Of a stretch of DNA of 64,000 bases, positions 1 through 64,000 are shown one piece after another. Source of the stretch: Cystobasidium ongulense (Eukaryota > Basidiomycota > Cystobasidiomycetes > Cystobasidiales > Cystobasidiaceae); assembly GCA_022835595.1 (NCBI GenBank), contig BQUP01000005.1:744001-808000 (forward strand). The letters run 5' to 3'. Numbering within the stretch: the stretch's first letter is position 1; each line of letters begins with the position of its first letter. Both the position numbers and the translations under genes were made by a program. The notes under the pieces are model-generated. The model was given only the letters and a program-made list of their open reading frames with translations, ran no database searches and was not told the DNA's origin.

Positions 1-757
1 GTACAGAGCTGCTTATTCTTGAATGGTAAATCAATTAAGCTGACTTGTTTCTCCCATTTCTTGTGCAGGCTCGCGACATCCTGTTCTGCGAGGCAAAGCA
101 GTACGCTTCATGATACTCGGTCAAATTGTGGCAATCTCCTTCGCATCAGCTCTATTCCTCGCCGCTTTGGCCAATGCCCCTAGATCAGGATCAGCGTCTC
201 CAAGTTCTTTCCTCATTGTCTGCATCGCTGTAGCTTTCATCTCAATAGCGATCGTGCCTTACACAGTCGAAGACAAGACTTTCCTACCTAATCTGTTGAT
301 AATGCATGTCCTCATCACACTACCGCTATTCGCACTCTCAAATATTCAACCAGCAAATCGGGCGCAGAGCGCTCGCAGATCGATGAACTTCAAGTGGATA
401 TACTGGACTATCGCAATAGTCAGTGCCCTGATGCATGCAAAGCATAGCTTACCAGCTCTAGCGGCTGTAAACTATTCCTGGGAGAAATTCGATGCGACGC
501 TATGGCAGGTGGTATACTCTTATCCTGCCCAAGCTAGCATCTCCTGGGATGTCATGTGCACAAACGGTATTTGGCAGTTATGGGCAGTCATCGAGATCTG
601 GCGCTCCCGGTTGCAGCATAGCAGGTTCGAGACTGGTGTAGCTCTGGCATGTGTGGGAATTGTACCAACTGTAGGCAGTGCTTCGGGAATAGCCGCGTTC
701 TTAGCTATTCGAGAGGACTGGATCGCTCAGGATACACTAGCAGACAAAAAGGCTTGA
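1..757 (+). CDS. 3' part of a multi-pass membrane protein, unknown
   Basis: This is the last exon, and probably part of the previous intron, of a gene that begins left of the window. The exon can start at 69, after a TGTGCAG acceptor, and is open to a TGA at 755-757. The 200-plus visible residues are mostly hydrophobic, with about five to six membrane-length stretches; for example the start (ILGQIVAISFASALFLAA) and the segments near window positions 210-260 and 640-700. A short, charged C-terminal tail (DTLADKKA) follows the last helix. I recognise no family motif. It might be a DUF-type fungal membrane protein; nothing visible assigns a substrate. The next gene runs convergently, with stop codons 86 bp apart. 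Confidence 0.7.
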
Positions 758-843
758 ATGTGACATAGCTTTATATGCATGCATGCGAAGTAATATAGCA
801 ACAACAAGTGTGAATATACTGCCAATTGGATATACATCTAGAC

Positions 844-2065
844 TCATGAGAACAGCCAAGCTAGCAGGACCCCCAATAAAACTACCAGAGCAGCTGCAAA
901 ACCCAACAATGCATTCTGCCACTTTTCAATGTTATCATGTATGATCTCTTGATCGGTCATATGTTCCTCTAGAGCTGTCATTGTCTCCTTGCTCTTCTTG
1001 GCTATCTCTGTAGCCTTACTCAGTGTCTTTTGATATTCATCTAGCTTTTCGTGAACTGTAATGGCTGTGGTCTCTGCTGATTGCATAGTGGGCGTGGTAC
1101 CCTGCAATTTCGAATTTGTTCCAGATATCATCTCTCGAAGCTCGGTGGCGGTGTGATCCTGTCCTTCATATTGCTCTAATATATGAGAAAACATCAGGAT
1201 CTTGTGTTCGATGCTGTGCTATATTTGGAGAGGCATCGATGTGTTAGGTACAAAAAGGACATTCTTGGTTAAAAGACGAGCGACACACCTCAAGCTGTGC
1301 ACATTGTCTCTCATACTCTGAGCAATTTTTCATGGACGTCTGAATCGCTGCTATCAAGTCCGAGGGCATGAACGGATCATTGACAGAGGTTTGCAGCTCG
1401 AGTGGCGGCTGTTCTTCGTCGTCATATGGTTTATAGTCCCCACGCAATGACCTAAACAATATGCTGTGCTCTATTTCTCGTTCAGTATCGCTTAGCTCTC
1501 TTGTTGGCGGAGGTAGAAGGGTAGTGATAGCAGTATGTTGGCGACTCTCTCGACGAGCACTGTCGCTATGGTGCGAGCTAGAGACGCTTGCGCCGTGACT
1601 GGCATTTGACTGACGTGGATGTCGCGCATGTGAATGTGTTGTGCCCTGCTGGAAATCATGGCTTCTAATAGGGCGACTTGCTAGTCCCAGGCCTGCAGGA
1701 TGCGAGCTGGCTAACCCTCGGTCGAGCGGGGCGCTGTTCGGGTCTGTACTTTTATTCAGGTCTGGCGCTGTCGATATCCGGATAGATGGGAGACTGCAGC
1801 AGCAGGTCAGCACGCCTGGCCATCACAACTACATGTCCGTGCAAGACAGACTCGCCTCAGTCGGCCTTTACGATGGTGGCCCTGCCCCCACATCCGCCAA
1901 AGCCTGCTGTTCCGACGGCGACGGCGACGGCGACGCTACAAGGGCGTGTGGAGGTGGACTGCCAGGTGATGGAGTGTGCGTGGATGGTGCGAGTTGGTCT
2001 GAAGGAGCGATAGCCTCGCCTGTCGTTGGCCACCATTGCATGCTGTCAGCCATTGCCTCGATCAC
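844..2065 (-). CDS. Tail-anchored coiled-coil protein, unknown
   Basis: Three exons (2065-1872, 1793-1289, 1218-844) join in frame to 357 residues. The N-terminal half is low complexity (Pro/Ser/Thr, then Ser/His/Arg). The C-terminal third is predicted helical and coiled-coil (around QLEHSIEHKILMF to the anchor), ending in one strongly hydrophobic segment (ALLGFAAALVVLLGVLLAW) directly before the stop. That layout fits a tail-anchored protein with its bulk in the cytosol or nucleoplasm, as in SNAREs, but no SNARE central layer or HDEL signal is visible, so I do not call it one. Its start codon lies 90 bp from the divergent GH15 gene, so the two probably share a promoter region. Confidence 0.65.
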
Positions 2066-2155
2066 CCTCTAATAACATCGAGCATGGCATCAAGACCTGC
2101 TTTCTTATATACACCACAGAGCTGCCATCCAGCTGAATCCATCAATCCATCAACC

Positions 2156-5100
2156 ATGTCAGGCATGCAGACCCCCGTCAGAAGAGTCAGCGAAGACGGC
2201 CTGCTGCTGCCCCCCAACCCGTCCTGGCCGACCAGCACGACCAGCAGTGGGTACAGCACACCCGCAAGTGCCAGCGCAAAGCAAGCCTATCCCAGCGTCG
2301 CCCGCAGCGGGGCGCTCATGAAGACGGCTCGCAAGTCTGGCTACCTTGAGATCAGGTGCGCCAGCTTTGCAATGACACGCTCTTGCGGATGTTGCTGATG
2401 CTTGCTTGGATAAATAATGCATTGCCGAAACTGCCGATCACTCTGATGACCACTTTGGTTATATGCGACTCTGTATGCATTGGATGATACCCGCAGGCGA
2501 GTTGCACTGCAGCTGTTGTGTGAACAGTCACCATCTGACGCTTTCATTGCTCTGTAAATCGGCAGTGACTATGGTAGGCTATCGCAATACGTTATGGCCC
2601 ATGACATAGGTACATACCGACGCCTAAACGTGACTAATTGCCTGCCACTCTAGCTATCATTGGCAACCTACGCACAGCGGCTATGGTCAGCAGAGATGCT
2701 TCCATCGATAGCTGTGAGCTTCTTCTTACTTTCGCAAAGTATTCTTTCTGGTGTGGGGGCGTACGTACTGAAAATAAACAACCATCTACTACAGTCTGCT
2801 ATCCTTACTTCGACTCTCCCTCCATATTTGCACGCATCCTGGACAAGGACATTGGGGGCCACTTTTCCATCCAACCTACTGCAGCCGACGCACACACCAA
2901 GCAATCCTATCTGCCAAACACTGCTATCATTGTCACAAAGTTCCTTGCAGAGGAAGGGGTATGCAGTATTACAGATTTCATGCCAAGACCATCTGCAACG
3001 ACAAAAGGTGACAAACCTCTCTTACCTTGGATAGTACGAAGAGTAGAAGTTATACGAGGAAAACTTGATTTTAGACTTGAATGTTTCCCTGGTTTCGATT
3101 ATGCCAGAAAACCACACAAAACACATTTGACAGATGATGACAATTGCATGAAAGATCAGAATACAAATCTACCTCGTCAAAAAGCTGTTTTTGCTTGTGA
3201 AGATATGAAACTCGAGCTTAGATCTGTGACTGGCTGTAATGATAACTTGGCAATCAAGGAAGGAGAAGCTAGATGTCCCTCGGTAGAGTTCAAATTAGAT
3301 AAAACAACTTGGCCAGGCCATAAAGGTCCAGGTGTAGTAGCCGAGTTCTCACTCATGGAGGGACAGACTGTTGATTTTGTTTTACGGGAAGACCCTCAAA
3401 CTGTTGGAATGGTTGCGGGCGTGCCACAATCAAAGTTATCATTTGTTAATAAAGCACCAGTTCAAGATAGAGATGGAGCACACGTTATCAGTAAATTGTT
3501 CAATCTCAAAGCTATCGACCCTTATCTCGACCCCGACGCAATAGCAAGTCTCCAGGAATCGGTAAGTGATTGCAACACCATTCTCTAGTCATGTGGATGA
3601 CAAATGCTCATCTCTTCTGTGACTTTCTAGACTGGTATTTATTGGTATACTTGGGTGTACGCCATTCTTAACAGTGTCCACCATTTGTCTAACATCGCTG
3701 ATTGGCAATCTTGCCGCCACGTATAGTCAACAATCAAGGTATACAGGAAGGTGGAGAGAGTTTGGTAAGCATTGCTGCACACGACACTCCGCATGTCTGG
3801 CAGTCAAATCTGACACTCCTCCTGATTGGAAAAGTCCATCGCTCTGCTATCACACTCAAGCTTCTCACCTTTGAGCTTACTGGAGCTATCGTTGCCGCCC
3901 CGACTTTCAGCTTGCCGGAAGGCACAAATGGCGAAGGTCGCAAGTGAGTGTACCTTTCAACAGCGAAAGACTAACGGCAAATGGTTGACCGAGCGTAAAC
4001 TTTTGTTCAATCTTTTTATAGCTGGGATTATCGATTTTCTTGGATCCGTGATGCTTCTTTTACAGTCTATGCTCTTATTCGATTAGGATTCAAAGCCGAA
4101 GCTACTGCTTATATGGAGTTTATGCAGTCTCGAATAGAAGCTTCAGATTCATCCAAGCCACTACAAATTGTATTTGGCATTCGAGGCGAGACGGATCTGA
4201 CAGAAGTAAGTCAACGAGACTTGGAAAGATCCAAATGATCGAACAGGTGACAAGGCTGATGCATTGGGTGCGACTGAACAGATTGAGCTACCCCACCTGG
4301 AAGGCTATAAAGGACAGAGACCCGTACGAATTGGTAATGGTGCGGCAGATCACCTGCAATTAGACGTTTATGGAGAATTCATGGATGCGTAAGCTGCGCT
4401 CAACCGGATAAACATGAAGTGCTGAGAAAAGCTGAATTCTCCTCCGTATAACTTTTATTTACAGGGTCTACCTTTCTGCAAAACTGGCTAAACCTTGCTC
4501 ATGGGATCTATGGTGTGCAGTCCGAAAATTAGTAGATTTCGTTTGCGAACACTATAAAGAAGCCGATATGAGTATTTGGGAAGTTAGAAATGCTAAGCAA
4601 AATTTCGTTTATAGTAAAGTTATGATGTGGGTAGCTTTAGATAGGGGACTTAGACTTGCCGACAAAAGGTCATTACCTTGTCCACAAAGACAAAATTGGG
4701 AGGCTGCTAGAAATAACCTCTATGAAGATATAATGGAAAAGGTAAGTTCATTTTTCAGCCTTTATTCTTCCCGGACGCTGTCGATTTAATTTGCGTTTCA
4801 TACTCGTTCCATTTTATCTATACCTCAAGGGTTATAACAAAGAAAAAGGTTTCTTCTGCCAGAGTTACGAAAATAAAGACGCATTGGACGCCTCTATACT
4901 CGTAATGCGTAGGTTTATGCATTTCTCGATCTCCCAAGGTTGTGCCTGCACACTAACGTGTTCTATCTCTACCCTCTTGAATTCCCTCTTGTGTCCGTTT
5001 GATAGCATTGGTATTCTTCATCTCTCCAGTGGACCCTCGGTTTTTATCAACTCTTCAAGCTATCCTCAAAACACCAGAACGAGGCGGTTTGACTGCCAAT

Positions 5101-5521
5101 TCTTTGGTATATCGGTATGATACTTCAAAGACCGATGATGGTGTTGGTGGTGAAGAGGGTGCCTTTTGTAAGTTGAGAGGACCCTAAACTTGGCGGCGCA
5201 CTTTTCGCAAACTATCACTGAACCTGAACTATTCCAATTGCAATTTTGCGTGGGCTCAAATGTTCATGCGTATCAAACAAAACAGTACTCTGTGCATGCT
5301 GGGCAGTAGAAGCTTTGACAAGAGCCGGTCAACACGATGCTGATCTATTAAGACAAGCAAGAATTCAATTTGAAGATTTAATGGGTTATGCGAATCATGT
5401 TGGATTATTTTCTGAAGAAATCAGTAAAGATGGATCCTCTTTGGGTAACATGCCGTGAGTTTTCCTATTATTGAAAACCATGATTTATGAGAGTAGGTTT
5501 ATCTTTGGTTCGGTTTGCTTA

Positions 5522-5620
<99 letters not shown>

Positions 5621-5768
5621 CACTCTCACTCTCACTCTCCCTCTCACTCTCATTCTCACACACTTCCCTCGGTTTGAATCCAACAGACAAGCCTTTACGC
5701 ATATTGCCATCATCTCAGCCGCCTTCAATTTAAATCGAGTACTTGGAAACATGCCTGTAGGGTTATAA
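2156..5768 (+). CDS. GH15 glucoamylase-like glycoside hydrolase
   Basis: Fourteen exons (2156-2355, 2566-2573, 2654-2713, 2795-3561, 3631-3656, 3727-3764, 3835-3943, 4022-4205, 4282-4388, 4465-4741, 4830-4908, 5006-5167, 5286-5454, 5687-5768) give 755 residues. The N-terminal domain has the family opening ([20 protein letters not shown], then [14 protein letters not shown]). The (alpha/alpha) barrel follows: [44 protein letters not shown] and [20 protein letters not shown]. This matches bacterial and fungal GH15-related proteins with a DUF5911-type N-domain, some of which act on trehalose or alpha-glucans. There is no signal peptide, so it is likely cytosolic. Exon 2 is only 8 nt. The last intron holds a hexanucleotide repeat. 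The substrate cannot be told from sequence. Confidence 0.85.
5522..5660. repeat. (CTCTCA)n microsatellite in the last GH15 intron
   Basis: About 22 hexanucleotide units, nearly perfect for the first 90 bases and then interrupted by single changes. The array makes up most of intron 13 of the GH15 gene and lies directly upstream of the acceptor at 5686, where it doubles as a very long polypyrimidine-like tract. All six frames are open through it, which produces spurious His-Ser, Leu-Thr and Arg-Val dipeptide ORFs. Confidence 0.95.
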
Positions 5769-6467
5769 GAGCTTTCATGAAGTGAATGGGAGGCCCTGCC
5801 CTGCGTGACGTTAAAAGTTGCACCTGGCTAATTGTCTGGTGTCAATCCATTTATAATTTTGTAAGTCTTCAAACAGATCCAAGCAAGAGCAAGCGATGCA
5901 GGATCAAGCGAATGAATCGTTGTTGAGCTAATATCTGTGTCGTGATGTTCTCCGTTGTGCCCCTTCTACTTCATGCATGGAATTGTGAAATGGTGAATAG
6001 GATTGTGTAACGGTATTTGTTGATTGTGTGCGACATAGCTGTTCGAGCTCTCAATGAGCTTAGAGGGACACTTCAGCTTGTTGGATGACAGAGAGCAATG
6101 TGCCTATTCTCGCTGAGTGTGCTCTGAAGTGTGGATTGTCTGAAGTAGAATATCGAATACATATCGGCCTGGATGATCGGCTTCACTGAGCAGGCAGAAG
6201 GAAGACGTGATGGTAAAAGGTGCAGCAGACCTCGCAGGAGGGAGCGAGCTGGATGGACGGACAGCTGAGAGTTCCAGGACGATGCTGCTTGCCTTGTCAT
6301 CTGCCCATCTCGCCCTCCCTTCCAAGCTTCCCATCCCGCCGCACTGCTGGCTGCCTGGCTCGCATCTCCCGCCGTTTTCCTTCTCTTCCTTTGCTCTCTT
6401 CCATCGACCACGCTTTTCCAGTCAAGTCGTCGCATCCAGCACACCAAGTCATCACCCATCCACAACG
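5769..6467. promoter_or_regulatory. GH15 3' flank and ATP1 promoter region
   Basis: About 700 bp with no gene I can support. The left half is AT-rich 3' flank. The right half, from about 6300, is rich in C/T runs and leads into the ATP1 start; such pyrimidine tracts are common upstream of strongly expressed fungal genes. No clear TATA box was seen. Confidence 0.5.
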
Positions 6468-9098
6468 ATGATCCCCGCTCGCGCACTCACCCGCTCAGCG
6501 GCCTCTGTCGTGAGTTGGCTGCCTGCGTGCTCCCTGCGCCGTCCCCGCCCATGCGTGGTCCTCATTGGCTGATGCTGTCGATACTCGCCCGCCAATCCAT
6601 ACGCAAATCGCCCACAACACCCCACCGCAGCTCAAGAGACAGGTCGCTGCTGCCCGCTTCACCAGCCAGTTCGCTGCTCGTGCGTCTCGTGTCGTCCCTA
6701 TGCTGTGCTCGGAGTTCAATGGTCCTCGAGTGCAGCACGAGCCAGAAAGACTTCCAGCTGACGGAAATTCCCGCCCTCGAACACTCTTCCATTCAACAGC
6801 CGCTGCATTCACTGCCAGACGTGGCTATGCTACTGCCAAGCCAGGTAAGCCTTGCGCTTCTTGCCTCTCTCGTCGTCGCGTCTCGCCCGCTGACCTTTCC
6901 TCCCAATCCCGCTCCTCAAAACTTCGATCCAACCACAGCTGCATCCGAGGTCTCTTCAATCCTAGAGTCCAGAATCAGCAACAGCAACACCGAGGCAGAT
7001 TTAGCCGAGAGCGGTCGCGTACTTACAATCGGAGATGGAATTGCTCGGTGCGTTGTTGTCGTCCTAGTGCTTTTCTTGGGCTTTGCAAGTTCCGCCCTGA
7101 CACCGGCCCGCTGACTTTTGGCCCATCTTTTACCCTCAATGCACACAGTGTCTACGGTCTACGCAATGTTCAAGGTGCATATGCAACGCATCTACTTCGT
7201 TTATTCGCAATGCTCATCCTGTCTTTCTCCTCCAGCCGAAGAGATGGTTGAGTTCCAGTCCGGTGTCAGAGGCATGTGCCTCAACTTGGAAGCCGACAAT
7301 GTACGCGAAACAAGTCATATCAGAACGTACTTCTTCGCTTGCACAAGCCACTGCTCATAATGAAGTCGAATCACTCGGGAGATACCGCATCTCTTTGCTG
7401 GCAGTCGCGAACCCTGCCGAGCAAGGGCATGGCGCCGACTTTCGAGCGATTTCGATTTCATTACAAGCACTAGCTTGCGCAAATGGAGAGATGTACAAAT
7501 GAACTTCGATTTGGCAGCACACTTTCTGACTTCGTTTGTTATTCTTCTCTCTTCCCAACGTACAGGTCGGTGTTACCATCTTCGCCTCCGACAGAACCAT
7601 CAAGGAGGGTGATGCTGTCAAGCGAACCGGTCAAATTATCGATGTCCCCGTCGGCCCAGAACTTCTTGGACGAGTCGTCGATGCTCTCGGCAACCCCAGT
7701 GCGTATTCGTGCTCTGTAGCGAAAGCAAACGACACATCTACTGACTCTGCCACCCATCTCTATAGTCGATGGTAAGGGACCCATTAACGCCAAGGAACGT
7801 CGTCGTACATCCCTCAAGGCTCCCGGTGTCTTGCCCAGACACTCCGTCAACCAGGTAAGTAGTTGGAGCGTGGCAATGTGCCTAGATTATAACAGTCAGT
7901 TGACCTCTTGACGTATCTCTTCACCAGCCTATGATGACAGGTCTCAAGTCCGTCGACGCCATGGTACCCATTGGACGAGGACAACGAGAGCTTATCATTG
8001 GAGATCGTCAAACCGGTAAAACCGCCGTCGCTCTCGACACCATGCTCAACCAGAAGCAGTGGAACAACGGAGATGACGAGACCAAGAAGCTATACTGCGT
8101 TTACGTCGCCGTCGGACAAAAGCGATCTACCGTCGCCCAGCTCGTTCAGACCCTAGAAGAGAACGATGCCCTCAAGTACTCCATCGTCGTCGCTGCCACC
8201 GCCTCCGAAGCTGCTCCTCTGCAGTTCTTGGCTCCTTTCTCGGGTACCGCCATGGGAGAGTGGTTCCGTGATAACGGAAGACACGCCCTTATCATCTTCG
8301 ATGATTTGTCCAAGCAGGCTGTCGCTTACAGACAAATGTCCCTACTTCTCCGACGACCTCCCGGACGTGAGGCTTACCCCGGTGACGTTTTCTACCTCCA
8401 CTCTCGTCTCCTCGAGCGAGCTGCCAAGATGAACGACGCCCACGGAGGAGGCTCCCTCACCGCCCTACCCATCATTGAGACACAGGGTGGTGATGTCTCT
8501 GCCTACATTCCTACCAACGTCATTTCCATTACCGATGGACAGATTTTCCTGGAGGCCGAACTCTTCTTCAAGGGTGTCAGACCAGCTATTAACGTCGGTC
8601 TTTCCGTATCCCGTGTCGGTTCCGCTGCTCAGTACAAGGTGCGTCGTCTTTATATGGTTTGAACAGAACATAATAGTTCAAAGCTGATCTTCGTCCTATA
8701 ATACACAGATCATGAAGGCCGTCGCTGGTTCGCTCAAGCTTTACCTCGCCCAGTACCGTGATGTTGCCGCTTTCGCTCAGTTCGGTTCCGATCTCGATGC
8801 TTCGACCAGACACACACTCAACAGAGGTGCCCGTCTAACCGAGCTCCTAAAGCAGGCTCAGTACTCTCCTCTACCTTTCGAGGTTCAGGTCCCCATCATC
8901 TATGCCGGTGTCAACGGTCTCCTCGACAAGGTCCCAGTAGAAAAGATCACAGCTTGGGAGAAGGATTTCCTCTCTACATTGAGAAGCCAACACACCGACC
9001 TCCTCAAGCAAATTTCTGGTGGAAAGATGACCCCTGAAATCGAGTCTGGCATCAAGAAGGCTATCCAGGATCACGTCTCTAGCTACACCAGCGCATAA
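6468..9098 (+). CDS. ATP1: Mitochondrial F1Fo-ATP synthase subunit alpha
   Basis: Ten exons (6468-6509, 6631-6679, 6800-6844, 6939-7047, 7149-7174, 7236-7300, 7566-7698, 7766-7854, 7928-8638, 8709-9098) give 552 residues, the usual length. The N-terminus is a basic, Ser/Ala/Arg-rich mitochondrial presequence ([13 protein letters not shown]). Then come the beta-barrel domain ([15 protein letters not shown]), the nucleotide-binding P-loop (GDRQTGKTA, in the 7928-8638 exon), the family signature [17 protein letters not shown] and the helical C-domain ending SSYTSA. The protein forms the alpha3beta3 catalytic head in the mitochondrial matrix. Intron 2 (6680-6799) is 120 nt and stop-free in frame, so keeping it would add 40 residues to the presequence; family length favours removal. 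Codons are strongly biased to C-ending, as in highly expressed genes. Confidence 0.97.
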
Positions 9099-10089
9099 AT
9101 ATCTTCTTCCCCTAAAGAGATGCACCCATGTCACAACCACACCAAAAAAGAAGCATGATATAGGTCTTTCCACTATAGAGAAAACTTGAATGAGCCAGTG
9201 TAATTTCAACCTTAGGAGTCGCTCTTTTACAGACGATTTTGGCAATTTTATACTACCCCTAAAACGAAATGATCTGACGTGACGCTTGGATTTCTTTCCA
9301 TCGAGTTCCTCATCTGTTTACTCGCTACCTGAACTTCACCACTGCTAACTCTTACGCTGAACAGCCAAGACGTTGCATGCATGCTCGGCGAATTGGCAGT
9401 AGTATCGCAAGCTCAGTTCGATATTTCAGGCTATGAACGAAAGAGCCTTATTACTTTGCAGTGTGATGCTTCTGCCGTCTCCCTTGGCAGCATACCGCTA
9501 AGGACTCGGCTGCTCTGATTTTCAAGGCGACCAAATGCTTACAAGTCGCTAAATTGTGACTAGCGAACCCATTTTCTGCGAGTACGAGTTCTTGCTGGTG
9601 CAACTACAACTTAGCACAAGTGTCTGACGAATATTTGGGAAGGCAAATTGGTTCGGGATAATCTTTCATTGCAGAATACTACGCAGGCGTTTCTATGTTG
9701 CAAGAAAAATTCAAAACCGTCTCTAAAAGTTGCGATCTAATTGGACAGGAAAAAAATTTAAAAGGATACAAAAGTTGTTTATGATGAACAGAATCCAGGG
9801 CAAGATTGATAGGATTGTTTCTTTTTCTCTACAAGTCAAAATTGACTGAACTGAAATGTCATAGACAAATGAAAAAAAGGGATCCTTCAAGAGAGATAAA
9901 ACAGCGGGTTTTGTTTCGTTTCTTTCAATCCAAATCCGCTGTTTTTCTTTTCTGTTCAATACTCTTCTTTTTTTGAAATAAGTATAAAATGTGACTGATA
10001 AACTCCGACACTCCAACACTGTCAAAGGGCCGACAAAGCAAGGATAATATATAAATTGGGGGGAATGAGAAAGAATGTGTCAAAAGGAA
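9099..10089. other. Convergent 3' flanks of ATP1 and the bZIP gene
   Basis: About 990 bp between two convergent genes. AT-rich stretches after 9700 (runs of A and T, TATAAA-like words) suit 3' UTRs and polyadenylation signals on both strands. A 100-codon minus-strand ORF inside (9723-10025) is AT-rich and shows no protein-like features. No gene seen. Confidence 0.5.
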
Positions 10090-12964
10090 TCAAGCAGTTC
10101 CTTGATTTCCGAATAATTCAACAAAATCTTCATAAGTTGATTTTCTACGTTGAGGTTTTCTACTATTTCCCATCGTCGTATTTCCTGAATCTATCACACT
10201 TTCCATCTTTTCAGCATCGGCATCATCCTCTATTATGGCGCTATTGTCTTCATCGTATGCCGATGGTGATGCTATTGTTTCAATTCCTATCTTAGCTGAT
10301 TCATGGCTGTGGTGGTCCTGTTGCAGGTGATGAGAGTGTTCTGCTGCTACCGATGCGTCTTCATCCCGTGTGCTACTCATTGGAGCTCTTGTAGATGCGC
10401 GTCGAGGAAGTGGTGATATACGTGGTGCATCTCCAAACATTACCGAAGCACTCGCATTCGAGGTAGAGGTGGTTGTGTTATTCGGTAGAGCAGAAGGCCA
10501 ATTGAAAGATCTATTGTGTGGTTCTAAACTTCCAGGATGATGATCAAAGGAAGTAGTATCAAGAATAGGGAAAGAAGTAGATTTACCCCTTCCATTTCTA
10601 GTTGTTATAGAGTTTTTCTTATTTACTGACGGGGGTGGTAATAAATCTGTACTATTCGCTTGTCTTGAATGCAAAACTGACGAAATAGGGGGTAATGTAG
10701 TAGGATGATGAGATTCTGGGCTTGTTCTTTGCTGATTATGTGATGGAAGACGTTGAGCGGGAGCATAGTGGTGGTGGTGGTGAAGATGAGCGTGATGAGC
10801 TTGAGTGTGTGGATACGCAGGTCGGAAAGAGGGTAGGTACGAAGCTTGTGGTGAAGTGGTCATATTTGGTGCTGGGAGGGGTAGTGAATTAGTCCTATCT
10901 GGACTTCTCAGACCATTATTACCGTAATGATCTCCTTTCAGAGTTGATGATAATGAAGGTAGTATAGGTTTGTTCTGTGTATTCTGTTGCTGTAGTGATG
11001 GATGCTGAGATTGTTGCATGCTCCTAGCATCACTACCCATATCTTCTTCCGCAGATACAGGAGGGCCATTTAGAGACTGGAGAATACTTTCATCCTTCTC
11101 TTCAGCTATTGAAAGAGGAGAAGCACATAGGCTAGATCTAGACATTGATAAAATCATTCCATCTGCTCCTGTACTTGATAAATTACCATTTGAATATCCA
11201 GCAACACTCCCAGTAACACCTGCTGCTATATGAGGAGAAGAAGAATAATGATTATGTGGTGGTACTATTCCAGATTTATAACTTGACATTGAAGCAGAAG
11301 TTAGACTATCAGATTGAGAATTTGAATTCCAAAAATCATTATAATCATCAAAAGATGAAAAAGGTCTATCTGATATTGATGATGTCGTAGTTGAAAGTAT
11401 AGAATGTGATCTTGGTATATTATCATTCGGTATGACATCACCTACTACTGCTGCAGTTGCCAAAGTTGTAGGGATTGTAGACGACGTTGCATGCACCCCA
11501 TTCTGTGCTCGAACGGCTTGTACTGCTTCGCTGATAAGACTAGATGCAGCAGCACTTGATGCAAGTACCTCTCCGGTAACGACGTTGAATGCTGATGTAT
11601 ATGAAGGTACAACCGTACCGGCCGAAGAAGGACTAGGATCGGAACCTGCATAACTTCCTTCTTCGTTCGAATTTGTATCTAATGCTGATGGTTGATCGGG
11701 CTGTAAGATGGACACGAAGAGGAACGTATATTTAGCACACGCATACTTGACATCTATTATGCCGAGCAGGAAGGCGAACTAGAAAGATGATACTCACATT
11801 CCTATTTCCCGCCCTCTGAGAAGCTGCATATTCCATGATTGGGGTCACTCTCCCATAGGGTACAGTAGGTACCTGTACACATTTAGTAAAAACGAAAATA
11901 TCAGTGTCGTGTACGAACAGAAGATTACCAAGTCTAGATTGATCAAGTTGACTTACAGGCTGAAGAACACTCGGTGATTGGCGATGGATAGATCCAAGTG
12001 CGGCAGAATGCATCGATGAAGGTGATCCTATACGATTTGATCTAATATTGCTAGGCGCATCCATGGGTGATGCAGTTATATAATGACGAGAGGTAGGATG
12101 TTGTCGTGATATATCTGTACTCTGTCTTCGTTTTATCTGACGTTCTTCTGAAGGAGCTTGGTAGGAATGATAGTGAGACGATGATGAAGCTCTCGAGTAA
12201 GCTAATTCCTCAGGATGAGGAGTCGACCTATAATGATCTTCTTCCTCTTTTATATTCATTCTTCCTCTTTTCAAAGTAGTATTAGAACCCAAAAGTTGTG
12301 TAGAAGAAGAAGAAGAAGAAGAAGGTTGTAGTAATAAAGAAGGATTAGCTTGAATTCTACCAGATCTCCAATTTTCCAATTCCCTTTTTAAAACCAATAA
12401 TTCATTTTCCAAATCTCTATTTAATAATTTAAAATGCTCTAATTCAGCTTCAAAACTAGTTGCTTTTAATTCTGCTTCTTGTAATCTATTTGCTTTTTTC
12501 TTTCTTATCGCTCGTTGTGTTTCTCTATTTCGACGTCTTCGATCTGCTAGTGCTAATTCTTCTTTACTTAATTGATTGTTATTATTAGTGTTACCACCGT
12601 TACTGCCTGTTGTAGATGTGGTGGTAGTGTTAGGCGTATTGGGGTCTGTATTGCCAGCTGCCAAGTCGTAATCTTCCATAGGCGACTGAGTCGAAGCAGA
12701 CGTTGAAGCACGCTGTTTCAAAGAGCGAGAGGAGGCGGTCGCTTTATTAGTCTTGCCAGATGGAGCACGCGGGGATGCAAATGGCTGCTCTTCATCGAGC
12801 TCGTCCTCGTCTGAAGAGTTCCCTTGGCTGTCCATGTGCATCGTCGGCATGCCGGTACTCGAGCTGCTGGCGCCGTCGCGGCTCTGTTCTGCTGAAGCTG
12901 AAGGTGAGCGAGGGAGGGCACTATCGCACGAGTGCAGCTTGCTTGTTGAAGCTATTGGGGGCAT
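10090..12964 (-). CDS. bZIP transcription factor, Yap/AP-1-like
   Basis: Three exons (12964-11957, 11872-11798, 11700-10090) give 897 residues. The basic region is RRNRETQRAIRKKKANR, with the Asn, Gln and Arg spacing of the fungal Yap (AP-1-like) class. A heptad region follows (LQEAELKATSFEAELEHFKLLNRDLENELLVLKRELE), so DNA binding as a dimer is expected. The rest is low complexity: Ser/Thr/Asn runs before the bZIP and Ser/Pro/His-rich segments after it. I see no Yap1-type C-terminal cysteine-rich domain, so a redox-sensor role is not supported. The protein is nuclear. Its 5' region is shared with the divergent BRCT gene and holds a 12-bp tandem repeat. Confidence 0.85.
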
Positions 12965-14394
12965 TCCTGATTGATTGAATGGATGATAGCGGGTCCTTCT
13001 TTTGCTCGTTGCGATCTGATTGATGGCTCGAGTCTGCTGACTGTGCGTGGGTGTGGTCGTGGCTATGATGGGCGACAGGCGGAGTGTGATGCACTCGGTA
13101 GATGCGAGTATAACGTAGGCAGGACTAGCCTGGTCTGGAGTGACTCGCTGCTGACTGTCTGCTGTCCCCGGTGACAGGCTCTCTTGCCAGGTTTCTTGCT
13201 TGCTTGCTTGCCAGCACTTGACTGTAATGCGCTGTGACCAAGTTGGAGGTGGACTAGGAGCGACTGACTGACTACGGTACTGACTGCGCTGGTCGTTGAG
13301 AGTGGTGCGGTGGTGTGACTAATGAGTGGTGATAATGTCCAGTCAATGCACGGTCAAGCTGCGAGTGAGTTGATGCCGTGAGTCAGAAGGTGACAGCTCG
13401 AGACTAACTATCCTCGACCTCGACCAACCCAAATCCAACACGACTACACACCAACTGACTGCTCTGAATGACCTACATTACAATGCATTACATCATCACG
13501 CCTTACGAGGGAGTTGTCTTGCTCTTCTCTTGGCTGCTTGGGTGGATGGAGCCACAAGACAGACTCGCCTTTGTCGGTCACTTTGTCGGTCACTTTGTCG
13601 GTCACTTGGTCGGTCACTTGGATTTGGTCAACCCAACTCTGACCATCATTAGTAGTAGTAATACACACACACACACCAGGGCATGGCAGTAATACAGCAA
13701 CTACAATGACATCTACACACACTCACACCAACACCTCCCTCTTGTCCCTCCTCCCAGGCCATTCTCCCCCGTCGCCACCCTCTGCCCATGCCGAACTCGT
13801 TCTGATCTTCGGCCGAATTCAGCCAAGCAAGACACGACGAGGGCTGCAGCTGTCAGCTTTCAAGGGCGAGTGACTTGGAATAATAATAATGGAATAGACT
13901 CCGAGTATGGATGATGATAGTAGCTGGATACACCTTCAATGACACTCCTGACGAGCAGCACCACCGTGCTTGGTCGAGGGGATGGTATTGCCATTGGAAA
14001 GACAGGCCTCGCCTTGACCGTGTCTTCATATGCATGTCAGGATAGAGACTGGTCAGTCTAGCCATTGCTCGCGCAGGTCATGTTAACAAGTAGAAGCAGG
14101 TCAATCAAAGCGAGAAAGCGGTCAGTGGACATTATCTGCCGTTGTAGCATAACACTCTCGCGCTGGAGCAGGCAGGATCCGACTTGTTCGAACAATCGCA
14201 TCTTCCATGTAGCACGATATAGCACCGAAAAAGCAAGGGCAGCCATGCAAGGTATAGCATCAGAGACCGGCTGACTCTTGTATCCGACTACTGCGTGTTT
14301 GAGAGCTGGTCGAACGTCAAGTGGTGGCATTGGACCAGCATGCCAGTCGTTTATCCTGCACCAACACAGAGAGCGACGCAGCAAGGCAGCAGGA
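12965..14394. promoter_or_regulatory. Divergent intergenic region, bZIP gene and BRCT gene
   Basis: A 1.4-kb region between divergent start codons, the longest regulatory spacer of the left half. It contains a short TTGC repeat near 13190-13210, a four-copy 12-bp tandem repeat at 13570-13617, and an (AC)n run near 13660. ORFs inside are short and lack protein features. I see no gene. Confidence 0.5.
13570..13617. repeat. Four-copy 12-bp tandem repeat (TTTGTCGGTCAC)
   Basis: Four head-to-tail copies of TTTGTCGGTCAC. The first three are identical and the fourth has one change (TTGGTCGGTCAC). Read on the other strand each unit contains GTGAC, the half-site bound by many bZIP proteins. The array sits about 600 bp upstream of the bZIP start and about 780 bp upstream of the BRCT start. 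Confidence 0.9.
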
Positions 14395-17300
14395 ATGGGT
14401 GGAGGAGGCAGCAGCAGGCCAGGAAAGGGCAGCAGGGTGCCTAAGAATGTAAAGGTGCGCTTCTATCCGTCCTGGTTCGGGATCTGCGACTCTCCAGCTT
14501 GATTGGGGACAGTCCAGTTGACGCGAATGTTTATCGTGGGCGCGCGCGCGTGTGATGGATGGATGGGCAATTCCTACAGATTCGTCCAGCACCAGCGATA
14601 GAAGAGAGAGCTAAACCACGTAGAAAAGGAACAGGCAAGAATGCAAAACACGATGATGGTGATAGTGAGGATCAAGAGGAAGATGAGCAAGATAGAATCG
14701 CTAGAGAGCAGTTCGCTCAAGATCATGTCGACGATGATGATCACGACGAAGATATGGCAAGAGAAGACGAACAGAGACCACTTGAAGGAATGGTCATATG
14801 CTCTTCTGGACAGCTCAAACTCCCAAGGGTGAGGCTGCGTCTACTCGCTACTTGCTTGCTCAGTATTGACTGCTTCACAATCAACACGCACCCTCGCCCT
14901 CTCGCAGGACAACATCAAGGCTATGTGCGAAGCTCTCGGGGCTTTATTCGAGCAAGTTTTGACCACAGAAACGACATTCCTGCTAGCAGATACTACTGAA
15001 AGCGACAAATACAAGGTGTGTATGGAGTCTCTCAAAGCTCGTTGGAGAATCGCGTAAATGAAGCTGATCGAACGAACCCTCAATCATCTCTCTTTCTTCT
15101 CTCTTCTCTGCTTTACGGCTATCACTGCACAGGCATGTGTCGAGAATGGTATCCCAGTCATTCAATCAAGCTTCATTCTAGAGCTACATCATCGTTGGCT
15201 AGAGCTTATACCTTGCGACGTTGTCGGAGTAAGTCTTCTTGTTTTCTATGGAGAGTTCAAATTGTGGCAGCTGACTGTTTCCGTCACAATGAAGCTGTCC
15301 AATTACCTCCGCCTATCACCACTACAAAACCTTACAATCTGCTTGACAGGCTACAGCGACGATCGCGATGGTCATCGAAACGTAATAACACAGTCAGGAG
15401 GAGCAGCCTATTCACCTGAGCTCACACACGAAGTAACTCATCTCGTAGTCGGACCTAATTTCAAGAATAGAGATGATCTAATGCAGAATGGTAAGTACCT
15501 ATACGCTAAACAAATTAATAATAAAAGAAATAAACGTCAAAATCAAGGAGGTGAAGTTATGAAAAGATCAATCTGGATAGTTTGGGGTGAATGGTTGGAA
15601 CATTCTTTATATGCTTTCGGAAGAGTTAGAGAAGAACCTTATAGTACAGATATAGTACCAGATAGGAACCAAGTAAGACCACCCCCTCGTGAAAGATCTC
15701 AAGATATAATACAAAGAAGAAATGCTTCTAGTCCTTTGAAGAAAATGTCGAAGAAACAATCAAGACCTAAGAATGATCAAGCTCAAATTAAATCGAAACG
15801 AAAATTGATAAAACAAGAAACGAATCATTCTTTAGATGGCTCGTCGGCAGAAATGACAATGATAAAGAAGAGAGCTGCGGATGAATCAGAGGTCAACGAG
15901 CTGTCTATTTCAAAGAAAGCCAAGACGGAACAGGGTATTACGTCTACTGAAACGTCGAATGAGATTGCTGATAGCTCGATATTGGTAGGCGAAAGCCGTC
16001 AGGAGATCTTGGAACCAGCAGCCGTCAAGAAACAATCCCCTTCTCTTTCAGCCAATTCGTTTGGGCCCACTATAGACGCTGCTTCTTCGTCTTCCTCGTT
16101 AGCTCCTAGACCTCCGATGAAGAAAGCGCGCTCTTCCACACATATGGAATTAATGGGTGTCCAAGATTTACTCGTAACGAAACATGAGGAATTCTCTCAT
16201 AAGCAACCTATTGCGCCTACAAGTTCTACGAGCTCGCTACGAGCTAAAACCGATAAGATGACGATTACAAGACAACCATCCTCGAGTACGAGTGGTTCCT
16301 TGCTTTCGAAGATGGGTAAAGAACGATCGAACAAGTTTATCAATAAGATCAAGGATTCTACGCCGGCTCCAAATGATTCAGCGGAGACTTCTACTTCGAA
16401 AGCAGTACAAATGTTAAATAGATCGGAAACGCCTGATATTGATACGCGTTCAGCTTCGCCTATACCTGATTCAGAAGCGCAGGAAGCAATGATTGATGCC
16501 GTAGGACCTGATGGTGAACAATCTATACCTTCACGTATTTTCGACAACAAGCGGTTTTATATCACCCCTGAAGACTTTAATAAACAGCTAAGTTCTCGCA
16601 TGGCGAGCCTTATGGTTGCGCGCGGCGGGGTGCAGTCCGACTGTACAAACGATAATGTTGATTACATTATCTGCAAAACCATAGCGTAAGTTTCGGTCGC
16701 TTGCGTTATCCTCGACTTGTTTCTAACCCTTCCATCTTCTACAGTAATACGCCAATGCGATTCGACCTGAAAGATTCTCGCTTGGTTACTGCCGACTGGG
16801 TGGAAGCATGTATGGCCTTTGATGAAATCGTAAATGACATTCCATTAGTCGAAGCCTTCCAAAAACCTATTAGATGTGTTTTACCACTTCCTGGTCTAGT
16901 CGAAAGCCGTGTCTGCGTATCATATTCTGGTTTTGATGTAGATTATGAAAAGCCAAAACTAATCAACTGGTTGGATACACTCGGTAAGTGTCATATATAC
17001 ACACCTGATGACACTTTGCTGGAATGTATTTATACTAACAATCATTGTCTTGGAATGTAGGTATACCGCACGAGCCTTTTATACGGAAAAGAGACATGGA
17101 TGGTAAACTTAAGACGACGCATATCATCATTCCCGATCAATCGTATAGAAGTCAAAGATTAGGCACAGCCCAAGAATGGGGTATTAAAGTCGTGTACCCA
17201 CAATGGATACGCGAGCAAGCTCTTCAACACCCAGTCGCTTTGGATGTTTACGAGAATGTATCGCACGAAACGAAACAGTCTGTCAAGAATGAAGGGATTG

Positions 17301-18684
17301 ACAGGTTGGAGAATCCCTTGCCATCATCAGACGATTCGAACGATGAGACGGACCCATTGAAGGACTGTCGAGTGCATATCTCTCGTAGACTACAGGTGTG
17401 TGAAGCTCACTCAGAAGAAAACAGTACGCATTTGAAACATGTACTAAGATTTGGCCCGAGCAGGATTGGAGAGATCTCGAAAAACTAGCTATAAAGCTCG
17501 GCGCGCGTACGATACAAAATTTTGACAATGAAATGGGCAAGACAGCTACGCATCTGTTATATCAAAGCAGTCTGACGAAGCCGACGAGTAAAGATTTTGT
17601 TCTCGCTTCCCAGAACAGAATCAAGATTGTTCACCCAGATTGGCTTAGACGTACTGCAGAAAAGGGTTTCAAACAAGCAGAAGCGTCATACAAGCACACT
17701 CGCGACTCTAAGCGCGGTCTGGCTGTTGCGGTCGAGTCGCAAGGTATGGCTAGAGTAAGCAGCTCCTCGTCTGATAAGCCTATGCAAGATGCCCCTACAT
17801 CCGATGAGTACGACCTCCCGCCACCCTTGAAGAAGTCCGGCAGCATGCCTACACGTTCCAATCAAGAACTTGAGCAGTCTATGCCAAGAAGTATTCGCTC
17901 GCCGCAACCTCCGGCCTCGCCGCCGAGACCACAAGCTGGACTGTCTTATGCAACTCCTTCGACTAGCATACCTGAACGCTCGCAAACCTTTTTGGATGAT
18001 ATCGACCAGAATATAGCCGACATTTCACTCAATCTACCTAAAGCAGATGACTCTGGCTTCGTAGCATCCGCTGGGAAAGAAAAGACAAAAGTAGTCAACA
18101 CACCTTTGCTTGCAAAATCGTCGGATACAGTACATTTATCTGACACTACAAAGGACGCTACTTCGGTTAGCGACAAGATTATGGCTGAGATGCAAGCACT
18201 CATGCAAGTGAATGACCTTACACCACAGCAGCTCGGTGTTCGTCTACCCTTCCAACAGCAAGGTGGATATCAAAGCAGGACATGTTTACGAAAGTCAATT
18301 GGCAGAATCGGAGATTCAGCCTCAGCATCTCCCAATGCTTCTTCCCGCCCTGCGATCACAAGTAGCACTATAGAAGGATCGGCATTGGCTCGTCGTCAAG
18401 CCTTTGCCCATTACGATGAGACTCAATTCGGCCAGCATCGCAATGAAGAAACGCAAACTCAGGCTATGTTCGAAGAGCAAACTATGGTCATCAAGATTAA
18501 CGATCCCGTGGCCGAAGCGAGGAAAGAAAAGACTCTGGCTGAAATACGACGCGCTAAATCGGGCGAAGCATCGGGTGAAATCGCTGAAGATGCTGAAGCT
18601 ACCCAGCGTAGTACAGAGGAAACGATGAAATCTACCTCACGAAGGTCGCGAAGTGGACATTCCTCGACTCGACGCCGTGATTGA
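14395..18684 (+). CDS. DPB11: Multi-BRCT checkpoint/replication protein, TopBP1/Dpb11/Rad4-like
   Basis: Eight exons (14395-14454, 14580-14828, 14908-15015, 15133-15228, 15295-16685, 16745-16983, 17061-17395, 17449-18684) give 1237 residues. I see five BRCT modules: an N-terminal pair (from VICSSGQLK; then LTICLTGYSDD to IVWGEWLEHSL), a Lys/Ser-rich linker, a middle pair (RFYITPEDF to VTADWVEACM; RVCVSYSGF to VVYPQWIREQA), and a fifth (CRVHISRRLQ to IVHPDWLRRTA). The conserved BRCT Trp is visible in the last four. A long Ser-rich C-terminal tail follows, where ATR/Mec1-type activating segments occur in this family, though I cannot assign one. The intron at 17396-17448 has alternative in-frame acceptors a few codons on. 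Known relatives scaffold replication initiation and checkpoint kinases in the nucleus. Confidence 0.8.
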
Positions 18685-19024
18685 GGAAAGTCGCGTATGG
18701 ATAACGAAATTCAAACGATATGTTTATCAGTTGCATAATGACTAGTACCCACATCCTCGTTGTACTCGTACTATTGTGCTTGTTGCACTCTGCACTCTTG
18801 TATCAATACACATGCTGCACACGACTGCTCTGCTTTACCAGCCAAAAGTGCCTGGTCCACCTTTGACGCCTCGCGCACCCTTTAAAACGGAGAAATCAGC
18901 CCTGCAGACTTGGCGACTGAACAACAGAGTCCTCACCCCGTCGATGTCGCTAGTCATCCATCCTGAGCAAAGGTAGCATAATTAGCTCGACCACCCCATT
19001 CGTCATCGACAATGGTCTTTTTTT
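18685..19024. other. Convergent spacer, no gene seen
   Basis: About 340 bp between the convergent BRCT and DUF427 genes. Only short ORFs are present. A T-rich tract at 19015-19025 touches the DUF427 stop. Confidence 0.4.
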
Positions 19025-19686
19025 TCACCTACCACCGTAAAAGTCACCTGGCTGAGGCTTGACTTCCTCCCCATCTACAAAGCACTTCCAAGGGCCAGCG
19101 TAGAAGCTTACGTAGCCTTTAATAGGCTTGAACTTCTCAGTTGGAGATTCGTAAGTCCAGATCCTAGACTTGATGTTATCGCCTCCAGAAGGTGGTTTGA
19201 AGTCGTAATAAGTTGCAGATCCTTTCCATTCGCAGAAAGTATGGCGATTGTTCTGTTTTAAAAGCGACAGCTTTACATCATCCGGTGGCAAATAGTAGGT
19301 TGGTGGGTGACTGAGGGAGAGTTGAGAATCGGGTCAGATGGGTGTTCGTAGCTGTAGCTTCAATCTTCTGACCTCGTTTCCAGTACACGGTATGCGTTTG
19401 TAGTGTCCGCAAGGACGACTTGCTCGTCGCCCTCGCCATATACGACCTTTAGATGTCTGTTCGTTTTCTGCAAATCGGGGGGCCTTGGATACTTCCACGG
19501 TGACTCTTTGCCATTATCATTGAGGTAAGGGTTGTTCGTCGTGCTTGTTGACATTGTTGCACTTTGGGCCGCAGGTCTCCACCTATACAGCTTGGACAGC
19601 CCGGCCAAGATCGATGGCTTCGAGGCGTACAGTACCGAGCCCGCCAGCGCGAGAAGAAGTGCTTGTTGGCGAGTAAAGTATTTCAC
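19025..19686 (-). CDS. DUF427 domain protein with N-terminal membrane segment
   Basis: Two exons (19686-19373, 19310-19025) give 199 residues. The DUF427 fold is clear in the C-terminal half: VLADTTNAYRVLET, then SHPPTYYLPPDDV after the splice, CEWKGSATYYD, and the ending GYVSFYAGPWKCFVDGEEV with PQPGDFYGG. The family is common in bacteria and fungi, with no settled biochemical role. Upstream is a hydrophobic stretch near residues 8-25 (ALLLALAGSVLYA) that could be a membrane anchor or a mitochondrial targeting helix, after which an internal Met could act as a second start. It stands between a gene ending 340 bp away and the SnoaL-like gene, all on their own promoters. Confidence 0.85.
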
Positions 19687-19989
19687 TTTGCTTTATCTTG
19701 TTGTATTGAGTGTAAAGCAGGAAGTCGCATGCAAACGCACCCTTGCGAAGGGAACCCCGAGTTGGCAAGAGGTGGCAAAATAGGGCAAGTTACAGGTAAC
19801 ACGGGCAGTCAATCTATCTTACAAGCTTTACCATCGGCCTCAGCTTTCCTTCCTGTTATCATAAAAGACGACTTTGAAATACACAGTTCTGGTTACTTCA
19901 AGCTGCCATCTGACTAGTCAATGTAAGTCCGTCCATAAACATTTCGGTGCGCTGGACGCACAACTTATTAGCGCATTGGGTTCCTGCTC
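19687..19989. other. Spacer between DUF427 and SnoaL-like genes
   Basis: About 300 bp upstream of the DUF427 start and downstream of the SnoaL-like stop. It probably holds the DUF427 promoter. No element recognised. Confidence 0.4.
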
Positions 19990-20636
19990 CTATGATGCGC
20001 GAGCTCGACCTACAACAATCTTGCCATTGTCATTGAGGTCGATGACGAATATGGCTGGCAGGTCGACGACGTTGTTCTTCGCGGTTATGCCTACAGTATG
20101 CGAAGCATTAGGCCCGGGATTATATAGTCAGGCAGAGCGAACATATTCACTCACCAAGCCAGTCTTGCTTGTGAGTCCCCTTAGCATGGTATCGTAGAAC
20201 CTGTCTATTTCCGTCGACCTGAAATGCCCTGCTGAATCAACTAGACGTGCAATCACCGTGGTTGTTCCGCTTGCGCAACCTACAACGCTGAAGACTTCGG
20301 TCCAAATGGCATCAGGAAATGCTTCCCTAAGGAGACCGGGATAACTGAGATACATCTGGTCAAGTTTGAAATCAGTCATGATAAACCTACCTGGCATCGG
20401 CGAAGATCTTCTTTAGCCCCTCCCGACCAGGTCCCTCTGACCAAGAATAGATATATCCCGTCAATACGAAATGATACGCGCCCAGGCTCGAACATGTCGT
20501 ACTTACGAGTAGGGAATGGAAGTGCGGCAACATAGGAGTCGTCTACCAATTCATCCATTTCCCTCTCTGAGTCTCGACTCATCGATTGCAATATGAGGTC
20601 TCGCGCCTTCTTGTGGTCAGCTTGACTGGCGGGCAT
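19990..20636 (-). CDS. Small SnoaL/NTF2-like protein
   Basis: Four short exons (20636-20507, 20436-20391, 20326-20155, 20076-19990) splice to 144 residues. The pattern PGREGLKKIFADARREAFPD followed by a beta-rich stretch (TTTVIARLVDSAGHF) and a late NDNGKIV resembles SnoaL-like/ester-cyclase members of the NTF2 fold, which have a GPEGL..AFPD core and a DGKIVEHW-type ending. The catalytic residues of known polyketide cyclases are not evident, so I claim the fold only. The start has a simple promoter with GA-rich runs near 20690-20760. The splice sites were chosen to keep the frame, and the third acceptor is the least certain. Confidence 0.55.
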
Positions 20637-21220
20637 GGCAGATCTGGTGTTTGTTGGGTAGTACGGATGCGAGCTTTCGCTATGATGGAGTGGAGGAGAG
20701 AGGAGTGGGCTCGATACTAGTCACAAGGAGGAGCTGAATCAAAATGGAGAGGGGAGGAGGCTGTCTGTTTGACAACCGTCAGGGTTCTGTCAGTAGACGT
20801 GGGGAGGTGGAGACATGGGCGTCATAGGCAGAGCGTATATCGACTCTTCAGCTTTAGCCAGCTCCGCAAATCAACGTATTCCAACAATCTTTAATGGCAG
20901 GTGCTGTGTACGGTGCTATTTGTGGGGTCTCCAATGACCGGTCTGGCTCCTGCGGGGAAAGGCTGGCCACACGGCTAGACACTGAAGGCTTGATAATGAT
21001 GAAGTTTCCAGGCTTGCTCATACGTAGGTTTTTCCTGTGATGGAGAAGGCTGCTTAGGTGACCTGTGCGTACGATTGACTGTGCCGACATTGCGGGGAAC
21101 CTCCAGGCCAGTAAACGTGTCAAGACTTCCATAGTTGAAGAGTTGAATGGACCCCTTGATAATAATGCTACAGTAGAATGTCTTAATTTATCTCATACTT
21201 ATCATGTGCCTCTTGACCCT
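20637..21220. other. Spacer upstream of the SnoaL-like gene
   Basis: About 580 bp holding the SnoaL-like promoter (purine-rich runs of GGAGG near 20680-20760) and the 3' flank of the PQ-loop gene. No gene seen. Confidence 0.4.
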
Positions 21221-22504
21221 TTATCGAATCTCTATGCTTTCCCTCGGTTCAGGCTCTCTCGCCGTGTTGTCGAAGCTTTGGTCCGCTAAAGGCTGATGAA
21301 GTGCACTCGAAGCTGTATTGTTTCGATACAAATAGGCTTGTCCGCAAATAAGTATATCGATACTCAACTGGAAACATGCACTGGGATGGGGACGGACAAG
21401 CGTCAGACAGTGCTATCAGACGAAATGCATGTTCAAGTCAGCTTACGTTGCCTTGAATTGCCAGGAGTTACCAGCTTGGAAAAAGAAGTATAACGTCTTG
21501 AATCCATCTCCAAACACCCAACCGGCAAGAACGGTCGTTCGAAAGCCGGATAATGACTTTCTTTGATAATTTGACAGAAGTTGCGGTATGGGAAGCTGTA
21601 GTTGGAAAATGGTGATCTCAGCGACTGCGACGAGTGATAACACATCGCTGAAGTCTAGCTCACTGTTGACTCTAAACCAAGGGCAATGAGACCAATGGCT
21701 TCAACATAGAAGTTGGTCCAGCCGAGCGCAAAGTACAAGACGGTGTTCACCGCGATGAGAGCTCCGACGAATTCAATGTATGTCTTCAACACGCACAAGA
21801 CAGAGTCAGAAAGGTTTGGCTGAAAGTATACAGTCAGACGTACACCATAGCTCTCCCATTGCCAGAAGTTGTAGGGTCGCTTCCAGCTAGAGCTGCTTTC
21901 TGTAGCTATTGTATGAGATTGCCACTGTTAGTGTGCAATCCAAATGTAGAACAGCAGCAGGACTGTAATTACCTTCGGGGTGCAAGCCTGTCGATAGATC
22001 TTCCGCATCATCACTCCTATTCTGCACATGTATCGTAGGTAGAGGCGATTTGCGGTATTTGATGCAGACATAGAGGAGGGCTAGCTGAAAAGCAATCATC
22101 CTGTATCCGCACAGCAACGTCAGCTTGAGGCGCAGTTGCAGCACAGTAAGGACGCAGCTACGCACAAGACAGATTGAACCAACAAAGCAATCTCAAACTG
22201 CTCGCCGAACCAGAAGAATATTCGAATGATGTTTGCGCATATCTGCATAGCGTCGTGGATTCAAGCACGAGGCGGATAAAAGCAGGATGAGTACAAAGCT
22301 CATCAAGGCGATCCACTTGATGCACAGTGATCCGAGCTGCATGTCGTTCTACGAGCAATTAACGCGACTGACCAGCACACCGCAGACGTCCATCGAGAAG
22401 CCAGTTGAATCCTTTCGTCTGATGATGTTGAAGTACTGGTCTAGATAGACACACGGCGGGCCGACCGCCATGCCCAGCGAGGCAAGGAAGCCCACGAGCG
22501 ACAT
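21221..22504 (-). CDS. ANY1: PQ-loop membrane protein, Any1-like
   Basis: Seven exons (22504-22373, 22242-22166, 22100-21973, 21899-21844, 21783-21664, 21595-21447, 21380-21221) give 273 residues. The first PQ-loop half reads GPPCVYLDQYFNIIRRKDSTGFS, whose core motif is followed by NIIRIFFWFGEQFE. The second half has STLPIPQLLSNYQRKSLSGF and the closing WVFGDGFKTLYFFF. About six to seven transmembrane helices are visible. This layout matches yeast Any1/Cfs1 and its animal counterparts, Golgi/endosome proteins tied to phospholipid asymmetry and scrambling. The C-terminus is a short acidic/basic tail. The next gene downstream in transcription is the SnoaL-like gene. I am confident of the family and less so of one-to-one orthology. 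Confidence 0.8.
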
Positions 22505-22833
22505 GCCGAGGCTTGCTTGAGAACGATGAGCAACGAAGGAGAGCTGCACATCGAGTTGATCCAGAAAGCAGGTCGGGCAGACCTCGATCACGTGCATCGT
22601 ATCGCGTCAATGCAATGGTGAGGCCAACATGAGTGAGGACATCTCTGAACAGCACTAGATGGTATATTGCACGTCGGATTGAAGCGGACAGGGTACAGGA
22701 AACACACAGGGACGGGCTACGACAAAACGGCTATCGGGTGAAAAATGGAGAGGAATACTGTAGCACAGCTATAGTCCTACGTGGTAGGTACGAGCAAGGT
22801 TCTTCCAGAGTAAAGTAGACTTTATGCTCTCGC
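22505..22833. other. Spacer between PQ-loop gene and CKS1
   Basis: About 330 bp with the PQ-loop promoter and the CKS1 3' flank. Minus-strand ORFs across 22349-22655 are out-of-frame readings and show no independent features. Confidence 0.4.
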
Positions 22834-23767
22834 TCAAACCTTGATGTAGTTGGACCCAGCCTCTGTGTTCTGCTGAGCGGGATACTTGATGCCCAGTTCC
22901 AAAGGGCGTCTAAAGAGCACTGTATATGGGCAAGTAGATGACATCTCGACATCAGTACTTGGACTCGGTCGTTGAATGATGAATGGTCCTACTGATGTGC
23001 GGTTCGGGCTTGTCTGAGGAAATAAACAAGCTTTAGAAAAGGCTAGAAATGGGTTTGCCAGTTGTTGGCGGAATGTGCTCACGAATCTCATAGTGTTCCC
23101 AGCCAGGACTCTGTCTATTGTGATACAGACGAAGCGTTAGCGTTCGAAGAACAATAGTGCAATTCCAACGATTATTGGACAAGCTTGCCTGATTCCTACA
23201 CGCGGCGGAAACGGTGATATCAAGAATCATCAGTATAAGAAAATGAAGAAAGAAGTGAGCCTTGATTGCAAGTAACGCACCGAGACTCCTCCATTCGTCT
23301 TCTGTAGCCACTGTGCCCTTGGGGAGGTATTGAGCCCTGTTGACAGCTGGTCAGGTGTGCATAGAGCTTTCCGTCAAAAGAGCGTACGGCTCACAGTTGC
23401 TTCGGGAGGATGACATGTCTGTATTCGTGTGTATCGTCGTTGTATCTAGCCGAATAGAAGACGGAATCGGCGTATTCTATTGTCACATTCAGCGAAGGTG
23501 GCGTTTTGTACACAAAAGTCAGCGTGAACGCCCTAAACCAGAGACGAGTCAATCTCGAGCAGAACAGCTAGGGGCAGCACACGTATGGAGGAGCATATCA
23601 TTCAACAGAAGGCGGCTACTGCACGAGTCGTACAGGCCTCGATGCCATTGAAGCGCGACCGTCTGCCTGCCGGGCGCGTAGTGGACGATTGACTACCTAC
23701 TCTCGATATCCCGCTCGCGCTGGGTCATGCTATCCCACTCGGAATCCAGCGTGTCTTTTACAGTCAT
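22834..23767 (-). CDS. CKS1: Cyclin-dependent kinase regulatory subunit Cks1/Suc1
   Basis: Seven exons (23767-23701, 23476-23395, 23336-23281, 23195-23189, 23114-23083, 23013-22993, 22919-22834) give 116 residues. All Cks hallmarks are present: YSARYNDDTHEYRHVILPK, EDEWRSLG, the QSPGW loop, the HKPEPHIM hinge and LFRRPLELG. The five anion-pocket positions (basic residue in YSAR, Arg of YRHV, Ser and Trp of QSPGW, Arg of FRRP) are kept. Cks proteins bind CDKs and phosphothreonine sites to drive multisite phosphorylation. Exon 4 is only 7 nt and is followed by a GC-AG intron. An alternative in-frame start is at 23728. This is the canonical copy; a divergent paralogue lies 780 bp upstream in the same orientation. 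Confidence 0.93.
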
Positions 23768-24547
23768 CGTGTGGGCTGTAGCTTGCTTGTGGTGTGCGCT
23801 GTTGATTTGCTGCTTCGAGCTTCTCCAGCGTTTGGGGTGTAAATACCGTGCTCAAGGTGCCGACGAACGAAAGCGTGAGATGCCGGGGTGGTCGATGGGT
23901 GTCAGCAAACTTGACGAATAGCAACAGAGCTGTGAGTGTCGAGCCAAGGTGCATCTCTGACATTCTCTTCATCCTCCAAACCTGAGCGGACAGCCATCTT
24001 TCCTGTTGGCATCAACGCGTCGACCTCAACACAGCCAAACAAGCATGCTCGGCGACCTTGTTTGGTGGACGACATGATGAACCAACTGATGGCCATCTCG
24101 ACACTCGTTGCATGCTGCACTTGTATGGCGTCGCTGGTCAATGCTGCAGAGTGCGAGCGGGTGCAAGAGATCCCACAGCTGAAAGACAAGGCTCCGAGTC
24201 TGGCAGTCACAGCTGGTGGCAAAGAAATCGAACAAGACGCGTTAAATGGATGGAGTTGGGGTTGGCATGAACATGCTCTATGCTCCTTCAGCTTTTATTA
24301 CTCGACTAGGCTCGTTATACCTTCAAAAAGCTGGAAGACCGTGTTTCAATGAATGTGCAGCAGCGGAACGGAAAGAGAGAAAGAAGGAGGTGAGATAAAG
24401 ACAATACAACAATATGATATGGATATGGGAGGGTGTCTAGCTTCACTTTGCTTGTAAGCTGTGAATTTTTCTAATTTCAAATAATAGGCATTCATGTCAG
24501 AGATCAAACAAACAAGGCACAGCATCACCGCTGGCCAGTAATTTTCA
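23768..24547. other. Spacer between the two Cks genes
   Basis: About 780 bp holding the CKS1 promoter and the 3' flank of the paralogue. Overlapping ORFs of 68 to 138 codons on both strands (23902-24352) lack domain features or convincing splice partners; I do not call a gene. Confidence 0.4.
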
Positions 24548-25531
24548 CTATTCAACCGCTGCCTTGTCTGAATTCTTCTCAGGATCTGCGAGTAGAACCG
24601 GCGCAGGTGTGGGCGTAGTATCATGTTCATCTGTGCCAGCTGATACCTTAGAAGGTGTTTCCACCGTATTGGTTGGTGTTGGAGCCGCCGGAATTGAGAC
24701 TTTCTTTTTAACAGGGTACATTTGTCCAAATGATAACGGCCGTCTGAATACCACTATGTATGAAGCATCATTGTCATTGACTTACCAAGGTGTACAGGGT
24801 GAGAGCATGGGAATAGGAATGAAAAGACCTACTAATGTGCTTATTACGCATTCGTTGAGGCACTGTGGAGAGATCAACAAGGCATGTCAGGTTGGGCAAA
24901 ATTACCAGTCTAGGCGGTGCCATTGAGCCTGCAAGACTTACCCAACTCATAATTTTCCCACCCTGGACTCATACTGGGGTTAGAACAAACAGACCTTCAG
25001 CCTATCGTCTCACTTGTAAAGGCGTGCGGGCTATGAAAAGAATTTTAAATACGTTATACGTACCAGATACCTATTAAATCAGTCAGACCAAGATTTCCCA
25101 TCGAAACGTCTAGTGGAAGACAAGTACAAGCCAACTTACCTAAAGATCTCCACTCCTCCACCAACGCAACTCGATTTTTTGGTAGATATTTTGCCCTGTC
25201 CGGCGGTTTTAAGATCGGAGGTGCATCAGATACCTGTCGGGTCAACAGGCATTACATACCGAGCCACGATCACCTACAACTCGCTTGGGAGGATAACATG
25301 TCGATATTGATACTCAATATCATCATGTCTTCCAGAGTACTGTATCTGAGAGACAAGACCTGTACGTGGCGAGTTAATGCAAACATTCAGATACTGATTG
25401 GTACAAGTGGGTGTAGGTGGGCCCCTGCAGTAGGCAGGAGTACACTTACTCGCATAGTCACTTGTTGACGAGGCCGTCGAGAGGCCGCTGCTCTCCCTAG
25501 ACAGAGAGACAGGCGACCTTGCTGCTGCCAT
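24548..25531 (-). CDS. Divergent Cks1 paralogue with altered hinge
   Basis: Seven exons (25531-25450, 25359-25278, 25195-25140, 25070-25064, 24973-24942, 24862-24833, 24753-24548) give 164 residues. Intron positions and phases match CKS1, and exons 2 to 5 have identical lengths (82, 56, 7, 32 nt), so the pair is a tandem duplication. Conserved: YSGRHDD with YRHVILP, EEWRSLG, MSPGWENYEL and VFRRPL, so the phosphate-pocket residues remain. Changed: the HxPEPH hinge is replaced by VPQRMRNKH in a 30-nt exon 6 (21 nt in CKS1). It also has a Ser/Thr-rich N-terminal extension and a Lys/Pro/Thr-rich C-terminal tail. In Cks proteins the hinge governs strand exchange between monomer and dimer. Likely expressed, judging from the intact frame and splice sites; its role is unknown. 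Confidence 0.8.
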
Positions 25532-25945
25532 TTCGGAAAAGTATAGCCTGGTCGATTGGCTGTGTAGAATGTCTCGATGCTGAAAAGCGGTTCAAATTTT
25601 TTTGGAGGGTCGACAGGTCAGTACGCGCTCGTTGAAACCATAAAGTGTAGAAACGAAGGGAAGAGAGAGAAAGAGAGACAGAGAGGGAGATAGCGAAAGC
25701 GAAAGAGGGAGCCTGGCCTGGCTGTTCAGTCCAGTTCAGTTTGTTCAACGCGCCACTCCGCTCGAGTCGCATGTTGAGCGAGTCCCACGGCTACGGACCT
25801 TGTGCTGTGTAATCGTCCGACGACAAAGTCGGGGGGCGCTGCTACTTTGTCAGAAGTAAGTAAGGCGTAAGCAAGTTGTACCGCTAGGACTGTTCTTTCA
25901 GGAGGTCGCAGTGTGTTATCGGCAAACGCTGGGTGAGGGGTAGGA
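25532..25945. other. Promoter region of the Cks paralogue
   Basis: About 410 bp upstream of the Cks paralogue. A GA-rich run (about 25650-25710, pyrimidine-rich on the coding strand) precedes the start. A minus-strand reading frame is open from 26001 to 25726 but begins without an ATG and runs into a decayed duplicate, so no gene is called. Confidence 0.4.
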
Positions 25946-26089
25946 CGCCGTGACCGGTATATGATCTGTAGAGGCCTTGTCAGACGTTGATGGTAAAACA
26001 AGGCCTGAAGTAAATCCAGTATTCTGAATGCACAGCCTAGCTGTTGCCCAGGGATATGAAGGATATCTGCTAAATCTTCAACAAGGACA
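25946..26089. repeat. Diverged direct repeat, left copy
   Basis: Aligns by eye, with gaps, to 28856-29008 in the same orientation. Both begin with GCCGTGACCGG and end with TTCAACAAGG, and share the words CAGGCC, ATCC, TTCTGAATG/TTTTGAATG and TGTTGCCCAGG/TGTTACCCAGG. In the left copy it runs straight into sequence matching LRG1 exon 8, forming one duplicated block. Confidence 0.75.
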
Positions 26090-26091
26090 TG

Positions 26092-26408
26092 GATCTTGAT
26101 CCTCGAGTATAGCCGCCAATCTCAAGGAGCAGTAAGGTTGGCGTCTTTAGTGCTAATGCATCTCAGGGACAGCTCGAACACCCAACCGACTTTTCAACTT
26201 TTCGTACATGTTTGCTTTTCGAGTACACGATATTCAGACGGAGAACGGTGTCCAAATTTTGTAAATCCATCTTGCTACCAGTCTCTTCGTCAACGCAGGA
26301 AAAGCGGGCTACACGCTTGGAATACAAACAGCATCTTGAGCGTATTGTGACTGGCCTTCAACATCAAGCACGTGACCAAGTGCAATATCCTCCGACGATA
26401 TATCATTA
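26092..26408 (-). pseudogene. Decayed copy of part of LRG1 exon 8 (RhoGAP region)
   Basis: This matches 29842-30155, the RhoGAP-encoding 5' part of the last LRG1 exon, in the same orientation. Clear blocks include CCAAATTTTGTA, CTTCGTC, AAACAGCA and ATCAAGCAC, plus ACCAAGTGCA. Translated on the minus strand, fragments of the parent protein (EETGSKMDLQNL, HLVTCLMLK) alternate with frame changes and stops, and several indels are visible against LRG1. Similarity is roughly three quarters in the best stretches. No start codon, promoter or splice site is kept, so it is not a working gene. The copy stops close to where LRG1 exon 8 begins (30162). Confidence 0.8.
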
Positions 26409-26638
26409 TATTCCTTGTTGATCATCGTACCCAGTCGTGCTCAGTGGGCTGCATACGAGACCAACATGAGTACTGTTTCTCCAAACCGGTAAAGTTTGTT
26501 AAAGGAAGCTTTGTACGTCCACAGCCTCGGTGGGCGCTGTCGGGCCAGCACACAATGCCAAGCTGTCAGATACGCGGGCCCAGTGCCTTGCGCCTGAAAG
26601 CTACCATCCGCAATATTCATGCTTCTTCAAAGCGTTTT

Positions 26639-28353
26639 TCAAGTTGATTTTCTAGTTGTAGCAGGGTCTAGCATCTTTTGAAAGAAGGGTTCACACAGCT
26701 CAAAGTAGCTATGCCAAGTGCCGTTTTCAAGCTTGATGCCGTATCCCTCCTCTTCATTTTCGTGTGCCGTTGCATACTGAATGAATTTATAAAGTGGCGT
26801 TGATTGTGAACCCTTCGTCCAGTGGAAGCTGGATCTGCTCTTCTCCTCTTGCATCCACCACATCCTACGCCACCAAAGCTCCATTCCAGCTTTATATCCC
26901 GGGAAATGGATAAATGACGCTACGGTTCTCGCAACATGATTGTACGCTATCTGACGTGCTCCCCATTCGCTCTGAGCTGCAATATTGCTCAAAACATGTC
27001 TTTGATGGTAACTCAGCTTGTCAAGCACTTCGTCCAGTCGGCGAGGGAAGAGATCCTTGTAGCTGTGTCCAGCATTCTGAAACAGACGCATGTGCACCTC
27101 AGGTGCTGGAATGGTTTCCAGATTCGCTTCCTGCCTCTTCAGAAAGACTTTTTGAAAGATCTCTTGATCGCTTCCGAATTGGGCTGCGGAGGCTATCCCG
27201 GCTAGGGTATCATCAATGAGCTCGGCGGCTTCGCTGTAGACTGTCTTAAGCTGAGCGCGTGTTCCAACCAGGGCTGCAGTGGGAGCGGAGAAGAATGATG
27301 CCGCAGAATAAGCGAAACAACCCCTTGCGCACCTTCTGCATCGAAACAATGGACTTCGACTCACTGCCTGAATTGATATACCTGGGTCGTATCGTCTCGT
27401 ACATGCCGTACACCCAAGAGGATGGATCATCGAGATTCGGATCCACATCGAGTAAATTTCCTGCTTTGCCAGTCTTGTTCACAATATCCGTGAATTCTCC
27501 ATAGATATCTTCCGCCAAGGGAGAATTGGTCGGCATTCTGGTGCAGCGAGCGGCATGGTTTGGTCCGGGGTAGCAACGCTTCTCTGCACCTATGAGGACG
27601 CTTGGGCGATTGGGATACTCTTTCACTTGTTGAAAGAAGGCCTGCGGAGGGAGTTGAGGGTAGACATCCATGCTAAGCCGATAGTGGCGACCGTTGATGA
27701 TCAGCATGCCAGAAGATCTTCGTATGTGAAAGAAAGCGGAACCTACGCATCAAGAAAGACTATGAGATCGTCGTCATGACCGCCGTCTTCCAGCCACTCC
27801 AAACCTGCCTGTACCTTTGTGTAATGATTACTACCTGATCTGCCTCCCCAGTTGATCTGATGCACGCAATAACAGAGGGTCGGGGGAGGGAGGAGAGACG
27901 GGATTCATCAGTACTGCAGGATAGTCGATGCAACGGGCATACTACTGGCTACGATGTGATATAGCGACGCACTGCTATAGGAGATTTGTATCCATTGATC
28001 AAGAAGGCAGAGAGACTTCGGCAGAAGCGCTCGCTTGTCCCCGTGACTGGCAGCACGAGAAGCTGCCTGGGCTCGCCTGGAGCGGCGGACGGGGGTGATG
28101 TGAGAGCAGAGAACCATGTCTCTTCAGGCTTGCTCGCAAAGCGCGTCGAGGACCACAGCTTGCTTGGTAGCTTGATGGCGGGCTCGAGATGGCTGCCAGT
28201 GGTTCCAAGCGCGATGCCGACGAGGGCGAAGAGGGAGAGTGAGATGGCGAGGAGGAGGGCGCGAGATGGCCGACGGGTGCACTGCTCCAGGGGCGTGTAT
28301 ATCCTGAAGGCAGCCATGGTCAGCTTGTTGCGAGACTGGAGAGAGCTGGCCAT
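26639..28353 (-). CDS. Type II membrane glycosyltransferase, PLOD-GT-like
   Basis: Four exons (28353-27973, 27856-27747, 27672-27365, 27273-26639) give 477 residues; an in-frame Met at 28317 is an alternative start. A basic N-terminus and one hydrophobic segment (ALLLAISLSLFALVGIALG) suggest a Golgi type II anchor. The catalytic part reads LLVLPVTG, INWGGRSGSNHYTKVQAGLEWL, then LIVFLDAMDVYP with the acidic D-A-M-D motif expected to bind a metal and sugar nucleotide. It continues with VLIGAEKRCYPGPN, YINSGTLVGTRAQL and GSDQEIFQKVF. This order resembles the glycosyltransferase domain of procollagen lysyl hydroxylases (PLOD) and related fungal proteins. Donor and acceptor are unknown. It is the only secretory-pathway enzyme among its neighbours. 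Confidence 0.7.
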
Positions 28354-29314
28354 GTCACATTGGCTGCATGCTCATCCTTCTTCGACGGCGCGGCTTGCGG
28401 AAACAGCTGTAACTTAGGTGTGGAATGGCTAGAGTTGATTATCATCATAACCTCTAAGTTGAATAGAGCTGGAGTGCAATTACGCGTGCCACCTGAGTTA
28501 CTCTTTTTTGCCCATTGATGTGATGAACTTAATCGACGCGAGGTGGACATGCCGCACCTCTATTGTCTGCCATCCATCAAGATGGCACCTTGATCATCAT
28601 TAGGTTGGGGGCAACAATAAGGCAACACACTTTCTGTGATATCGGAGTTCATCTGCAACTATGCGTCCAGTCATGCTTGTGGACAGTCTGCTGTCTACTG
28701 CGTTTGCAAGCTGCAGGGTAGTCACGGTCCTTTACGCGTCGAGAGCCACGGACGTTTGCGCGATAACAGGTGAACAAGTCATCAACACATTATAGCATCA
28801 GCACCGTCGATTCGTTCAGGCAATCAAAAATGTTTAGCGGGTCGAGTGGTGGACGCCGTGACCGGCGACGCGACTTCGTTCTGTGTAGACACCTTTGTCA
28901 AAAATGGATGGGAAAAAACAGGCCCCGAAGGAATCCGACCATTTTGAATGAATAGCATTGCTGTTACCCAGGAATAAAGGAAACATCTGCCAAATATTCA
29001 ACAAGGAAAAGCTGAAAATCTGCCAAGCCACAGGGGGTATGTACGAATCGAAACCAAAAGAAAATATCGTAACATGTGACTAATTAAGGGGTCCAAATAG
29101 ACTGATACTGCGAAGTTGTAGGCGAGCTTTGAACTGTTGACTGCAGGACTGCCATTTGTTGTTTCCCATCTTAAGATAAAACATGTCGCGTGTTTACTGA
29201 TTGCAAGAGGCTCAGACGAGGGTATTGAACAGCATGGTTGTAGTGTGAAAAGGAGGATGCGAAAGAATTCCAAAGACCAGCAATTGCAAGGGTTCGAGAA
29301 ACTGGAAGGTGAGA
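28354..29314. other. Spacer between glycosyltransferase and LRG1, with duplicated segment
   Basis: About 960 bp. The part next to 28354 should be the glycosyltransferase promoter. 28856-29008 is the right copy of a diverged direct repeat. The rest (29009-29314) is LRG1 3' flank. No gene seen. Confidence 0.5.
28856..29008. repeat. Diverged direct repeat, right copy
   Basis: Partner of 25946-26089, about 2.9 kb away. Compared with the left copy, this one is followed by about 830 bp before the LRG1 segment that the left copy carries immediately after it. It lies about 300 bp past the LRG1 stop and shows no coding features. Confidence 0.75.
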
Positions 29315-32300
29315 TTATCGCTGCTGTTGAGCTTGTCGATATGATCCCGCCGGCGGCGCCGGACCAATGTTATTGTAGTGTTGTCGATAGTTTGGATTCG
29401 CCCCAGGCGACAGCATGCTACTTGGTGTACTGTGCTCATGTGGCGATAACGGAGTTTGGTGCTGATACTGCTGATGGTAGTGCTGCTGCGCTCCACTCTG
29501 TTGTGATGGGTGATGATGAGGCTGGTAATGCTGCTGTTGTTGACCATGAGACAGGGGTGTGGCCTGCCAGCTTAAAGGTCTATCCTGGTTGCCATAACGA
29601 GGTGAGGCATTTTGCGTCCCGTTGTCGTTCTCGTGCGGCCGTTGTTGCGATGCCGGCGAGAACGGGGCGTGATAATGAGGGTGGGTGTGTTTGACTTCGC
29701 CACGGGATCCTCCTTTGTACGCCATCGGGTGTTCTGCCGGGTAGCCACGCTCACGCTGCCTCTGGCGCTCCCTAATATGCATTTCAGCTCTCTTCAAGAT
29801 ATCCTTCGACGATAGCTCGGCCGGGTTCAAGAATAGATCTTGATCCTCTAGTATACCAGCCAACTCTTGAGGGACCGTGAAAAGTTCATCTTGATGCTGG
29901 AGCATCTCAGCTACAGCTCGAATACCCAGGAAGCTTTCATCTTTTGATGCGTCTTTGCCTCTAGAGTACAGAATATTCGGGCAAATGACCGTCGCCAAAT
30001 TTTGTAGATCCATTTTGCTTCCAGTTTCTTCGTCGACGTGCGAGAAGGAGGCCACCCACTTGAGGAAGACAAACAGCACTTCGAGCGTGTCGCGATTTGG
30101 CTTCGGCATCAAGCACATCACCAAGTGCAGTATTTTGCGACGATCTTCATCATTGTCGATGCCTGTTTGCGTTTGCGGTATACGCGCGTCAGTCGTGTAT
30201 TATGTACTCCAACGCTACAGTGTCTTGACTCACTCTGCGTTGCCAGGAACAAATGCTGCAATCTAAAGGTAAGCAACGGATCTGGCAATTCCCGCAGGAA
30301 CTTCTTCAATAGCGCTGCTATTTGAACAGGATTATCATCGGCCAGATTGACAGAGTCGGGATCTCTGTCAATAGCTTCGGTGAGATCTTTCAATCTTCGG
30401 ATGTTGCCATTCTTGCGGAAGATACCTTCGACGGACAAGTCTGGACAGACACAAAAGTCAGCATTATTTCTGCATCTCTGCTAACGATTTGGAGTTTCTG
30501 ACACTTACCCATCTGCTTCATAGCGGTGATGACATCGTCTATAAAAGTAGGTACTCTTACGGACCCTGGTCCCGCGCCAAGCATAGAATCTGTTCCGTGC
30601 CTATCAACCAGATTTTCTAGCGGTACGCCAAAGATGCCTTTCTTTTTGACTTCCTTCTTGTCTTTGCTCGAGCCTTTGAAGAGTTTACCCCAGAAATTGT
30701 TCTTTTTAGCATCGATGATATCAAGCAACTCGTCCAGACCAGCAGCATCAAATTCGCTATATGGCGGGAGATCGCTAGCGAGGGTTATTGCAGCTGCATG
30801 CTTGACTATGAAGTATTCAAGAGCTGAGAGTTCTGACAGTAACATTTGACTCTGACGAGGGACGATGCCATGTTGTTCTCGGGCTTGCTCAGCTTCCATA
30901 ACTTGGTGCAAGTCAGCAAGCGTTATGCCTTCCTCGTCTTGCACTGGCGAGCGCTCCGAGCCAAGGTGATCCATATCACGGAATGCGCCATTCTGAAGCA
31001 GAGGTTGATCTTCTACCACCCGAATAGCGGTGTTCGTTCTGTTGTACCCAGGTCGCAGTGACTGATCAGAATCACGTTGTGTATGCACCTGTTGATGCTG
31101 GTAGTTTTGCTGCTGATGCTGACTATGCTGTTGCTGGCGCTGATACAGGTATTGCTGAGCGTCGGGGGGTACAAGCTCTCGTTGAGGCACCAACGGCGAA
31201 GTGGATGGCGGTAAAGGGCTACTTGGGCCGAGATGTGGCGATGTCTGTTGCTGTTGCGGATGCTGTACGTGTCTTATTGAGTTAGGCGGCTCATCGGAGC
31301 GCGGCCCTTGTTGCCCTTCAACTCCAGCTTGTGCGGTCGCACTACGTCCGCGTGGGCTTTCCACGACTGTCAAGCGTTGGGCTACACGAGCGGTTGCAGA
31401 TATTTTACGGTCTAAATTGACTGACTTCATCCGCTTGATGTCACTACTATCCCGGTATGCTTCATGTATCGACCTTTCGTCCTCGTCATGTCCAGCTTGA
31501 GGTACGGCCGCTGCAATGAAAGTAAAATCAGAAAGGGTCCGCTACAGCAATTCCGAAAACGAAACACGCGGTTGAGCACTTACAAGGTGAAGAAGCCAAC
31601 ACACCCCTCCGTTTGAGTAGGTAATAAAGCTTGTTCAGCGCGACACAAAGCAAGAAAGCGTACTGTTCCAGCCTTGTGACATATTCGAATCCATCTTGAA
31701 TGGAGCTCGAAGGGCATTCCGAACAGTAAACTCTCCCTGAGCTTTCTCGATTCCGCCCGGTTCCAGACTGCCCATCTTCCGGTCGTCTTTCATATAATTC
31801 GATACGGAACTCTTTCAAGTATAGAGGTGTTTTACGCTCCTCACCGCTATCTATACTTTGTTGCTTTGCCAAAGCTGCCAATTTTGCTGTGTCCTTCTCT
31901 TTCGAAGCGTGCCGATGGCAGCTTGAGCACGACAAGCACTGTAAATGCCATCTCAGATTCGTGCCGAACCTAGCGCACTCTTCTTCAACTGTAAGATGGC
32001 ACACTTCGCACAGATCTGTTATAGCGTCTCCTTCGATCTGGTTAATGAAAGAACCCCCGGGTCTGACCAGACTTTTATACCCGCACGAGCGAGATTTTGC
32101 ATTAATACTGTTGCCAATTTCCGCGGCTCTTGCTGTATGACTCCCATCGCCCCCGTTAGTGACAGCGCCACCGGACAGCCCGCCCACTGGAGAAGTGGAC
32201 GTTCTTGCGATTTCCGGATCTCTACATAAGCGATCTAATCTTGATAGGAAATGTGACAATGCGGTTTTAGATGCGTAATCTCGTTCGAGCTTGAGTGCTG

Positions 32301-34584
32301 CTGTAAGAGCGATGCGAATTAGGATCTTCAAGTAATGCGCAAGACCAGTGACAAGAGATAGTAGATCTTGGGTGATTCCCATCTTGCGTGCACCGGACTC
32401 GTGTGTATGTGAAAGGAGTGAGAAAAAGTTGACCACTTTCTTGCAAAGCATGCGCGCTTCTCGGACATGCGGTATTTCTGCACGAATTATGTTTCACAAG
32501 AACAAGAAGGAGATCAGCAGAAGATCATTCCTTCGAACAAGTCGAGGAGGGATACCGTATAACTCTGGAAATACCCACCTTTCGAACCCAAGTGTCTAAA
32601 CGCAGCATTCAAATCATCAATAGCAGCAAAAAGCGTTTCAACATGTAAGACAAATTTCTCTGCCATTCTGACTCCATCGAAATAATGACCATTGCTAACA
32701 TGTCTCAGCATTTCCGAAATGCAAGCAGCAGAACTTTCTTCAAAAGTAGATAATACCGTCCAAATACGATAAACTTGTGCCTCGACATGTTTTTGTTTTT
32801 CTCGTAACGTCGTAGCTGTTTCTTTTGTTTCTTGTATTCTCCAGTCGTAAAGCTGCATTGAATTTGATGATGTTCCTGAACTACTTTGACTCAGCTGGGT
32901 CTGCGAATCTGGATTCGTCGACTTTTCTTCGCCTGTTTTCTCATCCATCTCTTGTCCTGATGCTTGCACAGTGGCTGGCGAGCTTTCAATATTCTTCTTC
33001 GAGCTTGGGACAAGCTTGATATTCCAGAACTGCAGGAAATACCATGACGATCAATTCACATACTCCAATCATAATCGTGCGATAACTGGTTCCTCACCTT
33101 GTGGATCATATAGCACTCAGGATGCCAGTGCTCATCAACATTATTCCTATTGATTTCCACGAATTGTTTCAAGATAGCAGTCTTGCATCCAGTACATTTG
33201 ACAGCGAATCTTGTAGAATAATGAAAATGACAATAGACTTGTCCACCATGTTCATAATATGAATCCTGTGGCCCGAAAACTGTGGGACAGACACTACATG
33301 TGAAATGCTCGACGTGAAACTTCATGTCTATGGAGGAAAGGGTTGAAGTCAGCAAATGCGGATTACCGCTTCAGTTCAAGGTGACTTGCCTAACGCTGTA
33401 ATATAGCTCCCTCGCAATGCCATTCCGCATTTAGCACATATCAAGCTCAACCGTCGGAAGTAATCCGTTTCGCAGAGAGGGTATTGTTTTCCGTCAGGCC
33501 CGTCCACGGGGAAGAACTTTGCCGCTACAATCTTGTTACAGTCCTGTTTAGCGCAAGAAAAAAATAAGTCTCAGCACAGAGCAAGTACATGAAGAGAATC
33601 GGAATGGATGGTGCTTACTTGGCAGCGGAAACAATCCAAATGAAATACGGTTCCTAAAGCTCTCACGAATTGACCTGTCATAGGCAAATTGCACTTTGCG
33701 CAGAGCTGAGCCGTCCGTCTATGTCCCGAAGAGGACGGGTTCATCTGTTGTGTATTGTTTGTACTTCCTCCCTGTGATGAGTGCTGCTGCTGTGCAGTCA
33801 GGCTTCTCGAATTCGAAGATGAGGATGAGGCTTGTGATGAATTGTCAAATTGCCTTGCTGGTATTGACAAGGACGATGATGCAGGCAGACTTTCTGTATT
33901 GTTTTCGACGGAACGTTTCCGTCTTGACGGATAATCCTGCAACTCATTGCTACCAGTGCTTTGCATGTAGCGCGACGACGGGGAGTTGTGGGAAGAATTG
34001 GAGCCTCCGGATCCATTACTGCCCTGCCTATCTCTCGAGACGCTCGCAACTGACTGTTCGGATTGTTCGTTTCGCTGATAATGGCTGTATTGGGGTGATG
34101 CGAGTGCGTTTGCTGTATGGGGTGGGAAGGCGATGTTGTTGCTGGCAGTCAGGTTGTCTGAACCGTATGGGAGTCTCGAGGTAGAGGACGTTGGACCGTC
34201 TCTGTCGGAGGTATGCACTGGACCTCCAGGATTAGGAGACCTATGCCTTGGAGGTCCTCCAGGACTGCCGGTGGCCGTCGTCGCCAGGTGAGAGGCGTCC
34301 ATCATTGCTGCCAGCGAAGGGTGGTGGTATGGATTGTATCTCGCCGAGGCTGACGGGGGCGCTGCGAACGAGGCTGGACGGGTGTGCAGCGCTATCTCAT
34401 CGTCGTCTTCGCCCGCGCCGTGGGCCATGTTGCTGCCTAGCAGCGGACTGCGTCGCTGCTGCCGGCGTGCGCTTGCCTGGGTGTGGTGCCCTTTGTAGGA
34501 GAGCGAGGACGACCGCTGAGGAGTGCGCGATGGGTCTTCGTGGGGAGCATGTAGCAGCGATGATGGAGCCATGGGAGCCGTCAT
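29315..34584 (-). CDS. LRG1: LIM-domain Rho GTPase-activating protein, Lrg1-like
   Basis: Eight exons (34584-33619, 33543-33390, 33327-33098, 33029-32579, 32477-31584, 31510-30509, 30440-30234, 30162-29315) give 1583 residues. Domains in order: a Ser/Asn/Gln-rich N-terminus; LIM1 (CAKCNLPMTG, HLDCFRCQDC); LIM2 (CAKCGMALRG, HVEHFTCSVC) running into a further zinc-ligand stretch (CTGCKTAI, HWHPECY); a helical middle; a third, divergent LIM (CEVCHLTVEEEC, CLSCSSC); a Gln-rich linker; and a RhoGAP domain with the arginine finger in GIFRKNG plus KKFLRELPDPLL. The C-terminal tail is Gln/His-rich. Yeast Lrg1 turns off Rho1 at sites of growth and limits beta-glucan synthesis and cell-integrity signalling. 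The intron after exon 2 uses a GC donor (33389-33388). Confidence 0.9.
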
Positions 34585-35571
34585 GGCTGGCTAACTGGCT
34601 GTCGTACACTTGCGTACTCGTGACTGCCGTATCGACCGTCTGCAGCCTCAAACAACTACAGACAGAGACAATTGTCACGGGCACACGGTGTGCTAGCAGC
34701 AAGGTGCCAGGAGGCCAGCAGATGCGATGGATGGTTTCTGGGTATACTGCTGTGTACGGGCGTGCAGGACAGCTGTAATGCCTGCTTGCTGTGTCTTCAA
34801 TCCTGCTGCTTGTCACGAGCTCGCTCGCTGCTTGATGTTGGTGCACCAGCAGACGACGACGACGACGTGCCGACAGACTGACCGACTCTCGAGGCAGGAC
34901 GAGCAGCTGATCCTCCGGTGTGTCCAGTCTAGCTATGTCTTCCTCGCCATGCGCGACGAGTTGGTCTGTGTTCGTGTGTGTCCTGCCCGTGCGTCTAGGA
35001 TCGCGGTGGTCTTGAATACTGCTGTCTTGGTGCACCTCTTTCTGCACTCACACCGACATTCAGCGCGACGGTCGACCCACTCCACTCTGAATCACTCCAG
35101 CTGTTCCTTCCTGCTCGCGAGTCTCCCTTCAACCGTGCGTCGTTTGTTTCTGGCGTGAGCACAAAGAGCGCGGCACCACTTCGCGATGTCCTGTATTGTG
35201 CAACTTTGGACTATCCCCCAGGAGAAGTGCGAGTAACAGGACAGCATCAACGACCAGCTAGATACGTTCGGACGTGCTCGTATGAGCTGCATGGAAGCAA
35301 GCCTGCCTAGCTGCCTGCCGTCACCTTGAAACGGGAGACCTCCGCCGTGCAAACAACTTTGAACACTGAAACCGCGCGTACTGTGTGCTGGAGCAACTGC
35401 TACGGTATATCAAAAGACTCACATCAAAGCAGAGATTGCGGAAAACAGATAACTCGACATTGTGCAGATTACAAGTACACCACCCTTTACACCTTCATGA
35501 ACCTCCATTAAGCTACACATCTGTGCCATACTTAGCTACTGCTCCTCGTCGGCTGCGGTCACACCTACCCC
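34585..35571. promoter_or_regulatory. LRG1 promoter and ATG9 3' flank
   Basis: About 990 bp with no supported gene. A stretch of CGACGACGACGACG near 34854-34868 and several GC-rich overlapping ORFs (34397-35158 on both strands) look like 5' leader sequence rather than coding sequence. Confidence 0.45.
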
Positions 35572-38500
35572 TCAAACACCGGTGATCTCAGATGATGGAT
35601 GACCATGCATGTTTGACTCTCCACCTTCGTCTGGTCGAATGTATGGGTCCACATCGTCCTCCTCCTTGGAGCAATTCTCCTCGGTAGGTATCCCAGCTTT
35701 GCGCAGCCCTGCCTGCTGTACATGTCTCGGTTGCTGCTGCTGCCGAGGAACAGTACCACTGTTACCATACGGTGCCCGATGAGACATATGTGCGCCATGC
35801 TGTCTTCCACTCTCGATAATTGAAGAGGTCACCCCTCCAGCGACGCCTAGACCACCACCGCTGACTCCGATACCGGGTAAGGCATCTTCATCCTCCAGTA
35901 TAGGCGAAGTGAAAGGAGAAGGCTGCTGAATATGCCTAGACCGTCTGGCGGTAGACCTACTTCCTGAACGAGGTAGTCGATGATTACTTCTGTATTGATT
36001 GAATTCCCGTCGTGTTGTAGTCGTCGATGCAGGAGGGAGATAGATACTATTCGAAGCTAAATCCGTCATGCGGCTCAAGTATAGCGAAGTTGACTGGTCT
36101 TGGGGCTACCGGCCACAGCGAGACGGGAGCTGTCAGACACTTGACCACAGTATACTAACTTCAAACGTGGAGATAGCTCACCTGCCAGGTAGGATGAGCA
36201 GCTTTAAAACCAATGATGCTCTTTTCCAACTTGCCTTGATCGGCAATCAATCTCTCATCAATCAGAATTTGGGGCCTTCCATCTTGACTTTCCAAATCCG
36301 CGTTATCACCTTCCATCGCACTCTCACTCTGACTGGAAGTCCCGTGTCGCATCGTTTCTTCAGAGTGGCTGTCTTTAGGTATTCCAGTACTTGCGACGCG
36401 AGCAGGTGCACCATACCTGACATCTCCTAGACCAGTCTTGGTGAAGTCAAAAACAGCAAAGGAACACACATACCCTAATCCATCGACATGTATCGTGAAT
36501 TCCCTGAAAAAATCTATTATCTGCGTACTACTTCGCGGTAAAGTGAACCATAAAACGAGAGGAGTGGTGAAGACGGAAAGGATCTCGTGGAAAAAGGAAA
36601 CGATCTTCAACGGGAAGAGAAGGCTAAATTCGCGATGGACCTACAACAGCCAAACACAAGTTAGCTTGGTTGGATTGTTTGCATTATAGAGCATCATGAA
36701 TCTCACGTCTGCCGAATGTAGATTACTTCGCCAATGTACTGGCATATAATGGGTCTCTTCAACGACCTCTCGCATCAATGCTTCAGGGTCCACGACACGA
36801 TGATCATCCGGTACCATTCCCCTCGCGATAGCCATTAAGGAGCCAAAGACGCCGATATAAAATAGGACAGTTCGCTCCGGCGTGATTTCAAAGTGCAGGA
36901 AAGCGTCCGGATCAATCAAAGAGAACAGCACGAGGACTGATGCGAAGGAACCTGAAATAAATGCTACGAATCTGTGCATAATCATTTCAGCTCGAAGTCG
37001 AGAGCGATCGAAAAGGTAATGGAACATATTCTATCTGCTCACCTTGCTAGTTGTGCCATTCTGTCATTTGGAAACTGACTTATGTATGCGTCTGCCAGAG
37101 GGTATGACCGATGCAAGCGCATCTGGAAAATATGAGGAAGTTCATTGAATTCTCTGAATTTCCAGCGGGCGAGTTGTGTATATGATCGCATGCCAAGCGA
37201 AGAAGGGTTCTTGTGATATTCCTGTGAAATGATGCAGAGATCATCAAAGTCAGTGCCCTGACAGCTTGAAAGGCAAAGAATGTGCAAGTGACCGACCTCG
37301 AAATAACGAAAGAAAGAGTAGAAAAGAAGGTATAAGACTATGAATGGCGCAAAGATTGCATTTATAAAGCCCATGAGTATGAAACGTCGCTGTAAGCTGT
37401 TGAATATACAATGCGTTAGTCACCGTTCAACCGACAAGGTTGAGTGTCGTAATTCGACTCACGCCGCGACAAGGTCTTTCTTGTTACGCTCGCTGACAAA
37501 CTGTCTTCTGACTTGTCCATCTGGTCCAAACAGAAATCCTAATAAGCAGAACTTCAGATTCCATTCCAAAACTTTCGTCAAAAGAGCAGCCGAGGCGTTC
37601 TCCACTCCTCTAGCTGTAGCTGCTCTATTCGCCTCCCCGGTAGCTATAACAGTAGTGACTAGACCTAATTTCTGAGTCAAAAAGGTAAAAGTACGGGATT
37701 TGGCAAGTAAAGCTGGTATTGGAATTGCTGTGTTGAGAACGTTCTTGTTGAACAAGGCAACGAAGTAGTTCTCTTTCCGCATGATACGATTCGCTACATC
37801 ATGCGCATCGAGACGTGGCTTGTTTGCAGAAGGTGGCTTTGGGAGCAACTCTTCGCCTGCGTTTAGATCCGTAAAATCCTCATGCTGAGCGACTGCAGGA
37901 TGCTCGGAGCGTAATGCGGATATCTTCTCCACTATGACAGACCAGGGGACAGTCTGGATATCTGACTAAGAAAGCAAACGCAAACACTCAATCTCCGAAT
38001 GACGCGAGTTGCATATGGTAATACCCACCTCTGGAACTTCCAGCAACTCGGTGAAGAAGTCTCTCATGACAAACAGTCTCTTCACGATTTGACCAAATTT
38101 GAAAATGCGTAAGGCATAGAAGAGGGCTACGGACAGGAACAACAGCAGCGTTGCTCCGTGAAAACTAAGGTTATTTCGTTGGTAGTGTCCTTTCATCACG
38201 TACAGCTTACGAGGACTGACTCACCGAGAAACACAGCGAGGTACGACTACCTCGGCCAGGCTATGGCTTTTCCTGATAACAGAATAGTCCACGCAGCCCA
38301 ATAAAAAGACTGAAAAGGCAATGACGAAGCCAATCGTTCTAACCGCAGTAAGGCGTCAGCGATTGTGGGGATAATTGTGTGCCTTCAGGCTCACAAAAGG
38401 TCGAGAAAACTAGCCAAGGCTATTGACCAGATGCCTTTCCTGACGTAGAAAGTATAGACTTCCTGGAGGAACTCGTCCAGATCATCGACATTGACCCAAT

Positions 38501-39593
38501 TCCACAGCGCTTTGTCTTTCTTGCTGAGATGGGTTTGTAGACGTATTGGACCTTGTCTTTGCCGGCCGCCAGAGTTGATGACCTCTCGCCCCACGTTGTA
38601 AACATTCTGCACAAACATCCTAATATTTGACGATGGCGATGCTGACGCCTGCCCTTGGGAGAAAGGCGACGCGTGAGTCGGCAAGAACATCGTATGAGTA
38701 GCCGGCGAATCTATTGGCGTCGAGACGTTTTGAGCTTTAGCGTTCTGGCCAGGTGCATTCGTAGTATCTTGTGCTGGAGGGCCTTGCAATCGGATTGTCT
38801 GTGACGAGCTCGCTTCCGCTAGATCTCCCAAGCGTTTCCTATTTTCTCGTAGCCACCAGGGTTCTCGGCGCTTGTTTTCCAATATGTGAGAAGAGGATGC
38901 CAGTTGGGATTGTATACTTGAATCTTGGCCGCTCGTCGGCGAAGTCATAGAGGACTGACGGTGCGAGTTCCCGGCGTCGCGGTGCCCGCCAAACATGCTA
39001 GTACAAGAAACCTAGTTAGTCGCATCATGAAGTAAGCTGGTAGGTGACTTTGCTTACATGGACTTGGGTGGTCCTGCTTCGTCTAGGTGGTGTGTTTCTA
39101 AATGCCCTTCCTCCTCCTCCTCTGCAGCATCTTCCTCCCTAGTGACGCCATAAGGTCTGGTAAGACGTTGACTGAGCGCAGCCATTGGATCGTCTGAATA
39201 GGCTGCATGGCCTCCAAAAGGATCTAAGCTGGTCTCTACCGCTACAGAGTCACCATCTTGTGCAGGTGAGTCGGCTCGATCACGTCCATGAGGGCCAGGA
39301 CTGGTCGGCGCAGATTGAATAAGAGGAAGCTGAGCAGGTATGATACCAGTCTTTGGAGTATGCTCGAAGGGATCTGGCAGCGAGGGCTGGTGTCTGTGGC
39401 CGCGATGCCCGCCAGTCATGCCGGAGCGGTGATCGACTTGCTCATCCTCGTCTGGCTCGTCTGCATTGAAGAGAGCAGTGTTGCCAGCGTCGAACGCGTG
39501 CCCGTGTCCTTCGTCATCCAGGCTCTTGTATATTGAACTTCGCGGGAACAGCGACGAGAGCATGTCATTGTCTTGACGAGTTGACGAGAACAA
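35572..39593 (-). CDS. ATG9: Autophagy protein Atg9, phospholipid scramblase
   Basis: Ten exons (39593-39058, 38997-38395, 38338-38225, 38164-38029, 37965-37463, 37396-37297, 37221-37043, 36971-36707, 36640-36182, 36093-35572) give 1138 residues. Family landmarks are [17 protein letters not shown], the helix [75 protein letters not shown], the helix [18 protein letters not shown] and the C-terminal [22 protein letters not shown]- and C-terminal arms are long, disordered and Ser/Pro/His-rich, as in other fungi; in yeast these arms carry Atg11-binding and Atg1-phosphorylation sites. The protein forms a trimer in Golgi-derived vesicles that seed the autophagosome. The start at 39593 is 289 bp from the stop of the neighbouring oxygenase gene. 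Confidence 0.95.
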
Positions 39594-39882
39594 GAGGTGT
39601 GCTAGGTGAAGTCAGCGCTAACCTGCTCGGATCCACATATGGCCCGATTTGTTTTGATTGATTCGTTAGCTTTACAACTAGATGTAAAGTACAGCTTAGA
39701 CTAAGAAGGCGACATCATTCATCGCGAGGCTTGTCTGTATCGCAAGAGCTAGATGTGATAGTTTGCCACCAAAGTATACCGAGCAGCGCCCGACGATGCT
39801 GGGAACACACACATTTCAAATGAGTACAAGGGTCCGACTGAAGCTTAGTAGTAGCTTCATCAACACGAATGGAGGATTTAGA

Positions 39883-42852
39883 TCATTGCGACGGTAACAT
39901 GAAGCGACCGAAGAAATCGCCTGCCCATTGTGTCCTGAGTCAGCGCATGGACTACAAGTACTTGATGCAAGATACCTACCGATTTGTTCGTACTCGTCCA
40001 TCCGCACCACTTGAGCTACATATTGGTCCGGTCGAATGACAACGATGCAGCCTACGTTCTCGTCGATTCCATAACCTTGATAAGCTTGACCATGACCGTT
40101 GTGATAGGACATGCAATCGGCGAAAACGGTGTCGAAGGCTGGTAAATCAGCAGTAGGCTCAGCTAAGATGGTTCTCGAGTGACTCAAGAGAGACTTACCT
40201 GTCACACGTAGCTCTCCTCGGACAGGGCGGAGTACTTCCGGCCAACGAAGGCAGTCGGATTGCGCATGTTGGTAAGGTCCCGAAACAACGGTCAAGCACT
40301 CGACGACTGAGTCTGTATCGGACTGCTTCGGGGTATACAGGCGTACTGGGCCTTCTGGTGAGTCGAGGTATCTTGCTGCTACGTCGAAACGCTGACGAGA
40401 GGCTTCTTGACGGATATCGCCAGGGAAAACTAGATAGTCGGATGCACGCGTACTTTAGACAGGAAACTTGATGCTCCGCCTGGGTATCAGACTTACCAAT
40501 GATCTTCCATCGTCCATCGGCTTTCAACCTACGCTGAAGCTGCACAGCGTGGAGATTGCTAACGCATACGGCTTGTCGATTCTCAAAGTGCTATGAGACA
40601 ATACGCTAAGCATTTACCGCAGATAAAGTAAGGACGGATACCCTACAGATCCAACTTTGATACCAGTCGCGCCACCTTCCTCAGCCTGCAGCTTATTTGC
40701 TACAAGAACGCTAGGCGTATAAACGACCCCCGTCCCGGAAACGAATTTGGCCATTCGAAGCCCCGCTTTTCTAAACTCATCGGTAGCACGAGCCAGCTAG
40801 ACAGACACACGTTCGGAAATTCAGCTTGGGCCGCTTGCGTAGATTGCGACTTCGAGATATTTACCTCTTCTGGACCATTAGCAGCGGCTACTTGGGCGTT
40901 GATCTCTGACCAGACTCCGTGCATGCCAATGAGGTCATTAGCAACTGCGCGTCTTTCTACTTGGTCTGCGAGGACGATCAACATAAGGCTAGTTTTCAGG
41001 GGCCTGACTTCATAGGACCGTCACGTACAAGTGCTTAGGATGTCGGGTGAAGCTTGTTGCTTGATGACGCTAGCGAGTTTCCAGCCTAAATTGAAAGTGT
41101 CCATCATGGAGACACTGGAAATACATACGTAAGTCTGGGCAGGGATCAATGTGGCCAGCCACTTACTTCATTCCCTGGCCTGCCCCTGTGTGTGTGACAC
41201 GGTATATTAGTTCAGCACGCAATGATTGCTAGCCTAGGCACATACTTGGACTATGCGTGTGGCAGGCGTCGCTAACCAAACAGAAATCAGCGCGTTCCTA
41301 TTTTGTCGGTGCGATGCAAGCTCACCCAGCAATGAAAAGTCTATTGTGCTTCGAGAAGGTATCGCAAAGACGTTGGCCGACCTCGCTTATGACGCGGACA
41401 GTATCAGTAGGGACTCGAGATCCAGGGTCGGAGATACTTACTAGCAGCTATACCAGTCGATTCTCCTGAAGTCCAGCTTGAATGGATAGAGGGCCTCTTT
41501 AGTTCTCGCCATTAGCTTCTCTACAGTCACTTGTGAGCGGTCGACGCGCTTTCCATCTGAAACAGTCCCCATCTGGGTGTACACTCTGACGAGGCCTTTT
41601 TCTCGAGGAATCATGCGGACGCCTTCCCCATGTGTGAGGTTGATCAAGTTCTTGGTGCGAATAGTCGGGAGCTGTGCGGTGCTAGCAGACTTAGCCAGAC
41701 ACAAAAACAGCTTGCTTTCTTCCTCACATCTGTTTCGATGACCGCATCAAAACACCCCCAGAAAATGTTGGCTGAATCGCCTCGCATTTCGAAGCCGAGT
41801 TGCCTGTCAGATGGCAGCTCGGTCAGCTTTTTTATCGCAAAGTGAGCCAAATGCCGAGCAAGCTCACTTTCTGACCCAAGAGTGCGCTCCGTCACAACCG
41901 ACCAGGTATTTGCAATGAGTTACCTGTCTTTCAAGATGTTCATCCACATCGCTATGGCCGTTGGTCCCGTTGATGAATAAGTTGGAACGATACAGGCCGC
42001 TCTTGATGTCTCCATTGGCTAGTCCTGCTGGAGGTGGTACTGCTTCCAAAGTTACGTGAATGGGATATGCGGATGCATCGGCTTGTTCGATGTCGGCGTC
42101 GATTTCCAGTTTGACAGGTCGTAGCAATCGGTCGACTTCGAGATTGTCTACACACGGGTCCCTGTCAGTCTCACTTCTGTGAATACGAGAAGTGTTCACC
42201 TCTGACTCACCATTCTTCTTCATGGCCTCGAGAAAGATAGCCTCGACCCGATCCTGTCCCAAAAGGACATGTCTCGCCAAGGATGTGCCTGGAAGCGTCT
42301 GAGAAGGTAGAGGTGTATTAGTATGCATTGAAAATCTCCGTTGCTTGAGGCATTGCTTACATCTGGCTGTCGTGCTGTCTCGACTAATTTGCCGGTAAGG
42401 TGATCTTGCGTATAAGTAACCGTTTCTGTAAACGGAAGCGACACACGTCAACAACCATTCTAGTGATAGACTAGGTAGCGAACGCACCGGCACATTCGCA
42501 TGCCTCTTCTTCAAACCGATTGCCAACACCCAGAGCATGGAAGACCTCGCCCGTTCTGCATTGCAATCCTAAGCAATGAAAGCCAAGACTCTCGTTAGGC
42601 GCGTCTATAGCATAGCGTAAAGAAGCCTGACGCACCATCCGCGTGCCCCCTCAGCACAGGATGTGCAGCTTTATCAACAATCTTCACGTGCAGCTTGAGC
42701 TTCGACAGCTGGGTTGCCAGCATGAGACCAGCTGAGTGTATGCAAATCATGTCAGTCGGGTCCATCAGCAGCTTGATCGAGAAGTCCAGCGCACCAGGTC
42801 CTGCTCCAACGATGAGGACATCTACGCGAGTCTCCGTGGTGTTGATAGCCAT
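39883..42852 (-). CDS. FAD-dependent phenol-hydroxylase-like monooxygenase
   Basis: Eighteen short exons splice to 645 residues, near the 664 of Trichosporon phenol hydroxylase. The first five are 42852-42795, 42731-42636, 42568-42488, 42425-42361 and 42298-42211; the last encodes GDFFGRFMLPSQ and ends at 39883. Motifs: the Rossmann GAGPAGLMLA, GHADGLQCRTGEV, YLVGCDGAHSW, GDACHTHSPRAGQGMN (the second FAD/NADPH motif), GWKLASVI and the thioredoxin-like C-domain (ADGRWKII, HGQAYQGYGID). These define the FAD_binding_3/phenol 2-monooxygenase group, which ortho-hydroxylates phenols with NADPH and O2. The true substrate may be another hydroxyaromatic. Its start is 424 bp from the divergent P450 start, so the two may be co-regulated. 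Confidence 0.88.
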
Positions 42853-43275
42853 TTTAGTTACTCGATGTAGGTCAACAGATGTCCAGATCTTCCGTACTGA
42901 TAGTGCTTCGAGAAGCTCAAGTGGCGCTGTCGAGCTGCTTTGACCGGCGGGTAGGTGTCTGCATCGGTTAGATCCGCCCTCACCAGGCGCAAACGCAGGC
43001 CAAGGCTGCAATCAGTACGTCGGAAATGCGTTGTCTGCTCGAAGAGGCTCTTTCCGTCTTGCAGGATTCAGCCGAAATGGCGCTCGGAAACAGCCGAGAA
43101 ACCTCGACTTCAAAGGCGGACCGCTATCCCGGAAGGGCTTGCGATGGAGGCCCACGCAAAGGCATCCGGTACTTGTGGAGTGTGCCCGCATTCTGTGTGC
43201 CTGTGGATGTTCTGAGTGCTGTTCTGCTGCACGACTCTCGCGTTGGTGCAAAGTGAAGAACTCGTTGCAGAAAAG
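42853..43275. promoter_or_regulatory. Divergent promoter, monooxygenase and P450
   Basis: A 423-bp region between divergent start codons of two oxygenases, so one regulator could control both. I saw no obvious CGG inverted or direct repeat of the kind bound by Zn2Cys6 factors, although isolated CGG triplets are present (for example near 42952 and 43020). Confidence 0.5.
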
Positions 43276-45351
43276 ATGGAAGCCTTCGTCAAAAGCTGTC
43301 TAGCGCATCCAGCCTTATTACGCGTACGAGAGCTTGTCTGGAATCTGCGTATCGCTGCTGTAGGGCTGTCGGTCCTGACCTTTGTGGTATGCGACCGCCA
43401 TATTGACTTTGCGCAAACCATGTAGACTGACCCTGCCTCCAGGTCCTCACCCATGTCGTAATCTACTTCCTCGACCCGCACGACCTTCGCAAGTACCCAG
43501 GACCTCGTCTAGCGGCCTTTTCTGATCTATGGGTGAGGGTTACGTCGGTAAATACCTTCAGCTACGACGGTACTAACCTACTTCGGCTGCCTTCATATAG
43601 TTAATGCAGAAGGCGCGCTCCGGCAAGCGCTACCTGCACGTCGATGCTGCGCACAAGAAGTATGGCAAATATGTTAGGATCTCGCCAAGACAGCTCAGCA
43701 TCGCAGATCACGATGCTTATCAAGTTCTGTACGGTCACAGCACTGGTCATATGAAGACCGTCTTTTGTGAGTGTCTGCTCGTGACAAATTCACAATTCTG
43801 TACTATAGGTCGCATCTGAAACGACCTGGGTCTCTCACTCAGACGATGCATTCGTCGGACTAAAAACCACCAAGATTAGGGGTCTTTTCAACTGTACAGA
43901 TCGAGGATACCATACTCGTCGACGCAAGATAGTTTCCGCCACCTTTTCTCAGAAGGTGACTCGATGCACACTATTGTGACTAGTGTCAGGCCACATGCTG
44001 ATTATACCCTGCACCTCCAGAGCATGTTAGACTTCGAGCCATATATCCAGTCGTATCTCCGTATGGCTGTCGAGAGATGGGACAAGCACTGCGAAAACGC
44101 TCTAAAGACAGAGCCGGGCGGTTCGTGGACGGTAGACTGCCTCTTATGGTTCAATTACCTTGCATTCGATACTATCAGTGATCTATGCTTTGGAGAGCCC
44201 TTCGGAATGGTAGACAAGGAGGCCGACATTACTGTCATCAAGAAGGAGGATGGGTCGGTTGTGTACATGCCTGCTATACAGATTCTCAACGAGAGAGGAG
44301 ACTATGCAGCTTCGCTGGGAGTCATCAGACCATGGCTGAGACCATATGCTAAGGTACGCACTGTGCTTCACCGACAGCGTTCACGAGTATGCGGTCTGAC
44401 CGTGACGTTATTCTCATAGACTCTCGACCCATGGTTCCGAAAAGGCAACAACTCGGTGACCCTTCTAGCTGGCATGGCGCGAGCTGCCGTTACCAAACGT
44501 CTCAATGATCCCGCTGCCGACCGTAAGGACATCTTGAACCGTCTTACCGAAGCCCGCGATGAGAACGGCGAACCTCTCTCCTTTGACGAATTGGTTGCCG
44601 AAGCCATTTCTATGCTTATCGGCGTGAGTACAGTTTGCTTAGCCGTCTTTGATGTCATGTTGTAATCTAATGACTGTTTCCGTTTGAAGGGATCTGATAC
44701 CACGTCCAACACGTCTTGTGCCATTGCATACCATCTCGCTAAGAATGTCGACAAGCAGAAAATACTTCAAGCCGAACTTGATGAGGCTTTCCAAGATCGT
44801 GAAATGAGCACCACTTTGGAGTTTACTGACGTCAAGTCCCTACCATACTTGCAAGCATCCATCAACGAAGGTCTCAGAATGCATAATACTCTCGGACTAG
44901 GTCTGCCAAGGCTGATGATGCAAGATAGCGAATTCAAGGGTGAAGTATTCAAGCGAGGTAGCGAGTGTTCAGTACCAACATACACTTTGAATGTAAGTCT
45001 ACTAGGTCGACTTGCACTGGAGGCATAGCTGACTGCTTGCCTCGATGTCATGTCGCTTTCCAACAGCATCTTGAAAATGTATGGGGAGATGCCGAAACAT
45101 ATAGGCCAGAGCGATGGCTTGGCGAAGAAGGACGTATCAACGAGAAGGACTTTTATCCTTTCTCTTTAGGCCCGAGGGCGTGCATTGGTCGCAATCTAGC
45201 TTTGATGCAGCTATATACTTTCATCGGGACGTTCTTCTATAGATATGAGCTTGTCCTCGCAGATCCAAAACAGACAGTCCTCAAAAGCACGGAAGGTTTC
45301 TTGCATAAGCCAGACGAATGCTGGGTGAAAGTGAAGAGACGTCCATCGTAG
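43276..45351 (+). CDS. Cytochrome P450, CYP53-like benzoate 4-hydroxylase
   Basis: Eight exons (43276-43386, 43443-43532, 43601-43766, 43843-43955, 44021-44353, 44420-44623, 44690-44992, 45067-45351) give 534 residues. An N-terminal hydrophobic segment (IAAVGLSVLTFVVLTHVVIYF) anchors it in the ER. P450 motifs: YPGPRLAAFSDLW, the I-helix GGSDTTSN, the K-helix E-x-x-R in INEGLRMHNT, PERWL and the haem loop FSLGPRACIGRN with the axial Cys. Class-typical stretches (YDAFVGLKTTKIRGLFN, RRRKIVSATFSQKSMLDFEP, WFNYLAFDTISDLCFG, YMPAIQILNERGDY) match fungal benzoate para-hydroxylases of CYP53. The expected reaction is benzoate to 4-hydroxybenzoate with NADPH-P450 reductase. Its neighbours are consistent with aromatic-acid catabolism. 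Confidence 0.88.
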
Positions 45352-45930
45352 CTGGTGCCAGCAACTTGGAAGATTTCACGATAATACGAAAGTAGTACTT
45401 CGTTTAGTAATGCCTTTAGCGCAGATTGAGAGTCGGCAGTTCCCCAATCCATCTGTATCCAGTCAGTAGTAGCAACCATTGAAAAGTTGGGATATGAGGG
45501 TGAATGTTTGCACCGGAAACGGAATACGCTGCTTGTTCCTACATACGTCTTCGCAAGGAGCAGATGTCCTCATTGACATCACGTGATGGGGCACCTCAGC
45601 AAGCATCTGTAGAGCTTACTTTTATTATTGCCTGGACGTTCATTGCCCTTGCAGGCTGGGTCTATTTTCATCACGAGCATGGGCTATTTCCAGTCACTAG
45701 CACAGCTGCAGAACCGTTTGACCCTCACAAGCCGTTGCGGCGGGTGTTGAGCCGAGTCTTGAGCTGGGGTCGGCGCCGTCCGAACGTCTACGGGCATGCC
45801 CGGCGGATGATCCACCGGCACGAAAGAACACTGCGTGCCCGCTTTTGACCAGCGTTGGGCTTCTTCTCATACCTAGAGTATACTTTTTGTGATTGCGCCA
45901 GTCTCATAGAGCATACTTCGTTTGTCAATC
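45352..45930. other. Spacer between P450 and decarboxylase; possible small membrane ORF
   Basis: About 580 bp. A plus-strand ORF at 45504-45848 (114 codons) encodes one membrane-length stretch (VELTFIIAWTFIALAGWVYF) followed by an Arg-rich tail. It could be a small unannotated protein or chance. The region must also contain the decarboxylase promoter. Confidence 0.35.
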
Positions 45931-47714
45931 ATGTTAGGAAAGGTAAGAGCGCCGAACTTCACGAGGCAAACCGTCGGGCTCGGGAAGCTGAGCGTTTGGC
46001 CTTGGTTTTTGTGCTTGCAGATCATTTTAGAAGAGTGAGTGGATTGAGGGTAGCATAAAGTGAAGGGCATCACAAACTGACTATTCCTGCCTTTCTAGAG
46101 CATGGTACGGAATCTTCTCGCTTGAAGAGCAGCTCTTGAACACTGCCTAATAGCATCTGATTTGACAGGAACCTGCCACGTCTGAGCTGGGATGCCGTCA
46201 ACTTTGCGAGTCCAGAGGCAGCCAAGATCATGGAAAAGGCCATGCCTGATATGTAGGTATCCTAGCCGAGTGTCGCGGTCTTGCTGCCGTTCCCAGCTGA
46301 TGATGGTGGCGACTATCTTGCAGTGTCGGACGAATCAAGGAAATGGACGAGACTGGCATCGAGCTGCAGGTTCTCTCTTTCACCTCGCCTGGACCTCAAC
46401 TCAGCGACAAGGCTGCGGAAGGTGAAGCTCTAGCTCGTGAAGCGAATGAGTGAGTCTTGCATCTGACAGCCTGTACGTGCCGGCAAGAGCTGCATACTGA
46501 TGGTAATTCGCACCACCAGCTGGGTTGCGAAACAATGTGAACAGCATCCAGGCAGATTCGCCAACTTTGCTGCTATCTGCATGATTAATCCTGAAGCAGC
46601 CGCCAAAGAAGCACGACGATGCGTGACTGAGCGTGAGCCTCACATCCCCCTCTATTCTGTCGAGACATCGCATTCTGACTTGTGATCTCCGAAACAGACC
46701 ATTTCGTTGGAATCGTAAGTTAGGTCACTTCAAAGTGCCTGGGCTGATCCTTAAGCTGACTGAAAACTATTCCATTCACAGATTCTCAACGACTACCAGA
46801 ACGTATGCAACGAGGAGGCACCAGAATGGGCAGAAGAAGGTCCAGACAGCAATGGCAAAATGCTCTACTACGATCATCCAAGCTACGATGTCCTCTGGGA
46901 GACACTCCAAGAGCTAGACGTCCCGGTATACTTGCACCCACGTCTTCACCATGGAGAGTTCTACAAGAAGCGCCCATGGGTGAGTAGTTTGATGTTGTTC
47001 CTTTTCCGGCCGTATCCGTCGGTACTGATTCTGTCTGCGTCCTTCCTTGATTGCGCACAGTTGGCTGCCTCAGCTCATGGCTTCAAGACTCAGCTTGCTT
47101 CCCACATTGTCGCAATGTGCACAAGTGGTATTTTCGACAGATTCCCCAAGGTGAGGAGTCCACGACTGCAGCCTATTGCTTGCATCAAACCTGACTTGTT
47201 GAGTGGCCTGTACAGCTACAAATGATGTTCGGTCATATGGGTGAAGGTATCACTGGCGATCTATGGCGTCTAGACCACAAGCTTGACCGAAAGCGTTTCC
47301 CTACAATGCCGATGGCCAAGAACAAGCTCATCAGAGATTACTTTGCCAACAACATCCACATCACTACTTCCGGTCATTACTCCAGTCGGATGCTACAGGC
47401 ATGTATTTCTGAAATTGGAGCTGACCGCATTCAATTCGCCATTGACTATCCTTGTGAGTGTGTTGACCGAACAAGGAGGGCGACTAGCATTATGACTGAA
47501 ACTTTTGATAGACGAGCCCAAGCTATCAAATGGTGCTACTTGGATGGACACGTGCCCAATCTCCGAGTCTGACAGACTGAAGATTGCTCGCACGAACGCG
47601 ATCAAGCTGCTCAAGCTGGACCGGGCGCCCTTCAACTTGAAATTGGATGCTTCTATGGAAGAGCTCAGAGTGGGAGGACTGGAGAGCCACGTCTTCGGAA
47701 TTAACCAGTATTAG
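45931..47714 (+). CDS. Amidohydrolase-type aromatic acid decarboxylase (ACMSD family)
   Basis: Eleven exons (45931-45942, 46021-46034, 46099-46104, 46169-46252, 46324-46449, 46520-46632, 46698-46714, 46782-46979, 47061-47150, 47216-47453, 47512-47714) give 366 residues. Joining the 6-nt exon 3 rebuilds the family start GKIILEEAWNLPR. Further landmarks: VLSFTSPGPQ, YLHPRL, LASHIVAM with FDRFPK, FGHMGEGITGDLWR, TTSGHYSS, IGADRIQFAIDYPYE and ARTNAIKLLKLD. These follow the metal-dependent amidohydrolase decarboxylases for gamma-resorcylate, 2,3-dihydroxybenzoate and salicylate, including Trichosporon salicylate decarboxylase. Expected role: non-oxidative removal of the carboxyl group from an ortho-hydroxybenzoate, giving a phenol or catechol that the neighbouring monooxygenase could use. 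The exact substrate is not decided by sequence. Confidence 0.87.
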
Positions 47715-47945
47715 CTTGTGTCTAAGGGAGAGTCTAAGTGTGCAGTAAAGATGTAAACAAAGAGCAACCTGGCATATGTTGTGGGCCATTGCCGCATCGC
47801 CAGAGCAGATGCAAGTCGCAGCAGTATATCATCATGTTCCAAGTCTTGCCACTTATTTACCGCGACCTTTTCCACGAGACTTGCACTTATACAACCTCGA
47901 GTTTAACCAATCGGATTTGCTGCCGAGAAAGTATAATGCCGGCCT
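47715..47945. promoter_or_regulatory. Promoter of the Zn2Cys6 regulator
   Basis: Short head-to-tail spacer between the decarboxylase stop and the earliest in-frame start of the regulator. It holds the decarboxylase 3' flank and the regulator promoter. Confidence 0.4.
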
Positions 47946-48029
47946 TTGCGAGATGGGACTGCCATGGCGGGCTCCACAGCCAGCCAGCCTCGATGTCCAG
48001 CACGGTTTATGCCTCCGACCGTGTCTGCC

Positions 48030-51000
48030 ATGTCCAAACGAAGTGCCTCTGACATGGAAACGACCGACAGCTTTCGGCCTGCCGCTGAAGGCTCCGTCGC
48101 GGTTCCGCCGGCAAAGCGACACCGGGTAGCTCTCGCATGCGGTAAGCTCCGCCTCTAAGCAACGATATCATGTTGATTGATTAGCAAGGTCAGTCTATGA
48201 TAGCATGCCGTATTGACGCATTTCTGCTGCCCCAGTCATCTGCCGCCAACGCAAAATCAAGTGTGATGGGAGAAAGCCCTGCAAGACATGTACCGATGCA
48301 AAAAGACCTGCACGCTGCGAGTACCCGTCTGCTACACCGCTGAGAGATGAGGACTATGTCCGTAATCTCGAGGATAAACTTCGCCAGCTGTCTGATCAAC
48401 TACATGGAGAGACAAGTCGTCCGACCCTCGAGCACACTTTATCAAGCTCGAGTGTTATGCCAACGTCGTACAAGGTGGATGCAGCGCAGTCGACCCCTAT
48501 TGTAGACTATGATAGCAATCATATGCGAGACAGCGCGATCTCTTCCGGGAGTCCAGCTGCCGCCCACTATGAACATACGATTACCGAGTCTCGACTGGCA
48601 GATTATACTGAAGAGCCCGCCAACCACCCTTCACCCGGGTTGAGCCCTGCATCTGCCTCTGAAGGGCAATACCTAACTACTTTGGCGTCGCCTTCCATTC
48701 CAAGTCGGCATCTGGGTGGGTTGTTATCTGTCAAGTATGCCTTACGAAGGAGTCAAGCTAAGGAGTGCTAATGATACAGAGACCGGCGACTCGTCTGCTA
48801 GAACATTATTACATAGCGTCGAAGCGGCAATTCAGCAGCTACCGCACAGGAAAGGGCTTCCTCCTCAGGCTCGCAATCAAACCGCATTTTCATATTCACC
48901 TCATCGTTCCCGACCTGCCGATTTGCCCTTTGTATGGAGTCAAAGCAAGGCAGAGCTCTACACTCTCCCACAGAGACACATCTCCGACGCTCTCGTCAAT
49001 GTGTACCGAGCACTAAATTATCCGAGTGAGCACGACACATTCGCCTACTCAAGTAGAACTAGCTGTTTATGAACAAGATTTGCCAGTCTTCAAAGTTCTA
49101 CACTGGCCTACCTTTATGCTGAGCTACGAGGCAACATTTACAGCGGGAAAGCAAGCGGATCCAATCTGGCTAGGGACACTCAATCAGGTGAGGATCAAGC
49201 TTATCACTCTAGCAAGGCAATATCCTTGCCCTTAAGTGAACAGCAGTGAGTATGATCAGCTGACAAGGCGGACATTTCTACAGATCTACGCCATTGCATG
49301 TCAGATCGGGGGAAGGGACATAGTCGGGGATGATGAATTTGGAGCTGGCCATACATTCCACCAGAGAGCATTAGCACTCGGCTACCCCGTGGCACTCTGC
49401 ACTGAAAGCTTGCAAGGCCTACAGTACCTTCTGCTGATGGTAATTTTACATTGTTAATTACGACACGCGGCTTCATCTGACTCGATTCCAACGTATCACA
49501 GGGACAGTATCTGCTGTCGACATCGCAGCCGACGCTCTGCCGGAATGTAGTTGGCCATGCAGTCCGCTCAGCACAAGCACAGGGTCTACAGGTCAAATGG
49601 TACGCAGCCAAATCGACACCATTGCTGGTAGAACTTCAACGGCGAGCATGGGCAGGTGTGATCATTCTTGATGCGACCGCTTCTGCTGTCTTGGGATTGC
49701 CTCCTCTACTCTCGCCAGACGGCCTGCCGCATGCCCTCCCTTCAGGAGAAGAGGATGACAGCATTGTAACGAATGGTGCTAGCTCACCGACCATCTCGGA
49801 CACGTCTTCAAGCCTATTTATGCGGGAAACCACGAAACTTTTAGCAATCCAGATTCGAGTTTTATGCTCCCTCTACAGCGCACCCTCTATCACAACGCCA
49901 CAATGGCCAGACGTCAACAGTATCTTGCTCAGCGCACGCGAACTTGATCGATGGCAAGCTTCTTTGCCGCATGTACTAGGCACCAACGACTCCGGCTCAA
50001 GCTTACGAGCTCGTAGTAACGAGCTAGAGCTCCAATCTCACGTTCTACACGCTCGCTACCTAAATCTCAAGCTCCTCATACATCGTCCTATGCTGTTTCA
50101 TATCTGCCAAAGAGCGTCGTCGAACGATTTGCTTGGAGATGCGCCTTCGCACTTGGACGCAGATATCGCAAGAGGTAGCATGGCACATTGCTGTTCGGCA
50201 GCGCTGCTTCTCATCGAGCACGTAACGGATAGCTGGGAACATGGCCGTCGGGTAGGCGGTGCTTGGTGTAGGTTATGCGCAAGCGTGCTACTTTTATCTC
50301 GCAAAAGCTAATAAGTGGTGATTCAGGGTTTCATCTTTACTACTTCCATTCCGCCTGTCTAGTACTTATCGCAGGCCTGATAATTGAGGTCATCGCATCG
50401 GCAAAGAGTATATCCTGTATCCCGGATCTCGTCAGAGCCATCAAAGCCCTAAAGTCAGCCGAAGTCTATCTGAGCAACGACCCAAGTGAACCAAAGTCAA
50501 TACTGCCGCGCCTTCCAAGCGGTCCTGCGCGAAGTACAGCCAGAAACTGTAATCGGATCATAACGGGCCTGACGGCACACGTCTTGGCCGCAGCACCGCA
50601 TATGTTCAGCCCTGCTCCATCTCAAAGCAATGCACAAAGGGAAGCCGCACATAGCGAAAGCAGCAACGAAGTGGCCCGTCAACTGAACGAATCCCACACA
50701 CGGGCTAAAGAAACTTCCATGTCTGATCCGGCTGATCTCTATCAAACTTTCCTCAATCTGTTCCCCGATGTTCCGACACTCCCGAATTACGAGTCTTGGC
50801 GAAATACATCAGATATGGGAAGTACTTCTTGGGTTGACCCATCCTTGCTACAAAGTTTGGGTAGTGCAGGAGGCGACACCACGTATATGCCTGATTCTCA
50901 ATGGGAATCCACGCAGCCTTCGGCCTGGTCCATAGGTGATCTTCTTCGTGCAGGTTCTGCCCCACAGTAAGTACAAGTTATTTCCCGTTAGGAAATGCTC

Positions 51001-51135
51001 TGAATGTCCACCAATAACATCTTTCCTTCTCTTTGCAGAGCACTCTCCAGCTTCGACACCTTGTATCCTGCGTCGGCCCATCATAACAACGGTCAGAATG
51101 ACCTCGGCTTCTTCTCCCATTATGCAAACTCATAG
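48030..51135 (+). CDS. Zn2Cys6 transcription factor
   Basis: Eight exons (48030-48141, 48236-48715, 48780-49025, 49054-49187, 49284-49439, 49502-50267, 50327-50966, 51039-51135) give 876 residues. Upstream in-frame Met codons at 47946, 47964 and 48009 could lengthen the N-terminus. Intron 1 splits the zinc cluster, which reads ACVICRQRKIKC, then DGRKPCKTC and a final Cys in RPARCEYP, the binuclear cluster of fungal regulators. A coiled linker (YVRNLEDKLRQL) should mediate dimerisation. The middle homology region includes VFKVLHWPTF, GQYLLSTSQPTLC, and LQRRAWAGVIILDA. It sits among the aromatic-catabolism genes and is the natural candidate for their pathway-specific activator, which is inference from position. 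Confidence 0.88.
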
Positions 51136-51393
51136 ATAGTCGCAAATTTTGGGTCTTTCATTGTTGTGACTATTCACAACTTACGTACTGCAGCCCTAAG
51201 AAGTGATAATATGACAGACCTACTGCTTATACAACGTTTGGCCAAAACCTAATATCGTTGGCCCGCCTGGCACAGGTTATGAAATTCGCGGAACAAGATT
51301 TCTGGACAACAAAGTCCTCCATTATGCATACTCATGAAGGTTTTGCTATTTAGGATTGTTCGTACTGATATAGGTGTTGCCTTCCTGATCGAT
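51136..51393. other. Convergent spacer, no gene seen
   Basis: 258 bp between convergent stops of the regulator and the transporter. AT-rich, consistent with 3' UTRs. Confidence 0.4.
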
Positions 51394-53830
51394 TTAGCCA
51401 GAGTATCTGAAATGCTTATTCTGACGGTCGGTCAGATCGCGGAGACCGTTGAAAACATCGCTGTTATCGTGAACTCTGCTGTACTCTGGATCGGTAAGAG
51501 CCAGCTTGTCTCGACGCTTGTTCTCCCATCCCATGTCGAACCAAGTGTACCACGCTAAGATAATATATGCGACGAGCATAGCAAGAGTAAAGATGAGTCC
51601 AGTGCGGTAGCCTGGTGCCTCAGTGGCCAAGAATGTCTGGGGAGTGATGATGTTTGTCTGCAGGCCACAACGATTCGTCAGCGAACCATTGAGACAGTTC
51701 TAATGCATACCGACATTTAAGACTCACGATGCAGTACAGTGCGAAGGTTATGGAGGTAGCGACCTGCTTCTTAGTGAAACCGGTGAAGTTACAACCAATG
51801 ACGGACATAATGACCGTGTAGTTTCCTGCTGTTGTGGATGTTAAGATCACACCGGCTAGACGAGTGCTCTGGGTGCTGGGTCCAGCAGGAACCGAGAGCA
51901 GGATCGCACAACCGGCGATTCCAATTGCACTCCAAGTTGCGGCCAAGGGTTGCTTCTTGTTGCGGAACCAGTGAAAGAAGGTAGGTGGACCTGAGATGCA
52001 GATCTGGGTCAAGGCTTGAACTGCAGAGTTCGGAGCGGTATATACTGTATCAATGCACGTTAGCCGAACATCCGTTAGTGCACAGCGTCATTTAGAGGTT
52101 TCTTACGCTCTACGACAAGACAGTGGGTCAGTCAACTCAGGCTTGCATACTCGGAACAAGTTGGGCTCACGAGCTTTAAGGGCCGTATATCCTAGACCTT
52201 TGATAATGATACCTGGTGGGGTGTGCTCGATTCAGTACCATCATTACATCTGTTATCAGAGTCCAGCGCTGACTGACCAACGAAATTGACCGTGATATTT
52301 CCAAATGTTAGGGCAGTGAACATCTGAATACCGACGAGCCATACTCGATAGTCCCTTAAAGCCTCTTTTGCTTGATCCCATTTGAAATGGCCTGATAGGT
52401 AGTCGTCAATAAAAGGCGTGCCTGAATGGCTTCAAACGTGTGAAAGCTCACTGTTCTTTATTCCGATCTGGGATGCGGCATTTCTGTGTACGGCAATAGA
52501 TTTCTCGCGGGGGCTCAACCAGGAGACGGTCTGAGGAAAACATTTCCAATGATGAGTATGGTACAACTGTATCAGCCTACCACGCCGAGAGACTTACAGT
52601 GGGATTGTCGGGCAAACAGAAGAACTGCGTCGTGAGAGCATGTGAGCGAAGTTCCGACAGAACACTGGTATGATAGGGAACTCACCAAAAGAACACCGGT
52701 GGCAGAGCTAATAAGTCCGAGGAAAAGGAAAATGAGCTGCCAAGAAGCAAGATGGACAGTGCCGACGTGTCCGAGACCATAGTAGATGATGAGCATGGGT
52801 ACTGGCAGCACACCATTGGTCACTGTCCACAGTCCAAAACGGAGTGGCATTTCGGTAGGATTGTACCACATTGTGGTGACTATTGAACAATTCAAGTCAG
52901 TGTTTGATCCGCTGTTTCCTGAGCAAATAGTCAACTAACGGAGTAGAAGTCCAGGGACGAGAGCAGATTCAAGGAAGCCAAGCAAGAATCGCAAAGCCAT
53001 GATTTGACCGAAGTTCTTGACACCTATCATACCGAGAAGCGTGCAGCCCCACTGTGAGCAACGCATCAGTGGTATACCTCGTAGCCATGCAAGGACCGAC
53101 GGCCATACCAAGAAGTAGGCAACGCCAAGGACTCGTCCAGCATGGAATCTTTGAACGATTCGCGCCATAATTGGGGCGCCAATAAGATAACCCTGTGCAG
53201 CGAGGTAAGTACAGGCGGCCCTGCGGAGCGGATGTTGGATGCTCACAAAATAGAAGACCTGGTTGCGCTTTCAATGTCAGGTATTGTGAGAGAGAGCCCG
53301 TGTACTCTCGCACTCACAGTCACACACCAGGAGAATTCCTGACCAACGAGATGAATGTCTTCTCGTAAACCATAAGTAGCAGCAGCTCCTAATGCGCCCT
53401 TGTCGACGAATTGCAGGCCGCACGCCCACGCGCACAAGGGCATAAGTCGCCAGTCGATTTTCCATAACACCTTGTCGTGCTCTGATTAGACGCGGAGCAT
53501 GATAAGCGGGAAGGTAGGCCTAGAGAAGAGTCGGGTGGGCGTATCTGCTCACCTTGCTTCGTATATTGCAGGTCCAAATCGGTGAGTGCCTATTATTAGC
53601 AAGTAAAATTGCAATACGATTAGCCATGGTAGCAGAGCGAGACGACAGTCTGTTACGTCGAGCCAACAACGCATGTCACGCACCTGAGCTCCGACATCAA
53701 GATCCTCGTTCTTGTCGCTGAAACCGCCTTTGTCGTTACCGGGAGCGAATGCAGTTGAGGCATGCTGGGCTTCATCTACTTCCTCCTTGCCGTTAAAGGA
53801 CTCTTCTCTGACAGGATGCGTTGCTGCCAT
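51394..53830 (-). CDS. MFS transporter, anion:cation symporter (Dal5-like)
   Basis: Thirteen exons (53830-53684, 53589-53553, 53481-53318, 53258-53247, 53192-53109, 53051-52940, 52879-52686, 52624-52598, 52530-52452, 52421-52278, 52212-52171, 52044-51728, 51657-51394) give 540 residues. Family features: WRLMPLCAWACGLQFVDKGAL, the loop LREDIHLVGQEFSW, GYLIGAPIMARIVQR, GFLESALVPG, MWYNPTEMPLR, and TAPNSAVQAL in the second half, with about twelve helices and a charged C-terminal tail. Exon 4 is only 12 nt and completes VTVFYFGYL. Dal5/Tna1 relatives carry carboxylates such as allantoate or nicotinate with protons, so an aromatic acid is a reasonable substrate here. Divergent neighbours are absent; it is transcribed towards the regulator. 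Confidence 0.88.
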
Positions 53831-54449
53831 GGTGATTAGCGTTAGATAGGCCACCACTATCTGCTAATAACAAACGCAAAAGAAGGAAAGGGCGATGCGG
53901 AGCCCCCATATTCAGCTTCAAGAAGGATTGGATTGGTCTATACGAAGACTCGAGACGGGCCGAGCCGCTTTTTCTCGGTGAGCGTGATGGAAGGATCCGC
54001 AGAATTCAGGCGTTGCTCGGAAATGGAGCCGCAATGTGAATCAGACCTTGCCATGGGGGCAGACAGGAGCTCTGCTACTGCTCCAGGCCTTCCTCACTGC
54101 AAGAAGCTTGACTCTGTCATTATTGTGGTGACTAGCGCTGCTCCGTGGGTTGTGGACGGAATTGCCGTGAGCAAAACAGGCGAAGGCAAAGGCCAGTCGG
54201 AAGGTCCGCAGCATGAATCGATGATCGAGCGAGAAGTGTAAGGTGGCCGCCATGGGGTGGGCAGTCACTGGTCTCCGGCTATTGTGACACTAGAAGCGAC
54301 AAGCTGGCAAAGCAGACCTCATACAGTCATCGTGGGCGACTCCGAAAGTCCGAATCAAATCCATCGAGTCACGTGACCGGTCTACATTGCTGAACACCGC
54401 AGCGCGAGCAACGGTACGACTGCAAAGTCCACACACAGTTTGTCATTGC
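53831..54449. promoter_or_regulatory. Promoter of the Dal5-like transporter
   Basis: About 620 bp between the transporter start and the dehydrogenase stop. ORF 53933-54241 on the plus strand shows no motif and is not called. Confidence 0.4.
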
Positions 54450-55803
54450 TTACATCACAAGGACAGGTTTCACTACCTTTCCGTCTTTCAGATCCTGTAA
54501 AGCCTGAGCAAAGTCTTCGAATTTGTAGAATGTGAGGAGCTCATCGAATGGAAACAGGCCTGTCGTTGTGGACCAGTTAGTAGGAGCCGCCGACGTATCC
54601 GGAATGACAGTTGGCCTTACCCTTCTTCCATAGGTCCAGCAATTTTGGCACAAACTGATGAGACAGAAAAGGACATTAAACGAGCGTAAGCAGCTTGTAC
54701 ACTGGCAAAGGTGAACGCAGATCTCACCAAGGACGGTATAGCATCTCCCATATGGCAACCTCGATATGTTAGACCTTTCTGGATATGTGGCAGTGTCGAT
54801 AAGACAACATCGTGTGGGGTTCCTCCGATTGTAACCATTGTTCCCTTCACGCCGAGGGATTGCTGTGCGAGCTTTAGAATGGCAGGTGAGCCAACTGCGT
54901 CTAACGCGTATTGCACGCCTAATCCACCTGTGATCTCCTGTAGACGCTTGCCGACGTCTTCCTTTCCCCCGTGGATGGTGTGTGTCGCCCCATACTTGCG
55001 AGCGAGTTCTAGCTTATCATCCAGCATATCAATTGCGATGAGATACTTTGGTGTTGTAAGCTTGGCCGTCATTATAGCTGACAAGCCGACTGTTCCACAG
55101 CCCCATACGGCTATAGAAGACTGGATCTGAGGCTGGCATACGTTGGCTACAAGACCTCCTTAGCTTCGAACATTGCTGGCAGAGTCCCCTAGCTTACCTA
55201 TGGCTCCTGCACCAGTCTGGAATCCGCATCCAATGACCAGCTTCTTGAGTTCTTCCCTGTCCGTTACCTCAACTTTGACGGCACAGCTAGGGTTGACGAT
55301 GGCCAATTTCGAAAAGGAAGATTGACCAAAGAAGAGACCTTTTAGTTTCTTATCGCTTGCATTCTTAATGACCGATGAACCATCTGCTCTATGGCCGGAG
55401 AAGTTGACCGCAGCTATGGATTGACAGAATGGGTTGTTCCCACTTTGACATGACGCGCATGAAGTACAGCTCGCGTAGCTTAGCACAACGGCATCGCCAA
55501 CGGCAAACGATTGCTTGACGCGTGATCCAATTGAGCGTATATAGCCTACTCCCTCGTGTCCCAAGATGACAGGCGGCTTGATTGCAAATTTGCCTTGTGC
55601 TGTCTTTACATCTGTGAAACATACTCCCTGTATATACAATAGACGATCACCTTTAGAAATTGCTGGCAGTTGAGGAAGAACAGCCTCACAGCAGCGACCA
55701 TCTCGACGAGAAGCTCATCATCACGAGGCTCTTCAAGCTCTATCTCTTCTACGCGCCAGTCTGCTCCTGCTTCAAGAGACACGATAGCTTCGGTCTTGAC
55801 CAT
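54450..55803 (-). CDS. Zinc-type aryl-alcohol dehydrogenase-like enzyme
   Basis: Five exons splice to 368 residues; the first three are 55803-55690, 55627-55198 and 55146-54728, followed by a 34-nt exon and the last exon ending at 54450. Medium-chain dehydrogenase motifs: GVCFTD (catalytic zinc Cys), GHEGVGYI, the structural-zinc lobe CTSCASCQSGNNPFC, GCGFQTGAGA and the NAD site VWGCGTVGLSA. The C-terminal part (YRGCHMGDAIPSL, FYKFEDFAQALQDL, GKVVKPVLVM) resembles benzyl/aryl-alcohol dehydrogenases. The expected reaction is oxidation of a benzyl-type alcohol to the aldehyde with NAD. It could feed benzoate to the nearby CYP53-like enzyme after an aldehyde dehydrogenase encoded elsewhere. The substrate is inferred from similarity and context. 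Confidence 0.82.
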
Positions 55804-57695
55804 GGTGATGTGCGATAGCTATAGGTTGGCTGCGAGTCGAGGACAAGGCTTGAGACAGTTGATGCAGAGCCGGTGGACTGCTTCGAGCTTAGGTGTCAAG
55901 TGGAGCTATACATACAACACGCACGAAGGTCTCTGTGAGACGCAGCCTGTAGCCGGCACACCGTCTGCGGACAAGCCGTAAATGCGCAACGCTCCGACTG
56001 GCTCTTCGGTTCTGCCCGAGGACAGGGCATAGGAGGATGAGACTTGATTAACCCTACCATATCGCAGGTCTTCTACTACAGTACCGCACCTCTGGGATGC
56101 TCAGTTGGTCGACAAGAGAGACATGCATTCAGGACAGCGCGAAGCACCTTCTTCTTGATGTGGCTAGAACTGCAAGTTGGCGCGAAGGCTGCTTGCTGCT
56201 GCTCTGCTTCATAGCAATAGTAGGATTGAAAGTCGGGAATGAACGAACAGGCACGAACTAGCCGTGGAGGCTGTAGATGAGCTGCAACTGCTACTCAAAC
56301 CACCACTCAGCCTACAGCTGAGCGCGAGGCGATGGGACCTCTCGAAAAATTGACAGCGCTGGCAAGCGAAGTGGGCGACATCGAGCAAGGGTAACGAGTA
56401 CCGTATACTGGCCCAGATATAGCCAGCATGGTTCTCCGCTGACACTGCTAATTTGGAGACAAGACCTTCAGGATGACCACTATACAGCCAGGTGCGGGGT
56501 CCATATACGAGGGCTCTGTTCTTTCAGTTTATTTGGGGTCTGACAGTCTTGTCAGTTTCAACATACTGTAGACATCTATGGAGAACTCTTGAGCCCATGT
56601 TTTCGACTGCATGGCTACGAACTCTCTATATGAACGCCAGGCGACGAGCAACCTGGATTGGTGCAGACGGAGCATGATCTACGCGAGCGAGGTCATTTCC
56701 ACATCAAAGTTACACTGTCCTATCTGGTCACTCGAGTCCGGTTCAAGAGTATGTCGTTGGGATAGCATGGTGGTAAGGTTGTAGTCCGCACGTATACAAA
56801 ATCGCATGACTGAGAGTCACCGAGCAGCGGGTTTAGCAGACTTTCCTCCACCCCTTTCGGCTTCGGTTTCGTCATCTATACTAGCCTGCAAGACTCGAAT
56901 TCTACTGCAATATGTGATCACTGCGGGGCTTCCAGCATATCGTTCGTCAGTAATATTCTCCACGGTAGCTGGCAAAACGTACAACCTCCTGCCATGTCGA
57001 CATCGCATAATAGACCAGACGGTTGTGCTGTAATACAGGATCTGTGGAAGCTGCGGATATGTCGGGGTTGCGAGGGCACCAAGTTCACACATTTATACCC
57101 ATATAAACTAATAGAAGCTTAAATAATATATCATCGAAGGGGTCGTGAATCTCTTTTGTTCAAAATAATAATCGGAGAACTGTAGCGCGTTGTGATAGAC
57201 GGCATCAAATTTCGGCATTTGGAACCCGCCGGCAGCAAGGTGGCGCAGGTCCTGCCGCAAACTACTTCAAACGTGCTATAACAAACGCGAACACGAAGCA
57301 ACATACAGACTTCTGCCAGGCAAAGGTGCTCGTCGACTACTATTGCAGGGCGAAATTACACCAATGGCTGTGCCGAATCTAGATAGGGCTTTCAGTTTCG
57401 GCAATTCCGAAGACTGCTAAAGACTGGCGATAAAAGGTAAGAATGCAAGCATTCTAAGTTTCACGAGGGCAGGCTGAGCCCGGGGTCCTTCACTGCATAA
57501 TGTTATTCCGCATAGCACATTACGGTAAAATGAAAATGCTGGGCTGGGTCGAATTGCCGAGATAGAAATGTGGGACTCCGCAGGCTGTCTACAGTTTGGA
57601 GTTTCTATGCGGGTTGTTCTCCTGCTCAATACTGGCCGTTCCACTTACTCTTTCACTACTATCCATACTCTTTTACCCCTCGTACTCCTAGCTAG
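55804..57695. other. 1.9-kb region without a recognised gene
   Basis: The longest gene-free stretch, between the divergent dehydrogenase and second transporter. ORFs are short (under 110 codons), overlap on both strands and lack motifs or splice partners. AT-rich sequence near 57090-57180 and a CT-rich stretch before 57690 look like promoter sequence for the transporter. The region may serve as a shared control region for the right end of the cluster. Confidence 0.45.
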
Positions 57696-60257
57696 ATGAG
57701 CCAGCCACATCGCGCGCCCACCGTCTCATCCGTAAATGAGGTCAGACAAGCCCAAGATACCATGGACGGTGGCGAAAAGGCAGACATCGAAATGCTCCCA
57801 CAAGCTTCACACCAGCACCTGCAGGATGGAGTTCATCCCCTAGAGCTCACCAAGGCTTACAGGAACGCTCGCTGGAAAAGTAAGACAGACTCGCCCACGA
57901 ATGGTGCACGAAGACAAGGTCTCTTGTTAACTAGTGTTTTGTCTGTCAATCAGTCGACTTCCTCGTCACAGGCGTGGGCGTGCTACTCTACTTCCTCGCG
58001 TGAGTGACGAGTGAATTTTAGGAGGGATTATATCAAAGATCTAATACCGTATTTCGGCTCTACAGATACTTGGACAAAGCCAATCTAGGCAATGCGAAAG
58101 TAGCAGGCCTGGAAACCGATCTCAACTTGACCAGTACTCAGTACTCTGTCGCTCTCACTATCCTCTACCCGTCCTATATGCTTGTCGAGCTTCCGGCTAG
58201 TCTGCTACTCAAGCGTCTAGGGCCACATCGTGAGTACCTGATTGTTTAGTGCAAAGACAAGGTATCGCTAATCTGCCCATTTGATAGGTTTACTCCCTAT
58301 TTTGACAGTGGGCTTCGGATTGGTGTGCTGTTTGCAAGGCGCGATCAATTCCTATGGAGGATTGTGAGTGCTGCAGTCGCCGCATCGCTTTAAGCTGGTA
58401 TTGACGCAGGACTCGCCGCATGAAGACTGGCAGCCCGATTCTGTCTTGGACTGGCTGAAGGTGGCCTTATTCCCGGTGTCGTCATGTGGGTATCCACTTG
58501 GTACAAACGGTCGGAAATCCAGCTTCGTCTTGCCTGGATCTTTTCATTCATTTCTATGGCTGGCGCATTTGCTGGGTGTAAGTTTCATTGTACCTCGTAT
58601 GCGGTTGACTGAAAGACTGACCAGGTTTGAGCCCTTCAGTGCTGGCTGCGTAAGCTTATCGTTTCTTTGGCTTAGCTCGCAATGAGGGATTCTGATGTGT
58701 GACAACCAACAGAGCAATCTTGACGCTTGACGGCGTACACGGAGTTGCGGGTTGGCGGTACGTTTGGAAATACTGCTTAGGCTGCCCTCGTGACCCTAAA
58801 TTGACGAATTATTACTCTGGTCTTTTCCTCAACAGATGGGTTTTCTATATCGAGGGTGCGATGTCCATCGGAGTCGGCCTACTCGTGCCTTTCATCATGT
58901 CTGCCGATATCGCCTCAGCCTGGTTCCTCACCAAAGAAGAAAAGGAAATGCTCCTCACCGTGCACGACTCAGCCGGCAAGAATCTTGAAATGGAAACCAA
59001 GCTTACCAGAAAGGAGGTTCTCAGCTTCTTCAAGAGTGGTTTCGGCATGCTGTTCCTGCCCGCCTCCTTCTTCAACGGATGTATCGTCTTTGGCATGTCT
59101 TACTTTTTGCCTACGGTAGTCGCTACGTAAGCTTGTCTGCCTTTATCTTCCTCTTGCTCCAAGTTGAGTGTCGTCCAAATAGATTCGGTTACTCCCGAAT
59201 CCAAACTCAGCTTCACACTGTCCCAATCTATGTCGTCGTCTTCTGCTGTAGGTTCCGAACTAGATAACCCGATTCTATTGTAAAACTGATTAGCATTTCT
59301 CCAGGCTCGATGATTACCAGCTACTTCTCCGACAAGTACAAGATCCGAGGGCCTCAATTTATCGCCTTTGGGGTTATCAGTATGATTGGCTACATCATGG
59401 CCTTGGCAGCTAAACCGGAGCAGAAACAGCTGTTCGTTATCAAGTTTGCTTGCTAATGTGGTGAAATACTGATCATGTATAACGTCACAGTCGCTATGCA
59501 GCCCTCTTGTGAGTTAGGCGTCAGCACCAACAAGGTCGAGGAATTGCTTTTCTCGGTAATCAGCTGATAGAAGCTCTCCATTTTGATTTGACAGCTTCCA
59601 AATTTTCGCAGGACCCGGCTTATCACCAGGCCTGAGCGCCTGGATGGTGAATGTAAGTCGCTGCTTCCGTTCCATCAATAAGTCTTCGGGCCTCATTTCC
59701 ATTCTTCTCAGAACATTGCCCCATTCTATAAGCGTTCGACAGGTTAGTCAGAAACTTTAGTTGCTCGAGAACACATGGGTGGTACTTACTGTACGCTATA
59801 TTTACAGCCATTGCAATGGCGTACGTAGTCACACAGTTGGGCGGCATTCTTTCCACATGGATGTGAGTCTGCGCCGGTTCTGTGCGAAAAAGACATGCCG
59901 TACTTAACTCCAAGCACAGTTATCCGACCAAGGATGCTCCATTATACCGTACAGGTGCTGCAATTTCCCTTACTTCCGCAACTTGGATGGCTGGCACCGG
60001 AATTGTTCTTTCTGTCTACGTGAGCTATGCCAACCGTAGAAAGGGCAGAATCATGGCGTCGCTTGAATCAGACCACGTGGTAAGCAAGATGGGTTCACGC
60101 CATAGCCTCTTAGTCTGTTCGAGCTAACATGCTCCATGTTCACAGTTCCCTCCAGGCGCTGTTGCGGACACAGACCGTGAGTTTGTTAACCTCTAACAAC
60201 TATAAGAAGGCTGCAGACTAACCTTCGCTTCCAGCCCGCTACAAATATGTACCCTGA
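57696..60257 (+). CDS. MFS transporter, second anion:cation symporter
   Basis: Seventeen exons (57696-57879, 57954-57999, 58066-58229, 58288-58363, 58426-58577, 58640-58649, 58713-58757, 58836-59126, 59183-59247, 59305-59431, 59491-59508, 59595-59652, 59712-59742, 59808-59862, 59920-60079, 60146-60176, 60235-60257) give 511 residues. Motifs: VLLYFLAYLDKANLGNAKV, YSVALTILYPSYMLVELPA, the loop RFCLGLAEGGLIPGVVMW, GWRWVFYIEGA, PFIMSADIASAWFLT and GPGLSPGLSAWMVNN. About twelve helices are visible. It belongs to the same allantoate-permease/Tna1 superfamily branch as the transporter at 51394-53830 but is clearly a different subgroup, not a recent duplicate. Exon 6 is 10 nt. Likely a proton-coupled uptake carrier for organic or aromatic acids at the plasma membrane. 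Confidence 0.87.
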
Positions 60258-60927
60258 TTGAGCGTCAATATGCCTACTACAGATATCGATGGAAGAGATA
60301 GTTCCGTATGCATGGGCGCAGGGAAATTAGAGAGTGAGAGCCAACAGGGCATACTTTGTAGTTTTCCAAGGTCTCGTAATGTACTGCTATACCGTCAGCC
60401 TCTTCTTCCCTCTGACTAGTGTTTCAACGACGATGAACAGCAATACGAAAACGTGTTCACGCGGCGTTCGAGTGTATGCTCGTGGGAATTGACCACGAAG
60501 AAGCCGGTCATCTTGCAATTCACCTTGCCCTCGAGTCGCCGATCGCCTTGGACTGGTACACCTTACCTTTGCTTCTCTCGTTGTGTCTGTGCAATCATCG
60601 AAGCTTCAAGTGTGGACAGTAGAGGCCATTCCCGCGTACCCTACTTGCCATCTGTCTCTATTCGCCGTCGACCGTCTGTTGTGAGGGATCACTCAGATGA
60701 GCGGTGCATGCTAGAAGGCCTTGTAGAGGTCTCGATGGACAGCAGCAAGATCAAGACACTCTTCAAAGACTGCAGTCACAGCTCATCTAAGCGTGACAAG
60801 CTCAGTAATCCAAATACCCGCACAACGCAACCGCTTGCGTTCTGGCCAGCGACGGCATTAGCGCTGCTTCGAGCTGGACGCATCACCACCAGCTAGTACC
60901 CTTTGCTTTTCTACCATATATATTGCT
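60258..60927. other. Spacer upstream of the low-complexity protein gene
   Basis: About 670 bp. A 147-codon ORF (60453-60896, plus) is Ser/Arg-rich and shows no domain; I treat it as chance. A TATATATT-like word lies at about 60914, close to the next start. Confidence 0.4.
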
Positions 60928-63493
60928 ATGGACTACACATATGGAGAAGAGATCCCCCTGGATGCTGTAGCGCCTCTATTTGCTGCCTCGGCAGCAGCGA
61001 GGGCCTCAGCCTCGAATGTCGCCAGTACCTCTCAAGCTACAGCATCCATACCATACAGCTCGGGCACCGTGAATACGACTTTGACCAAGCAGTCTGCAAG
61101 TGCTCCTGAAGATAATGACGAGATGGAAGAAGGAGAATTGCTCGAGGATGGAGAGATCAGTGAGGACTCGTCGAGCGAGGCGGAGTTTATAGCTGCATCG
61201 CTCATAGCGAGTAAGCACAGAGGAGCAAAGGAACCCCAAAGCATGCCTCTAGGCTGGATACAGCGACTTCAGCCTCTTTCATCTGCGAGGACGACTGTCG
61301 CTCCGCTGGGCGGCGGATCTACAGCTACAGCGCGCCATCAACCTATTGCTGAACCCTCGATTTCATCACAACGTACGTCAGCTTTCTTTGTGTGCTTCTC
61401 TACAGCTTAACTGCTATGCTTCATTCACAGCACCACTCCCTTCCACAACTTTTAGCGCGTCCAACCCTTCCACTGCATCCCTCACTCCCACTTTAGCGGA
61501 GTTTGAAGCACTCATAGATGAGTTGTACACATACGGCGTGACATGCGACTACCTCATCAACAAAGGCATCACAAAAGACCGAGTGATAAGCACGTTTGCT
61601 GAAAGAGGTTACAAGCTGCCTCAGCACCATTTAGAGAGACACTTGGAGAAACAGCGACAGTGGAGAGAGCATCAAGATAGCTTATCTAGTCAGCAGCCTG
61701 TTGCTTCTACTTCCAGTTTGGAGCCCTCTCAGCGTCAGAGTCACCCGAATGTCGCCACCGAGAGAGGTATACCCGTAGGTAAGCGGGCGGTTTCGCCTGT
61801 TGTGACTGATCTTGCAAGACCTGCGTCTACACAATCGACAAATCAGCTCCATCGCCCAACATCAAGTCTCACAGAAAGCTCCTCCCTATTGCGCCTCGGA
61901 CCTGTATTATCTACTCCACCTACTTCAGCGCCGCCTACATCAACAAAACGTCGTCGAGAATCACAAGATGTTACCCCCTCATTACCTTCAGACCCACTTT
62001 TGCCCTCAACCCCCTCTACTTCCACTACAACGGTCATGTCCGCAGAACTGAAAGCTTTAAAAGAAGAATTAGCTCGCAAAGAAGCCGCCGCGAAAGAAGC
62101 GTTGAAGGCTAGGAAAGCTGCGCTTGCTAAACAGAATGCTCGAAGAGCGGAAACCTTTATCGAAGGATTGCTCTCTAAGACCAAGGCGGATATAGACAAT
62201 ACTTCTAGTGACTACACTTCAACTTCTGTTCTTCCTCCTCAGGCAGCTGAAGTCTCTATACCGAGTGCATCAGCCATTTCACCCGCGACCTCTTTCGGCA
62301 TCACCGAGTTAGAAGATCACGAAGAAGTGGAAGCATCGCTATTCCCTATGCCAGAGACATCAATTCTAGCTCCGCCGACTACTTCCCTCCTCGCTCCCAT
62401 GCAGTCTCGTCCCGGAACACCGCGCCGCACCTCTTCTACTACCTTTGCGACTCGATCAAATAAATTACATCGGCCAGTAGCTACAGATTTCGAATCTGAC
62501 CCTTCGCACAAGCTTTCGAATGTACCACGATGGACGGAACAGCTATTAGAGTCGTCAAGGCGAAGCGCCGAGAATAGGGAAATGTTAATTGATTTGTCTG
62601 ATTCTGAAGATGATAATGATGATGACGACGACGAAAAGTGGGATGGTAAACCAGGAAAAGGAAATGTCAACGATGATGATACAGAATTACGTTTGGCTAT
62701 CAAGAATTCTAGATTGCAAGACAGTATTAATCATAGTGGTTATTATCAGATTTCTTCCTTTTCGTCAACTTCTAGTACACCTTATCCTTCTTATTCGTTG
62801 AATAATCTCACCAGGTCATCAGAGTCTGCCAGATCCTCGCCCGCTCCACCTAGCGCCACAGTGCCTACCCTTCTTCCCTCACATTCGGATGCCAAGAAGA
62901 AACCTTCACCACCTCCTCGATCGATACACTCGCGAAGCTCTACTCCGTCAGTCACTTCTAGATTCGGACCTCCTCCTACGGGATCACTACCAGCCAATCG
63001 GAATCTTGGCGGTCATAATACAGAATTAGAAGCTAAGCAAGCGGAGATTCGAAAGATGTTGGAAATGATTAAAAAGTTGGAAGGAAAGCAGAAACAGAAG
63101 AAGGGAAGTCATCGAGAGCCTACGAAAGGGAACGTCCTATTACCTGCATCGAATTCAAGAGAACAATCTAGTGTCCCGGGTACATCTAAGAGCGGTACGC
63201 TAGCGACAAGCGACGGTCTCCCATCAATATCAATTGGCAGTACGCAATGTCAAGAAACGATACAAGCTGCCAAAGAGACAGTCGGTAAACTATTGCATGA
63301 ACAAGAAAGTCTTGCCGGATCTACTGGAACTCATGCTGCTTCGAAAGGGGTGGGAGGCGATGAACAGGTAGGTGAAAGTGTCGTCATGGGGGACTCATTG
63401 TCGGTCGATTCTGCTTCTACTCCACGTTTTGAGAGGCGGCATAGTTCAAGTGATGAAGCTATGTCTATTAGCTCTAGCTCTGGTGATGAATGA
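60928..63493 (+). CDS. Long low-complexity, coiled-coil protein, unknown
   Basis: Two exons (60928-61372, 61431-63493) give 835 residues. An acidic early segment (EEGELLEDGEISED) is followed by a compact, probably folded stretch (FEALIDELYTYGVTCDYLIN, KDRVISTFAERGYKLP). Next come long Ser/Thr/Pro-rich regions, a Lys/Ala-rich helix (LKEELARKEAAAKEALKARK), an Asp-rich run (DDNDDDDDEK), a predicted coiled coil (LEAKQAEIRKMLEMIKKLE) and a Ser-rich C-terminus ending SSSGDE. Such architecture is common in nuclear RNA-processing or chromatin scaffolds, for example proteins with EEGE-rich N-termini, but I see no zinc finger or other decisive domain, so no function is assigned. Confidence 0.75.
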
Positions 63494-64000
63494 GCTCCTT
63501 CATCTTGTATTGTGTCTGTTACCCTGCACTGTTATAAGGGAAAAACGCAACTGGAATAATCAGAATACCTATGGTACTTCAGGAAATTTACGATTTTGTC
63601 ACATTTACTCTAACCAGCTGAGCTAAGTGTGACTTTTTATGACAGTCTTCCAGGAGTGTCGTGTTCATTGGGTGTATCGACTGACTGACTGCCTGACTTG
63701 CTCATGCCAGGTGTCCCTGCAGCTTGTCCGAGTCGAGCAGCAGTGAGTCCAAGTCGCAGACTTCAAGACTGGATCGGATTGAAGCTTGGAGGATCCTCGC
63801 AGGAGTAGTCGACTTTCATCTAACGAACGCTTCTATCATTGGCCTGGCGGTCGTTGTTCAGCCCATCAACCAAGCTTCGGCGGTGTTAGTGCGCCACCAT
63901 CGATATCGCTTGCAGTGTCGTGCACAAAGAGCTTCCATTGACATCTCGAGGAATACTCCCTGCAGCTAGAAGAAAGAATGGAGCGATTAGGTTCAAGACA
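63494..64000. other. 3' flank and right window edge
   Basis: About 500 bp. A plus-strand frame is open from 63724 to 63969 (Ser/Glu-rich start), after a CCCTGCAG that could act as a splice acceptor. This might be the edge of another gene, but no family motif is visible and the window ends too soon to tell. Confidence 0.3.

Follow-up and report, generated by a model that had tools for sequence, protein, structure and literature searches.

Do the seven adjoining genes at 39,883–60,221 act together on aromatic compounds and, if so, through which reactions? They lie in the window, the whole 64,000-nucleotide stretch of DNA that was analysed. Benzoate-type acids used by fungi come from lignin and plant defence. 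We read the genes, with a probability of roughly 0.7, as a peripheral (upper) catabolic cluster for aromatics of the benzyl-alcohol/benzoate type. They are as follows.

39,883–42,852, minus strand: FAD aromatic monooxygenase, 18 exons, 636 amino acids, PF01494 and PF07976 (gene models, Pfam, PDB alignment)
43,276–45,351, plus strand: CYP53-like cytochrome P450, 8 exons, 533 amino acids (gene models, Pfam, residue comparison)
45,931–47,714, plus strand: o-benzoic-acid decarboxylase of the amidohydrolase superfamily, 11 exons, 366 amino acids
47,776–50,970, plus strand: Zn2Cys6 transcription factor, 8 exons, 865 amino acids in the present model, start uncertain
51,394–53,830, minus strand: MFS transporter 1, 12 exons, 532 amino acids, best NCBIfam model 2.A.1.14
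54,450–55,803, minus strand: Zn-dependent alcohol dehydrogenase, 5 exons, 368 amino acids
57,696–60,221, plus strand: MFS transporter 2, 17 exons, 499 amino acids, best model 2.A.1.14, second HpaX (both below cut-off)

All seven genes are intact in spliced models with GT–AG introns, each final model being an open frame with a single terminal stop. Paralogue-guided spliced alignment gives no frameshifts or stops in the FAD gene, the P450 and the decarboxylase (template C13), while more distant templates give one frameshift in the decarboxylase (against C4), two in MFS transporter 2 and one in MFS transporter 1. The ends of both MFS genes, the start of the regulator and the first donor of the P450 are uncertain. 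Pfam assigns FAD_binding_3 and Phe_hydrox_dim, p450, Amidohydro_2, Zn_clus and Fungal_trans, MFS_1 (twice) and ADH_N with ADH_zinc_N. The order, place and aromatic theme proposed in the sequence-only reading agree with these models and with the Pfam and PDB matches; its start at 39,883 also stands, but its end at 60,257 does not, as the last modelled exon of MFS transporter 2 stops at 60,221. The edges are sharp, as had been proposed, with ATG9 on the left (Pfam match in five of six stretches examined) and two ORFs on the right, both scanned and both free of Pfam matches.

Pathway-type genes are here physically linked with a regulator and transporters, as in other fungal catabolic clusters, and the locus would be a fungal aromatic catabolic cluster of an already known kind. 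It is not a whole pathway, since the seven genes include neither an aldehyde dehydrogenase gene nor one for ring cleavage. Genes of the ring-cleavage type sit at other loci: intradiol dioxygenase, enol-lactonase-like and seven-bladed lactonase genes at C5:611–617 kb, and dioxygenase and Fe-ADH genes at C4:1.592 Mb.

The FAD monooxygenase retains the catalytic residues Asp51 and Tyr279 in the PDB alignment, together with both of its domains. Its His110 and Lys255 align without local gaps with His135 and Lys247 of 3-hydroxybenzoate 4-hydroxylase (MHBH; PDB entry 2DKH), the enzyme against which this site was compared. In MHBH the two residues bind the substrate carboxylate (excerpts of PMC3546652); their counterparts in yeast phenol hydroxylase are Gln and Arg266. 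Lys at the 247 position also occurs in hydroquinone and dihydroxypyridine hydroxylases (excerpts of PMC12915361 and PMC9304392), so only the His is distinctive. The hydrophobic stacking pair Leu258/Ile260 of MHBH is not kept, the corresponding residues being Arg267 and Ile269; a paralogue on C1 combines the MHBH-type His/Lys pair with Leu and Val at these positions. We favour a hydroxybenzoic acid over phenol as the probable substrate, although the whole-sequence score is higher for phenol hydroxylase (436 bits) than for MHBH (363 bits), which counts against this role.

The best surviving alternative, itself unlikely, has the decarboxylase converting salicylate to phenol and the FAD enzyme acting as a phenol 2-monooxygenase that yields catechol, with the P450 and the alcohol dehydrogenase forming a branch from benzyl alcohol to 4-hydroxybenzoate. 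In the PDB the FAD enzyme indeed matches yeast phenol hydroxylase best (E 2.8e-129), salicylate decarboxylases are among the matches of the decarboxylase, and 'phenol 2-monooxygenase' is the top NCBIfam model, but its 494.8 bits miss the cut-off of 560 of this bacterial model. The pocket has His/Lys in place of Gln/Arg, and an orthologue of phenol hydroxylase on another contig, C3, scores 797 bits against 1PN0 versus 436 for the clustered enzyme; together these weaken the phenol-to-catechol step. Phenol hydroxylase is also reported to lack activity on phenolic acids (excerpts of PMC12915361). The branch from hydroxybenzoate through phenol to catechol, as first proposed from the letters, is accordingly not supported. 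This one genome holds both a near orthologue of phenol hydroxylase and two copies with the hydroxybenzoate-type His/Lys pair, which shows that naming PF07976 enzymes 'phenol hydroxylase' by overall similarity can mislead.

The decarboxylase (PF04909, Amidohydro_2, 111 bits) scores higher with 2,3-dihydroxybenzoate (2,3-DHB) decarboxylase (276 bits) than with salicylate decarboxylase (202 bits), which also argues against formation of phenol. Its Glu8, His176 and Asp297 correspond to the metal ligands Glu8, His167 and Asp293 of the Aspergillus oryzae 2,3-DHB decarboxylase (excerpts of PMC7894528), so that the salicylate/dihydroxybenzoate decarboxylase type assigned earlier is retained. The closest solved relatives are 2,3-DHB decarboxylases (DhbA; A. 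oryzae structure 7A19), with all three metal ligands in common. DhbA belongs to a proposed route from salicylate through 2,3-DHB to catechol. The present system differs in that the adjoining hydroxylase is a PF07976 enzyme and the clustered decarboxylase scores below its same-genome paralogues (358 and 314 bits).

A second alternative, quite improbable, would make the FAD enzyme a salicylate 3-hydroxylase that introduces a hydroxyl at the position ortho to the phenolic OH and holds the carboxylate with His110, Lys255 and the unusual Arg267. The 2,3-DHB formed would pass to the decarboxylase and become catechol, the alcohol dehydrogenase would feed in salicyl alcohol, and the CYP53 would be retuned to a substituted benzoate. 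If true, the conversion of salicylate to 2,3-DHB would thereby gain a gene; in the excerpts of PMC12388069 this step is proposed for A. nidulans and Fusarium graminearum and is reported to be without evidence in A. niger.

The P450 matches PF00067 with 246 bits, and the donor of its first exon is one among four in-frame options. By the naming rule, members of the CYP53 family share more than about 40% identity with a named CYP53; none is present among the best 60 of 286 PDB matches. We take the enzyme to be CYP53-like from the residue match and from the earlier sequence reading, which stands on this point. The P450 motifs EXXR and FXXGXRXCXG (excerpts of PMC4633277) are present as EGLR and FSLGPRACIG. 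In an alignment to a sparse template, 29 of the 35 active-site positions invariant in ascomycete CYP53 (excerpts of PMC4164535, Table 4) are kept, compared with 33 of 35 in the paralogue on C2, and R120T, T314S, A318G and S382N are changes confined to the clustered copy of the two. Few residues are conserved in basidiomycete CYP53 members (same source).

The alcohol dehydrogenase has the motifs GVCFTD, GHEG, CTSCASCQSGNNPFC, VIGCG and GCGTVG, which presumably include the Zn ligands and structural Cys residues. Its highest PDB scores are 273 bits with 5TNX, which has a generic name, and 253 bits with the benzyl alcohol dehydrogenase 1F8F, followed by the alcohol dehydrogenases 8H2B and 8H2A (182 and 177 bits) and class I ADH (155 bits); no NCBIfam model reaches its cut-off. 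The place of 1F8F within the top two structures supports an aryl-alcohol dehydrogenase. The two supposed Dal5/Tna1-type symporters are MFS proteins with TIGR00893 (2.A.1.14) as best model, scoring 139 and 147 bits where 395 is the cut-off; the proposed type is supported as far as the 2.A.1.14 level, with scores short of that threshold.

For substrates, step order, direction of transport and regulation we infer the following from the proteins encoded. The two MFS proteins would import aromatic acid anions by H+ symport. The Zn-dependent dehydrogenase would oxidize a benzyl-type alcohol to the aldehyde, and an aldehyde dehydrogenase encoded outside the cluster would produce the acid. The CYP53-like P450 may then hydroxylate the benzoate ring (or O-demethylate it), and the FAD enzyme, with a phenolic acid as substrate, may introduce a further hydroxyl at the position ortho to the one already there, which would yield a catechol-type acid such as protocatechuate or 2,3-DHB. 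The decarboxylase would remove a carboxylate with a hydroxyl in the ortho position, and the products would enter intradiol ring cleavage through genes at other loci. Protocatechuate is not a fitting input for a decarboxylase that requires an ortho hydroxyl, which counts against this scheme.

In fungal pathways derived from 6-methylsalicylate, a P450, an ortho-hydroxybenzoate decarboxylase, an alcohol dehydrogenase and a Zn2Cys6 regulator co-occur. This resemblance and the altered pocket residues of the P450 would fit tailoring or detoxification of a plant or polyketide-derived aromatic (for example a 6-methylsalicylate-type acid) rather than growth, in a partly biosynthetic cluster. We consider this highly unlikely: Pfam finds no PKS or NRPS among the seven genes or 18 other ORFs of the window (including 11 of the 16 ORFs of at least 200 amino acids left of the cluster), and a genome-wide search for ketoacyl synthases gives one locus, a lower bound.

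The catabolic reading has several known parallels. The Aspergillus route from benzoate through 4-hydroxybenzoate to protocatechuate, by BphA (CYP53A1) and then PhhA, is established (excerpts of PMC12388069), and PhhA falls in the PHHY/MHBH clade (excerpts of PMC12915361). The BphA–PhhA–PrcA route uses the same hydroxylase types, a CYP53-like P450 and a PF07976-clade FAD hydroxylase, and protocatechuate would be the likely product. Here, unlike there, the two genes diverge over 423 bp and lie with a decarboxylase, a benzyl alcohol dehydrogenase, a regulator and two transporters, and no ring-cleavage gene is alongside; the excerpts of PMC12388069 describe no such cluster. In Cladophialophora immunda the toluene clusters (13 genes in five clusters) include benzyl alcohol and benzaldehyde dehydrogenase genes, and the same steps are considered, with a CYP53-type enzyme for benzoate hydroxylation and PF07976 proteins in the PHBH role, but the excerpts of PMC5595782 mention no cluster joining a CYP53, a PF07976 hydroxylase and an ortho-hydroxybenzoate decarboxylase. 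The gentisate cluster of Candida parapsilosis, whose hydroxybenzoate transporter is HBT1, likewise has a hydroxybenzoate monooxygenase, an MFS symporter and pathway genes adjoining; it differs in its MNX2 monooxygenase, AAHS-type transporter and neighbouring GDX1, and excerpts of PMC5566891 mention no P450 or decarboxylase. The nicotinate hxn genes of A. nidulans also combine a PF07976-type hydroxylase (HxnV) with two transporters, but HxnV, which acts on a dihydroxypyridine, keeps the Lys and has Ile for the His at the carboxylate site, and the remaining genes are unlike those here (excerpts of PMC9304392). Among the excerpts of the fungal aromatic-catabolism literature, clusters for such benzoate steps are partial ones, and this exact gene set was not found.

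The Zn_clus and Fungal_trans domains bear out the Zn2Cys6 regulator proposed within the cluster, which probably governs the gene set, perhaps through CGG-N6-CCG sites.

42,853–43,275: 423 bp of intergenic DNA separating the divergent FAD monooxygenase and P450 genes, sites at 42,965 and 43,085
45,771–45,802: two sites upstream of the decarboxylase, at 45,771 and 45,791, the second a perfect palindrome
48,140–48,151: site just before the zinc-cluster exon of the regulator, overlapping the end of predicted exon 2 (48,071–48,141); a gene start further to the right is needed for it to be intergenic
53,956–53,967: site upstream of MFS transporter 1
56,007–56,018: site in the divergent intergenic region between alcohol dehydrogenase and MFS transporter 2

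The promoter regions contain seven sites in 4,034 bp, in five of five regions (one region overlapping predicted exons), and the controls four in 31,355 bp (48 intergenic stretches). Under the strictest null, which has a mean of 1.48 per spacing, the Poisson value is 8e-4 uncorrected for 183 spacing/pattern combinations, and the enrichment is not significant once these are weighed. The motif is suggestive as a candidate cluster-wide regulator site.

An exon-wise six-frame search, which gives lower bounds, finds genome-wide at least two CYP53-like loci (identity above 50%), at least five PF07976 loci and at least three loci of the decarboxylase type, leaving out a fourth decarboxylase-like locus at C5:1.714 Mb (31% identical); further Amidohydro_2 loci are also present. 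The paralogues of the FAD enzyme, P450 and decarboxylase at other loci are more canonical than the clustered copies, which have lower scores or altered pocket residues. A set of seven intact genes that includes a regulator is a compact test of how dispersed canonical enzymes duplicate, are retuned and cluster. That the genes are chance neighbours without a common function is the least probable reading, as only about 3–5 × 10^-6 neighbouring triples of CYP53, PF07976 and decarboxylase genes are expected by chance (for an assumed 6000–8000 genes) and no two of these types lie together at seven paralogue loci (C1, C2, C3, C4, C6, C11 and C13; 10 kb each), even though the genome is rich in genes for Zn-ADH (23 exon matches) and MFS proteins (75 exon matches), the closest paralogue of MFS transporter 2 lies elsewhere beside SDR- and flavin-monooxygenase-like genes, the CGG-N6-CCG motif carries little weight in the strict test, and single pairings occur at C6 and C1. 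The C6 locus pairs a PF07976 gene with an MFS-like gene, and the C1 locus pairs one with an ADH-like model, judged by eye.

Spliced gene models and a Pfam family for each product confirm that seven genes lie side by side in the order claimed by the sequence-only reading. These genes are as follows.

42852-39883, minus strand: FAD monooxygenase (PF07976-type), model and Pfam family confirmed
43276-45351, plus strand: P450 (CYP53-like), model and Pfam family confirmed
45931-47714, plus strand: decarboxylase, model and Pfam family confirmed
47776-50970, plus strand: Zn2Cys6 regulator, model with an uncertain start, Pfam family confirmed
53830-51394, minus strand: MFS1 transporter, model and Pfam family confirmed
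55803-54450, minus strand: Zn-dependent alcohol dehydrogenase (Zn-ADH), model and Pfam family confirmed
57696-60221, plus strand: MFS2 transporter, model and Pfam family confirmed

The assembly comprises 19.77 Mb in 19 contigs, and the window covers bases 744,001-808,000 of contig C5. Genes were first predicted ab initio, after which those for the FAD enzyme, P450 and decarboxylase were mended by spliced alignment to paralogues from the same genome, and both MFS models were refined against an MFS-like protein of contig C6. In their final versions all seven genes have open reading frames and introns of the GT-AG type, and a pseudogene or a decayed cluster was rejected on these grounds. The introns are numerous and short, apparently in the manner of a basidiomycete. 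The unrelated flanks that had been claimed also hold up: ATG9 lies on the left (five of six stretches match in Pfam) and a protein with no Pfam match on the right. The 1.9 kb gap between the divergent Zn-ADH and MFS2 genes (55804-57695) contains no predicted gene, and its longest open frame is 104 codons.

The FAD enzyme had been read as a phenol hydroxylase that leads from hydroxybenzoate via phenol to catechol. Its closest PDB match is indeed yeast phenol hydroxylase (1PN0, 436 bits), followed by 3-hydroxybenzoate 4-hydroxylase (2DKH, 363 bits) and a T. versicolor enzyme (8R2U, 343 bits), and Asp51 and Tyr279 align with the catalytic pair. The pocket tells against this assignment. 2DKH is described as binding the substrate carboxylate through His135 and Lys247 (PMC3546652), and these positions are occupied by His110 and Lys255 in the FAD enzyme, by Gln and Arg in 1PN0 and by Glu and Lys in 8R2U. 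Furthermore, a gene on contig C3 (C3:1075001-1085000) reaches 797 bits against 1PN0, although its model is rough and trimmed and is fused with an unrelated downstream gene. Together, the pocket pair and this score argue against the FAD enzyme as the phenol hydroxylase of the genome, a role that likely belongs to the C3 gene. Of the two pocket residues His110 is the more telling, because Lys is also reported at the Lys247 site in PhhA (4-hydroxybenzoate) and TvMNX3 (hydroquinone) (PMC12915361) and in HxnV (dihydroxypyridine), which has Ile at the His135 site (PMC9304392). The FAD enzyme is predicted to act on a hydroxybenzoate-type substrate. A paralogue on contig C1, 55-58% identical and with 10 of 17 introns in common, has the same His/Lys pair, and the position of 2DKH Leu258 is Arg267 in the FAD enzyme and Leu in this paralogue.

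The mended N-terminus of the decarboxylase, MLGKIILEEAWNLP, includes Glu8 and is put together from exons of 12, 14 and 6 bases that lie ahead of the next exon. Glu8, His176 and Asp297 make up the metal site, with the ligands as given in PMC7894528. The nearest structures are 2,3-dihydroxybenzoate (2,3-DHB) decarboxylases (276 bits), followed by gamma-resorcylate (233 bits) and salicylate decarboxylase (202 bits). Against the same 2,3-DHB decarboxylase the paralogues reach 358 bits (contig C4) and 314 bits (contig C13), and neither has introns in common with the cluster copy.

The P450 carries the P450 motifs and is 57% identical to a second copy on contig C2, with which it shares 4 of 7 introns. 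Both were aligned to a sparse template from PMC4164535, where the active site of an ascomycete CYP53 is tabulated as 125 residues. Of the 35 invariant residues, 33 are retained in the C2 copy and 29 in the window copy, the changes R120T, T314S, A318G and S382N being confined to the latter. For residue classes with weaker conservation the counts are nearly equal (18 and 19 of 32, 1 and 1 of 6, and 14 and 17 of 24). We use the family name in a putative sense (CYP53-like). Basidiomycete CYP53s are described as highly variable, and a gain of new functions has been suggested (PMC4164535).

For each of the three enzymes the copy in the cluster either scores lower against structures or has more invariant residues changed than its paralogues; for the FAD enzyme the C1 copy reaches 494 bits against 1PN0. 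Such less canonical copies would suit duplication followed by retuning. Duplication of the entire cluster as a block was rejected, as the paralogues are spread over different contigs.

For Zn-ADH the two best structures are 5TNX (273 bits) and benzyl alcohol dehydrogenase (1F8F, 253 bits), followed by two alcohol dehydrogenases (182 and 177 bits) and class I ADHs (155 bits). MFS1 and MFS2 are just 26% identical to each other; both match best to model 2.A.1.14 and second best to the 4-hydroxyphenylacetate permease HpaX, with scores below the cut-off in each case.

In the favoured reading, an aromatic compound would be taken up by the cluster transporters, its side chain oxidized and its ring hydroxylated by the P450 and FAD enzyme; a carboxylate with an ortho hydroxyl would then be removed and the resulting diphenol handed to ring cleavage encoded elsewhere. 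Conversion of benzoate via 4-hydroxybenzoate to protocatechuate is a known precedent (PMC12388069); if this route is followed, the decarboxylase needs a different substrate. The same source describes a route from salicylate via 2,3-DHB to catechol as proposed in two fungi, with no evidence in A. niger. On this route the FAD enzyme and decarboxylase would act in series, which leaves the P450 without an assigned role. Clusters that handle aromatic or related compounds have already been described in fungi (PMC5595782, PMC5566891, PMC9304392), and an induced BphA homologue is reported in PMC6763618, where we saw no cluster. Among the matches listed from the open-licence PMC literature this seven-gene set was not found, nor did a search there yield a yeast cluster pairing a salicylate decarboxylase with a phenol hydroxylase. 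The cluster is therefore an addition to a known kind, in a combination not seen among those matches.

None of the seven genes encodes a ring-cleavage enzyme. Intradiol dioxygenases account for five exon matches at three loci in the genome, the third below the Pfam cut-off. One locus, on the same contig about 170 kb from the cluster (C5:611-617 kb, within C5:611001-621000), combines an intradiol dioxygenase with an enol-lactonase-like hydrolase and a seven-bladed lactonase, and is likely a 3-oxoadipate pathway cluster. At C4:1.592 Mb (C4:1588001-1598000) an intradiol dioxygenase adjoins an Fe-type ADH, presumably a maleylacetate reductase, so that the pair looks to us like hydroxyquinol dioxygenase and maleylacetate reductase. 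A polyketide tailoring cluster was rejected: the genes scanned include no polyketide synthase, and ketoacyl-synthase was found at one locus genome-wide (C2:1.839 Mb), a lower bound, which suggests few or no such synthases in the genome.

The spacing CGG-N6-CCG is used by some Zn2Cys6 dimers. The five cluster promoter regions (4,034 bp in total) contain seven such sites, with every region represented, whereas shuffling their dinucleotides 300 times gives a mean of 0.64. For comparison, there are seven sites in the remaining 59,966 bp of the window and four in 31,355 bp of 48 control intergenic stretches taken from gene predictions. The entire window has 14 sites against a shuffled mean of 7.7. 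Counting against the motif, the CGG/CCG density is 32 per kb in the cluster promoters versus 20 per kb, and other spacings and orientations are likewise raised there. When the remaining spacings in this DNA serve as the background, the excess has a Poisson probability of 8e-4 before correction for 183 combinations. Calling the region of the regulator (47715-48235) a promoter is a guess, because it overlaps predicted first exons. No 8-mer is common to four or more of the five regions. We regard CGG-N6-CCG as a suggestive candidate motif.

Exon-wise searches found, as lower bounds, five PF07976 loci, two CYP53-like genes and three decarboxylase loci of the cluster type (a weak fourth on C5, 31% identical, was excluded), the queries for the latter two families being earlier, incomplete models (the decarboxylase without its first 31 residues). 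With 6000-8000 genes assumed, about 3-5 x 10^-6 neighbouring triples of these families are expected by chance. We viewed 10 kb around each paralogue of the FAD enzyme (C1, C3, C6 and C11), P450 (C2) and decarboxylase (C4 and C13), and none of these seven loci has more than one of the three types of enzyme. Single pairings do occur and count against the uniqueness of the cluster. At C13:52001-62000 the second 2,3-DHB-type decarboxylase adjoins an FAD-binding protein (Pfam FAD_binding_3, 36 bits), which we take to be salicylate-hydroxylase-like; another neighbour there was dropped as an MFS candidate, being a partial model without a Pfam match. As judged by eye, a further PF07976 monooxygenase adjoins an MFS-like transporter gene at C6:104001-114000, and an ADH-like model lies downstream of the FAD monooxygenase paralogue at C1:1039001-1049000. 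The closest paralogue of MFS2 is on C3 (48-85% identical by exon), and its surroundings (C3:126001-150000) contain, again by eye, SDR-, regulator- and Baeyer-Villiger-type flavin-monooxygenase-like models, which are not of the aromatic type and perhaps form another catabolic cluster.
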